64,000 nucleotides of DNA from Dendrolimus kikuchii (Eukaryota > Arthropoda > Insecta > Lepidoptera > Lasiocampidae): the NCBI GenBank assembly GCA_019925095.2, contig CM034388.1, positions 5,044,501-5,108,500 on the forward strand, read 5' to 3'. The translations under genes and the position numbers were made by a program. Below, piece after piece: positions 1 to 64,000 of this stretch. The notes beneath the pieces are model-generated. The model did not search any database, was not told the origin of the DNA, and saw only the letters and a list, made by a program, of their open reading frames with translations. The number at the start of each line of letters is the position of its first letter. Position 1 is the first letter of the stretch.

Positions 1-1170
1 AAATCTAAATTTATAAAAAACAATTCGATTAATGTTAACGTTGTTGTTTAGCCTACCCCCAACTCGTCCATTTTAAAGATTTAATATTTATTTATGGTTA
101 TTATTTACTCCATGGTAGTAGCTTGAAGAGAAGCAACGCAAGAATCGCTTCAGTGACATGCCTATTAGCTCTAGTAATTTTATATAAAAAAAGAGAAATT
201 TATCAATCAATTTGGGGTGTGTACCTACTAGTCTTGGGTATAAAATATACCAGGGGTCGCCACGAAAAAATGTCATTATTCTCATTGATATGTAAAAAAT
301 ACCTTTGTTATTTCCGTAATTACATTTGTTGAATAAATATTTTTTTCTATAAAATGTGCGGACCGTGGTGCGGCGATGGTCATTTCATTACTTAAAACGG
401 ACCCCGTGCGAAAGTAATTGGTGACCCCTAATATATACTATTGGCGATAAACTTACAAAAATACTTTGTTTATAATACTTTTTATTTCGTGGCAATAACT
501 GGAATGAAGTTCTTTATCGCACGTTGCTCGGCGGATGGGAGCTAGACGAAAAAGTAACAGAAAAGAAAAATGCTGACTGCTGCCTATTATTATACAATTT
601 TGAACTTTAATGCAAAGTAATAAGACCTAGAATAATATCCATTAGCGTATCCGCGGTTTTGAAAATTGAAGTTTTTGTAATTGCCCTTATTACTATACAA
701 TTTCTTCGATGACTTCCGATGGCGTCCGATGGCCTTCCATGGTCTTCGATAGCCGTCGATAGTCTTCAATGGTATCGATGGTCTTCAAAACTCTATTCTA
801 ACCAGGCGTCCCAAAGTTAACTCATAAGTTTTTATTCATATTTCCTGTAATACTACTTCACAGTCTGTCACCGAACATAAAGCATTTCCACCTCGTAAAC
901 AAAACTGGAGATATTATTGTTCATCTACCCCTATGACAAGCAGGCGTGATAGTGCGCATATGTAATAAATAAATAATAAATATATTTTTTGAGTAATATA
1001 TAAAACCCAATTGGAAGGATAATTCGATGTTATTTGTATTTTCCTCATGACAAAGAGCGTAGATATTCAACAAATCAGAATAATTAAACTACATATGACT
1101 TACCGTGACTTAGCTCGCATAAGCTTCGACTCTTCCAGAGAAATGTTTTAATAATGTTCAAATAGATAAA
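1..1170. other. Upstream AT-rich region, no gene seen
   Basis: I see no coding exon, splice-consistent open frame or RNA gene here. Open frames on both strands are short and lack codon bias or family motifs. The only structure is a 10-bp tandem repeat at 703-786. Confidence 0.5.
703..786. repeat. 10-bp degenerate tandem repeat
   Basis: About eight head-to-tail copies of a 10-bp unit close to GGTCTTCGAT, each differing by one to three bases. The phase is kept at exactly 10 bp for most of the array. Confidence 0.75.
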
Positions 1171-1177
1171 AAAAACC

Positions 1178-1290
1178 GTGGCAGCTTAGCGGTTAGCATG
1201 CACGACTTAAGCAGTTTTTCTGACCTAATGTGCATATTTTTAAGATCACAACGTGCTGACGGTGAACTTTTTTCTTTAATTTTCAATATA
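1178..1290 (+). mobile_element. tRNA-derived SINE fragment
   Basis: The segment GTGGCAGCTTAGCGGTTAGCA resembles a box A. It is followed by CACGACTTAAGCAG, CTGACCTAATGTGCATAT and CGTGCTGACGGTGAA, which match the body of the fuller copy at 46427-46710. The box B part is deleted, so this is a dead internal-deletion copy. Confidence 0.6.
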
Positions 1291-1452
1291 GTTCATACAG
1301 CCACAAACATTTTTATGTCATCGATTATTATTAATACCCAGAAATAATCATCAATCGAACATCAACTCATGCAGAACATCATATTTCTAGTCTTATCAAA
1401 GCGATGTCATTTATCCGGTGTAACCCTTACCTCATTCTTGAACTTCTTGGAC

Positions 1453-1533
1453 AAAAGAGTTAGTTTGTAGACTTATTTAAGGTTCTTAAAGATGCCTACA
1501 AACTTACTTTAACTCAATATGAATAAGGCCGTA
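1453..1533. mobile_element. Foldback MITE, hairpin family copy
   Basis: Two inverted arms (around GAGTTAGTTTGTAGACTTAT and its complement near CAAACTTACTTTAACTC) meet at a short centre. The copy ends in the family signature TATGAATAAGGCCGT. Other copies are near 10366, 33437, 36112, 45800 and 52431, with a single arm near 6758. Confidence 0.6.
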
Positions 1534-2070
1534 TATCGACAAGCGAAATTTAATTCGTGTTGCCCTGACAACATAATATGCTAGTGAGCAGTGGCATTAA
1601 AAAAACCTCAAGCTCAGTGCCATCATTTTGGCTACATTCGTCTACTTTAAAAAAAAGAAAGTATTATCACGATAAAAAGTATCTTAAGTATTCACCTGGG
1701 ATACAAGCTACTTCTACGTCGTGTTAATAGTCAGATAAATGTTTGCACAGATGTATACATGTGTGGAAATGTGTGCATGTTCACGCAAATGCATACATAC
1801 GTGCGTGTGCAAATGTTTGCGCGTGGGTTGTGCACTAATATGATAAACTGTTCATCTCTGTTATTATATAATTTTATTTCACTGCAATCTAAAATTTTAA
1901 AATTAGATTGCCTGTTTTGTAGCAGTGTTTGTTCATAGCAGAATGATGTTTAATTTTCCTTATTTAATTTATTTATCATTATTTTGCGGTCATAATCGGT
2001 TCGCGTAATATCCCCATGAAACGACCAGTACGCAATTTAACGTGGTGTAACCGATGACAAGTGCAGTAAA

Positions 2071-2128
2071 ATGTTTAAATACATTTTAATACTTTTAATA
2101 TTTAAAAAATCTTTACTAGTTGCCTATG
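2071..2128 (+). CDS. Receptor exon 1: start codon and signal peptide
   Basis: The ATG sits in the context AGTAAAATG. It encodes [19 protein letters not shown] plus one base. The donor is G|GTAAGT and the intron is phase 1. The hydrophobic stretch and the small residues near the exon end fit a cleavable signal peptide. Confidence 0.8.
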
Positions 2129-5100
2129 GTAAGTAAATTTTGATTACATCTAGTTTTTCTATTTCTAAAATATTAAGTAATTATAACATTTGAAAATCGA
2201 CATTTGTTAGTGCACTGTATTTTGTAAAAAATAAAATCTTTGTTTTCTTTATATTCGTTCTTCCGTCTGTCTTTGTGACCATACTTGTTTTTCTCAGAAA
2301 AGACTAAGTATGTTTTAGTGGAATTTATTTAACATGAAGATGTAGTTCATATAGCAGCACTACCTACACAGTGGTGTAGTAAAACAGCAAAATAAATGTA
2401 TATTAGGGGTGGCTGCCATAAACGTAAATTATTGAAACAAATTATTTCCGATAAATACTCATGTGTTTCTATACTATCCTAGCTTATATTTTAAAGAAGA
2501 TGACGATTTTTTTATTTGTTTTGAGGCGAGGGAAAATGCTTAACCGATTTACGCACAAACTGGGTCGTTGCTAGGGGAACGACACGCGTCGGTCGGGGGC
2601 GATAATACTGCAGCACTAGTATGCTCTTGGCAGTGCTCCGTCCGCGATCGACGTCACAGAATAGTGTGGAAGACTCCGAGCGTTGCTACACGAGCGAGCA
2701 ACCCCAATACCCACTAAAAACCCCCTCCTCCCTGACGACCCTGCGCTTTTGTTTGTGTTGGAAAGGCTGCTATTTAGAACATAGTTACGCCCAGTCGATC
2801 CAGCGCAATAAAGTGCCTGGAATGTGCCCTGGGAGAACACACCCCACTTCGTTGTGCGGGGGTAGAAGGTCCTTTGCTCTCCTAGCAAGCTAAAGGCGCC
2901 CCGCGGTAAACGGAACCTAACTCAGGGAGGGAAGTAATGCGCGTACCTGCCTCTCCGGGTGCCAGCTGATGGCCGGCGACCTCGAGAAGACGCATTAGCA
3001 CGCGCTGCAGGACGTTTTATGACTGTTTTACTTATGTCAATAGGTTGCGAGATTTTTTTCGTAAAAGTTATGGCGTTCCCTAACTTTTAAAGTCTAAAGT
3101 ATAAAATTGTGACAAAATAAACTTAAGCCGATATTAGACGGTTCATTTCTTTCTTTCAATTTCAAAGCCTCAACCAAACTGAATTGATCTGTCTAAAGAT
3201 AAACTTGGATCATGTCATTGAATACATGTCAAGTCCTGTCATTTCTATGCCTTTTAACTAATATCAGCATAATGTACAACAACACTTTCACCAAATAATA
3301 TTTGGTTTGAACAAATTGTGTTGAGTACTTTTTGAGGTGTATTTTCGATTAAGTGATTTCTTAAAGTCAGTGTCGAAGTGGTTTATTTTGTGGAAACAGG
3401 TGTAACGTGACGTCAGAAACTATTTATGGAATCACTGTATCATGGCATAATAAGGGAGTGGACTTTTATATCTATATATTAATACGTGAAGCAAAACCTT
3501 TGTAATTCTTTTTGCGAAAATTGCGCGCATGCAGGTGTATGAAATTCCCCACAATTATAGTTTATATAGAGAAGGAGCGACGAATGCTAATTTTTTTTTA
3601 AATCAAATCAATAAAAAAACATTACACACACTATCATGTATTTGACACACACACGCTATATATAATCTATTGTTTGTCTTTGGGGACCACGGGCCATAAA
3701 AATGGCCTGGATGTTTGGAGGGTTTGCGTGGGGCCATGGGAAGGCCAACACGTAGAGGCCCCTTAACAAATTTAATGTAAATGTGACGTGACACTGACCG
3801 GCGATTATCCCTGTCTACACCATATAGTAATGCACCCAGGGACAAGCCCCGGCCAGTGTAGGACTATTGTGGGAAATGAGGACAAAAAATACCGGGCTAT
3901 TGTGGTGAACTGCTAGTGGTATTAGGGGTCTGGGAATATGAGGACTATGGCGTCTGCCCGCCGCAATGTTCGGGGAACATGGGAAAATGGGCAGACGGTG
4001 ACTTGCCACCCCCTGCATGGGCCCCAAAAAATGCCATAGAAGACAGGGGCAACATGGGTATGAGTGGCTAAGGGGTGTCGAGAGGTGGGCTGCAGGTTCA
4101 CCGAAGCTACTTCTGACGTGATGCCATTTATCACTTCCACCCCTGGAGCTTGAGCTTTAGCTCTAGCGATCTCCACTCCGTGCCGGCTGGCTAAGGCAAG
4201 CATGGAGGCGGGGGCCTTGCCTTGGCCCCTGGAGTCAGGTACGAGGTGTCCGAAGCTCCCTGCGGGTCTCTATTGTTTATTGTTAAAGTCAATTTAACAG
4301 TGTAGCCTTGGCGAAATCTATGACTATAGAAGTATAGTCTTTGACAACAAGTTATTATGGTCGAATTTCGACCACGAGCGACCACTACTATATTATCAAT
4401 GGAGCGGACTGTCAAATCAACTGAGATACTTTTTATAAAGTTACAAAAGTCACAACCTCGTAAACTTTGTATGAGCGTACATACTTATGACGTGATAAGT
4501 ACGTACAGATAAAAGTAGTCAAAGAGCGCATTAATTATTGTTTGAACAGTAACTTAAATCATTTGTATCACAATATTTAAAAAAAATAAAATAGAGATGT
4601 TATTTTAATTCCTGCTCTTTTATATGTGAAAATATTGAAATTAATTGTAACTTGTATCCGCATCTTTATTATAGCTTATATCATATTTAGGTTAGATAAT
4701 ATAACAACAATAAAAATTAATTAATTTTATTCCAGCTCGATAGTCAATATGACGAAAATTACTACTTGCGTTCGGTGTAACCTGTAATGTGTTAGATTCC
4801 ATTTGAAAATAAATGGATTAATTTCAACTCTTTAATGTGCATGGAATATAATAGAATATTCTTTATTGCACACAAGAAAGTAGTGTTAATAATGTGACAC
4901 ATGAGTATTAACAATATTTTAAAGACAGCGGTCTTATCGCTACTACACTATGGTCTTCTGGACTGCCAATTATAATATTTATTTTTGTCGTTGCTAATTA
5001 GAAATGTTCTATGAATACCCCACTGCTTGAAGATAGACAGCCAGGTAGTGTGGGAATTGTGGTGACTGCCGCACACGCCTTAAAACCACCTAGGTGTTCC

Positions 5101-8100
5101 TTCCCTCAACATAGCCCAGGGTCGTGGAGCAACAGTTTTATCAACGCTACGGCCCTGTCAAGTGCCTGCATGCAGGCCAAGTCTATACTATTGAAGAGGA
5201 TAAGCTCTCCCAAAGCGAGCTTACTTTCACTTAAAGTGTAGACGCGTGCGGGAAGTAAACAGATCTGATTTTACAAATCGTGTACTTAATTCAGTATTGA
5301 CACAATCCAAAATTTTCCAAATCGACTTTTTTATATTTATTCTTGCATAAATGTAGTTGTATACAGGTGTCATTCTTAGAAATACATGCTTTTGCATGCA
5401 ACATTTTACCAGTTTCAATGATGTGCAAGTCAGCAGGATCTTAATCGTCATTCCTATTTATTTAATTAAGTACCTTTTACGTAACTTGAATAATATTTAT
5501 TACCTTTATTTATTAATTATATAGATATCTGTTTTTTTTTATTAATCATTATTTCAATCTGTGTATGTCAATTATTTAATGTCTTTTCAATGACATCTGT
5601 CGTAAAACGTGAAATCGTGTCGTTGGCATGGACCTCTTAGGTTTCCTACTTCAGTGGTCGTTGGGGATTGTTTTTACTTTAATTTTTCATTACTGTATGC
5701 ACTGTGTGTTACATGCGCGCGCGTCGCTGACAAAATAGCAGATGATAGTGATGTGCTAAATTACTTTATATGATTGCTAGTAATGTGCTAATTTATTGAT
5801 ATGAGGGCTAGTGATGTGCGTTAACACGTGTAGTAGTGCTAGTCCTGGTTTAAAAGTAACAGAGATATCCACTAGAAGGCATTATTATAATACATATAAT
5901 AATAATACCATGGACGAAAGTCCATCTTTTTATATTCAAGTTGAAAAAAAACCCAGTATTTGGCTCTCTTGTAAAGTACTTGAAGCCAGTAGCCATTTAC
6001 ACAATAACTAACCACTTTCCATCAGACCGTCTATCTGTCCTGTAATTCAAAAATAAGAAATTGTAATTCGTATAATTTATTTCATATTTCCAGATACACC
6101 TCCAGAATTTACTTTGGAATTTTTTCCAAATGTAAAATGTGAGACCCAGCCTAGTAAGCCTATTATTTTTAAAAACGAACCATTTAACGTGATACTTAAG
6201 GACGACACAGCGCATGAAATATCAAATATAACGTAAGTTAATTTTGTTATGAATCGTGTATTCTGAGAAGCTGAATATAATAATAATCCTTAGCAAACCA
6301 GGTATTTTATTATCTTTGCTATTATCTGTAATTGTTTTAGTGATTGTCTTAATTATTCATCGTCAGGAGTTTTTGGCGGGAACTGAAAGGAGACGTTGTG
6401 CTGTGCAGTTTTATTTTCTAAAATGTGTAAAATTACTCTAAAATGAACAATAGTTGTAGGATATTGATAGTTTTTGAGTAGTAATTATGTGTTTTGTGAG
6501 AAATGTGAACTGTATAGTCAAATGTGGCCTTTTGAGTTTTCACAAGAACTCCGTTGAATGGCGTTAGTTGTAGCCTACAATATAACTGCGCGACTATTAT
6601 ACGAAGACTTAAACATCAGAATTGGTTGTATGGACTAGATTCCTTTGCCTGCCTTTGTGGCGAATACAACTACTACTACTTATTCATCATCATTTGTTCG
6701 CGTAACTTATCAAGTTTTGAAATGTAACCATCTATTGTCAATCGTTATACCTTTCGGTCTTATTTATATGGAGTTAGAGTAAGTTTGTAGACTCCTTTAA
6801 GAATATTATTAATCTTAAAGAAAGAAGTAGGTTTGCGTTTGACAATGATCTTGCTAGATGTGGAGCGAAGATATGACCTATTCATACGGAACTTGAAGAC
6901 ACCCAAGTTGTAATTATCGGGGAAGACAGGCTCCGGCAATGAGTTACACTCCTTTGCAGTACGCATGATGAAGGTAGACGCAAAGCGCTTCGTTCTTATA
7001 GGTCGATTATCCACCATATATTATATCGGTGTCGCATGTCGATGCGTCTGGTTGTCCGATGATAGTAGGGAGACGGCGGGATCAGTAAGATTTCATTTGC
7101 ATAATCTCCAAAGTGTATCCGATATAAATTCATTTTACAGTTCCAAAAATCACTAGCAATTTCAGTCATCACCTTGACATGTGAGACATGTCGCTGTACT
7201 GTTATTTTATCGTCAGTTCTAAAATATGGGGTGGTGATTTTACACCGGTGAATTAGCAGTGATAAAACGTAATAACTTCACGGCAGTGATCGATGTATTA
7301 AAGTACTTGGCTAAAATTTCCATCTCTACCCCGCGGCTTACTCACGGTCTCACGGATAGCTACGCTCGGGGGATGAGTGGCGGTCTCATCACTGCCAACA
7401 TAGCGCTTGCAGCGCTAGATCTAATGCGTTTCGTTCCTATAGCGCAGAAAAACATAATATTATTTAGCACCAGTTCACAGCGTGTTTTCTCTAATGAAAG
7501 TTGGCAAGGCTGCGCGTCATAGGATCCCTTGGCTGTACGACAACAGTGCATTGCACGTTAGACGGAATTGTATTCCATAAGTTCTAGTATGTTCGCTTGT
7601 AAGCACAATGGTTCAAAAGAATCCGAATTTTCGAATAGTCCACTCTTTTTATAATTACCTATCATATTTGTGTTTTATAAAAATGATTTTATTTTCAGCT
7701 GTACTTACGCAGAGAATCCTGAACACACTTACGCTGTTGCGGAGATCATACAAAAACGTAAAGACAATATGTTTAACATAACTGTAAGTAGAATAATACA
7801 TACATACATACATACATAACTTCACGCCAGTTCCCTTGCGGGGTAGGCACGAATAACAGAGCGCCATTTAGGCTTATTCTTACACACCTCACTTGCTTCT
7901 TTGACATTCATAACTCTTGTAGAATAATAATGACATAAATACTGTATAATTTTTATCATGAATTCTGATAGCATACAAAACAAAAACTTCGTTAGAATGA
8001 AACACGTGCAATGACGTGCATGCTTTATAAATATCGGTGTCCAAAAGTCTTACACAGGCATTTCTTTTTTACACTCAGAATTCAAATTTATCTTGTTACT

Positions 8101-10628
8101 TACTTTCTTTAGAACAAATTAAACTATAGGAAGATTTTACACTACACTTTAAGTGAGAATATAAACTTAGTAAACATGACATGCCATAATTTAAGAAAAG
8201 CTCTAATAATTTTTTACACCCAATCACATAAAAAAGCATTGGCGTATCTAGGGTTACTTTCCAGGTGTGACCTGTGCCTCTACTACAAAAAAACACTATA
8301 ATGGATCGGAAGCTTCCGTTTCGTATTTTATCATTTAATCCACGGAAGTTATATCAAAACACGAAACAAATGGTACGGATCCAACGGCATGCACTCGGAA
8401 GTCGCTTCGCCTTGTGGAGCGAAATTCAATTGTACTCTAGCTTAATACGATGTATATCGTTCGCAATTGCATCAGAAGAATTTATTGTTAGGCAAACAAC
8501 ACGCACTAAACCGATACCGGGAGCACAACGTAGTGCATGTCCTGGGCGAAAGCAACAAACTGGTCCATAGATACTGGTCCTCGGTTGGTATCTAACCGCC
8601 GGCGCCAAGTTAGGAGCGCCAATAGAGAAACGGCGCGAAATGTCGCCTAACCGCCGCGCTATTCTGAATTCACAGATTAATATAGAACACACAATTATAA
8701 TGACTTTGCGCTTACGTCTTATTAGTCGTCGCGAATGTCGCCATAGGCGGATATCAAGATTAGTAAAGCTTGTACTCTTCTAGCGCAAGAATCAGATATC
8801 TCTCTCAATGCATTCTACTAAAAAACCCGCAAAATTCTCAAGGGGCATTTCTCACATTTATGTTTGAACAATTTTTTAATAATTTTTCAGTTTGGTAAAG
8901 TTTCAAACAATAAAGTTAATAATAATTGGAAATGCAAAATGAGGTTTAATACCTGGCAGGTAAAAAGCTGGTTACTGGAAGTATACATCAGAAAGAATGG
9001 TAATGTATTTTAAAAACACTGTCTTTTTGTTTTGCCAATATGACTCAGCAGAACTTATGCAGGGCGGGAGTTGTTTTGACAAAATGAAAAGGCATATTTT
9101 ACTAAATAGTTGAGTTTTTCAGCACAAATGCTCAATTTTCCCTTAAAAACAATCAATATTCTAACAACTAATCATAATTTTTCAGATTAGTATTATGAAT
9201 ATGGCAAATGTCAAAATAAAGTGAAAACTTATGCCGTGTCTTACATCTAGTACTTATCTACCTATCTATCTACATCTTTGAGTATACGATTTTCAAAAAG
9301 CGGCTGTTTTAATCTTCTTAACCCTGCAAGATATTGAAATGGAATATACACAAAAACTTAAGATAAAATTCCTGTTTTATTCTATATAAGTTTTATTAAT
9401 ATTCGTTGAGCCCTTCTAAAGTTGAACCTTTTACTGTACCTGGACCATATACACTTAGGCCGTGTCCCCATTAGACGAACAGTGAGCGGCTAACTGTTTG
9501 CTTTCAGTTTGCCTCCCTATAATTTTTAAATGGAATATCTATATCTATATATGTTTTGCTTGCCGACTCTTTCAGTGAGCGCGCGATTAGCAGCGAACGA
9601 TGTGCGCGGTCGGCGGCGCAATTGACTCACTGCGCCGAAGCGCTGCACGGCGTTATAAATTGACCATTTACCTTCCCTCTCAAAAGTTCGCAAGCGCTTC
9701 GCGGATAAACTCGATATTGAGTTAACGACCGATACGCCACTCAGAATCAGGCAGCGTACAGTAAGCCGCTCACTGATCGTCTAATGGGGAGAAGGCTTTA
9801 CATTGAGCAGATTATAATATCTACCTTATGATTATTGCAGGATCACTGTTAATAAATGACAAAAATATAACATTACCTGTCATTAGATATCCTGAAAGCA
9901 AATGGGATGCAAGCGGTGTGTACAATTACACTGAAGGAGAGATACTTAACATAGCAGTTAAAGACGTATATTATACCCATATTTATATAATGAAAGACGG
10001 TACGTGTCGTATTGTACTTGCACCGACTACAAAAACTAAAAAGTATAAAATAACTTAATAAAGTTTTTGACTAAGAATTTATTTCGTTTATTAAGTGACA
10101 AAATAATATAAAATTCTCTACATCTTGAAGTTGGTGCCGAGCAAAGCATAAAAATTACCATATGCACTGTTCGCCTGAAGTTCCAGAAACTAGAGTTTTG
10201 GAGCTTCAAAATGCTTTTTTAAATCTTCGATACGGCCATTTTTACTGAGACAGCACGTCAAAATCACTGAAAATTTTCGTTTCTTTTTTCCTTAATTTTT
10301 TTGGAGTATTTTATTATACAAATACTAACTTTATACCATTACAGTGTAATCTTTTATTAATCTTTGTTTTAGAGTAAGTTTCGACGCTACTTTAAGAACC
10401 ATAAAGAAGCGTTCAAACTTACTAAAACTCTCTATGAATAAGACCATTACTTTATACGTACTAACTATCTAATTATTCCTTATTTTTGTTAACTATTTTG
10501 CTTACAATACTTAAACAATATCTATAAAACCCTCACAAGTAGTTTTTGGGCATCAAGTCTGTAATAAATTATATTAATATATATTTCGCTGCGAATAATA
10601 CTCGCCACGACAATTCGCTGCCTGCCTG

Positions 10629-10718
<90 letters not shown>

Positions 10719-12734
10719 GCGCGCACGCACGCACGCACGCACGCACGCCGCACACACGCGCACGCACACACACACACACACACAAGAATTTTGATACTCT
10801 GTTTATGTCTCAAATACAAATATTTAGTCTATACGTAGCACACGTCTAAAACCGTGTATTCATAACTTGCAAGAAGCGAAAATGGGTTCGTAAATGGATT
10901 AAACGCAGAGAACAGTTTGGGTCTTCTATTAATTAGCCTTTAAAATGAATTGGCTGCAGAGGAATCAGTTATTACAGTGTAGCAGCGAAAGGTAGAGGTT
11001 AAATAATACTTCAGATGCCAGAGAAGTATAGTATTCACTGTCGAGTGCTGATGTGAACTGAAGTGAACTCATTTATTTTGAAAACGGTAACTTTAAGTAC
11101 AATTATTAACAAGTCGTATTGCTAGTACAATGTAGAGCATAGTGTGTGAACGGGACGGATGACGTGCGAGCGAGATAGAGCAACTATCAATATGTGCGCT
11201 CCCGCGTTCGATTAGCATAGGCGTGTTGCTGGAGAGTTTCTTCCGCCGCTTCTTCTCCTCCTATAACACGTTGCGAAGCGGTAGTAATGACAGACTAGGA
11301 CCGGCTCCGCCGGCGGAGTCGATAATTGGTCCCCAAATAATCACTTCAGCCTGTTGGCTTAGCTCTTTCAGCCTTTAACGGCTAATTCTCAATATAGAGT
11401 CAATCCCCCGCAGCGGTCGAGCCGAGGTCGAACCTCACAGAAGGTGCCTCCTCGAGCGGGCTGCTTCCGGGCTGAACGCCTCCGCTCCCACGGAGTCGGG
11501 AAGCCCCCAAAGTCCGGTATCGCTGAAACAGCCTGCTGTGATGACTAGACGTATGTAGTCCCATAACAGAATTCTTTGCGTAACGGAAGCTGAGAGGAAT
11601 AGCTACTCGCAGCGAGTACCCTGTCACACAGAGCAAATTGTCGCGGCGAGTGTAGTATATTTGCAGAATAAAATTGAACACATTCAATTGAAATCGTAGC
11701 GAATTCAACTCGCGGCGAATGAATCTATTCGCAGCGAATAGTCGCTACAAGTGCCTAATCGCAGCGACTATTCGCTTTGTGTAACCGAGACTTTACTACT
11801 ATTATTTTCACCCGAAATCATACCTGAAAAATAAGTCAAACTGTTTTTCTATCCTTAATTTTAGTTTAGTTATTTTTATTATTCATTATTTATCATTTCA
11901 GAGACAAAGGTTTTTGAGACACGCGAACTTGGTGAGGTACAACTTTTATTAAATACAAAATATTACAACGGAAACATGTCTATGTATATGGATTTATGTA
12001 CATATAGTAAAGACTTGTCCGAGAAATTAGAATTGAAGATGATTCCCATAGACAAACCGACAGGTATGTAAATCTTTTTCTTATTTAAATAATGATAATG
12101 TACAATTTGTATATCGAGCTAGTCTAATAATAATAATCGGCAGACAAACACACACATTGTATATCCCTAAGTATGGGTAATTATGGGTAATATACAACGG
12201 ACCATTCTGGGGCCGATCCCGGACACCCAGACCGTAAAAAATAATAGAAAGTTCTTTTACAAAATTTACCATGCTAGGACTCGATCCCGGAGCCTCTACG
12301 TTGCAGTGAGCTCAGTTGGCTAAGGTTTAGCCTGCTCATCCTCAGAGGTTGTCAAATGTCAAGTATACATGAATATTCAAATTTCAAAATAATCTTCAAA
12401 GAAACAAATTTTAGGTGAAAGTTGGCGCCATGTAACAGCAGCCTCAGCCAAATTATAGGTGACTGACCAGTAGAACGTGTTGCCCAGCGAAACGTTCTAC
12501 TGGTAACTAAAAAACGTATATTTTATTCATTGATACAGTTGAGACATTCTACACAAATACAAAATTCTTAATTAGAACACTAGATATCCTACAAGTATTT
12601 TGCATTTTAACCAGTGGTACACATAATTAAAACAGTTCTCTCTCTCAGGAAAGAGAGAGAACTGGTCGCGAAAACTTAGGTAAATACCAGTATATCCCTA
12701 TTATCCCTATTAATATTATAAATGCGAAAGTAAC

Positions 12735-12775
<41 letters not shown>

Positions 12776-15700
12776 TCCGTTTTCACGTAAAAACTACTGG
12801 ACCGATTTGGCTGAAACTCAGTATATATATATTTTCGATGCCGAGAATGAACATAGGATACTTTTTATCCCGGAAAATGGGATAGTTTCCGGGATAAAAG
12901 TATATTTGTCTCTTTGTTTGTTATCCTTTTACGGAAAGACTTTTGGACCGATTTGGCTGATACTCGGTACATATGTAATTTGAATACCGAGAGTGGACAT
13001 GGGATATTTTTCATCCCGGATAATGGGATAGATTTTGGGATAGATTTATGTAAAGATTATCCCAAAAGTGGGACAGGCTTTGGTTGGTTTTGTGATTTGC
13101 CATTTTCATCATTTTGGTTATTTTGTCCTTTTGCCCTTTTGACCTTTTGCCCTTTTGCCCTTTTGCCCTTTTGACCTTGGGCCCTTTTGCCCTTTTGCCC
13201 TTTTGCCCTTTTGCCCTTTTGCCCTTTTGCCCTTTTGCTCTTTTGCTCTTTTGCTCTTCGACTCTTTTTTGTCCTTTTTGTCCATGTTGCTCTTTTTGCC
13301 CTTTTGCCCTTTTGCCCTTTTGCCCTTTTGCCCTTTTGCCCTTTTGCTCTTTTGCTCTTCGACTCTTTTTTGTCCTTTTTGTCCATGTTGCTCTTTTTGT
13401 CCTTTTTGCTGATGTTGTCCCTTTTGTCATTTTTGTAGTTTTCATTGACGGGGGATAGATAAATAAAACTAGGACTGTTTGTAATAGAGGATGAAAGTTT
13501 GGATGAGACCAATCATTTCACAAGTTCATAGATATAAAAATGCATCGTCTATAAAAATGCGATAGTAACTCGATATGTCTTTCTGTTAAGTTTTCGGAAA
13601 ACACTGGGAATACTGGATCGTTTTTATTGTAATTTTGTTTAAATGTAGTTTTAATGCCGAAAATGGACATATATACTCATGCCAAGAGATCGGCATGAGA
13701 ATATATCAAGCATCGAGTTTGCGATATAAAATGAAGTGAATTTTTCGGGGGCAAATGTACATTGTAACCTGTATTAACGCCTGCTCTTTAAACAAGAAGC
13801 AGGATCTAGAGGTTAACCCGCGGCGCAGCCGCGGGGTAAACTCTAGTATAATATAAATTATATAATATGTAATATAATTTATATTATTATAATCTATTTA
13901 ATTATGTATATCTATCTATATTAGTTTATTATTGTTATTATTTTGTTTTTTTTTTCTTTAATTACGATTGAATTCGTTTTTTAATTTAGTTAAACCACCA
14001 AATATTATTTACTTTTCTTGTAATGTCTCCTTGGACACCGGGTTGCCTGGAAGAGATCGCTATAAGCAATAAGACCGCCCATTGTTCTTGTAGACACAGG
14101 AACGGAGGATATCCAAAAAAATTATGAGGTTTTTTCTCGTCTAGAATTCGTATAATTCGTTTTTTACAAATTCGTTATGCTGGTAAAATTTTCTTCTTCT
14201 TCTTTCTTTCGTTTTTTGGCAAGAGGTTCGTTTGTTTAGCCAACGACCATTACTGCCAATGTCAAGTGTTGAAAAGCCACTTTACATTGATTTTTATTTC
14301 TATTATTTTTTAAATTATCTTGTTCACATAAAAAAAAAAAAAAAACCACCACCTAGAAAGACTAGAATAATAAAAAATGAAATATAATTTATAACATACA
14401 TAGGTACTTAAACACATAGATAAAGGACATTACAATTTAATATTATACATGTTTATATATTTACAAATTATATTAAGGACCATAGTGGTAAAATTTTAAA
14501 CGTATATTAATGAAGTAATCAAGTATGAAGTGACTTGAAGTTCGTAAGTGACGTTTTATCTGTCACTGCTAATGTGACGTAAGACGTTTACGTATATTGT
14601 GACGTTGTTGTTGTCGAAGGCAACTATCCAAAAAGTCAGATCCGGAATTGCATATTGTGTCTGAATAGTTCTAATGGAAATGTATTTATATTAAATGTTT
14701 AGGTTTAAGTTATGGTGAACAATAAAGAGTTTTCATTTCATTTAATTTTTATTTTACAAACAACGCATTACACGCTTAACTACATCTGCGGGACATTGTC
14801 ACTGACGTTAACATTATCCTAGATGGCGCAAGCACATGAGTAAATTCTATGTTCAAAACCTAGTTTCTATAGCATTGTTCTGACATTTTTAACAAGATAT
14901 TTTTCTTTCAGACAACAATTTAAGGTTATATTTCGACGGACTGCCTTTAACGCCAAAGAATATTGACAAAGCCAAAGAAATAACTATTTTTTCTTATAAT
15001 TATATTTTTACATTCCCACGACTACTGACTATAGAATGCAAAATAGTAAATCCCGATAACTCAAACAACGTTTGGTTTTACAATGCTTCTGACAACGGGA
15101 AAGGTAATTAAAATCTAGCTATAATATATACATATATATATATATTTGTTCGAGACTAAAACTAACTAAACAACTACGCCGATTTCGATGCGGTTTTCGC
15201 TGATCGACACCTGATAAGAATGAGCTAATTATAAGAATAAGAATTAGCTGAATAAAACTCTGCGCTACTGTTTATTCCGGGAACTCCGCGGGATTTTTTC
15301 TGGGAATGATTGAAAGTGGCCAGACTGTAATAAAGATTCTAGTTCCAATGTGATTTTTTTTACTGATTCATAGCAAATGTAATGTAATATAATGTGTAAT
15401 ATTTTTTATCCCAGGAATCCCGTGGGATTTTTCCCGGGAATGGTTTGAAATTATTCAGTTGCATAAAAATTAGCTCTTTCCGACAAAGTTTCCACCAAAA
15501 CGATAGCTTACATTCTTTTTTCAAATGCTGCGATACTTTGTGTCCCGGGCATTCCGCGGGAATTTCAAGTCAAGCGTGGACGAAGTCACGGGCATATCAT
15601 AGTATAAAATATAATAAGTGATTATTACTTCTTAAGGCTTTTTATTACATAAATTTAGCAGCCAGGCAGAAGGCCACTTGGTGAGAAGCGGTTACCATCG

Positions 15701-18700
15701 CCTATGGACATTTATAACAACAAAGGTGATGACAAAAAAATGATGACGCTGATGATAGACGATGATAGTCGATGCAGTATAGAAAATTTTAGGTGCTTAA
15801 GATGTAGTTTTATAAGAAAGGACTTTTAAACATTGAAAAATATATTACAAGTGTATTATGCTAAAGCGACAATATGGAAAAAAATGCATTTAATCAATGT
15901 TACCGGCAACATATACATTATCGTTTTTTATTGAATTTGCCAGGTGGTAGGGTATTTGCCCGACTGGATGGCTACCACCCCTGGTCTGAAGTATGCCGCC
16001 ATAACAACCTTGAGTTGTGTTCCGGCATTAGTAACCAGGTTCCAGTCTTCCTTAAGAGAGCAGCAGCGCATTTGTAGCACCTTTGGTGTTGCAAATGACC
16101 ATAGGCGGTAGTAACCGCTTCCCATCAAGTGGGCCGTTTGCGTGTCTGCTGAACTAATGCAATAAAAAAAAATGCCCCTCATATTCATACACTGTAGGTT
16201 ATAACTTCCTGTCTAAATTATCCATATAAACACCGAGTTGTTTTTGAGATACATAACAGTGACATATAAAAATAAACGAAGAGATGTATACGAACGGACA
16301 TGGCGAGTTCCAATTTCGTCAAAATTAAGAAAGTCTTTATATGTATAAAAAGTAGTACCTTAGTTACGCTATTTACTGATAATGATATCACTAAAAAATG
16401 GTTAATATAATCTCACTACTCTTTTCAGTTGAATATGGTGACAGTATAACAGAAATAATAGAGCTAGAAGAAAATATGAGTACAAAAAAACAGCAATGCA
16501 ATGTATATAATCATGATGGTATTGTAATAGAAGAACATATAATAACATTCAAGTACCAAAGTCCGATCAAGAGTAAGTATGCCGCTCATTTTATTATGGT
16601 TTCGATTACTGAAACATAAACAAAATTAAATAATAATCATTCAAAGAATAAAATACAAAGTGGCAAAGTTGGCTTGGACACCTGGGACACGATTCTGCTA
16701 TTACTATCCGCAAGAGTTTACGTGAGACCTGAGCGACATGCGCGCTCCCCTCACGACCCCCGCCTTCTTACCGCTCTCGCCATTTACGTGTCATTAACTC
16801 TTGCGAGTTGTAAGTACTATCTCGTCAAAATCGCCGGACACTATCGTCTCAATTTTAGGTTTGCTTGATTTCGGTATTATGCTATTTTTACTCTATTTTT
16901 ATAAATATTTATAAACCAAAACTTGCGAAATAAATGTTTAAAATTTGGGTAAGTTTTCAACATTCATCCGTTAAGGGAACGTATCCATACAACATGAGCT
17001 ATTTTTTTACAATTTTGCCTCCCTCCCCATCTCGGTGACCAGTTGACCACCCATAGTGTATGCCAAGTTTTGCAGTTGTCGATCCTCGTAGATCGAATCG
17101 TAAATCGAATAGCTAGGGTGGGCTTGAGGGTCTCCCCCGCGAAGACGGACATCATGTTCCATAGACGTTTCCGTAATCCCCCCTCGGACTTGACCGTTTC
17201 GGTCCAAGGGGTGGCAATCAGCATAGGGCCCCAGATGAAATATCTGGGGCTAGTTCTCGACGGGATATGGCTGTTCAAAGCTCACTTTGAGCAGCTAATT
17301 CCAAAACTCTTGAGGTCCGCAGGCGCCCTTTCTCGGCTTCTTCCTAACGTGGGGGGACCGGGGGTGGGGGGCGACTAGGAAACTCTACTCAGGCATCCTG
17401 AGGAGTATGGCCCTGTACTGTGCACCCGTTTGGTCCACTGCACCCGTGTCGTGGACGGCGTCGACACTCTTGGCAGGCGATCCGCCCTGGCCTCTCCAGG
17501 CGGACGTTCTTGCCAAAGTTCGACGCTCCCGACAAGATGCCCTCGCCCGTGGCCTGGTGTACTGCCAGGCCAAAATCGAGGCGATCAGGAAGCGGGAAAC
17601 CGCCTCCATGATCGACTCTTGGTCGACAGAGTTGGAAAACCCTGCAGCCGGCATTCTCACGGTGGAGGTGATTCGACCGCAGCTGTTGGAATGGATCTCG
17701 CGGAAACGCGGGACCCTGACCTTCCGAATGACGCAGATACTTACCGGGCACGGTTGCTTCGGTAAGTAACTGCATCAGATTGCGGACTGTCTGCCTTCAC
17801 CTGAGTGGCACGAATGTGGCGCGCTTGACACGGCGTTTCATACGCTAGTCGAGTGCGCAGCATGGGCGCCGCAGAGGTTTGAACTCGAGACGCTAGTAGG
17901 ACCGATCGAGTAGTCTGGTGCAAGCCATGCTGCAGAGCGATGATCATTGGGTGGGTGCGTCCAATTTCTGCGAGGCTGTTATGTCTCAAAAGGAGGCCGC
18001 AGTACGAGACAGGGAGAGAGGTACAAGTGCGCAGGCGTCTCACAGGTACCGACGTCAGTCGGCGTCCCGGAGGCGCAGATATGCGCATGACTTCCCTCCT
18101 TGAAAATACCGCTGCAGGGGCCCTCTAGCATCTAGGGAGCAGAGGAGTCTTCACTCCTGTTGACGAAGTGAGTTTGCCTCTCGCGGGGCATTCTCAGACA
18201 CTGATGGGTTAGGATCAGCGTGAGTGTAACCACGTTCTTCCTGCCATAAGCGCGGTGCACATGGGAGGAGGGTCGTTTTAGTGGAGTATTGAGTATTCAA
18301 GTCTCCACAAAAGCCGGTCGATTAGTCTATGGATTGCCCCCATGGGAATGCCTCCATAATCGACTATGGTCTAATCCCTAACAAAGGACCCGGTAATGCG
18401 CGAAATGCATTTCCCTCGCCATAAAAAAAAATAAAAAAAAATGCCAAGTTTTGCAAACTGAAAGTTAAAAAAATAAATATGGCTCATATTTGGCTTAAAA
18501 AGCGCTAAACGCTACGCGCCATATTTGAATATAGTTAACTCGAAAAAGTGCCAGATTTCCATGAAGGATATTGACATGTGAAGAAAACCTAAGACGCCTC
18601 CCCCACGTCTGTAACCAAGTGTGGTATTTTGAAGGCCCTCCCCCCATGAACGGTAACGTAATATGGGTACGTTACCTAAAGCCATTTCTGCTAATGGTAA

Positions 18701-21700
18701 TACAACTTTTTGCTACTATTATTCCGCCGCGACAACATCGAGAAAATATTTTGGATTTAGTAGATAGAATACGAGTTTTTGACACTATAGCCACGGAATC
18801 GTATTTTGAATAGCTTCGCAACGCTAAGATATTGAATTAGCAGAATTGGCGTTGTTATTATTTACATAACTTTTTTATTTTCCATTTTACGATAAAAAGT
18901 TATATGAATAAAGTTGTAGAGAATTTAATTTGCTACAAATAATGTTTTGTAAAACGCGAAAACCCTGAGCACCCCTTTTTCCAAGATGGCGGCCGGCAGT
19001 CAAGAGTGGCGACCCCACAAACTTGAACTAAAGCTTACACTTATACACCCCCCCCCCCCCCCTACACATGAAAAAAAATAAAATTGCGACCACTGAAAAA
19101 AGCACGCTAAGGCCTAAAAAATGTAACATTTCAATGGACTAATAAAAGAAAGTCGAAATTGGTCAAATTTACAAAAACGAATAACGAGACACTTCTGAGA
19201 GTAAGCCACTTGATAAGTAATAATAGGACCTTTTTTTTAGATTATATCAGTGGCTTGTCAGTGAACCGAACCTATTATCAACTGAAAAGAGAAGCGCTGT
19301 ATGAATTTTATGATGGAGAAAATTTAACACTGGAGTACAGTCAACCGAACAATTATAATCCTAAAACTATTCTTTCCGATATAGAATGGGTGCTACAAGG
19401 TAATAAACTTAGATCATATGATATGTTGATATACCTTTATGGTAATAAATAAGAAAAATAGGTAAAATATATAAACAAATAAAAAAAGTGTTTTTGCCTT
19501 AGTATGTATGTATATCGTTAAGTATTATTTGAATATGTTATTGCTTAAGTTAGTTATCTACGATGGGTGAAATATTAATCAATGAGGCGGGGTCGGTCCG
19601 ATATACCGCACTCGCCTAGGCGATTTCCTCTAGGCAGAGAAGGCAGCGTTCCGGTTAGATTGGCAGTCCTCTCAGGAATCATCTTTAGTCTTCTGACAAG
19701 GCTTATTAGGAAAATCTTAAGGGTAGTTCCCAAATTGGGAAAATAAATTGCAATAGTTATTTCTACTTTGCTATTTATAAATGCTAGAGTAAGTAAATAC
19801 ATACATACATACATAACTTCACGCCAGTTCCCTTGCGGGGTAGGCACGAACAACAGAGTGCCATTTAGGCTTATTCTTACACACCTCACTTGCCTCTTTG
19901 ACATTCATAACTCTTGTCATGCAAGCTCGTCTGTTCTTAAGGCTCCTGACATCACCTTAGTAAGTAAATAAAACAATACGAATTGGGTATGTATCAAAAT
20001 AGTAATACGGGCGCAGTAAAAGTGACACAGCCGACTCAGCTAACCGCAAGATGGCCGTGGATCGCTTATTGGATATCGGCGAACACGGCAGAAACAAAAT
20101 GAGTTGGATGTATTCACTATTGTTTTTATACTTTATGAAAGTTTGTAAATTAGTAAGTAGTAATAATAATTTATAAAATTAAAAATATTTGTAACGTTCC
20201 ATAACATGTTCTGGTCCGAATTATCCCAGTGGTTTTTTTTTTTAATTTTTAGACGCAATGTACAAACTCTAATCATTTACAGATTTATTATAGTATAATT
20301 AGATAGATAGAGGATAAAATCTTGTAGCGAGATTTTCCTGTTTAATTTTTTAAACAGGAAAATCTCGCTACAAGGTTTTATCTCCTATCTAATAATCTTT
20401 TGATTATTATTTCAGACAAAAAGTTTTCCGGTAGAATATTCAACTTCAGTTTAACTGAGAAACACAACGGTACATATATCAACTGCACATACTCGTGTGG
20501 AGTCAATTCCTCAATTTCGCATATTGTACACCTGCTGTTGAAAGATAAAGATGAAATAAATATAGATGAACCAGCAGTCGCAGTAAGCACGTACTTCTTA
20601 AAAGGTTAGTCAAAAAATCAACTTCTAAAGTAACTAAAAAGCAAAAAATTATTCTGCAACTTCTTGAAGTCGGTGCATGGCAAACCATATGTAAGGGTCG
20701 TCGTGGGTGTTGTTGATGGGTGGTACGGCCTTGTCGGCGTGGCCTTCCAAAGATCCAACACCAAATAACACTCACAAAAATAGAAGGAGTTGATAAGTAT
20801 ATTAGCGGATATCAAGCCAGCAAGCAAGTTTTATAATTTTGTTACATAATATTAACAACGATAAAACACACGACAAAAATATAATTATTCTAATTCGTAA
20901 GACGGTATGAACTAGGGATTGCAATTCGGAAACCGGATCCGGTAATCCGGCAGCTCCGGCACCATTATGCACATACCGGATCCGGTATATTTGTACCGGA
21001 TCCGGTGACCATCCGCGACGCGCGATTAGTTTGGCAAAATAATCGCGCGTTGCACGAATACGAATACGAAATGATACTTTACACGCGTGGTGCTTGTGTG
21101 TGTGAGTCGTAAGACGCTGACAATGCATTTACTATGCCAAAGAAAAAACACATACGACTAGAAATGAAAAACATCTTGGAAAGAATTAACCAAGGTAATA
21201 ACGATAATGTGGAACTCGTGGAAGAAATAGTAGAGAAGAACTCAGATTCACAATCATTGAAAAAAGACGACATTATAGGCAGAATTACAATTACAGATCC
21301 AGTAAGAAGTAGCGTCTTACTCCCTGGCCACAGCCAAGAGCGGTGCGGATTGCGGCGCGTCGTGAGGCGCGGCAAGCGGTGAGCGGCGAAAACAAATGGT
21401 AGACAACCTATGACGCGTACTGCGGTACGACTTGCGGCGCGGCAAGAGGCGCATGGCACGCGGCGGCGACGAGCTGCGCGATGTGCGAGTGAAACAAATG
21501 TACTAGCCAATATCGAGGCGGCCACAGCTCAGAGCGGCGTGCGCGGCGGCATCGGTGGACGCAATGAGGCATCGCGCGACCGAAACAAATAATTTTGTTT
21601 TTATCGCGCGTTGAGCCAACCAATAATGGATATGGAACAATTCATTAGTGAAATACTGAGTAGACCAGCAATATGGATGTCAAAACATCCACATCATAAA

Positions 21701-24700
21701 TATAGGCATGTTGTTTAGGCATAAATATAGGCATTAAATACAGGCATATAGGTTTCTCTGGTTAACTGGGTGCGCTCCTATTCTTGACTGAATGATATCT
21801 TCAGCTAAGAATGCACTTGTTTCAAGGCAATATCGTGCCACTTTTGATAGGGGCATTTTAGCCGTTCTCTAACTACGTGCACCGCTGACGCCGCCACGGT
21901 CGCAATTAGTCTAGCTGTGGCATACCACCGCAAATCACGCCGCCCACCGCGCCTCCCAACGTACCGCGCAACGCACCGCCAGAAACTGTGGCCAAGCCCT
22001 TATACAATACAAACTGTAAAAAGAAGTTTTTTGATAAAATACTAAAGAAGGAAGTGGCGGCATTTAAAAGTGAAGGAGTTTGAGGAGAATATTTGTCTGG
22101 TATTCATGATTATTTGCTGACGATTAAGCCGATAAGTGTAGAAGCTGAGAGAGCCTTCTCGGCCGCAGGCTCTGTTCGAAGTCGATTGGCGGATGAGACA
22201 ATCAACATAATTTGATCCCTAAGATCCTTTTTACAAACCAAAAATTGACTGTTTGTTTAAACGTTAAAGAGTATAAATATTATAAACTAGCTGACCCGGC
22301 TAACTTCGTACCGCCTCAGAATCAATTTTTTCACATTTACTCACATTTAAACTTTCCCTGGACTTCCACAAATAATTCAAAACCAAATTAGCCAAATCAC
22401 TCCAGCCGTTCTCGAGTTTTAGCGAGACTAACGAACAGCAGTTGATTTTTGTATATAAGATAATAATTATAGTGATTGTTGTGCTATTCATTCGATAGAT
22501 TCGGTAGTCTGACATATATAAGAATAAAACTGAGTAGCATTCTAAAATAGATAGCTAATTATTTATATTGTGATCCCAGTTAAGACGAATTTCGTGATAA
22601 GCTTAAATGGTTACCTATTCGCTTTCGCCGGAATGTTCACTTACTCTCACTTTTGCACAATATCCTTTATAATCCCTGTTCTCCCCCATATTTAAAGGAA
22701 CTTTTTAGTTTTCTCTATCAATCTCATTCCTGCAATTTGCGCTCAAATGAAAATCTTTTGTTAACAACACCTGCACACACTTCATCCTTCGTAGGAAATT
22801 CTTTTGCCGTACAGGCTGTTCGACTGTGGAACTCCCTCCCCTTTCCAATCAGACAAGCTAAATCAATGACTACATTTAAACGTATGGTCACTGACCATTA
22901 TTGGTCTATTAAATAAAAATTGTTGCATTAAATGAATGTATCTATTGTTCATATATATATTTATAATATCATCGTATATCTAATTATATATGTATATCTG
23001 TATGTATATGTGTATGTATATATGTATATCTGTATATATGAGTAGATAGTACTTTATTTATATCTTATTTAATTTTTTTGTAATACACCACCAAAAATCT
23101 TATATTGAAATTTCGTTTAAAATCTCCTTAGACACCGGGTTGCCTGGAAGAGATCGCTATAAGCGATAAGGCCGCCCATTGTTCTAATGCAAATGTATCC
23201 ATATCAATTGTCTTAGATTTAAGATTATGGTGAACAATAAAGAGTTTTCATTCATTCATCGAAAAAGGAAAGTTAAGTTATCCAGGTGGAATCAATTGAC
23301 GTAAATTCGGTCCGGATCCGGCCGGTTTGAAAATGAGGCCGGATTGCAATCCCTAGTATGAACGCGTGACACTTGACAAGGTCATTGAGCTGCACTGCCG
23401 ATCGAACGAATCGGGTGCGTGTCCACGGGCGATACCCGTCGCGTCGCGCAGGCGCAACCGGCGGCGGGCTGCGCTCACGCATCATTTGTCGTTGGTGTAT
23501 CTATGACGTGCTGGGACGACAGTGCGATTATTTAATGTGTCGGAAGGCCACACATATAAAATACTATATTTTGAAAATTTGTTGTTGTTATTTTATATTT
23601 TAGTTGGCATCGACTTCAAGATGTTGTAGAAAATATATATTTTTTTGCTTTTTGGTTACTTATGAAGTCGGTTCTGTTATTCTTTTATTTTCTACTTTTT
23701 AGTTACGCAAATACTCGAATAGTTTTAGAAAACATTATATATGAAACACGTTTTACGTACCTATTATATTCAAGGGTTGCTCTCGATTTCCCTAATATCC
23801 ACACATCAGAGCCTGACTTGGTGACAATAGGACCACCTCAGGAGTAGGTTAATTTGCGGAGAAATCGCGTAACAAACATACAGTCGAATTGAGAACCTCC
23901 TTCTTTTAAAAGTTGGTTGGACTGTAAGGTACTGAGGGCCTGAACCTCTGCAAAGAGCTTTCAAAACGTATAATCGACTGTTCAAGTGCTTAGAGAGCTT
24001 GTAGACAACGTTGTGGGCGTGGACACTAGCCCTCTGATCACATGAAGAGTTAGGTCCAGCGAGGTAACGGAACCAGCCCTTTGATCATCTTACCCATGAA
24101 TGACGATGACCTAGGCTCAATATTATCCAGCCTGAACCTTCAGCCGCCATGAGCGGGCGGCGCGGGTGTTTCGCTGGGGAAAGAGTTCTCACCCGCTGTT
24201 ATTCCCTCGAGATGGGCGCGCACTCACCTCTCCTATCCTGGGGCGCATTACAAATCGCCCCATGCAAGGAGAGTATGAAGACGCCGGGGGACAAAAAGAA
24301 GTTCCTCGGTAGTGGATGAGGCCGTTGGGCCACCGTCTGTCAGGGCTCGCGGGCAGGCTAGGCCATGTACCCGCGGATCTGGCATAAGGGCGAAGGACGG
24401 AACACTGAGGGGTTGTAATGGCTATCCCTGACTATGGTGTGGCAATCAATAGCACTACTAATTACTGGCTAGAAGTGCTAGTGCTATGCCAACCTAGCTA
24501 ATCCCACACACCAGCCGTGACTTCCCCCCATAGTCCAGCTGGTGCTCGTCAATCAACAATACAATAGGCTGCCTTATCAATGTGTAAAATTTCTTCTAGG
24601 AAACCAGACGGAGATTGATGAAAAAGGTATGTTGCATTATCATCACTATCACGATTGTAATTGTAGTATCTGTGGCCTGACTCTCAAACGTATTTCGTCG

Positions 24701-27700
24701 TTCCATTTCGTTTTAGAACTTTTGCTTAGTTTTTTTTTTCAATATTTAAGTGCATTTTACAATTTAAATTAAATAGTTGTCTACAGAGTGGCCATAATAG
24801 TGACATTTAAAAGAAAGATTGAGTTAATAGACATGAAGGGCTACCCGAATCACCCTTATGTATGTTTTAATAAATGTATAGTATTCGAGTTATTATTTTT
24901 TTTAGTGATTTTTGGGAAATTTCGACCGCAACGCCTTAAATATGTTTGATTTTATTTTTTGGCATGATTATTTGGAAGTTTTTTATGTAAGTAAGTCGGT
25001 AGAATTGTACTTTTACACGTAAAATAATGAGTACCCTACCATCAGTGCAAGTTACAGAAATTGTACTTGAAAGTGAAAAAAATATTTCGAGCTAATCAGA
25101 CTCGAATTTTCAAAATCAAATTAAAAAAGGCAACTATATAGTTTTGGAGTGTCTTTAAAAATTGCGCAAATGCCTAAGCTTTCATAAAAATACAAAAAAG
25201 TTGCCCTTAATAAGCCATTTTTTTGCCTTTAAACGTACTGAGGTGAAATTTCCTAAGTTCAAATTTCATTCAATGAATTAAATTTTGTCTTTTTTTAAGT
25301 TAATTAATATTATAAAATGACGATATTTAATAAAAAATACTTATAATCTTGCAGATAAACCAAACATTTTTAATATTTTTATGAATAATTTTATTGTGGG
25401 CAGACATTACGTAAAAATTATAATACTTTATTGAATTGCTCGTATGAACCGTTTTAACTAGCCGTCGTACACAATTGCGGCATAGTTATGATTGGTCTGT
25501 CGTCTCGTGCGTGACCAATGATTTCATAGACGTTTCATTCCCGCTAATTTTGAATAGAATTTTGAAAGATGGTTCAACCTGGGCTAGTCTCTCGGTTTTC
25601 CCCTACATCTTCACTCAGTGTATAGCTGATAAAAAATTATAGTCTGAGTATAATGTCTGTTTACACTGACGACATTCAGCTCCGGATCTTGAATTTTTCG
25701 AGGAGGAGAGGAAGCAAAAACTGAAAAGTGCCGCCCCTGCTCGCCTACATTTTTACTTTAATCATGGTCATCATTTCAACCATCATCCGCCCACTGGTGG
25801 ACATGCGTACGTCTGTGCTTTTTACAAGCTTTTATTTAACTTGCAATGGATGTACCTATGTATGTATGTATATAAGTTCGGGTGGAATCATGCAAGTTAA
25901 ATTTGACCAACTTCCCGGTTTCCGATTGAGCTGAAATTTTGCACGCATATGTATATCGCGTGGCAATGTAATAATATGGTACCATGGAGCTGATCTAATG
26001 ATGGAGTCGGAAGATGGCCATAGGAACTCCTGTACTAAACAAGATAGACCCGTCGTGTTTTGCCTAGTTTTACTTGTCTTGGCTAGCATTCTGCGGCTAC
26101 ATGATGTCCAGGATCTTAAAACCTTGTATTTAAAAACCCTTTTAAAAAAGATTATTAACCTATACCTACGCGCCCCGCGAAACGTAATTAATATGCTTAA
26201 AGTAGTGGACGTCCAGTGGTCTAACTTGTGTATTCGTCTGCGAAGTTTTGAATTTCCCGCCCTCTGAATTAGCCGCCCGCGGCACATTAGTAAATTATTC
26301 CTAAAAGATTTTTTTTTTAAGTTTAAGACTTGGCAACTAGGCCTTTAAGCCAGGTGCCGTTGTATTGTAGGCTACAATCGACATTATTCAACGGAGTTCT
26401 TGTGAAAACTCGAAAGGCCACATTTGGCTATATAGTTCACATTTCTCGCAAAAACACATAATTACTACTCAAAAACTACCAATGTTCTACAACTATTGTT
26501 CATTTTAGAGTAATTTTACACATTTTTAGAAAATAAAACTGCACAGCACAACGTCTCCTTTCAGTTCCCGCCAAAAAAAAAAACCTAAAAGATATAAATA
26601 GTGCTTTAGAATAGTGACGCATCTGCCGAAAGTATGGCGTTGAAAGTTTGGCTAAATGCGCTTGCAGTATTGCGGTTGTTTCCGTGAAAACTCATTCAAT
26701 GTATTTTGAATAGCAATCAACACATCGTGCCTTACGAGACTGAAGGTTCGGCGCACGTGGTTGAAGTTTTGGGGGTCTTCAGGTAGAAATGAAATACTGT
26801 TGCGTGTTTGAATTGCAATTCAGGACTGCAATAAATGAAATAAACATATTTTGTAAAAATGCCGATTTTATATTTTATAATACCTACAACACACGTCCTT
26901 GCATTAGAAACGTAGAAGCTCCACCAACCTCGAGATCCGCTCTCTCTTGACACGGTTTAGGTTGCAGCTCGCAGAAGAAAGGCGCACGGCACCGTTTCCA
27001 CGTCAGTGTTAAACTTTCCACAGCATGAAAGACAGACAAAAGTGTTTACGCACGGTGTTATTCAAAAGTTGACCGGTCTTAGATTCTAAAATAGCCACGC
27101 TTCCTCCCCTTCTCGACTTTTACCTCGCACAGTAAAGCGTAGGAAGTCTTCAATTAAGCACCTTATTCTTGAAATAATGCGTATTTTATCCGTGCAGGAA
27201 CGGAGAAAGAATACAATTTCCTGCGGCCCGGCGGCCTGTCGTAAGAGGCGACTTAACAACCCACAGCCAGGTGGTAGGGCATTTACCCGACTGGATGGCT
27301 ACCACCCCTGGTCTAAAGTATGTCGCCATAACAACCTTGAGTTGTGTTCCGGCATTAGTGACCAGGTTCCAGTTTCCCTTAAGAGAGCAGCAGCGCATTT
27401 GTAGCAACTTTGCTGTTGCAAATGTCCATAGGCGATGGTAGCCGCTTTCCATCAAGTGGGCTGTCTGCCTGTCTGCTGATCTCCTGCAATAAAAAAAAAA
27501 TATTTTAGTATTTTGTAATAAATTTTAGTTGCGCGTACAATATTCGGTTGGCGTTCGTTCGTGGATTCGAATCATAAGAGGCCCATTCTATATACCCTAT
27601 CCTGCAGTGGGCGGAGCTTGCAGGACTCAAGAAACATTCTGCTCTGTGTTGCAGGACGCAATACAGGCTGCAACAACATTCACAGTGCTACATTACGCGG

Positions 27701-30378
27701 CGGACTACTAGGCGAATTGCCGTGCAAAATCGTGAATGGGCCGTTATAAATAATACTATGATTCGAATTTTGGTGGTTGGCTATAGGCTATGAGTGTTCA
27801 TTGTAGTCAATTTATCATCTCGTGCGTTTACATCGTCGCAAGCATGTCTTCATGGCCGGCAAGACCGATGTGTACTATTTGTTTAATCATGCACCGACAC
27901 TCGTGTAAATGAGGGTAGATTACAAAAAATGTAGAGGCGATGTTTTATTCACCTTATACTAGGCTCACTAATGTGTTATTATCATTTCCAGGCTCTCCAT
28001 TTCAAACCTATATCATAGCTGCCTCCGCAATAGTCGTTGCAGTGGTCCTTTTTGCTACACTCTGTTTTGTTCGTAGTTCTTACCGGAAAAGAAAATTGAA
28101 GGTAATTAATAATAAAAATATATAAACAAATTAACTATAATATTTTCTTAAGTTTTCGCGACTTGTATACATAATAAAACTACGTTTTAACGGTTTTAAG
28201 AGCGGCAATTTTATTTGATTTTGGTTTTTCCGACGTTTCGGCCATTTTTCAGTGGCCGTACATACATACGTGCATAACTTCACGCCAGTTCCCTTGCGGG
28301 GTAGGCACGAACAACAGAGTGCCATTTAGGCTTATTCTTACACACCTCACTTGCCTCTTTGACATTCATAACTCTTGTCATGCAAGCTCGTCTGTTCTTA
28401 AGGCTCCTGACATCGCTCCTCCGCGTTCAGTGGCCGTGATCACGGCAAATAAAATTACCGCGCTTAAAACCGTTAAAACGTAGTTTTATCAAATTAACTA
28501 TGTTTTTTTACAATTGCTAGACAGAAATACAAACACAAACACAATTTGTATAGGTTCTCAAGTCAAGCAGATTACACTTGCTTTAGACTTGTTTTATGTA
28601 AGATTAATATTACGAACGTGGTTTGTGGGGATGTATGGATGTTTGTTGAGTCTTTCACACAAAAACTACTAAATAGATTTTGATGAATAACACATAATCT
28701 ATAAATTTTAAAGATATTGTTTAAATTGGCCAAAATGTAACGATAAGGGTCAAGAAAAATACCTAGTGCGCACCTAGCCAAATACAGATGAAGTTGCGGA
28801 TGGTCACTAATGTTTATAAATCGACTAAGTGTGTGATAAACCACACAACGTCCAGAGTTCTGTTTTAATTAACTATTGAATCTTGAAATAAGATATTACA
28901 TTCATCCTAAAATACTCCACGAGCATAAATACTACACTAACTAACACATCTCGCTCAAAGCAAATTTTTGTCATAAATTATTTTCACCCAACCATTGAAG
29001 GAGTAAGTGCATGCATTTATGTAATGTATGTTTAACAATTTGTAATGTGTATATAAACAACTAGCTGTACCCGGCAGACGTTGTCTTGCCGTTAAAAAAA
29101 TAAAAATCTAGAAACCGATTGTAACGCCGTCAACCAGGACCAATTGTTAATCGTAACCATTCTCGAATCTACTTAAAAAAAAATTCATCTAAATCGGTCC
29201 CACAGTTAAAGAGGTGTTTAGCGGCGCCACCTACCGGGTCCAATCGTGAATATAAACCATCCCGGGATCCACTTGAGCACACACAAAAATAATTTCACCT
29301 AAATCTTCCAGGACTGCAGCGCCATCTACCTGGTTCAAATTTGAATGTAAACTATTCTGGAACCTACTTGAACTGACACAAAAATAATTCACCTAAATCA
29401 GACAAATGAAAATGAGTTTAAATGCAGTCACCATTGCCGAAATCAGCCGGGAAAGATCACAACAAATGAAAAAAAAAACATCAGTCTAGTCATAGACTAA
29501 TGTTTTTTATAAAAAAAAATTATTGATGAAAATCATATTTTGATACTTATTATCCTATTCCGGTCGAAGATAATTCCAAAATCACAAACATCATAAAAAT
29601 TGGTCCAGCCGTTCTTGAGTTATAAATGGTGTAACTAACACGTCTTTGTTTTATATGTATAGATGTTACACCTTATATAAAAAAAATTGAGTTTGATTTT
29701 AGAAATTGCGAATGATAAAGGAGATATTGTATAAAGGCAATATAATACTTATAAAAAACTATTATTGCAATTCTCTCAATATCTGACAATCGTAAAGCGA
29801 TCACTTCATCCACTTAATTATATCTTCAATTCTAATAGTTTAAAATTTTAGTAATGCCTCCAAGATGTAGCTTTATTCTTTACTCTAACATTGAAATAAA
29901 ATATTGATATGTCTCAACCTTTCAGGAAGCTACAGATGTATCTTATGACAATCTGTCGAATGGCACTCAGCCACCGTTCCCACCTAATTGGGATAACATC
30001 GCGCGATCACAAGTGAAAGTCGACGAGTTATACAGCGTGCCGTACACGAGACAGACTGAAGATATAACATATGAAGAACCAAGTTGTACAAGGGTCGGAG
30101 CAGATATCTACACTGAGCCTAAACGTAAATTAAAACGCGCCGGTGACATTTACGCAAACGTATCGGCGGTTAAAGATACAACGCCATCTGTTATGAATGT
30201 ACAAGAAACTTACGCCGAAGTTATACCAAAAGCGTTGCGTAAGGTCGAAGATCCTTACGCTGAGATTGGAACTAATCCGGATAGTTATGAGAATGTGTTT
30301 AAAGGCGAGCCGTATGCTAATTATAATAATAGTGACTACGTTGAGGCAGCATACTGCGATCTTAGTGATCTAAAATAG
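2071..30378 (+). CDS. Putative Ig-like single-pass receptor with tyrosine-motif tail (13 exons)
   Basis: Not recognised as a named gene. Thirteen exons with GT-AG borders join in one frame: 1986 nt, 661 aa. Residues 1-19 are a signal peptide (hydrophobic core ILILLIF). Residues 20-465 form four modules, exons 2-4, 5-6, 7-8 and 9-10, each 107-116 aa and bounded by phase-1 introns as in Ig-superfamily genes. Modules 1 and 3 have a Cys pair with roughly Ig spacing. Module 4 has an F-strand-like NGTYINCTY, but its B-strand Cys position appears replaced. Fourteen N-glycosylation sequons are visible. A transmembrane helix lies at about 480-502, then SSYRKRKLK as stop-transfer. The tail (503-661) has 13 tyrosines after that motif: YxxP at Y547, Y560 and Y573; YxN at Y518, Y587, Y632 and Y641; Yxx(I/L/V) at Y518, Y587, Y607, Y622, Y632 and Y654. 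There is no kinase domain. I infer a surface receptor that signals through SH2 adaptors, perhaps on haemocytes or neurons; ligand and tissue are unknown. It is convergent with VPS37A. Confidence 0.8.
2515..2995 (-). mobile_element. R1-like LINE 3' tail
   Basis: Read on the - strand, it ends in TTTTCCCTCGCCTCAAAAC followed by an A-rich tail, like the R1-like LINE at 17075-18440 (ATTTCCCTCGCC plus A-rich tail). A close copy in the opposite orientation lies at 30617-30924. Open frames here are shadows of untranslated sequence. Confidence 0.7.
3485..4330. mobile_element. Unclassified dispersed repeat, longer copy
   Basis: Both ends match a shorter copy at 44170-44410: the CTATATAAACTATA-type end, the block with CATGATAGTGTGTGTAATG on one strand, and the GTTAATTTGACTTTAACAAT block. 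The middle (about 3690-4260), absent from the other copy, is GC-richer and looks like LINE 3' UTR sequence. Confidence 0.5.
4331..6093. other. Intron 1 remainder
   Basis: Mostly AT-rich with no coding signal. A GC-richer block at about 5010-5240 looks like a LINE untranslated fragment. Nothing else is recognisable. Confidence 0.4.
6094..6232 (+). CDS. Receptor exon 2 (module 1, first part)
   Basis: Acceptor TTTCCAG, donor AC|GTAAGT, phase 1 in and phase 2 out. It encodes the start of the ectodomain, including [13 protein letters not shown] and the sequon NIT that spans into exon 3. Confidence 0.8.
6367..6595 (+). repeat. Dispersed repeat family D, copy 1
   Basis: Starts TTTTTGGCGGGAACTGAAAG and ends near GTAGCCTACAATATAACTG. 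Close relatives are at 26330-26574 (opposite strand) and 33663-33925. No coding capacity; class unknown. Confidence 0.6.
6757..7017 (-). pseudogene. Non-LTR retrotransposon ORF2 C-terminus fragment
   Basis: The - strand frame contains [20 protein letters not shown] and [16 protein letters not shown], the conserved 'WNSLP..VFP..Y.+..FK' tail of insect LINE ORF2 proteins, with Trp replaced by Cys. The start is lost. At its end it joins an arm of the foldback MITE family. Confidence 0.75.
7330..7560. other. GC-richer insert in intron 2, unclassified
   Basis: Moderately GC-rich block with no start-to-stop frame of interest, probably more of the LINE debris next to it. I cannot assign it to a family. 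Confidence 0.3.
7699..7783 (+). CDS. Receptor exon 3 (module 1, middle)
   Basis: Acceptor TTTTCAG, donor ACT|GTAAGT, phase 2 in and phase 0 out. It encodes [17 protein letters not shown] and a terminal NIT sequon. The Cys is the likely B-strand cysteine of module 1. An RTE-type insertion begins 15 nt after the exon end. Confidence 0.8.
7799..7918 (-). mobile_element. 5'-truncated RTE-type LINE 3' end
   Basis: On the - strand it ends CGCAAGGGAACTGGCGTGAA followed by a (ATGT)n tail. It is flanked by an 11-bp duplication, GTAGAATAATA, at 7788-7798 and 7919-7929. The insertion sits 15 nt downstream of receptor exon 3. Confidence 0.75.
8374..8750. mobile_element. Dispersed DNA-element fragment
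   Basis: The block with GCGCCAATAGAGAAACGGCG, CACAGATTAATAT and GCGAATGTCGCCAT matches 32390-32525. Family unknown; no intact transposase. Confidence 0.4.
8891..8999 (+). CDS. Receptor exon 4 (module 1, end)
   Basis: Acceptor TTTTTCAG, donor G|GTAATG, phase 0 in and phase 1 out. It contains [19 protein letters not shown]; the Cys is the likely F-strand partner of the exon 3 Cys. Confidence 0.78.
9466..9789. mobile_element. MITE with ~27-bp terminal inverted repeats
   Basis: Begins CCCCATTAGACGAACAGTGA and ends with the near-exact complement (TCACTGATCGTCTAATGGGG). The interior is GC-rich and non-coding. It lies in intron 4, about 50 bp upstream of receptor exon 5. Confidence 0.75.
9841..9999 (+). 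CDS. Receptor exon 5 (module 2, first half)
   Basis: Acceptor ATTGCAG, donor G|GTACGT, phase 1 at both ends. It encodes 53 aa with sequons NIT and NYT and the stretch [16 protein letters not shown]. That stretch looks like an Ig B-strand region with the cysteine replaced. Confidence 0.8.
10366..10447. mobile_element. Foldback MITE, hairpin family copy
   Basis: Arms GAGTAAGTTTCGACGCTACTT and AAGAAGCGTTCAAACTTACT around a short centre, ending TATGAATAAGACCAT. Diverged member of the foldback family. Confidence 0.6.
10629..10788. repeat. (CA)n / (CACG)n microsatellite
   Basis: About 160 bp of CA dinucleotides that pass into CACGC/CGCA variants and back to CA, in intron 5. Long 'proteins' of alternating residues read from it are artefacts. 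Confidence 0.95.
11215..11770 (+). mobile_element. LINE 3'-UTR-like fragment
   Basis: The block GTTGCTGGAGAGTTTCTTCC to AACACGTTGCGAAGCGG matches, on the other strand, the 3' UTR of the Jockey-like LINE near 36600-36680. Downstream are short inverted GCGGCGA/TCGCAGCGA segments. Confidence 0.5.
11902..12063 (+). CDS. Receptor exon 6 (module 2, second half)
   Basis: Acceptor ATTTCAG, donor G|GTATGT, phase 1 at both ends. It encodes 54 aa, with NMS sequon, one Cys in [10 protein letters not shown], and a Pro-containing end (IPIDKPT). Confidence 0.8.
12105..12335 (-). mobile_element. tRNA-derived SINE
   Basis: On the - strand: AGCCAACTGAGCTCACTGCA (box A-like), GGGATCGAGTCC (box B-like), a non-tRNA body, and a tail of TTATTATTATTAG. 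This is the layout of a tRNA-derived SINE. It starts about 40 bp after receptor exon 6. Confidence 0.65.
12704..13846 (+). mobile_element. Helitron-like non-autonomous element, copy 1
   Basis: Begins TCCCTATTAATATTATAAAT after an A, and ends CTCTAG before a T. A GC hairpin (CCCGCGGC...GCCGCGGG) lies about 11 nt from the end. These are Helitron end rules: 5' TC, 3' hairpin plus CTRR, insertion between A and T. The interior has a CTGT tract and a TTTTGCCC minisatellite. A second copy is at 62276-63878. Confidence 0.65.
13113..13400. repeat. TTTTGCCC minisatellite
   Basis: Over 20 mostly perfect 8-bp units of TTTTGCCC in two blocks, with TTTTGCTC and TCGACTC variants between them. A longer unit containing GTCCATGTTGCTCTTTTTG is repeated twice. 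Predicted 'proteins' on either strand are low-complexity artefacts. Confidence 0.85.
13855..14745 (+). mobile_element. LINE 3' region, 'TGGAAGAGATCGC' family
   Basis: Contains ACACCGGGTTGCCTGGAAG, AGAGATCGCTATAAGCAAT and GGTGAACAATAAAGAGTTTTC, all shared with 23113-23260. There that tail directly follows a LINE ORF2 C-terminus, which identifies this stretch as a LINE 3' end. Confidence 0.6.
14912..15103 (+). CDS. Receptor exon 7 (module 3, first half)
   Basis: Acceptor TTTCAG, donor G|GTAATT, phase 1 at both ends. It encodes 64 aa with [12 protein letters not shown] (B-strand-like cysteine), then NVWFYNAS with a tryptophan and an NAS sequon. Confidence 0.82.
15115..15600. repeat. Dispersed repeat with GGGAATCCCGTGGGA blocks
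   Basis: The GATTTCGATGCGGTTTTCGC, TGATCGACACCTGA and CCCGGGCATTCCGCGGGAA blocks match 41780-42065 in the same order. Non-coding; class unknown. Confidence 0.5.
15941..16172 (+). mobile_element. SINE-A copy, 5'-truncated
   Basis: Carries the common body (CCAGGTGGTAGGG, GACTGGATGGCTACCACCCC) and the LINE-shared tail ending in TGCAATAAAAAAAAA. The first ~75 bp of the full repeat are missing. Confidence 0.75.
16429..16572 (+). CDS. Receptor exon 8 (module 3, second half)
   Basis: Acceptor CTTTTCAG, donor A|GTAAGT, phase 1 at both ends. It encodes 48 aa with an NMS sequon and [12 protein letters not shown], whose Cys pairs plausibly with the exon 7 Cys. Confidence 0.82.
16630..17074. mobile_element. 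Unclassified repeat, left part (split by an R1-like LINE)
   Basis: Shares CGTCAAAATCGCCGGACACT and ATCGTCTCAATT with 60642-60680. It resumes at 18456 after the LINE insertion. No recognisable protein. Confidence 0.45.
17075..18440 (+). mobile_element. R1-like LINE, 5'-truncated
   Basis: Flanked by a perfect 15-bp duplication, ATGCCAAGTTTTGCA, at 17060-17074 and 18441-18455, with an A-rich tail at 18423-18440. Frames contain [21 protein letters not shown] and [16 protein letters not shown], the post-catalytic RT region of R1-clade proteins, then [11 protein letters not shown] after a frame break near 17375. It is a dead partial copy. Confidence 0.85.
18456..18845. mobile_element. Unclassified repeat, right part
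   Basis: Continuation of 16630-17074. Shares CCATTTCTGCTAATGGT, CGCGACAACATCGAG and TTTTTGACACTAT with 61300-61405. The long open frame here is not supported as a gene. Confidence 0.45.
19048..19062. repeat. Poly-C tract
   Basis: Fifteen consecutive C residues in intron 8. Confidence 0.95.
19241..19399 (+). CDS. Receptor exon 9 (module 4, first half)
   Basis: The acceptor is TTTTTTTTAG and the donor is G|GTAATA, phase 1 at both ends. It encodes 53 aa with sequons NRT and NLT and the B-strand-like [11 protein letters not shown], where Tyr stands at the usual cysteine position. Confidence 0.8.
19800..19958 (-). mobile_element. 5'-truncated RTE-type LINE 3' end
   Basis: Same family as 7799-7918 but longer. 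Flanked by a 12-bp duplication, AGTAAGTAAATA, at 19788-19799 and 19959-19970. Open frames are relics of the ORF2 C-terminus. Confidence 0.8.
20299..20391. repeat. Long hairpin next to receptor exon 10
   Basis: Inverted arms of about 44 nt (CTTGTAGCGAGATTTTCCTG and its exact complement, with few mismatches outside this core) meet at a loop of only a few nucleotides. The right arm ends about 24 bp upstream of the exon 10 acceptor. It could be a tiny foldback element or a structured regulatory RNA. Confidence 0.85.
20416..20604 (+). CDS. Receptor exon 10 (module 4, second half)
   Basis: Acceptor ATTTCAG, donor G|GTTAGT, phase 1 at both ends. It encodes 63 aa including [19 protein letters not shown], an Ig F-strand-like segment with two Cys and four sequons. 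A long hairpin ends about 24 bp upstream of the acceptor. Confidence 0.82.
20640..20904. other. Intron segment between exon 10 and the hAT element
   Basis: Holds short GC-rich words (GTCGTCGTGGGTGTTGTTG-like) but no recognisable repeat or coding signal. Confidence 0.3.
21134..21300 (+). pseudogene. hAT-internal coding remnant, N-terminal part
   Basis: Opens with [20 protein letters not shown] and runs in a charged, acidic frame until the GC-rich insert near 21310. A separate downstream piece, [20 protein letters not shown], resembles the start of a MADF-like DNA-binding domain. Neither has an intact protein. Confidence 0.45.
21310..22010. mobile_element. GC-rich inverted-repeat insert within the hAT element
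   Basis: CTGGCCACAGCCAAGAGCGG near the left and the complement of CTTGGCCACAGTTTCTGGCG near the right make an imperfect inverted pair; a further CGGCCACAGCTCAGAGCGGC lies at 21520. GC content is far above the neighbourhood. Confidence 0.5.
22540..23270 (+). mobile_element. LINE ORF2 C-terminus and 3' UTR, within the hAT element
   Basis: A frame at 22653-22916 contains [20 protein letters not shown] and [12 protein letters not shown], the classic C-terminal '+LWNSLP..IR' motif of insect LINE ORF2. The GGGTTGCCTGGAAGAGATCG tail and AACAATAAAGAGTTTTCATT follow. Confidence 0.75.
23364..24540. other. Intron segment: LINE-UTR-like debris
   Basis: A GC-rich block at 23366-23520 and a 23850-24540 block with long GC-rich stretches (for example GAGCGGGCGGCGCGGGTG) resemble LINE untranslated regions. 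No conserved protein motif is visible. Confidence 0.4.
24600..24626 (+). CDS. Receptor candidate microexon (27 nt)
   Basis: TTCTTCTAG acceptor, then 27 nt encoding GNQTEIDEK (with shared end codons), then donor AAAAAG|GTATGT. It is phase 1 on both sides, so exons 10 and 11 stay in frame with or without it. It would add a sequon (NQT) to the stalk before the membrane helix. Small size makes a chance match possible. Confidence 0.5.
24640..25810. other. Intron segment, nothing recognisable
   Basis: AT-rich sequence without coding signal, tandem repeats or detectable inverted repeats. Confidence 0.4.
25815..26165 (+). repeat. Dispersed repeat family F, copy 1
   Basis: Begins ACAAGCTTTTATTTAACTTG and contains GAGCTGAAATTTTGCAC and GATAGACCCGTCGTG. 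The same blocks occur in reverse order and on the other strand at 38868-39185. Class not identified. Confidence 0.6.
26330..26574 (-). repeat. Dispersed repeat family D, copy 2
   Basis: Reverse-orientation copy of 6367-6595, from GGCAACTAGGCCTTTAAGCC to CAGTTCCCGCC. Confidence 0.65.
27187..27500 (+). mobile_element. SINE-A copy, near full length
   Basis: About 310 bp: head TTATCCGTGCAGGAACGGAG, middle CCTGTCGTAAGAGGCGAC, body CTGGATGGCTACCACCCC, and the LINE-shared tail ending GCAATAAAAAAAAAA. TATTTTA follows the tail and also overlaps the start, a possible short duplication. Confidence 0.8.
27550..27770. mobile_element. Candidate small inverted-repeat element
   Basis: GATTCGAATCATAAGAGGCC at the left and GGCCGTTATAAATAATACTA plus TGATTCGAAT at the right are partly complementary. 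Ends are not clear and no duplication was found. Confidence 0.3.
27992..28101 (+). CDS. Receptor exon 11: transmembrane helix
   Basis: Acceptor ATTTCCAG, donor AAG|GTAATT, phase 1 in and phase 0 out. It encodes [19 protein letters not shown] and on through LFATLCFV, a single hydrophobic span, then [10 protein letters not shown], a basic stop-transfer signal that places the C-terminus in the cytosol. Confidence 0.88.
28171..28489. mobile_element. MITE with 44-bp inverted repeats, split by an RTE tail
   Basis: ATAAAACTACGTTTTAACGG at 28174 is mirrored by CCGTTAAAACGTAGTTTTAT ending at 28489. The internal phrase TTCAGTGGCCGT is duplicated around a later insertion (28260-28425). A related copy, with CCGCGCTTAAAACCGTT, is near 59600-59745. 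Confidence 0.8.
28260..28425 (-). mobile_element. 5'-truncated RTE-type LINE 3' end, nested in a MITE
   Basis: Flanked by the 12-bp duplication TTCAGTGGCCGT at 28248-28259 and 28426-28437. Same family as 7799-7918 and 19800-19958. Confidence 0.85.
29059..29665 (-). repeat. Dispersed repeat family H (CTAGT-ended)
   Basis: On the - strand the end reads GACAACGTCTGCCGGGTACA then GCTAGT. Repeated blocks 'GGTCC..TTGTGAAT.TAAACCATCC' and GCGCCACCTACCGGG occur three times with spacing near 120 bp. The family also occurs at 40625, 53640, 57268, 60003 and 62700. It may be Helitron-like because of the CTAGT end. Confidence 0.55.
29926..30378 (+). CDS. Receptor exon 12 (terminal): tyrosine-motif cytoplasmic tail
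   Basis: Acceptor CCTTTCAG; 150 codons and a TAG stop. In order: SYDNL, a proline stretch [64 protein letters not shown] and AAYCDL. Nearly every Tyr is preceded by Asp or Glu within three residues, as in Src/Syk-type kinase substrates. I see no enzymatic domain. Confidence 0.88.
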   Translation, partial: EATDVSYDNLSNGTQPPFPPNWDNIARSQVKVDELYSVPYTRQTEDITYEEPSCTRVGADIYTEPKRKLKRAGDIYANVSAVKDTTPSVMNVQETYAEVIPKALRKVEDPYAEIGTNPDSYENVFKGEPYANYNNSDYVEAAYCDLSDLK

Positions 30379-30602
30379 TTTTCAAACTTATCGTCCATTT
30401 AAAATATTACCTGCTTTTATATTTTACTATTAATTCTATGAAACGTAGAGGTAAGGACTATTTCTCTGGTAAAAAATATTCGCCAAATACATTGAGTTTG
30501 TGGCGCTACAGTAGCGCCATATAACTCGGCACACTTCACTCAGTTTCTTTTGTCTCTTATGCCTGTCTATATATTACTATTCATTCAATGAGGGTTGAGG
30601 TA
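30379..30602 (+). other. Receptor 3' UTR region
   Basis: Follows the TAG stop. No AATAAA hexamer is visible before the R1-like tail at 30617, so the poly(A) site may lie beyond the insertion. Confidence 0.4.
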
Positions 30603-30616
30603 TAGTAGATTGTTAC

Positions 30617-30924
30617 TGCGCTGGATCGGCTGGGCGTAACTATGTTCTAAATCTCAGCCTTTCCAACACAAACAAAAGCGCAGGGTCGTCAGGGAGGAGG
30701 GGGTTTTTAGTGGGTATTGGGGTTGCTCGCTCGTGTAGTAACGCTCGGAGTCTTCCACACTATTCTGTGAAGTCGATCGCGGACGGAGCACTGCCAAGAG
30801 CATACTATTGCTGCAGTGTTATCGCCCCCGACCGACGCGTGTCGTTCCCCTAGCAACGACCCAGTTTGTGCGTAAATCGGTTAAGCATTTTCCCTCGCCT
30901 CAAAACAAAAAAACAAAAAAAAAA
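30617..30924 (+). mobile_element. R1-like LINE 3' tail with 14-bp duplication
   Basis: TAGTAGATTGTTAC is duplicated exactly at 30603-30616 and 30925-30938. The insert ends TTTTCCCTCGCCTCAAAAC plus an A-rich tail. It is a close inverted copy of 2515-2888. Confidence 0.88.
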
Positions 30925-31406
30925 TAGTAGATTGTTACACGAGGGATGAAAGTGACCTAACCAGACACGAGATTGTTTGGCGCACAGGCGTAGCGCGAGT
31001 GCTAATAGTTCGAGTGCTTAAATGGGTTTTTCACCGAGGTTAACACTCTGCTTTTCATTTCAAATATGAGGAAAGTGAATAAAAACTGATTAGTTAAACA
31101 GACAACTACTTATGTAATGAAATCAGGCGTTATAATATCCATGTCTAAATGTGATAGTCATTAAAAAATATTGATATTATTAATTACAATTTTATGCCCC
31201 AATTTAACAGTGGCCGTATAAAAAGTTGGGACATGGCTCGCAGTTTTTAATTTTTTGACAGCAGGGAAGATCGTTTCCCAGTGACGAAACGTACTGTTTA
31301 CTTTCCTGTGATCAGGTAACTTCAAGCGTACTTCCGAGTACTTATGAGAAATGAAAAATTAATTTACTGCGCAGGTACATCAGGAGGAATTATAAATTAG
31401 TGTACA

Positions 31407-31722
31407 TTTTTTTTTATTGCAGGAGATCAGCAGACAGGCAAACGGCCCACTTGATGGAAAGCGGTTACCATCGCCTATGGACATTTGCAACAGCAAAGTT
31501 GCTACAAATGCGCTGCTGCTCTCTTAAGGGAAACTGGAACCTGGTCACTAATGCCGGAACACAACTCAAGGTTGTTATGGCGACATACTTTAGAACAGGG
31601 GTGGTAGCCATCCAGTCGGGCAAATGCCCTACCACCTGGCTGTGGGTTGTTAAGTCGCCTCTTACGACAGGCCGCCCGGCTGCAGGAAATTGTATTCTTT
31701 CTCCGTTCCTGCACGGATAAAA
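31407..31722 (-). mobile_element. SINE-A copy, near full length
   Basis: Poly-T at the left, tail block TTGCAGGAGATCAGCAGACA, and head complement GTTCCTGCACGGATAA at the right. Confidence 0.8.
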
Positions 31723-31817
31723 ACTTCTACTGTAAAGTTATTAATAAGGAGCTACCTCCACCGAGATAGAAAAGTCCATTTAGGTAGCCGTTTAAACATT
31801 AAGTAAAAGTCCTTTTT

Positions 31818-31825
<8 letters not shown>

Positions 31826-31901
<76 letters not shown>
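31826..31901. repeat. (AT)n microsatellite
   Basis: About 38 uninterrupted AT units. Confidence 0.95.
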
Positions 31902-31904
<3 letters not shown>

Positions 31905-32389
31905 GGAATTACTGTTTAATTAGGTATCTGTCAAGTTTCTCATAAGGTTATATGAATGTGTTAACCAGATTGTTATAATTAAAATAAATATACCATGAAG
32001 ACAAAAGTAATATCGTGTATAATGTGACACCCAATGGTGACACATTCGACACTTAACATGGTGTATGTTCCTCTTGAGCGTGGACAAGGAGTAAAAGAAT
32101 ACTTCTGTAATATGTAAGAGTAGTCTGTACAAAAAGTATATATATTTCATGTAATAATATTTACTACTGTTACTTACTACACTTCTGTCGTACATTTTTA
32201 ATCATACTCTAGATATATTAATTACAAAACTCACTGTTTAATGAGAAGGATTTTTGCGTAGATTTATGCTCGATAACAGAGTTTAAGTGCGACCACGAAT
32301 TGCGTATATACCCGTCGGATGCATGCAACGAACTGTTCCGAACCGAACTGTCGTTCAGTTTTTGACGGTTGATTTCAACGTCTTTTTTA

Positions 32390-33005
32390 CGCGCCAATAG
32401 AACACGGCGGGAAACATCGCGCGCGCGGTGTCGCATGACCGGCGCACTATTTTAAAAACACAGATTAATATTGGCTTCGCGCTTGTGTGTTTGTTTATGA
32501 CGCTGACACTAATGTCGCCACACCAGCTTCGCAATTTAAAAAAAAATACAGGACACTATCAGCGCGATTCATTAGTAGCTCATTACGCCCAAAATGCTCC
32601 GTTAACCGTTCCACAAGGCGACCGCGGTCGTTGTGGTCATGGCGGAAACGTCACTAATGACGTCATTATTTTCAATCGCACACTGCTCACAACGACCCAT
32701 GTCAAGAGGTGGGTCGAATAACCGTTCCACTTGGGATATCTAGGTCACTCCGGCTACCTCGACCTCATCTCGAGGTGAGAGGAGACGCGCGGATCAGTGC
32801 GCGTCCCTCCTCTTGTGTGCTGGCGGGTCCGGTTTCCCCGCCGGCCGCCCGTACGGCCGTTGCCTATTACGGCGGCTGGAGGTCGTCATGGACGACTCTC
32901 CCGCTCCGCCGCCTCCTTCATGAACACGACGGTCTCGCAAGAGGCGGCCGAGGTACACTGCCTTGCGACAGCGATCTGATGGGGCCGGATAGGTTTTATA
33001 AACTT
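32390..33005. mobile_element. Composite of DNA-element fragment, CRE-bearing repeat and GC-rich block
   Basis: 32390-32525 matches 8590-8745. 32555-32735 matches 55825-55995 and holds TGACGTCA. 32736-33005 is very GC-rich (CCGCCGGCCGCCCG) and looks like LINE coding or UTR debris, with no motif I can name. Confidence 0.45.
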
Positions 33006-33436
33006 ATAAATTATTTCATTTTTAATTATATATAATAGTACTTTTTAATCTTTAAGTTTTTTATTTTATTTTATAGTGTAGGTAATTTCTAAAGTAATTT
33101 AATAGACAAAACAATCGTATTTATTACATTAATAATAAACAAAATATTTTTTCTGTTAAATAATAAAAATAATTGTTCATATCTCCAGAAGTTATTTGAA
33201 TGAATTTAATTTTTAGTGTATATATTATGTAATTTTTATTTTATAAATAAATCCTATTTTTTAAGTAGCTTAATTCATAATCTAATTATAATTGTATTTT
33301 TAATGAATAAATATAAATAATATGCCTATATACCTACAAATTAAGAAAACGTAATCATAATAAATGGAATTTAATATTGTTATTATAATCATATTGTATT
33401 TATTTTACCTAAAATCCCTTAAGACTAGCAGTCTTA
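33006..33436. other. AT-rich intergenic segment
   Basis: Low-complexity AT-rich sequence with no feature. Confidence 0.5.
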
Positions 33437-33515
33437 GTCGTATTGAGTTTGAAGTTTGAAGGCTTCTTTATGGTTATTCAAACTTACTCTAAGTTATATG
33501 AATAAAACCGTATTA
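33437..33515. mobile_element. Foldback MITE, hairpin family copy
   Basis: Arms GTTTGAAGGCTTCTTTATGG and the partial complement ending CAAACTTACTCTAAGTT, then TATGAATAAAACCGT. Confidence 0.6.
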
Positions 33516-33662
33516 CACGTGCGCATTAAACATGGCACCTGGCTCGAAAACAACCCTCCTCCCGCTGCCCCGCTCCGTCCGCCCGCTCGCGTCGTGTGAG
33601 AGTGACTCAGAATCTCAGAGTGAGAACTGAGACCAGTACTACTTATCCTTCCATTTGAGTTT

Positions 33663-33925
33663 CGGAGTTGGAGTTTTTGGCGGGAACTGAAAGGGGACGT
33701 TGTGCTGTGCAGTTTTATTTTCTAAAAATGTGTAAAATCACTCTAAAATGAACAATAGTTGTAAGATATTGATAGTTTTTGAGTAGTAATTATGTGTTTG
33801 TGAGAAATGTGAACTGTATAGTCAAATGTGGCCTTTCGAGTTTTCACAAAAACTCCGTTATACGGCGTCGATTGTAGCCTACAATACAATTGAGCCTGGC
33901 TTAAAGGCCTAGTTGCCAAGCCATG
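33663..33925 (+). repeat. Dispersed repeat family D, copy 3
   Basis: Best preserved copy, from GTTTTTGGCGGGAACTGAAA to GGCCTAGTTGCCAAGCC. Confidence 0.7.
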
Positions 33926-33929
33926 AACA

Positions 33930-34786
33930 TAAAAAAAAAGTTTCGGAGTAATTTGTTTGCTGTTATTTGATTTTTGTTAAGTTTTCATTATTGTTACGTT
34001 TGGTTGTTTTATTTGTTATTGGTTTTTGTTGAGTTTTTGTTTTATTAGTTACGTTTGGACGTTTTCTTCAGTGGTGTGTTTCATAATAATGATAAATACC
34101 TACTATAATATATAATAATTCATCAATACAACTAAAGGAGCTGATAACAATATTATGTTGTCTTTGAATTTGGCATGTTTAGTCACTGCTGTTATCTCTT
34201 TTGAAATCCTTGCCGAGAATTTTGCTTGCGAGAATAATATAATCTTATTCAAGCCCAAACAAATAAATATGGCAACAACAAAATTATGTCAAAATAGGTA
34301 GTTTGTACTCTCACGTTTAAAGCATCGTATATAAAGTAATAAGAGAAACTATTTAGAGCAAAATAAATGATGATATGCAGAACTAAAATATATTTTTTTT
34401 TGCACTAAGTACTTTAAACGTAATTTATTCGAGCCAGGTGCCATGTTAATCCGCACGGATTATAGAAGTTTAGAATTAAAATATTTTTATCCTTTATGTA
34501 GGTTTATCCCGTCTTACCTTTGTCACTTAGTTATTAAGATTGCAGCAAGCCTCTTAAGTATCATAAAACAACTGGAATACTGAGCTTAGGCCACCTTTTA
34601 AGGGTAAAGTGCCCAAAAGGCTACGTTACCTCGCTGGATCGCCATAGAGATTTGTTGTCTTCCAGATTTCTAGACTTATTGTTGTATGGGAATACTAAAA
34701 GGTACCTAATTCTCCGAAATTGCCGTTAAAGCGCGTTCGACACGTCTCTTTAAAAACCTTGTTTATACCTACTCTTTGTTAGATAC
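33930..34786. other. AT-rich intergenic segment
   Basis: T-rich runs and no coding signal; nothing recognisable. Confidence 0.4.
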
Positions 34787-34794
34787 ATTATAAA

Positions 34795-35261
34795 TAGAGT
34801 TGCCAACTATTTTTGGGAAAACGGATTACATTTTTAAAGTAGGGAAAAAATAAAGTATTTGGAAGAAAAAAAAGTATTTTTCAAAATTTTATTTATTTCT
34901 TCTCTTGGAAACACTATTTTTGTGTGCTTCACTAACAACTTTTCATTATCCTTAAATTTTTGGAAGCTATCTTTACATTTCCAATTTAAATAAACAAACA
35001 ATTCATTTTTTTTTATTAAATTTATAGATGTCCTGTTCCTTTCTTCTCGCCATTTTAGATTAATTACTGAATAAACTCTTTCAGTGAAAGCTGGATCGAT
35101 AATAGTTCAGTAATGATCCATATAAGTATTTCATTTTACGCATCAGAATAAATATTGCAAATAGAGTATTTTCACATACTTTATTTTTGTGCAAAAGTAT
35201 AAAGTATATTTACCAAAAATAAAGTAGGATACGTGATTATAAAGTATGGTTGGCAACCCTA
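34795..35261 (-). mobile_element. Internally deleted hAT element with transposase remnant
   Basis: Ends TAGAGTTGCCAACTA / ATGGTTGGCAACCCTA are inverted repeats flanked by a perfect 8-bp duplication, ATTATAAA, at 34787-34794 and 35262-35269. On the - strand (about 35105-34895) an open stretch reads PAFTERVYSVINLKWREERN, the hAT C-terminal dimerisation signature. The 467-bp copy lacks the rest of the transposase. Confidence 0.85.
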
Positions 35262-35465
35262 ATTATAAATGTGAATGTTAGTTTATGACGCGCCTTTATT
35301 TAACCAATCATCACGAAGTTTTGCATACACGTCGACAGCGGTATAGAGAAGGACATAGGGTACCTTTCACCCCGAAAAAGTACTACTATTCCCGAAGGAT
35401 AGACGAATATAGCCAAAAATATACTTCTCATCAAAAAATCGGAACACCTCTGAACTTTTTTAATT

Positions 35466-35699
35466 TTATTTTATTGCACAAGTTCAGCAGACAGGCAGAC
35501 GGCCCACCTGATGAAAAGCGGTTACCATCGCCTATGGACATTTGCAACACCAAAGGTGCTATAAACGCGCTGCTGCTCTCTTAGGGAGACTGGAACCTGG
35601 TCACTAATGACGGAACACCATTCAAGGTTGTTATGGCGGCATACTCTAGACCAGGGGTGGTAGCCATCCAGTCGGGCAAATGCCCTACCACCTGGCTAC
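35466..35699 (-). mobile_element. SINE-A copy, truncated
   Basis: Poly-T/TTATTGCAC at the left, the common body, and truncation after CCCTACCACCTGGCT. Confidence 0.75.
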
Positions 35700-36110
35700 C
35701 CGACTTTCCCTTACACACCAACAAGAAAGAGAAATTTATATACAATGTAATAAACTTTAAAAACAAATAAAAATCAATGCAATTTTTTAAACATATTTAA
35801 TACAATTTTCAATAACAAACCTACAAGTATACAATAGTAGTTAGTTATAAATACTGAAAAGCGTCACAATATGACAACAACAATTTACATCGATTATTTT
35901 CTTAAACATTACTAAAGTAGTTTGCAGTCTCCTGGGAATGACTTACATCATTTTCACCTCACTAGCAAAAACCGTGCTTTTTCGCTTTAAAAAGTGGGCA
36001 CAACGTATTTTCACAGCATGAGTATCAAACTGCTCATTCAGAGAAAAAAGAATTTTGAATTTAGAACGCTTCAAACCAATTCTTTTAATTTACAGGATCA
36101 CAAAACATTT
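35700..36110. other. Intergenic segment, nothing recognisable
   Basis: AT-rich, no repeat family or coding signal identified. Confidence 0.4.
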
Positions 36111-36111
36111 A

Positions 36112-36208
36112 CGGTCATATTCATATCGAGTTAGAGTAAGTTTGAAGGATTCTTTATAGGTTTTAAACAAACCTTCAAACTTATTAACTGAATATGAATA
36201 ACTAGCTT
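36112..36208. mobile_element. Foldback MITE, hairpin family copy
   Basis: Arms GTTAGAGTAAGTTTGAAGGA and CCTTCAAACTTATTAAC, ends TATGAATAACT. Confidence 0.65.
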
Positions 36209-36304
36209 CTGCCCGCGACTTCGTCCGCGTGGAATAGTTAAAAAACCCCCCGATTTTGAAACATTCTTCATTGACGCTCCGCTCCTATTGGTCTTAGCGT
36301 GATG
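36209..36304. mobile_element. CTAGCTTCTGCCCGCGACTT repeat, left part
   Basis: Begins CTAGCTTCTGCCCGCGACTT. It is interrupted by the LINE and continues to the right of it (38036-38413). The right part includes GGCCTTCCTCGATAAATGGG and GAGATTAGCGCGTTCA. Confidence 0.6.
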
Positions 36305-38035
36305 TTTTTTTTTTTATTGGACTTGACTTTATGTTGTTGGTCCGAAGAACTTACAACTTTACCGGGGTCTTTGGGGCGAGTGTCTTCGCGAAGCGAAGGC
36401 GCTCGAGCCCGGGGGGGCAACTTGCTCGAGGGAGCTCCCTAAGGAGTTTTACCTCGGCTGGACTGTTGCCATGAATGGGGAATGAATTTAATGATGCCCA
36501 CCATAGGGCGACACAAAATACTAATTGAGAACGGGCGACGGGTAATATAAAGCCCGAAGGGAAGGATCACGGCGGGCCGGGATCGGTGGTTTGCGGTGGC
36601 CTACGCTATCTAACTGCCGTTTCGCAACGTGTTATGGCTGGGAGAGAAGAAACGGCGAAAGAAACTTCCCAGCAACACGCCTAGTCTATCCTGTGGGGTG
36701 AGCTATGTCTCCTAGCGTCCCTCGCGGGGACGTAGAGAGACCTTGATTGGCGGCGTCTGAGACGCCGCCGTCTGTGTCTGTCTGTCGGTGCCTGCCAGCC
36801 TACTGTTCTAACCGTGGGCGGACTGATCCGGGCCAGCCGTTTCGTAATAACGTCGACTCTGTCCGTCAGGACGTTACGCGGTCGTCGCACAAGAGCCTTT
36901 CGACGAGGCTTATAATCGGACGCGGACACGACGAGCGGATTTCGATGGTGCGGCGCGAGATCGAAATACTTACGCGAGAGCGACGTAATGTAGTTTTTGA
37001 TGGAGGGAAGCTCCAGATCGCGGTGGAGGTCGACGTTACGCATATAGAGGGGAGCACCGACGGCTCTGCGCATGAATTTATTCTGCACGATTTGCAGTTT
37101 ATCTAAAAGGGCAGGCTTGACATGGCCGAATACCACACTCGCGTATGTCATGATCGGGAGGATGCATGTTTTATACAGAGTAAGCTTGTGTCTGAGGGAC
37201 ATTTTGCTTCGTTTGTCTATCATGGGTGCTAAACGACCCATCACAAATCGCGCTCTATTTCGGACTATAGTGATATGCTCGTTGAAGCGCAAGTTCCGAT
37301 CTAGGGTGACACCAAGATATTTGGTGTACTTTGCCCAAGGGATTTGTTGGTCATAGAGCGAAATGGTTTTTAGGCGAAGGCTAGCGCGTTTGGGGGAGCG
37401 AAGCGTGCCCGGGGAAAAGAACATTGCTGCGCTTTTCTCCGGGTTTACCTCTATCCTCCATTTGCGAAACCATTCGCCTAGTTCTGTGACAGCTGCCTGC
37501 AGCCGGATGCAAGCCATTTGTCGGTTTTGATCTGATGTATAGAGTGCGGTGTCATCCGCAAAGAGGGCCAACTCCACATCTGGAGTTTTTGGGATGTCGC
37601 TGGTGTACAGCGTGAAGAGTAGTGGCGACAGAGCCGAGCCCTGTGGTACACCGGCTGTGAGTGGGTGAGGGGACGAGCGCGTTCCCTCCACTCGAAAACG
37701 GAAGCTACGACCTAGGAGGAAGTCTCGCAAGATGAGCACGAGTCTGTCTGGCATACCGAACTGTAAATCAAGCCGTTGTGCCAGACCTTGTCGAAGGCTT
37801 TTGCTACGTCTAGAAACAGTGCGGCTGTTCCTATAGGGCGGGGGCGATGGGCAAAATGAGATAATATGTGCTCCGTGATGCGGTGCACCTGTTGGACGCA
37901 TGAGTGTCTGGCACGGAAGCCAAATTGCTCATCGGGTATTAGATGTTTGCTGAAGGCAAAATCTCTAAGTCGAGAGAGGATGACCCTCTCGTAAAGCTTG
38001 CTGAGTGCGCTCAGTAGGCTGATTGGACGGTAAAT
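36305..38035 (-). mobile_element. Jockey-like LINE, 5'-truncated
   Basis: Flanked by an 11-bp duplication, TTAGCGTGATG, at 36294-36304 and 38036-38046. A T-run at 36305-36316 is the poly(A) tail on the - strand. The 3' UTR is about 36320-36680. The coding part begins with YRPISLLSALSKLYERVI at the 38035 break. Confidence 0.9.
36681..38034 (-). pseudogene. Jockey-like ORF2 reverse transcriptase, partial with frameshift
   Basis: Conserved RT blocks in order: DEQFGFRARHSC, FLDVAKAFDKVWHNGL, then a frameshift near 37775, AGVPQGSALSPLLFTLY, the catalytic FADDTALYTS, EVNPEKSAAMFF and TKYLGVTLDRNL. A stop follows an Arg-rich end. The endonuclease and the first RT blocks are missing because the copy is 5'-truncated. 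It cannot be autonomous. Confidence 0.9.
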
Positions 38036-38046
38036 TTAGCGTGATG

Positions 38047-38286
38047 ATATCGAGGGTTTCATAACAAATGGGCGTATACGCAAAGACGCCATTTTTTTGT
38101 TGTTTAGTAAAATCTATGCATGTTACAATTTAGACAGTCTTACCAGTATGCATGTGTTAAATAGACGGGTATTCCAAATTTCAGCCTTATACAATCAACT
38201 ACTTTTGTTTTATTCACAGTTTTGTCCCTTGTGTAAAACTGCACTTTTGTCTGTACGCCCATTTGTTATGAAGCCTTCGATGTATA
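38047..38286. mobile_element. MITE with ~30-bp inverted repeats
   Basis: ATATCGAGGGTTTCATAACA with AATGGGCGTATAC at the left and the complement (GTACGCCCATTTGTTATGAA) at the right. It sits inside the CTAGCTTCTGCCC repeat, so it predates or accompanies the Jockey insertion. Confidence 0.7.
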
Positions 38287-38517
38287 ATAGCCTATGGCCT
38301 TCCTCGATAAATGGGCTATCTAACACAGCAATAATTTTTCAAATCAGACAAGTAGTTCCTGAGATTAGCGCGTTCAAGCAAACAAACTCTTCAGCTTTAT
38401 ATATTAAGTACAAAATAAGACACTGTTAGAAAATTCATAAATATTTGGGTTCTGCAACCATTTTGGTACGGGACTGTTTTGAAATCATCATGTATGTCTG
38501 CCCGTCTGTTTTTTAAT

Positions 38518-38740
38518 ACTGGAGTACAGCAGACAGACTGCCGGCCAAGCTGATGGTAAGTGATTAAAGTTACCTCTCAACATTTGCAACACAAAAGGTG
38601 CTAAAAATGCGCTACTGCTCTCTTAAGAGAGACTGGAACCTGGTCACTAATGCCGAAACACAACTCAAGGTTGTTATGGCGGCATACTCTAGACCAGGGG
38701 TGGTAGCCATCCAGACTGGCAAATACCCTATCACCTGATT
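38518..38740 (-). mobile_element. SINE-A copy, diverged and truncated
   Basis: Tail CTGGAGTACAGCAGACAGAC, body with CTGGAACCTGGTCACTAATG; the head is absent. Confidence 0.7.
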
Positions 38741-38867
38741 GAAAACTAGTACTTTTTTCTCTATTCGTGTCTTTGCATGTCAGTGATATTTCTCTGTAAG
38801 TACTACTGAACCTATTTTAATAAAATTTAACAATGCTGCAATCCCAAATCACAGAAAATAAGCTTTT

Positions 38868-39185
38868 TTAAAAAGGTTTTTAAATACAAACTTTTGAGAT
38901 CCTGGATATCATGTACACGCAGTGTGCTAGCCAAGACAAGTAGAACGAGCCCAAACACGACGGGTCTATCTTGTTTAGTACAGGAGTTCCCATGGCCACC
39001 TTCCGACTCCATCATCAGATCAGCTCCATGGTACCATATTATTGCATTGTCACGCGATATGCATGTGTGCAAAATTTCAGCTCAATCGGAAACCGGGAAG
39101 TTGGTCAAATTTAACTTGCAATATTCCACCCGAACTTACATACATACATAGGTAGATCCATTGCAAGTTAAATAAAAGCTTGTAA
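38868..39185 (-). repeat. Dispersed repeat family F, copy 2
   Basis: Reverse-strand match of 25815-26165, ending TTGCAAGTTAAATAAAAGCT. Confidence 0.65.
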
Positions 39186-39189
39186 AATA

Positions 39190-39567
39190 GGGATGGCTAT
39201 ATACAAGTGTGGTTGAGTATCATTTGTTAGATCTTGAATGATGAATTGATCTTCCTCACTTTTCTATCGAAGTCAATAGGTGGCGAGTTATTCATTGCCA
39301 AAATCGATTTAATTATGAAACCAAAAATTGAAAATAAATTGGTAGAGCTTAAAAAACACTCAACGAAAACTTGGTCGAACAAGATCCTTTGAGTCATTTT
39401 TGAGGTAGAGGTTATTTTCGTTTAACCCTTTAGCTCACTATTAGCACATATGTGTCCGCGATGAGAGTGCAGATCGCGTTTGTGCAAGTGATCGTTAATT
39501 GTGTTGTTGTCTCACTCTGTTTATATATGATATATAGGATTTGTATGAAATGGGTATATTTTCTTGG
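39190..39567. other. Intergenic segment, nothing recognisable
   Basis: No supported coding or repeat signal. Confidence 0.4.
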
Positions 39568-39892
39568 TATTTTTTTTTTATTCTTATTGCAGGAGTTCAG
39601 CAGACAGGCAGACGGCCCACTTAGTGGAAAGCGGTTACCATCGCCTATGGACATTTGCAACACCAAAGGTGCTACAAATGCGCTGCTGCTCTCTTAAAGG
39701 AGACTGGAACCTGGTCACTAATGCCGGAACACAACACAAGATTGTTATGGCGGCATACTCTACACCAGGGGTGGTCGCCATCCAGTCGAGCAAATACTCT
39801 ACCACCTGGCTGTGGGTTGTTTAGTCGCCTCTTACGACAGGCCGCCGGGCCGCAGGAAATTGTATTCTTTCTCCGTTCCTGCACGGATAAAA
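39568..39892 (-). mobile_element. SINE-A copy, near full length
   Basis: TTATTGCAGGAGTTCAGCAG at the left, TTCCTGCACGGATAA at the right. A short TGGTAT occurs on both flanks. Confidence 0.8.
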
Positions 39893-40079
39893 ATGGTATA
39901 TTACGAGATAGTGATAGCGTTAGTCTTGCAGCTTTTTGGTATATGGATAATTGTCTTAAGGGTTAAATGCATTTCTGAGTTACCAAAGTACATAAACAGT
40001 GGAAGTTCAACTGCTTCATGAGACCCTTGACTATGCATAGCCCGACACGCACTTGGCCGATATCTTTACGGTAATGTGT

Positions 40080-40204
40080 TTATGCCGTAGCCTTATCCAA
40101 TTGTGCTAACTGGTGCGCTAGCCTTTCCTCCCGAGCTCGCCTGGCCTGTCCGAGCGCTCGCTTTTCCGCGAATTTCGATACAAACATCTCTACTGGCATA
40201 TTAC
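40080..40204 (-). CDS. Vps37A: VPS37A exon 4 (C-terminus)
   Basis: Acceptor TTTTTCAG, phase 1 in. Encodes GNMPVEMFVSKFAEKRALG, a basic tail ending DKATA, and a TAA stop. The family's conserved 'F...F.EKR...R+A+EE+L' pattern is intact. Confidence 0.92.
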
Positions 40205-43200
40205 CTGAAAAAGAAAATAATTAATACACCAATTTTCTTATGTATGCGGTCAAATTTTTTGAAAATTTGAAATTCCATGTTTGCAACCGCAAAACTCGTA
40301 AAGCAATTTATGGTTGACTTGAAAGTACTACCTGTGCGCAGAAGGGTTGCCGATAGCCTCATGATGTCACGCGTCGATGGTCAGTAGGTGTTGTAAAACC
40401 TCATTAATGTCATAGACAAAACATAATAATTTGTTGAATACATTTTTTTATTCAAAAGTACTTCAATAAAAAATGTCGAACTGAGAGCACGCACAATCTT
40501 TTATTAAAAGATTTTCCAACAGTAAGGTTGACAAAAAAGGTTACGTAAATAGTTGTTGTAATAAATTTCTTATTGTATATACTTTACATAAGTATATATA
40601 ATAATAGTAAGTAGTCATCAGCAAACCTGCTGCGCGCGCCTTATAGATGTGTTACGGTAAAAGTAGTAACCTGGTGATTATGTATAATTATAATTACCCA
40701 CTTAAACACACAAAAACAAAATCATCAAAATTGGCTCAGGAGATTAGGAGGATTCTAGAACCCGATCCCAGCGCCACCTATTGGTTCCAGTTGTAAATCT
40801 AAACTATACGGGGACCCACTCAAACACACACAAAAACTTTAATCAAAATCGGTAAGGTCGTTCTCAAGCTATGTGCGTTGTGTATATATATATATATGTA
40901 TATTTCACAATTTACTGAAAGATGGCGCCACAATGTATAACCTTCTATACACTTTCACCGATAACCATAAAGACTACTGTAACGATTAACCTTTTTACTT
41001 ATTGTAGAAGAAAATGAATCAAAATTCAAACCAAAGAATTAATTAATTAATTTTTCCAAGCATGTAGCTTTTTTTATTGCATGAGTTCAGCAGACATACA
41101 GAAGGCCCACCTGATTGAAAGCGGTTACCATCGCCTATGGACATTTGTCACACTAAAGGAGCTACCGATATGCTGCCGTTCTCTAAAGAGAGACTGGAAC
41201 CTGGCCACTAATGCCGGAACACAACTCAAGGTTGTTATGGCGGCATACATTAGACCAGGAGTGGTAGCCATCAAGATGGGCAAATACCCTATCACTTAGT
41301 TGTGGGTTTGTTTGTAAGGAAATGCTATTTACGCACAATACTGGGTCCCTTGCAAGAGATTAGACCATAGTTGATCATGAAGGCTTTCCCCTTTGATAAG
41401 GGGCAATCCGAACACTAATGAAGCCAGCTTGTGTGGAGACTCAGAGAAGTTGCACGGGCAACAGCCACTACCCACAAAAACCACCCTCCTACCACGTGCC
41501 CAGCGCTTTTTATGTAGGAAAGGCTGAGACTTAGAACGTAGTTACGCCCAGTCCGATCCAGCGCAAAAAGTGCCTGAATGTGCCCCGGGAATCAGAATAC
41601 ATTCACTTCGTCAGCGGGGGTGATGAATCCTTTGCTCCCTTGATAGCTAAAGGCCCCCCGAAGCGGTTGGGTTTGTTTGTCTTACAACAGGCCGCTCCAA
41701 CACAGGAAATTGTATTCTTTAACTGGAATAGACTATATAAACGATGGAGAACACGATGCAATTTTCTTAGATTTCTTGCCTGTTTGTTTGTGTTTCCTTC
41801 AAAAACTACTGGGCCGATTTCGACGCCGTTTCCGCTGATCGACAGCTAATTCTTAGACTTAAACTCTGCGCTACTTTTTATCCCGGGAATCTCGAGGGAT
41901 TGTTCCCGGGAACGTTTTGTATTTGTTCAGGTGCGTAAAAAATAGTTTATTCCAACACAGATTTCACTAAGACGATAGCTTACATTCTTTTCAAATACTG
42001 CGGTATTTTGTGTCCCGCGAACCTCGCGGGAATTTCAATTCAAGTGTAAACGAAGTCTATGAACAAACGCATACCCTAGTTTGTTAATAAAATCTGTTGT
42101 ACGAGGGCGACACTGATACTTTTTAGAACTGGCCACTTTTAAAGAATATAATAAAAAAATAAGTTTAAATTTTGAAAATAGAACTCTGCTAATATTATTG
42201 AGTACTAATTTCATTCATTTCTCATTTGTTTTACGATTTGGCGGCAAATTTACAATTGTCTGTGTCACGCCAGTATGAATTTAACGGGAGAAAATTTTCG
42301 TACTATGATTTTTTATGACTTTCGGTGTCATTTAAGTCAAGAAGAATGTTATGACAGTCTACTCGGGCCACTGTTTATAACTGGTTTAATGAGTTTAAAC
42401 GTAGTCGCACCAATCTCAACGATGCTCTGCGTGAGGGACGGCCTTCTACGGCGACGACTGAAGATAACATTAGTGTTGTGCGATGTATGATAGAGACTGA
42501 TCCAAGAGTAACCTATCAGCAGATTCGGACAAGCTTAGGCAACGGTATGAGTCAAGTGCACAAAATCCTCCACAAACTTTTAGCCGTTAGGAAGCTTTGT
42601 ACCCGGTGGATACCTCATTATTTGACCGAGGCCCAAAAACTCCGTCGTGTTGACTGGTGCCGTGAAATGATACAAAGATTTAACGGAGGTGACTCAAAAG
42701 CTATGTTCGACATACTTACGGGTGACGAAAGCTGGATTTATTGATATGATCCAGAAACCAATAGACATACTGCTCAGTGGGTGTTTCCTTCCGAGGAGTT
42801 GCCAACTAAATTGAAGAGAGGTCGAAGTGTAGGAAAAAAGATGGGGGCCTCATTCTTCGGAAGGACCGGTCATTATGCGACAATTGTTTTAGAAGATCAA
42901 AAGTCAGTTACTGCAGAGTGGTATACTAACAAATGTTTGCCACTTGTCTTGGAAACAGTTCGAGAGAAACGACCTCGCAGTAGGATCCTCCTTCACCACG
43001 ACAACGCCTCCTCGCACACCGCCGGGCGAACGATCGACTATTTGGCGTCGTCAGACATGGAATTGCTGGGTCACCCACCATATAGCCCCGACCTCGCACC
43101 TTGCGATTTTTATTTATTCCCGAAAATAAAAGAAAAACTTCGAGGAAAACATTTTATAGACGCCAAGGAAGCAGTGGCTGCATTCCAGAAGGCCATCGAA

Positions 43201-46200
43201 GAGACCCCTAAGGACGAGTGGGCAAAGTGCTTTTCTCGGTGGTTCTATCGAATGCAGCGATGTATTGATGTGAATGGAAACTATTTTGAAAAGATATTGT
43301 CAACGCGGCAGCCCAGTATTAAGTACTGAACGCGTATCCAAAATGGCGGTGGTAGGATTGCTGGTATGGATAAGAAGGGAAACTAACCTGCGTGCCTCTA
43401 GGTTGCACTAACTATGCGTGCTGATCACCAAGTTGTGAGCCTTGCAGCAAATCTTCTGGCTTGTCTCCTTCGGTAATTAATTGTACACACGCGGCGCGGT
43501 ATAACTGCACTTATAGCAAGTTGTGGCGGTAAAGATGTGCGGGTTGTCGTACGAGGGTCGACAGCAGACTACGTGCGACGAGGGTCGACAGCAGACTGAC
43601 TCGTAAAAACGAGCAGTATTAGCACAGCGGTAAGTACGACAAGGATAGTCGAATGGAATGGAAGATGGTGGCTGGGACAAGGTGATTGGATAACGCGGTT
43701 AGGAAAGCGGGTAGTTGTGGAAATAATTTCAAGGGGACAGGATTTTAAAATAAGCGGCGCGAACAGATATAATAAAAATAATAACTTGCTAGTTTGCTCA
43801 GTTTTTGATTTTCTAAGAACTTTCAGTGTCACCCTCTTATTGAATAAACAAATATATTCTATTGTACTTATTTACATTATTGCCTTACATCACATTGCTA
43901 GCAAAATGTATTTTTCTAGTAATTATTAAACTACATTTTTTTATATTTACCTAACAAAAATTGTTCAGCGATGCTTTCCGCGTCCTCGTCTGCCTTCAGG
44001 GCGGCCTGCTTCAAACAGTCCCTTATCCTATGAGGGTCGTACATATCCGCCAATTTCTGGTGTCTCCTATTGAGTTCTTCATAGTTCATTTTCATCTGTA
44101 CTATTGTTGATATCCTAGAATAGAAAGCAAAAACTATTTATTTTAATGCAAATCAGATATCAGTCAGCTCTGTTGCGAAAGATAAAGAATACTTCTATAA
44201 TCACAGATTTCGCCAAGGCTACTGTTAATTTGACTTTAACAATAAACAAAATAGTATATATGCATGTGTGTGTCAAATACATGGTAGTGTGTGTAATGTT
44301 TTATTTATTGATTTAATGTATTTTTATTGCATGATTAAAAAAAAATAATAGCCTTCTGCACTTCTTCTCTATATAAACTATAAATGTTCGAAATTTCATA
44401 CTCCTCTGTCATCACGTATTATTTATGATAATATGGGTATCAAATTAAACAGCTTTTATTGTGAGGCTGGCAAACCAGCTGATGGCGCATCTAATCGAAA
44501 GTGGTACATGTGACAAATGTCCACTGGTATTGACCTTTGGCTACAGAACCATAAAATAGCATTTCATTAAAAGTACTTTAAGTAAAAGAAGCCTCAATAC
44601 TACTTGCTAAAACCTGTTCATAACAATTTTCATTTAAGTATGTATTGTATGAAGTTTTACTACCTTGAATACTTTAAGAATTTTCCATCTGATAATTCAA
44701 AATTTAGAGGTGTTGGGTACAAGAAAATATTCACAACCTCACACTGAAGGTTTGTATTGAAAATTAGTGTTGTGTCAGATATAAATACAGCACAATAAGT
44801 GGATTGCAAACCTTGATTACTGAAAATGTAGTCTACAAATGCTCAAACATTACTTTTTTTCTATACTTAAGCAGCTATCCGTGAAGGAACAGAGAAAGAA
44901 TACTAATTCCTGTGGCCAGGCGGCCTGTCATAAGAGACAACAAAACAATCTACAGCCAGGTGGTAGGGGATTTGCCCGTCTGGATGGCTACCACTCCTGA
45001 TCCAGTGCAGGCCGCCATAACCACCTTGAGTTGTGTTCTGGCATTAGTGGCCAGGTTCCAATCCCATCTACGAGTCTGGCAGCTCATTGGTAGCACCTTT
45101 AGTGTCTGCTGTTCTTCAGCAATAAAAAGTAAATAAAAAAGGAATGTAAGTAGAACATTGTTTTTTCTTTGGAAGTCAATAATAGCATGAAAGAACCCCC
45201 ACCATTTGAGTTCGGGATGTGAGTGTGTTCAGGATGTGAGTGTGCTAGCTAACCACTGAACTACCACGGATTATCAATCAGTGTTACATTACCTATCAAT
45301 AACATCAGTTTTCAAGTCATCCAGTGTCTGTTGCTTTGTGATATTGTCTTGAGCAATTTCTTCTATATTACTCATTAATTCTTCAGTTTCCATATCAAGC
45401 TCTAACAGCTGGGGATTATTCTCTAAAAGTTTGTCCTGGAATTTAAAAAAAAAAAAAAAAATTCTGCTGAAGAAAAAATTTTTAAAAACATAAATGCACA
45501 TAGATCGCAAGTGAGCCCTGAAACATTTCGAGGAATTTTCATGTAGCGACCAAGGGCAGTGATTCACTATTATGATATCAATATTAAATAATTACAGTGC
45601 AACCTTGGCATAACAAATCTAAAAGAGACTACAAAATATTTGTTATACCAAGAAATTTATTGCAATGAGGTTTGTTATATGGAGGTTAGTTTGGTCCTAG
45701 ATTTGTTTTAGCAAGGTTAATGGTAACTTAAAATAAAATGTACAATAAATACATTGTAATAAATGCACTGTAATATTTATTTACCTACAACATTAAGTCA
45801 TATTCATGTTGAGTTGGAGTAAGTTTGAAGGCTTCGTTATTATATGAATAAGACCACAATTTATTCGAAAAGTTTAATTACTCAGATTGTCTTACCTGTC
45901 AAGATAGGAATACTTGATCCATGGATTGGTAGAATATTTTATGCGAAGGTTGTAGATTGATAAAAATAATTAAACAGAGGTTAATTGTACTTTTGAATCT
46001 TTCTATTTATGTGTTGCAATGATTGAAAATTCGTTATAAAGAGATTTTTACAAAAGTGTATTCATAATTCATTGTGGAAGGTCACGACACGCCTTCCATG
46101 ATCAAATTGATTGTGTACTAGCAGAAGGTGATGTCAGAAGCCTTAAGAACAGACGAGTGTGCATGACAAGAGTTATGACTGTCAAAGAAGCAAGTGAGGT

Positions 46201-46722
46201 GTGTAAGAATAAACCTGAATGGCGCTCTGTTGTTAGTGTCTACCCCGCAAGGGAACTGGCGTGAAGTTATGTATGTATGTATTCATAATGTAAAGGTAGA
46301 TTTAGTATTTTTGTTTTATTATGTATAGGTTCGCATTTGACCATTATCTCACTTGATTTGAGCAAAGATATGGTCTAAGATTGAGCATGCTTATATTTTA
46401 TTTATATATAGATATATATATATAAGTCGTGGTAGCGTAATGGCTAGTGCACGCGTCCCAAACTCAAAGGGCGTGGGTTCGATTCTGGCCGGAACGCATG
46501 CACCACTTAGTCAGTTTTCTGATCTAATGTGCATATTCTTACAATTATCACGTGCTAATAACGGTGAAGGAAAACATCGTGATGCAACTTGCACATCGAG
46601 ATAACCGATGTGTCAAACCTGCCACAGCCTTGGACAAGCGTGGCGGGGTATACGTCCGTTACCCTATCATGGGAGGCCCGAGCCCAGCAGTGGGACATTT
46701 ATGGGCTGGTATTATATATATT

Positions 46723-46782
<60 letters not shown>

Positions 46783-47542
46783 CCACCAATTCTAGGGAAT
46801 TTCTAAAAATGTTTCAAATCAAGAAAATCATTATACTGAGGTTTGTTGAGTTTACGGGTGGGATATGTTTATGGGACACCTTTTATTTATCATGAATAGA
46901 TTCAAACTTTTTTAATATAGGTTAGAAGGCCAAGGAGCGAGTGAAGCAAAGTGGAGCTCCCGCCTTAGCCTTCGTGGTTAATTATTTTATAAGCACCCAA
47001 AATTAACTTTATAACATAAATAATAAATTAAAGTGTCTCATATATATACCGCATCTGAGTTCACTTACTTGCAGATCTGTGTTTTCCAATATTTCTTGCA
47101 ACTCCTCAACAGTCAATTCACTCAACTCCGGAAACATCAACGACTGTACACTGAAGTTCGACTGAGGACTGATTTCTGTTGACTTGACTTCATCACCTGT
47201 TACATTGGGCAGCCATTTTTGAAACTCTCTTATAATAGCTTGGACCACACGTCCCAAATCAGAATGCAAAGTAAAGTTCACAAGGCCCGGAGCACCAACA
47301 ACTTGGTTTGAGTTCTCCGCTATCCATGGATGAGGTATTGCAGGGTTTACATATATGGTTGGTTTTTCCTTTGGAAATTCTGTGCCTAGGAGTACATTTA
47401 ACGACATATTCTTGCCATCTGCAACGAAGTCTACCCTGTAGTCTGTGTTTTCAACTACTTCTATAACATTGTCATTGAAAATTTTTAATGTGTCAATTTG
47501 ATGTTTACGTATGTCCTGTTCATAGTAGTTCCAAGGGAGCAT
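40080..47542 (-). CDS. Vps37A: VPS37A, ESCRT-I subunit (4 exons)
   Basis: VPS37A is a subunit of cytosolic ESCRT-I (with TSG101, VPS28 and MVB12/UBAP1), which sorts ubiquitinated membrane cargo into multivesicular bodies. Exons 47542-47069, 45435-45293, 44114-43951 and 40204-40080 join in frame: 906 nt, 301 aa. Residues 1-115 match the UEV-like N-terminus of VPS37A (FPKEKPTIYVNP, then TLHSDLGRVVQAIIREF). FPELSELTVEELQEIL (137-152) opens the Mod(r)/VPS37 domain, which runs to LGNMPVEMFVSKFAEKRALG and a basic RRAREERLAHQL end. The human protein is longer because of a Pro/Ser-rich linker that is short here. I chose the ATG at 47542: it gives MLPWNYYEQDIRKHQIDTLK, an insect-like start. The gene is convergent with the receptor; its introns carry unrelated transposons. 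Confidence 0.93.
40625..40910. repeat. Dispersed repeat family H
   Basis: GCGCCACCTATTGGTTCCAG and GACCCACTCAAACACACA blocks as at 29059-29665; ends in a short TATATATA run. Confidence 0.5.
41069..41302 (-). mobile_element. SINE-A copy, left part (split by an R1-like tail)
   Basis: TTTTTATTGCATGAGTTCAG through GTTGTGG. It resumes at 41681 with CTTACAACAGGCCGCTCCAA and GGAAATTGTATTCTTT. Confidence 0.75.
41316..41667 (-). mobile_element. R1-like LINE 3' tail nested in SINE-A
   Basis: Flanked by a 13-bp duplication, TGGGTTTGTTTGT, at 41303-41315 and 41668-41680. On the - strand it shares GGTCTAATC, GGGACCC and GCATTTCC with the 3' end of the R1-like LINE at 17075-18440. Confidence 0.8.
41780..42065. 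repeat. Dispersed repeat with GGGAATCTCGAGGGA blocks
   Basis: Second copy of the 15115-15600 family: GGCCGATTTCGACGCCGTTT, TGATCGACAGCTAATTC and TCCCGGGAACG. Confidence 0.55.
42275..43329 (+). pseudogene. mariner transposase, broken
   Basis: The N-terminal helix-turn-helix part is frameshifted (42275-42480). The catalytic part follows: LTGDESWIY with the first Asp, then an in-frame TGA at 42742-42744, YDPETNRHTAQW, VGKKMGASFFG, LLHHDNASSHTAG (second Asp) and PPYSPDLAPCDFYLFPKIK (third Asp, D34D spacing). The C-terminus is complete (RCIDVNGNYFEKI). One stop and one frame break disable it; otherwise it is little diverged. Confidence 0.92.
43551..43603. repeat. Short tandem duplication in the mariner 3' region
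   Basis: ACGAGGGTCGACAGCAGACT occurs twice, about 27 bp apart, inside the extra 3' segment of the mariner. ACGAGGGT resembles the TIR start, so an older element end may be buried here. Confidence 0.6.
43951..44114 (-). CDS. Vps37A: VPS37A exon 3 (Mod(r) domain)
   Basis: Acceptor TATTCTAG, donor TTAG|GTAAAT, phase 2 in and phase 1 out. Contains MYDPHRIRDCLKQAALKADE and ESIAEQFL, as in VPS37 proteins. Confidence 0.92.
44170..44410. repeat. Unclassified dispersed repeat, shorter copy
   Basis: Both ends of the 3485-4330 element without its middle, in reverse orientation. Confidence 0.5.
44876..45127 (+). mobile_element. SINE-A copy, near full length
   Basis: ATCCGTGAAGGAACAGAGAA head through TTCAGCAATAAAAAG tail, diverged from the others. 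Confidence 0.75.
45190..45270 (-). mobile_element. Possible tRNA-derived SINE head
   Basis: - strand CCGTGGTAGTTCAGTGGTTA looks like box A; a degenerate box B (GGGGTTCTTT) follows. Too short to be certain. Confidence 0.35.
45293..45435 (-). CDS. Vps37A: VPS37A exon 2 (Mod(r) coiled coil)
   Basis: Acceptor AAATTCCAG, donor GATAG|GTAATG, phase 0 in and phase 2 out. Encodes DKLLENNPQLLELDMETEEL and the rest of a charged helix. Confidence 0.9.
46069..46280 (+). mobile_element. RTE-type LINE 3' end with ORF2 C-terminus
   Basis: Longest copy of the family. ATTCATAAT flanks both sides (near 46060-46068 and 46281-46289). The frame from 46131 reads [20 protein letters not shown] then VVSVYPARELA and a stop, the C-terminal end of a LINE protein, followed by GTTATGTATGTATGT. 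Confidence 0.75.
46427..46710 (+). mobile_element. tRNA-derived SINE, near full length
   Basis: GTGGTAGCGTAATGGCTAGT gives box A and GGGTTCGATTC box B; the spacing matches tRNA-derived SINEs. The body ends with GCCCAGCAGTGGGACATTTA then TGGGCTG, the common tail of lepidopteran SINEs, and runs into an AT microsatellite. Confidence 0.85.
46717..46781. repeat. (AT)n microsatellite
   Basis: AT run expanded directly from the SINE tail. Confidence 0.95.
47069..47542 (-). CDS. Vps37A: VPS37A exon 1 (UEV-like domain)
   Basis: ATG at 47542; donor CAA|GTAAGT after TDLQ, phase 0. 158 codons. A non-ATG extension upstream in frame is ignored. A splice acceptor-like CTCCACAG lies just upstream, so a 5' non-coding exon is possible. 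Confidence 0.9.
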
Positions 47543-48450
47543 GTTTGTAACTGTGGAGGTCACAAGTCTTAGTGAGTTTATTTGTTACCAAAGTGTTTTA
47601 CATAAAGTAGTAGTAAGTAGCTCAGTGGCTAATAACCTTGCATTTCTTTTAAAGACATATGTTTAAGACACGACCAAAGAGACCATTCAGGCAGTTTTAT
47701 AAATTTCAATAAACATTTCAATATAATAAACAACACCCTTGTATTTCACAATCATTTTTCAGAAACTACTTAGTTTATATGAATGAAAATGAATACGAAT
47801 ACATAATCAATATGCCGTTACACATTATCTAGTGAGATTGCAAAACATAGGACTAGAAATGGGCATAAGAATAAGAAGACATGGAGTTGTTGAATAGTCA
47901 TTTCTGGCTGGTTTGTTCTGGTGATTAATTTCCATTTTATCCATTTGCCTATTTGTATGCTTCAGAGAATGAAAACAATTAGCCAGCTACTAGTTAGGTA
48001 CTAGTAATAAAATTGATTTTAACGTATGATATTACACAGAATACGGTACCTGAATAATAATTACTAAATAATTGAAGTATAAAACTGGAATATTGTGATT
48101 TTGTTTCCGTAATCTCGTAAAATAAAAATAATAATTTAAATCTATAACATTATTCTGCTTCGATGATCAATACAACCAAGTACAAATAATTGTTTCTCGT
48201 ATGAAAAATTATTTAAATCTGTCAAAATTTGCACTAAAATGGCTTTGATTGGCTACAGTAAAAATTTACAGTTTTCACTGGATAAAACGTTTCTATTGAT
48301 GGAGTTTTCACCAATCTGAGTGTCGAAGTAAATTTTGTTCGTCAATGAAAACAAACCTAATATATCACAATTGTCAAATTCAATGTCAAAATAGCTAAAC
48401 GTTCCGGTTTATCTAAAATTTTAGTACTTTTGTGCAATAGTAGCCGTAGT
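47543..48450. other. VPS37A upstream region
   Basis: AT-rich and non-coding; should hold the 5' UTR and promoter. No TATA box or initiator can be assigned with confidence. The hAT-type element starts 908 bp upstream of the ATG. Confidence 0.4.
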
Positions 48451-48759
48451 CAGGGCTGGGCAAAATACATGGTTTCCTTTAATTGAAATACAAATTACAA
48501 AATACTGTCTCGCATGTATTTAAAATACGAAATACAAAATACTTTTAAGTCGGGTATTTAAAATATAAAATACAAAATACAGCATTTCAACTATATGTAT
48601 TTAAAATACAAATTACAAAATACAAAATACCGTCAGGTGTTAGGTTATGTAAATAAAATACTCACAAAAATCAAATAATAATTATTATTAGGTCCCTTGC
48701 CTATGAAATTGCCGTTTTTTCTGAAATAAGTTAACCTAATTTTATTATATTTTTTTTTA

Positions 48760-51500
48760 TTCTAATCTCCACGGCCTTGAAGATAGGGACCTTTCCATCT
48801 TGTAAGTACGCGTAGATTTTGGTGGTTCCACCCGGATCTATGCGTGCTTATATCGGTCCCATGGCAGGGAATGCGCAAGGACTGAAACAGCTCGCTTTTT
48901 TGAATACGTTCAGGAGGTGACCGACAAAGTTTTTGGGCAGTATCTTTCAGCAGAGGTAGTCGTACTCGGGAATTTTAATGCTCATCACGCTGAGTAGTTG
49001 AGTTCCGTGTGAACTGATCTGCCAGGGACTACTGCCTACGATTTTGCTCTCGCCCATGGATTCGCTCAGGTGATTACGGAGTTTACCCGAATACCGGATA
49101 GTGTGGATCATGAGCCTTCTTTGCTGGATCTTCTGCTGACCACGCACCCGGAGAAATACCAGATCTCCATCAGTGCTCTACTGGGAACCTCTGATCATTG
49201 TCTGGTATTTTCGGTGGTGCCCCTTCCTATTCCTGATCGGACTCGTCCCGGTGGACGACGGAAGGTGTGGCGATACAAGTCAGCAAATTGGGATGGACTC
49301 CGGAAATTCTATGCATCCTACCCATGGAGGCAGTTATGTTACTCGTCGGAAGATTCTGATGCGAGCACAGACTCGATCGCCGATGTAATACTGCAGGGAA
49401 TAGAATGTTTAATTCCAAACTCAACTGTACCTATCGGTGGTACGAGTAAACCACCATGGTTCGATAAGTCCAGCAGTGAGGCTGTAAAGCTAAAGCAACA
49501 GGCTTACCGAGCCTGGACTGCAGCGCGAGCTCGTCAGGATCCTCTGACCTGAAAAAGAGGTACAATTCCGCCCCCAGGTCCCTAAAAAAACAGCGCAAAA
49601 TTCGATTACATCGACAGAATTGGTGAGCGGGCTCTCTAGCTACACTTCTGGGACTAGACCTTTTTGGGCCCTCACCAAAGCTGTCCAAGGAAACTTGTCG
49701 GGCGTCTCTTCCACCTCTGCGCACAGTGGAAGACCGTCTGGTACACGCCGCCAAAGATAAAGTCAATCTTCTGGGTGAAATCTTTGCGGCCAATTCAACT
49801 CTTGAGACATAGGAGAAACTCCACCTACAATCCCTGTGTGAGTCTAGAATGTCGGAGGTGCGCTTTACTCAAAAAGCAGTCCGATGTGCTCTCTTCTCCC
49901 TCGACGTCAAAAAGTCTTCTGGCCCTGATGGCATTCCTGCCATTGTGCTGCAGACGTGTTTAGCTGAGCTGTCCCCAGCCAGTCCTTGCCTGACGTTTCA
50001 CTCTCTCTTACTACAAGGGTTGTGTCCTCGCTTCGTGGAAGATTGCCCACGTGCACCTTGTCCCCAAAAAAGGGTACGTAACAGACACGTCGAATAGGCC
50101 TATAGCAATAACCTTTTTGCTCTCAATAGTGATGGAGCGCATTATCAACGCGCAGCTCCTGTGTTACGTCGAAGATTACCAGCTGCTAAACGATCGGCAA
50201 TACGGCTTCCGTCACAGACGCTCAGCTCAAGATCTCTTGGTTTACCTAACCCACCGTTGGGCTGAAGCCATTGAGAGCAAAGGGAAAGCACTGGCAGTTA
50301 GTCTAGAATTCTAGATATTGCTAAGGCCTTCGACCGGATCTGGCACAGGGCTCTTCTATCGGAGCGGCCATCGTATGAAATATCCGAAGGGCCTTGCACC
50401 TGGCTATCCATCCCTTTTGATGAGCGCAGCATTCAAGTCGTTGTCGACGGTTGTTGCTCAAGTTTCAAGCCCATCAACGCTGGTGTGCCCCAGGGTTGTG
50501 TGCTATCGCCAACGTTGTTCATCTTACATATCATTGATATGTTGTCTATTCGCAACATTCATTCCAATGCGGATGACAGCACAGGCGATGCGCAGTACTC
50601 TGTTCGTGCAAACGTCCGTCGATCATTTGTGGAGGAAAGTTGGGTTAGACTTGTATCTGAGGTAGAGTATTCCTTAAAGAGAGTCTCTGAATGGGGAAGA
50701 CAAAACTTTGTCCATTTCAACCCCAAGAAGACATAGGTCTAAGTATTATCTGCCAAAAAAACTCCATTCGAGCAATCGCTTCAGTTCCAAGGAACACCCC
50801 TTACCGCCTCCAAGAGTATTGGGATCTTCAGTGTTGACATCGCGAACGATGTTCAGGGGCCATCTTGAAGGCAAGGCAAAACTCGCCTCTAAGAAGCTGG
50901 GAATGTTAAACCCGTCCAAGCAGTACTTCACACCGCGGCAACGCTTTGTGCTTTGTAAAACCCAGGTGAGCCCGCATATGGAGTACTGCTCACACTTTTG
51001 GGCTGGAGCACCTGGCTACCAACTCGATCCCCTAGACTGTATTCAACGTCGAGCCGTTCACGTTGTTGATGATCCCATACTCACAGATGGTCTAGATACG
51101 CTTGGCCTTATGAGAGACTTCGCTCTCTCTACGTATTCTACTGACTGTATAACGGAGTGTATTCGGAAGAACTGTATAGAATGGTGTATTCGTCCTCTTT
51201 CTACCACCGAACCGCTCACCATGTGTTGGGATTTTACCCCCACTTCCTTAAGCCGCTTCGCTCATGTACGCAACGGTACTGTAGAACCTTTTTCCTGCAT
51301 ACCGTGGGGATTTGGAATGAGCTCCCAGCCGAGGTTTTTCCACACACACATATGGAGTTTTTCAAAAAGGGTGTCATAAAATTTCTTCGAGGCTGGCAGC
51401 GGGTTGATGAAATCTCTGGTGTTGCAAATGTCCATAAGCGACAGTAACCGCTTTCCATCAGGTGGGCCGTCAGCCTGTCTGTTGTACTCCAGCTATAAAG
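48760..51500 (+). mobile_element. CR1/Daphne-like LINE inside the hAT element
   Basis: Coding blocks for endonuclease and reverse transcriptase, broken by several frameshifts, then a 3' end with GTTGCAAATGTCCATAAGCG and CGCTTTCCATCAGGTGGGCC. That 3' end is the one shared with the SINE-A family. The 5' end is probably truncated. Confidence 0.8.
48790..51447 (+). pseudogene. LINE endonuclease-reverse transcriptase, multiply broken
   Basis: Endonuclease part: VVVLGNFNAHHAE, then LLTTHPEKY and LLGTSDHCLVFSVV with the conserved SDH. RT part: VPKKGYVTDTSNRPIAI, DRQYGFRHRRSAQDLLVYLT, DIAKAFDRIWHRAL, AGVPQGCVLSPTLFILHI and NADDSTGDAQYS (catalytic (Y)ADD-type motif with Asn). C-terminus: FYHRTAHHVLGFYPHFLK and FKKGVIKFLRGWQRV. 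At least four frame changes and two stops. Confidence 0.85.
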
Positions 51501-52430
51501 AAAGGTCGAAATTTCCAGAATGGAAGCGGGCAAACCAATAACAAGTGGTACGTTCATTGTAATGTTCGCTCATAAAGGTTGTTGATGTTGCTTGTCACTC
51601 TTGCCGCGTTGCTGCTACGACGGTACTCTTATTCCATAATTACTCGAATTTTTAACTATCCATGATGATGAAAAAGATTCAAATGCGAAGAAAACATAAC
51701 ATTTATCAATAAACAAATGACTAATTTAAAAAAAAGAATTACTGCAGAACTTACCTAATATTTAGCGGTCACCATTTTCTTACGAAACTTATGAAAGCTA
51801 TCGAGCGCTATTTTCTGAAGAACACACCCATCAATAAGGTAGCTAAATGTATTTTGTGAAATGTATTTTGCAACCATAAGTATTTGAAATACTAATTACA
51901 AAATACCTCAGCGTCATGTATTTGAAATACTAATTACAAATTACATTTTTAAGAAGTAATTGAAATACAAATACAAAATACGTATTTGTATTTCAATTAC
52001 GTATTTCAATTACAAGTATTTCAAATACTGCCCAACCCTGGCCGTAGTAATATTAGTAGAATAAGTCAGATTAGGCTACGATGGGTTGACCTACGATTGT
52101 GGATAATCCCTTCCCCAAAAAACATAGATTTAAAGAACTTGTTATGGTTATATAAAACTTAGATATAACCTAGGCTACGTGACTTGGTTTAAAAAGGTAA
52201 TATGTGATTGCGAAACGTTAAATGTATCTTTATCATTCTGCCACTGTACATTGTCAACTAAATTGATTCAATGTGGTTGAAAGTCATAGAACTGAAAGGT
52301 CATAGATGGATTCAAAGACATTAAATGATTCATGAAGCGATCTATCCAAATCGAAAGACAAAAATGAACAATCTTATGTCGGCTTAAGCTGATAAAGTCA
52401 ATATGAATGTCAACTACTCTATTGTCCTAC

Positions 52431-52524
52431 AGTCTTATTCATGTTGAGTTAGAGTAAGTTTGTAGGCTTCTTTAAGAACCTTAAAGAAGCCTATAAACTT
52501 ACTCTAGCTCAATATGAATAAGAC
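52431..52524. mobile_element. Foldback MITE, best copy
   Basis: GTCTTATTCATGTTGAGTTA to the complement TAGCTCAATATGAATAAGAC, an almost perfect hairpin of about 94 bp with the centre at TTTAAGAACCTTAAAG. Other copies can be aligned to this one. Confidence 0.85.
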
Positions 52525-52689
52525 CGATATAATTTTTATACAGTATTATCTATATTGTTGCGGACAAAGAGCACCCCCCTGACAAGCCTGCCGGAGCACA
52601 CCTCCGCGCCCCACACTCCGCCAACGCCCATAGCTCGCACAGTTAGCAGCTAGTCGTCGGACAGAAAAAGCCACATTAGAAACAGCCTT

Positions 52690-53045
52690 GAAGGCCGAAA
52701 CACTACTCGACTCTACTAGCGACACCTATAGACGATTGTAACACCAGGGGCGTTGCCAACGCGTTGCCGGCCTCTCAGAAATTTTATAACGCCCTTCTCA
52801 AATGACCGCATGTCGTAGCGCAGAGGGAAAATCTCGGAGGAAAGTTCCCTTCAGATCATTGTTGTACGCGGAATAAACGTTGTAGAGAACCGTTGCGTAG
52901 TTGAGCGTGGGAGCTCCAGGAAATGGGGATGAACATCCCGTCGATGGCGAGCGGTGCGGTTGTAAAAATGAGGATTTGGCACAAGATCAAATAGTTCCTC
53001 GGAACACTCTCCGTTGTACAGGCGGATGGCTCACGATTTAACGAA
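52690..53045 (-). pseudogene. CR1/Daphne-like LINE ORF2 C-terminus
   Basis: - strand frame contains NGECSEELFDLVPNPHFYNR, RTARHRRDVHPHFLELPRS, RYDMRSFEKGVIKFLRGRQR and VGNAPGV, homologous to 51157-51447 but of a different subfamily. One stop is inside. 5'-truncated. Confidence 0.8.
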
Positions 53046-53317
53046 AAAATATTGAACCAAAATCTGTTTCAAACAGGACGGTATGGGAGAAATTACATAA
53101 ATAAAGAAATAAACATCGTGATTCTAAGCATAACATTATTAGGTATTAAATACTCAGTAACAGGATTTAATATTTTTGTACAATTAAAATTAATAGGTAT
53201 TTATTTGTAGGAAAGTTTAAGTTAACGCTACAAATTACGTATTATGTTTGTGTCAGCCATATCGTAGAAATGTATACACGCACCTTAGAATAATTTCACA
53301 TGTAATTATTATTATTT

Positions 53318-53633
53318 TTTTTATTTTTTATTGCAGGAGTTCAACAGACAGGCAGACGGCCCACTTGATTGAAAGCGGTAACCATCGCCTATGGACATTT
53401 GCAACACCGAAGGTGCTACAAATGCGCTGCTGCTCTCTTAAGGGAGACTGGAACCTAGTCACTAATGCCGGAACACAACTCAAGGTTGTTATGGCGACAT
53501 ACTTTAGACGAGGGGTGGTAGCCATCCAGTCGGGCAAATGCCCTACCACCTGGCTGTGGGTTGTTTAGTCGCCTCTTACGACAGGCCGCCCGGCCGCAGG
53601 AAATTGTATTCTTTCTCCGTTCCTGCACGGATA
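53318..53633 (-). mobile_element. SINE-A copy, near full length
   Basis: TTATTGCAGGAGTTCAACAG to TTCCTGCACGGATAA; TAATTATT appears on both flanks. Confidence 0.82.
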
Positions 53634-53639
53634 ATTATT

Positions 53640-54046
53640 CTAAGGTACGCACATAACTTGAGAACGTATTTACCGATTTTGATGAAATTTTTTATGTGTT
53701 TGAGTTGGTCCCCAAATAGTTTGGATTCACAATTCGAATCGGTAGCTGGCCTTGGGATCGAGTTCTAGGATCCTCCTAATCTCCTAGATCAATTTTGATG
53801 ATTTTTTTGTGTTTGAGTGGGTGGTTCCCGGATGATTTAGATTTACAATTGGAAGCGGTAGGTGGCGCTGAAATCGGGTTCTAGGATCATTCTAATCTCC
53901 AGGACCGATGTTGAAGATTTTTTGTGTGTGTTTGAGTGGGCCCCCGGGTGAGTTAGATGCACTATTGGAACCGGTAGGAGGCACTAGAATCGGGTCCTAG
54001 ATTTTAATTTTTTCAGGGTAGAACAACGTCTGCCGGGACCACTAGT
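53640..54046 (+). repeat. Dispersed repeat family H
   Basis: Three tandem versions of a ~115-bp block (GTTTGAGTGGGTCC, ACAATTGGAACCGGTAGGTG, ATCGGGTTCTAGGAT), then GACAACGTCTGCCGGGACCA and CTAGT. Confidence 0.6.
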
Positions 54047-55020
54047 TTGAAATAATCTTTAACTTTCGAATCTTTTGGTAATTTAACAAAACTAAAACTG
54101 TCAAAATTGCTAAGATTGACGTAATACGAAAAGAGAATGATTGCAATAAATATTTTTGTTATTGTTAACTTGGCTACGGAACCTACCTAGGGTCACCTTT
54201 CAAGTGCGTCATCGGCTGACTAAAATACACATTATATATTCCCGAGTTAAAATAGCTGTGTAATTTTCAACTGTAAAATGATTTCCTGTCATTTAGACAA
54301 GATTTCGCAAATCATAGTGACGAAATCATTAAAGTACATTGTCTTAAATATAATTGTTTGTGAATTGCAAGAAAATGAGCTTACCCTATGTTCACAATTA
54401 CATTTAAGACAAATTTGTCTACGAGTAGCACATACTAAGTTCCATCGAAAGATATAAGGGAAATATTAAAATTATTATGCGACTTTGAACATACGTCTAT
54501 ACCTACTATAATCTACAAGAGAAAGAAATTCCAGGGTCTAATTAGAGCCAGATGATTTCAAAAATTAGAATGAATGAATGTTTGTCTGTCTGCCAAAACA
54601 CCATGTGAAAACTACTGAACCCTTATACGATATGGATGAAATTTGGCATAGAGATAGATTATAGACTGGAATAACATATATGCCACTTTTTATTCCGGAA
54701 AAATATACGGCAATATACGCAACAGAAGCGAAGCCGCGGACAAAAGCTATTGTTAAATAAATTTCATTTCATTCTTCGTCCGTGCCTTTAAGTATTGAAC
54801 CCTAAAACTTAAGTATCACAAGTAAATAGTGGGGCCTGGTGTCCAAACGGTAATTCTTGGTAAAGACAACTTTGGACTATAATTTAGACAAACAATAAAA
54901 ACATCCTTAATCGGTTTACAACGGATACAAACAATTTTGCTATTAAAATGTATTTTTCTGTAATCAAGTTTTAAGATGGTAAAATATAGTCATAGGCAAA
55001 AAGAGTTCCTAAAAAAATCA
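54047..55020. other. Intergenic segment
   Basis: 54570-54755 resembles a degenerate repeat of the 'AAAACTACTGAACC' type ending GCGAAGCCGCGGACAAAAGC. Otherwise nothing recognisable. Confidence 0.4.
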
Positions 55021-55030
55021 GCTAAGTCAA

Positions 55031-55378
55031 CTACGCCCATTGAAGAGATGCGTAGAGGCGATAACATAGAACCCGAGTTCTAGTAAAGTGAAGAACTAGA
55101 AGTCTCAGTTCGCTTGTCGACGCGTCGTCGGTCCCGTCAGTTTGTTCCAATTCACTACTTTTTAGTAAGATTTTATTTACTTGCAACATTGTTTGTGTCT
55201 TTGGGTGCATGGCAGCGAAAATAATTACATCGATTAATTTTGGATCTTCAACTCTGAATGTAATTTTGTAGGAGACTAACTCTCTAGGTTTTATTACTCT
55301 GTTTACTCGATGGGCGACGGGCGTACTTAGTTTTTTAACTGAGTTTTGGTAATTGAAGTCACTACACACGTTCAAATA
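55031..55378 (-). CDS. Unidentified coding segment, possible terminal exon
   Basis: Open for 115 codons with balanced amino-acid use in an AT-rich region poor in long frames. It contains VNRVIKPRELVSYKITFRVE, DPKLIDVIIFAAMHPKTQTM, a Thr/Asp/Ser-rich loop, then HFTRTRVLCYRLYASLQWA and TAG. No ATG opens it; possible acceptors are CAAAACTCAG near 55346 and GTGTGTAG near 55364. The alternating hydrophobic pattern suggests a beta-rich domain. I do not recognise the family. It could be the last exon of a - strand gene whose other exons lie at higher coordinates or outside the window, or an old exonic relic. Confidence 0.4.
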   Translation of the reverse strand, partial: YLNVCSDFNYQNSVKKLSTPVAHRVNRVIKPRELVSYKITFRVEDPKLIDVIIFAAMHPKTQTMLQVNKILLKSSELEQTDGTDDASTSELRLLVLHFTRTRVLCYRLYASLQWA

Positions 55379-55824
55379 TCAACACAGGCGCATTTGCTTG
55401 GTACCATAGAATAAGGAAATAGGAATATACTGTATAATCCGTTTAATATGACTCCGCCTATGTGGAACAACCGCTTTTTTTTTCAATACCCTGGCGCCCT
55501 CTAGTAGGCACGCTGTTCAAATGAAATAATTACAGTTATATTTTCACCAGTGAACAAAAATGCGATTGGTGCAGTTTTAAATTATGTGGGGAAGCAATAG
55601 GTAAACGTTCAAACTCTCAGATAAATCGTGCCAAAATGGCAACTGCATAGGTACTGTTGTTTAATTTTCTCTTACGACAAATTTTAGTATGTAGAATAAA
55701 CAGGGATTATAGGTTAGCCAAAAAGAGTAGACCAAATAGTGGCACCACTTACACACATTTGTCTGAGCAACCCCAAAATTATGACAGAGTAATTACAAGA
55801 CTAATTTTGTTACTTACAGGGCGT

Positions 55825-56060
55825 TCCATCTGTAGCTCACAACGCCCAAATTGCTCAGTTAGCCGTTCCACAAGGCGACTGCGGTCGTTGTGGTCGTGGC
55901 GAAAACGTCACTGATGACGTCATCAATTTCGATCACACAACGCTCACAACGACCATGTCAAGAGGTGGGTCGAATAGCCATTCCACTTGGGTTTACGATT
56001 GTAACGCCTGCAGGCAAGTGGAACGGGATAAATCGCGGTCGTGAACGTGGTCGTTATGAG
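55825..56060. mobile_element. CRE-bearing repeat, copy 2
   Basis: AGCCGTTCCACAAGGCGACT, AACGTCACTGATGACGTCAT and AGAGGTGGGTCGAATAGCC match 32555-32735; the right end has AAGTGGAACGGG, the complement of the left CCGTTCCAC. Confidence 0.65.
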
Positions 56061-57264
56061 TCCCTAATGGAACGTAGCTTTAGTATAAATTTTAGTAATA
56101 CGTCAAACAGTGTAAGTATCAAGTTGGTTTATTTAGTATTATTTACGTTGGTTTATTTTTGTCAACTTAACCTATCATAGGTTTACTTTAATAATAAAAA
56201 CGAATAATTTTGTAAGCCAGATCTTTTTTTTTTTAAGGTTATGGCTGCAATGCCATTTATGCATTGATTTTGCCAATGTCGAGTAAATAGAAAAGTCAGG
56301 TGACATAAAAAGGAATTTTGGCAAGCCAGATCTTTATAATACCTTCTAATTGATTGACAGCACAATTAATTAGTTAAAAGAAGCTAAACGCTAACAAATC
56401 AGTCATGTCGGCGGTTCTTTGGTAAATATCGTCGAATTGAAACGAAAAATTTTTTGCTTCAAATTCCGCTAGACATCCTTAGTAAACTTTAAAATGACTG
56501 CTTATGTGTAGATTTGTATTGATATATTATACGTATTTAGTTATTTTTAGCGGACTTTAGACTCGGATCAACATTAAAATTAAAATAACATCAATAAATT
56601 GAACTTTGTTTATAATGTATTGACATAAGATAGAATGTTGCCAGAATGTAAAAAATAGTTCATTCTTAAACGTTATGGCCGTTTGTTAGACGTTCCGAAA
56701 AGGCGATGGTTAACTGTCAAATGTCTGTAGTTCAAAAATTACTAGTGATAGGACAATCATTTATTATAATCGTAAAGATAGAGAAAAGTTTACATTTTTA
56801 TATGACATGTACATGACACGACATTTACACGTAGTGTTAGGTAGGCACTTTAACAAAATACCTATATACTACTTATTGTACTATACTAGGATAATGAAAT
56901 ATGCACGGATACGTATATTTGCTAGGTAGGTACCATAAAATAATGAAATAGGTAGAAACAGATGTTTTTTTACAGTTTGGATAACACTTTATTACTCACC
57001 AGAATAACAGACATAAAACTTCAATTACCTACAATATTTTTCAAAACGATATGCCTTATAGCTCAAAGCGATCTCTTCCAGGCAACATAGCTTATAAATA
57101 AGATATTCTTAGCTAATTGGGCGATGTAGGTGGTACAACTGGTACATACATTGAGATTTTTTAATTCATACTAATTCTTTAAAATAAATACATACATATG
57201 AAATATATTTTTAATTGATAAATAGTAATCATATAATCTTAAACTATATAACGAAAAATGAATC
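56061..57264. other. Intergenic segment, nothing recognisable
   Basis: AT-rich; no coding, repeat or RNA signal identified. Confidence 0.45.
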
Positions 57265-57267
57265 GTA

Positions 57268-57695
57268 GAAACGTATATTTGCGCATAACTTGAGAACGAC
57301 TTTACCGACTTTAATGAATTGTTTTGTGTGTGAATGAGTGGGTCCCCGGATGGTGTATCTATCTATTATTAGTTATTTTATTTAGACTTTCAGTTTTTGA
57401 TTCAGTAGGGTCTAATCAAACTAAATAATATAATAATAACCATAACAAAAAATATACTTAAGTCCAAAGGTCGCTTACGATAAAATGGCGCTAAAGGCTC
57501 GGTATGTACACGCATAACTTATGGACGACTTTACCGATTTTGATGAATTTTTTTGTGTGTATACCCTCTCGAACACACACAAAAATGATGATGATTGATG
57601 ATTCAAATTCATAATTGGAACCGGTAGGTCGCGCGAAAATCGGGTTCTGGATTTTTATTTTTTCAGGCCAGGACAACGTTTGTCGAGACCGCTAG
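57268..57695 (+). repeat. Dispersed repeat family H
   Basis: TTTGCGCATAACTTGAGAAC, GTCGCGCGAAAATCGGGTTC, GACAACGTTTGTCGAGACCG and CTAGT. Confidence 0.6.
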
Positions 57696-58300
57696 TGTAG
57701 TATAAATAAAGGCATATTGCATTATATTTTTCTACTTTATAAAATGCCAACGATATTATGTGACGTCAGCGTATCCGTGTAGTAGATACGCTAAAAACGG
57801 TAAATGTAAAAATAATTTAATTTTTATTCTAAATAACATTTTTATAAATGTTGTATTATCTTTACAGTTATTTGTTTAAAATATTACACTATACATATAA
57901 TAGACAAATGATTCCTATTAAAAGTGTGAAAAATTTCTCAATCCTACGGTTAGATGGACTAACAGGGCATTTGTTGGCAACACTATTATGCGTGTGGCGA
58001 CACTCGCTATCTCACTAATATAGCTTGTTCCGTATGTAGGTACTTATAATAATGATTAAATATATTCACTGTGCTTAATATTGTTTTTACTCTGCTACCC
58101 TAACCTATCACAGCATTCAACCAATCTGGGTATCCTATAATAATTATTTAAAACTCCATAAATATAAAGATGGAAAGATTATAAACAAATAAGCTTTATT
58201 TGGCATTTATATATTAATAGGTTTTTTGAGGAAACAATGGTAAATTACAAAGAGATGTTAATATTTTTAACGATAAACAATAACGTATCAGTTATTTTCC
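57696..58300. other. Intergenic segment, nothing recognisable
   Basis: AT-rich with a lone TGACGTCA at 57761-57768; no gene. Confidence 0.4.
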
Positions 58301-58314
58301 CGTACGAAACTGTT

Positions 58315-58423
58315 ACATACATACATAACTTCACGCTAGTTCCCTTGCGGGGTAGGCACGAACAACAGAGTGCCATTTAGGCTTATTCTTACACAGCTCA
58401 CTTGCCTCTTTGACATTCATAAA
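58315..58423 (-). mobile_element. 5'-truncated RTE-type LINE 3' end
   Basis: Perfect 12-bp duplication TACGAAACTGTT at 58303-58314 and 58424-58435. Shortest copy of the family. Confidence 0.85.
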
Positions 58424-58747
58424 TACGAAACTGTTCTCAACATTATATTTCAAATTGATATAGTAAGCAATACAAAAATTCTTAATTTCAAAAATTACTG
58501 GTACTAATCTCCGTCATGGCTTTTATGATACAAGGGCCTAAAGCGGTCGCTTTCGCAGATTCGTAAACGAAAATGACAAGTAAAAGTTTAATTTTATGCT
58601 TTTTTTTGATAACGCAGGGGGAATTCTTTTCGAACTGAATCGGGTTAATTGGGGGACAACTGACCAAGGCGGGGAAGATGATCAAAATGATCCCTGCAAC
58701 AGACTGCTGAACGTGGACTCTGGTAAAGACGTTCCCAACTATCTCTT

Positions 58748-59058
58748 TTTTTTTATTGCAGGAGTTCAGCAGACAGGCAGACGGCCCACTTGATGGAAAG
58801 CGGTTACCATCGCCTATGGACATTTGCAACAACAAGGTGCTACAAATGCGCTGCTGCTCTCTTATGGGAGACTGGAACCTGGTCACTAATGCCGGAACAC
58901 AACTCAAGGTTGTTATGGCGACATACTTTAGACCAGGGGTGGTAGGCATCTAGTCGGGCAAATGCCCTACCACCTGGCTGTGGGTTGTTTTGTCGCCTCT
59001 TACGACAGGCCGCCTGGCCGCAGGAAATTGTATTCTTTCTCCGTTCCTGCACGGATAT
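58748..59058 (-). mobile_element. SINE-A copy, near full length
   Basis: TTTTTATTGCAGGAGTTCAG to TTCCTGCACGGATAT; TATCTC occurs on both flanks. Confidence 0.82.
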
Positions 59059-59185
59059 ATCTCGCTAAATATTAACCTGCGCCCCTTTAACACGCCGCAT
59101 TGGAAGGAGATGACACAGAATCTAGTATACGTGGTTACTGTCAACACAATGACACCCCATGCGCAAGCGCAACGTATGGGTCACC

Positions 59186-59358
59186 CAGTGGCGGATTTGC
59201 CGTAAGGCCCAGGAGGCCCTGGCCTAGGGCGGCCAGATATTAGGGGCGGCCAATCGTGATAAAAAATTCACTGATGATAACAAGACTAGAATAAGATAAG
59301 ATAATAAGACTACTACATGGCCTAGTCTAGGGCGGCCAAGACTGCAAATCCGCCACTG
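59186..59358. mobile_element. hAT-type MITE, 173 bp
   Basis: CAGTGGCGGATTTGC / GCAAATCCGCCACTG are perfect inverted ends. Perfect 8-bp duplication GGGTCACC at 59178-59185 and 59359-59366. Confidence 0.92.
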
Positions 59359-59599
59359 GGGTCACCACGGTGGCTATGGTGACCCACTTCACTAACAAAT
59401 AAATTGCCCGACTCCACCCCCCGAGTGCAATCGATCCTACTGTGATGGATCCATGGGAAAAGATTCCGCGCGTATATGCGTCTCCGAGTGTCAGTCTGAC
59501 GACAGCGGCCGGATGATGCATGCGCAGATTTCTCCCTCTCTCTGTCGGCTAACTTTATGCTACGTCAACTGTCGGCACTCGAATTAATATAATATTATC

Positions 59600-59745
59600 T
59601 TCTTCTTCTGTCTTCCATGATCACAGCTACTAAAAAGTGGCCAAAACGTCGAAATAATTAAAAAATAAATAAAATACCGCGCTTAAAACCGTTGAAACAT
59701 TACGTATACTAGACGCGAAAACTTAAGAAAATAATACTATGTCAG
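59600..59745. mobile_element. Relative of the 28171-28489 MITE
   Basis: AAAGTGGCCAAAACGTCG, CCGCGCTTAAAACCGTTGAA and CGCGAAAACTTAAGAAAATA match that element and its right flank. Confidence 0.55.
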
Positions 59746-60002
59746 AGATTAGTTTAATATTATATTATATTATGAGAGCTAACGAAACTTCATTTGCGTT
59801 GCCAAGGCGACGTATTTGTTACAAAAGCAACCTCTGCGATACCTTTTTGGCTATATTCATCTATCCCCAACGTAATTTACCGGTATAAAAAGTATCCTAA
59901 GTATTGACTCGGGATACAAGCTAGCTCTGTGTCAAGTTTTATTTATATCGGTTCTGTAGTTTTCAGGTGATGCTCTAAAAGGCAGTCAGTCTATCAGTGA
60001 AC

Positions 60003-60295
60003 TTGAAAAAAAATTTAGAACCCGATTGCAGCGCCACTTATTGGGTTCATATTGTGAATGTAAACCATCCAGGGACCCATTCGAACACGGACAAAAAAAT
60101 CATCAATATCTGTCCAGGGGCTTAAGAGTTAAGTGACATACACACTGACATTACAATTTCATCATTGAGGTGGGTAATCGAGATAAAATCCTATCTTTTA
60201 AGTTGGACCAAATTACACATAGTTACAAAATTTCATCAAGATTGGTTTATTGGTTTAGTACTTTCGGAGTTTATACCGGAAACACACTGTGACAC
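60003..60295 (-). repeat. Dispersed repeat family H, diverged
   Basis: AGCGCCACTTATTGGGTTCA and GGGACCCATTCGAACACGGA blocks. Confidence 0.5.
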
Positions 60296-60529
60296 GAGAT
60301 TGTTATCTATAATAATATAATTTAATTAAAGTTTGTTTCAATTGATTCGCAAATAGACACACTGTCATAGTTTACATACTATATTATAAGTAAATATTCA
60401 TTGCAATATTTGTCATACAAATATTAACAATACTTAGAAGACAGGTAAAGTATCCGCTCACATGTGTAAACACCTTTAAAAATTGATATTGCTGTGTGGG
60501 TAATTCCCTAACACGTGATATGTGTCATC

Positions 60530-61450
60530 AAACAAAACATATTCTCGGCTTTACATGCAATGCAACGACTAAACTACCCTCTATACAACGAGGAGTGTTC
60601 CGAGGAATTGATCTGCGGCCTAATTCTGCTATAACAATATCGTCAAAATCGCCGAACACTATCGTCTCAATCGTAGATTTGCCTGCCTTTCTCTACAAAT
60701 GTTCATAAGCGAAAACTCGCGAAATAATTTTTTTTTTCTTTTTCCTGGTGGGCCCGTACGAACAAGATATATCCGAGCTAATACAATTTATTTCTACTTG
60801 TTTTAATATTCTACAAAAACTTACATTTCTCTATTTATACATATTTTTCTTGCTTACTTACTTTATTTACTTAACTAGGTGCAAACCTCTTTATTAACTT
60901 ATTCTTTCAATCTTAACCTATGTAACATATTTTTATTGTTTATTTATTTATGTCTTTCTATATTTTATACTATTTTATTATACTACTCTTACATTATCTT
61001 TGACGCTGAAATAATATATAACCAAATATATATTCAGTGTCGTTTGTACACACTTATGTTTATTACTATGTATTTATACCTATTATTTTTGTGTTGCCTT
61101 GCGACAATTGTTACATGACCATCTTATCCTTTCAGGTTACACTATGCAACCGGGGACCTAAGCTATGCGAAGATGACAAGAACTCTACTTTGTTCCTGCT
61201 GCTACAAATTCTTGGCTCAGCATGACTCGACACGACGCTATTTTCTGGATTGAAATAAATGTTTACATTGGGGTAGGGTAGCCTTTCAATAATCATATCC
61301 GCTAATGCCATTTCTGCTGATGGTGATACCAATTGTTTTCTACTTATTATTCTGCCGCGACGATATCGAGTAGATATTGTGAATTTAGTAGAACACGAAT
61401 TTTTGACACTATCGCATTGATATACCAAAAGACAGAGATATACAAAAATA
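60530..61450. mobile_element. Unclassified repeat, second copy
   Basis: 60642-60720 matches 16826-16870 and 61290-61410 matches 18680-18800. The AT-rich 60725-61225 separates them, where the other copy has different sequence. Confidence 0.45.
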
Positions 61451-62270
61451 TATTGAAATAGCAGAATTGTGGCCCTGGTGGGCACTTACCGCTTCCCTCT
61501 GCTTTACGACATGGGCATCATATTTCATGCAGGCCGACAACGCGTTGCACACGTTCATAGACGACGGTATCTACTTTCTATCAGATAGGTCGTCTGCCTA
61601 TTGTCTGCTTTAGTCCACTGAGATTCTATTCCATCGCTATATCTCGTCTCCTCTATCCAGTCATAAAGGATGGCAATGCGTTGACTGGCGCTTGGGTTAC
61701 AAACGTCTAATAGGAGGACGGGCTTTGACCTTCGGTGGCCGTAAGTTATCCCTTCGATTTGGTCTGCGTCGTGTTCTGCACGCGGTCAGCTCTCCTCCTA
61801 TCCTCACGCAGAGACCATGAAGATGCCGGAGGACAAAAGTAGTTCCCCGACAGTGGACGTGACCTCAAAGCCACGCCTTCCAGGCAGGGGAAATTGGTAG
61901 AGCTTCCACTTTCCCGTAACCCTGGAATAAGGCTGTAGTGGAACACTTACAAGCCAATAGATGGTGCTATGCAATAATAATAATTGAATCAGTTGGCGAA
62001 GAGGTTAACGACTAAGCTGTTTCTGTTTTGTACACAATGGGAAATTAGCTGAGCTTTACAATAGCTGCCCACGTCTAGTCACCGCTACGGAACCCTCCAT
62101 TGTGCATAGTCTGACACGCACTCGGCAATTTTTATTTAACAAAAATAATATTTTCACTTCTGGACACAGTTTTATTCAAAATTAAAAAATTATCACTAGT
62201 ACATAAATTACATTAATATAGCAGAAGACATAACGTCAATAAATGCATTCATGTCAAACTTATAAACTTT
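61451..62270. other. Intergenic segment, LINE-UTR-like debris
   Basis: GC-richer stretches at 61480-61960 resemble the 24200-24400 intron block (GACGGAGGACAAA-like phrases). No protein motif. Confidence 0.35.
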
Positions 62271-62361
62271 GTATGTCCCTATTAATATTATAAATGCGAA
62301 AGTAACTCTGTCTGTCTGTTCCGTTTTCACGTAAAAACTACTGGACCGATTTGGCTGAAAC

Positions 62362-62364
<3 letters not shown>

Positions 62365-62433
<69 letters not shown>
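62365..62433. repeat. (AT)n microsatellite
   Basis: About 34 AT units inside the Helitron-like element. Confidence 0.95.
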
Positions 62434-62436
<3 letters not shown>

Positions 62437-62793
62437 TTTTGTGCTTATCCGGTATCTATGAGAATCGGCCAAAATCTATTTTTCATACCCCTAAATGTTA
62501 GGGGTACTCCACCCCTAAATTTTTATTTTTATTTTTTAGACAAAATTTTTAATTTCTATTTTTTTATGATACAACATACAAAAATACATACAACCCTAAA
62601 TTTTCACCCCTCTACGATCAACCCCTATTTTTTATTTCTTAATTATAAACTTTAATTTCTTATTTTGTCATGACTTAGAATAAAAAAAATATATTACTCT
62701 TTTAGATTCACAATTAGAACCGGTACGTGGCTCTGGGATCGGGTTCTAGAATTTTATTTTTTAAAGGCAGGACAACGTCTGCCGGGCCGCTAG

Positions 62794-62836
<43 letters not shown>

Positions 62837-63099
62837 CGATGCCGAGAATGAACATAGGATATTTTTTATCACGATAAATGGGATAGTTTCCGGGATAAAA
62901 ATATATTTGTCTTTCTGTCTGCTAAGCTTTTACGGAAAAACTACTGGACCGATTTAGTTGAAATTCGGTATACATGTAATTTTAATATCGAGGATGGACA
63001 AGGGATACCTTTTATCCCGGATAATGTGATAGATTTTGGGATAGATTTACGTAAAGGTTATCCCAAAAAGTGGGATAGGTTTTTTATTTTCCATTTTCG

Positions 63100-63445
63100 T
63101 CATTTTGGTCATTTTTGTCCGTTTTGTCCAATTTGTCCTTTTTGTTCGATTTGTCGGAGTTATCCGATTTGTCTTTTTTGTCCGATTTATTCTTTATGTC
63201 CGATTTGTCCTCTATGTCCGAGTTGTCCAATTTGTCCGAGTTGTCTGATTTGTCCGATTTGTCCAAGTTGTCCGATTTGTCCAATTTGTCGAGTTGTCCG
63301 AGTTGTCCGATTTGTCCGATTTCTACGATTTCTCCGATTTCTCCGAGTTGTCCGATTTGTCCGATTTGTCCTTTTTGTCCGATTTGTCCGTTTTGTCTGA
63401 TTTGTCAAATTTGTCCGTTTTGTCCGATTTATTCTTTTTGTCCTT
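63100..63445. repeat. TTTGTCCGA minisatellite
   Basis: About 35 degenerate 9-bp units (TTTGTCCGA with AGTTGTCCG, TTTTGTCCG and TTCTCCGA variants), at the place where copy 1 has 8-bp TTTTGCCC units. Coding-like frames here are artefacts. Confidence 0.85.
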
Positions 63446-64000
63446 GTCCTTTTGTCATTTATGTAGTTGTCATAGACGGGGAATAGATAAATATAGCTAG
63501 GACGGTTTGAAATAAAGGTTGAAAGTTTGGATAAGACCAATCATTTTTCAAGTTTATAGATATAAACATTCATCATCTATAAAAATGCGATAGTAACTCG
63601 ATGTGTTTCCGTTAAGTTTTCACGGAAAACTACTAGGAATACTGGATCGGTTTTGCTGTAATTTTGTTTAAATGTAGTTTTAATACCGAAAATGGACATA
63701 AATACTTTTCATGCCCGGAGATGGGATAGTTTGCGATATAAAATGAAATCAACTTTCCGAGTGCAAATAGCATTAACATAAAAATTAATTACAATGTAAC
63801 CTGTATTAGCAACTGCTCTTTAAACAAGAAGCACGCACTAGAGGTTGACCCGCGGCGTACCCGCGGGGTAAACTCTAGTAATAACATAAAAACTATCCTT
63901 TTATATTATTAAATGTGTGAAATAATATCAAGATCATAAATACTGATGTCATAGTAGCCTCTGATAATGGTTTAATCTATCAGGGTTCCGTTTTGGCAAA

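Follow-up and report, generated by a model that had tools for sequence, protein, structure and literature searches.

A putative kinase-less receptor with a predicted SH2-docking tail and at least one probable immunoglobulin module, encoded by K1T71_000933 of Dendrolimus kikuchii

Results and discussion

We found that the window, that is, the whole 64-kb stretch of DNA analyzed, contains an intact receptor gene of the moth Dendrolimus kikuchii (Lasiocampidae), annotated as the hypothetical protein K1T71_000933 (652 aa). With moderate confidence, we regard its product as a kinase-less receptor with at least one probable immunoglobulin (Ig) module, which would be phosphorylated by Src/Abl-type kinases, would recruit SH2 proteins in parallel, and appears to be fast-evolving. 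In vertebrate immunity, Ig receptors that lack a kinase and carry phosphotyrosine tails play a central part; in insects they are scarcely described. The intact moth gene, for which our searches detected no relative, is a concrete candidate for testing an independent origin of such receptors in insects, and annotated insect genomes can contain receptors that profile libraries miss.

Gene structure and the public gene model

The gene occupies 2071-30378 of the + strand. Its 13 exons, all with AG/GT borders, join into 1986 nt, corresponding to 661 codons plus TAG (stop codon at 30376-30378), and the reading frame has no internal stop (Table 1). The initial annotation had proposed thirteen exons in one frame of this length, and all of them were present and open. 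K1T71_000933 equals the 13-exon translation minus exon 11, residue for residue, with start and stop included. The identity indicates that a separate annotation arrived at these twelve exons, with the start and stop codons unchanged. The earlier assignment of the exons to a single gene is borne out. The receptor gene is real.

Table 1. Exons of the receptor gene and their relation to K1T71_000933
Exon	Position	Strand	Entry phase	Exit phase	Content	Borders	Relation to K1T71_000933
1	2071..2128	+	0		start codon, signal peptide (aa 1-19)	ATG, donor gtaag	same start
2	6094..6232	+	1		module 1 first part, C35	AG/GT	identical
3	7699..7783	+	2		module 1 middle, C67	AG/GT	identical
4	8891..8999	+	0	1	module 1 end, C109, WKC motif	AG/GT	identical
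5	9841..9999	+	1	1	module 2 first half	AG/GT	identical
6	11902..12063	+	1	1	module 2 second half, C216	AG/GT	identical
7	14912..15103	+	1	1	module 3 first half, C280	AG/GT	identical
8	16429..16572	+	1	1	module 3 second half, C325	AG/GT	identical
9	19241..19399	+	1	1	module 4 first half	AG/GT	identical
10	20416..20604	+	1	1	module 4 second half	AG/GT	identical
11 (doubtful)	24600..24626	+	1	1	micro-exon of 27 nt, just ahead of the membrane helix	AG/GT	absent
12	27992..28101	+	1		transmembrane helix, basic juxtamembrane stretch	AG/GT	identical
13	29926..30378	+	0		cytoplasmic tail, 150 aa + TAG; 13 tyrosines, 11 in docking-type contexts	AG	same stop

We compared this frame with random sets of 12 segments of matching lengths, placed between about 2130 and 29440. 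With fixed phase, 0 of 5000 sets were open; they contained 38.8 stops on average and at least 17. Allowing every segment its most favorable frame still left 0 of 2000 sets open. For the D. kikuchii genome, EVidenceModeler combined gene calls from homology, AUGUSTUS and RNA-seq; 11,521 of 15,323 genes genome-wide had RNA-seq support, and the tissues sampled included haemolymph, fat body and midgut (PMC8589036). Homology is unlikely to have been the source of the K1T71_000933 model, because no relative was detected (see below). Intron 8 holds a reverse-transcriptase-like remnant, recognized by translation (16998-17769, +), of which 17314-17769 has no Pfam match.

Exon 11 (27 nt) is the sole difference between the 661-codon model and K1T71_000933. 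It would contribute nine residues, including one N-glycosylation sequon, beside the membrane. Its acceptor, at 6.6 bits, is the weakest in the gene (other acceptors 10.1-16.0, scored by a matrix trained on those introns); its donor is good (10.4 bits). We then scanned for open phase-1 candidates, in multiples of three and no longer than 399 nt, that reach the exon 11 thresholds. Only exons 5, 7 and 11 were recovered in 2000-30000; the other + strand (32.9 kb) and the − strand (63.4 kb) gave 0 candidates. Such a scan is strict, since among the six other such exons of the gene it recovers two (5 and 7) and misses four (6, 8, 9 and 10). We regard exon 11 as a candidate cassette micro-exon.

Search for relatives

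Word-based searches of a collection of 5.8 billion proteins returned the gene itself only, whether with the whole model, using words taken from residues 1-500 (E<=0.001, 1 of 7655 candidates), with residues 460-652 (1 of 1235 candidates, E<=10) or with residues 350-470 (1 of 41 candidates, E<=10). Such searches require shared 5-residue words and similar length, so low-identity orthologues could be missed; "orphan" here means that no relative was detected in this collection by this method. Pfam gave 0 matches, hence none to Ig, FnIII or kinase domains, both with the complete protein (E<=1) and with five pieces of it (E<=10). The initial annotation could name no family for the protein, in agreement with these results. 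The single NCBIfam match (E 0.44) was judged to be chance. No paralogue was found within the 64-kb window, where matches beyond the gene's own exons had E values of 3.9 or worse. We also considered viral capture; three stretches of viral contigs fitted a pattern, and none encodes a relative.

No insect receptor of this layout appeared, by title and the start of the abstract, in the literature searched, which holds few subscription papers; nor is K1T71_000933 named in that literature. A term check of a silkworm haemocyte study gave no occurrence of ITAM, ITIM, Ig domain or PVR, and its three mentions of "immunoglobulin" concern IMP-L2 (in the text and in a reference) and papilin (PMC8914287).

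The lack of a detected relative suggests that the receptor is fast-evolving, a trait to be expected if it serves in immunity or recognition.

Ectodomain

The N-terminus is hydrophobic. The extracellular part comprises about 450 residues and carries 14 N-glycosylation sequons (NxS/T). By exon borders, the ectodomain divides into four modules (exons 2-4, 5-6, 7-8 and 9-10), and the order of four modules, one membrane helix and a 150-aa last exon is as the initial annotation described it. Modules 2, 3 and 4 have their start, single internal split and end all at phase-1 introns. Shuffled extracellular modules typically show this phase-1 arrangement.

The initial annotation further called the receptor Ig-like. 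By sequence this stands for module 4 alone; none of modules 1-3 had a match to an Ig chain. Module 4 matched FCRL5 in the PDB with a summed E of 1.1e-7, in a region encoded by exon 10. Six successive FCRL5 stretches, spaced by approximately 90 residues, all fall on one part of module 4 and share one register, and we take these stretches to be the Ig domains of FCRL5. Individually they are non-significant (best 10.3 bits, single-stretch E 6.6). One control of each kind against the PDB gave a best value of 0.49 for the reversed module and 0.69 for the shuffled module. FCRL5 was the sole Ig chain listed for module 4, although the PDB contains a great number of them; a transcobalamin-1 match (E 1.9) was judged to be chance. 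When the whole of K1T71_000933 was compared with the PDB by phmmer, one chain appeared at E<=10, FCRL5 at 2.6, a search in which distant kinship could be missed. On this similarity, module 4 is probably an Ig domain.

We then compared the remaining modules with the PDB. Module 2 gave zero matches; the 11 phototropin/LOV-type chains matched by module 1 (E 0.17-1.3) and the one viral surface-protein chain matched by module 3 (E 0.35) were judged to be chance. An internal repeat of the four modules was also considered, and six pairwise tests were non-significant (fractions 0.08, 0.14, 0.34, 0.44, 0.55 and 0.74). Their MAFFT alignment was poor, with 15-24% identity to the first module, and a profile built from it had a transcriptional regulator (E 0.26) as its sole PDB match at E<=10. 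AlphaFold2 run on K1T71_000933 as a single sequence without alignment gave a mean pLDDT of 33.7, which is unusable. Read by eye, every module has a cysteine at the F-strand position (C109, C216, C325, and C426 or C430), and a B-strand partner is found in modules 1 (C67) and 3 (C280) only. We infer that modules 1-3 are Ig-like.

The absence by eye of a B-strand cysteine from modules 2 and 4, together with the lack of an Ig match for modules 1-3, would also suit a class-I-type cytokine or growth-factor receptor with FnIII-like, non-Ig beta-sandwich modules, which would signal in a JAK/STAT-like manner or through Ras, and the numerous Yxx motifs of the tail would fit as well. We consider such a receptor improbable, as the FCRL5 match of module 4 lies in the F-strand region and Pfam detected no FnIII domain.

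Membrane helix and cytoplasmic tail

A single membrane helix is predicted at about residues 473-491 of K1T71_000933, with a hydropathy peak of 2.8, and is adjoined by a basic stop-transfer stretch of 10 residues. Together these features support a predicted single-pass type I topology. The tail comprises 162 aa with 14 tyrosines. Pfam detected no kinase domain in it, and four PDB chains matched by the tail (E 0.29-2.9) were judged to be chance.

To judge the tyrosine motifs, we compared their counts with those in shuffled tails. Eleven of the 14 tyrosines lie in YxN, YxxP or Yxx[ILV], against an average of 4.0 in shuffles; among 20000 shuffled tails, the fraction reaching 11 was 0.0001. Taken singly, YxN occurs 5 times (0.94 in shuffles, fraction 0.001), Yxx[ILV] 6 times (2.3, fraction 0.015), and YxxP 3 times (1.03, fraction 0.07), the last being alone not clearly above chance. 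The acidic context [DE]x{1,2}Y gave 12 matches on 10 tyrosines against 4.27 in shuffles, a count reached in 0 of 10000, and [ILVP]Y occurs 6 times (3.37, fraction 0.09). YxN is of the Grb2/Drk class and YxxP of the Crk class, and an acidic residue near tyrosine is a substrate context of Src/Abl-type kinases. YxN sites, and the three docking classes taken together, exceed chance, as in a multi-site SH2-docking tail, with YxxP weak when taken alone. The initial annotation described a kinase-less tyrosine-motif tail built almost wholly of phosphotyrosine motifs; its kinase-less character and its tyrosine motifs are supported, and "almost wholly" is somewhat strong for 11 of 14 tyrosines in a tested docking class.

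The comparison with ITAM receptors, also made there, did not hold. The consensus ITAM is Yxx[IL]-x(6-12)-Yxx[IL], and the ITIM is [SIVL]xYxx[IVL]. The tail contains 0 strict ITAM, 0 ITSM, 0 NPxY and 0 YxxM, and its one ITIM (VSYDNL) is at chance level (shuffle mean 0.55, fraction 0.43), which rules out a strict ITAM/ITIM tail. Only a relaxed ITAM, with valine allowed, occurs, twice (0.19 in shuffles, fraction 0.024). By its motif content, the name docking array suits this predicted tail better than that of ITAM or ITIM tail.

Tail units that look repeated, and the fact that no relative was found, raise the thought of a young or decaying lineage-specific gene, in which the motifs have no conserved use and their enrichment is a by-product of short acidic-x-Tyr repetition. 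Thirteen intact exons with their splice sites, the signal peptide, the membrane helix and the 0 of 5000 open random sets speak against it. In addition, K1T71_000933 was kept by an annotation project that lists RNA-seq among its sources (PMC8589036). We regard this explanation as highly improbable.

Comparison with known systems

FCRL5 and the Fc-receptor-like family are multi-Ig, kinase-less receptors with a tyrosine tail. The likeness to FCRL5 consists in the six stretches matched by module 4. Unlike FCRL5, however, the moth receptor has an FCRL5 match in only one of four modules, and its tail has no ITIM above chance; nothing here suggests that the receptor as a whole shares its ancestry with FCRL5. 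Hemolin is a lepidopteran protein of four Ig domains, secreted, without helix and tail. No hemolin in the PDB, which we take to contain hemolin and Dscam chains, matched K1T71_000933 at E<=10. A receptor tyrosine kinase of the Pvr or FGFR type is not indicated either, as the 162-aa tail has no Pfam kinase match.

With Draper, CED-1 and Megf10, the moth receptor shares a single-pass, kinase-less layout and a tyrosine-motif tail. In flies, Draper combines EMI and NIM/EGF-like repeats with NPxY and ITAM motifs and acts via Src42A, Shark and Corkscrew (PMC8092387). Unlike Draper, the moth receptor has 0 NPxY, 0 strict ITAM and no Pfam EGF or EMI match, so that the marks of the Draper/CED-1 family (EMI, NIM/EGF-like, NPxY and ITAM) were not found in it.

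The initial annotation took Draper as the usual insect ITAM example, and this was too narrow. Arthropod Dscam tails are reported to carry an ITAM motif, and those of Daphnia an ITIM or ITAM (PMC6851185). A further precedent is CgIgIT2 of the oyster Crassostrea gigas, an invertebrate receptor of Ig modules whose single membrane helix and tyrosine activation tail resemble the layout of the moth protein; it has five Ig domains and a classical ITAM, with reported action through ERK (PMC11999971). By this description, the moth receptor differs from it in having four modules and no strict ITAM. Arthropod Dscam also has a comparable layout, with an Ig ectodomain, a membrane helix, and a tail with SH2-binding and ITAM-type motifs (PMC6851185). 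The shrimp Dscam gene is described there as encoding ten Ig plus six FnIII domains and as containing large arrays of alternative exons, from which the moth receptor differs in its four modules; no Dscam in the PDB matched it at E<=10. Tyrosine-motif tails on arthropod Ig receptors thus have a precedent in Dscam, and the kind is already known. What is new is a short four-module receptor with a predicted Grb2/Crk-type array and no detected family.

We also considered a different origin, in which the protein would have diverged from one of the known insect Ig receptors (for example Pvr-type, hemolin/neuroglian-type or Dscam-like) as a form without kinase. It would then serve mainly in adhesion or as a decoy, with a tail for cytoskeletal docking rather than immune signaling. 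Introns lie inside and between the modules, as reported for hemolin (PMC11999971), module 4 shows Ig similarity, and the tails of arthropod Dscam likewise have SH2-binding motifs (PMC6851185). However, no hemolin, Dscam, Pvr or Draper was among the PDB matches of the whole protein or its modules at E<=10, and Pfam gave no Ig, FnIII or kinase match, a result in which distant kinship could be missed. On balance, we think this origin rather unlikely, though it deserves serious attention.

Proposed function

For the favored kinase-less docking receptor, we propose the following as the most likely course. The four-module tandem, of which at least the membrane-proximal module is probably Ig, would bind a ligand or a neighboring cell, and this contact would cluster the receptor. 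Clustering would then allow membrane Src- or Abl-type kinases (Src42A and Abl in insects) to phosphorylate the tail. Phosphorylated YxN sites may recruit Drk/Grb2 and feed into Ras/ERK, and phosphorylated YxxP sites may recruit Crk and act through Rac on the cytoskeleton. The closely spaced Yxx[ILV] pairs would possibly bind tandem-SH2 proteins (Shark, Corkscrew). Phosphorylation, partners and outcome are all steps that we infer beyond the sequence.

A bolder proposal is that the gene represents a lasiocampid class of Fc-receptor-like immune receptors, very fast-evolving, with an Ig ectodomain and a YxN/YxxP/Yxx[ILV] array, which would signal in haemocytes through Ras/ERK and Crk/Rac and would have arisen independently of the vertebrate ITAM/ITIM receptors. 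We consider it unlikely and put it forward as speculation.

Surrounding window

Several other features were noticed in the window. A LINE-type retroelement frame lies at 36681-38035 (−), with RVT_1 at E 2e-18 in 36681-37928, and a second LINE-type frame, recognized by translation only, at 49013-51379 (+), of which the part 49013-49552 has no Pfam match. At 42355-43329 (+) there is a transposase remnant, presumably mariner, in two open stretches split by a stop, with HTH_32, DDE_3 and weak Transposase_1 matches. Short-period repeat tracts at 12857-13517 and 62858-63540 have translated flanks that look similar by eye, possibly representing one dispersed repeat. Further, a probable exon of a VPS37-like ESCRT-I gene lies at 45289-45591 (−), where a Mod_r domain matches at E 7e-5, below the curated cut-off. 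Its probable second exon is at 47009-47584 (−), which has no Pfam match and which we take to be VPS37A. This VPS37-like gene is a possible synteny anchor for orthologues of the receptor.
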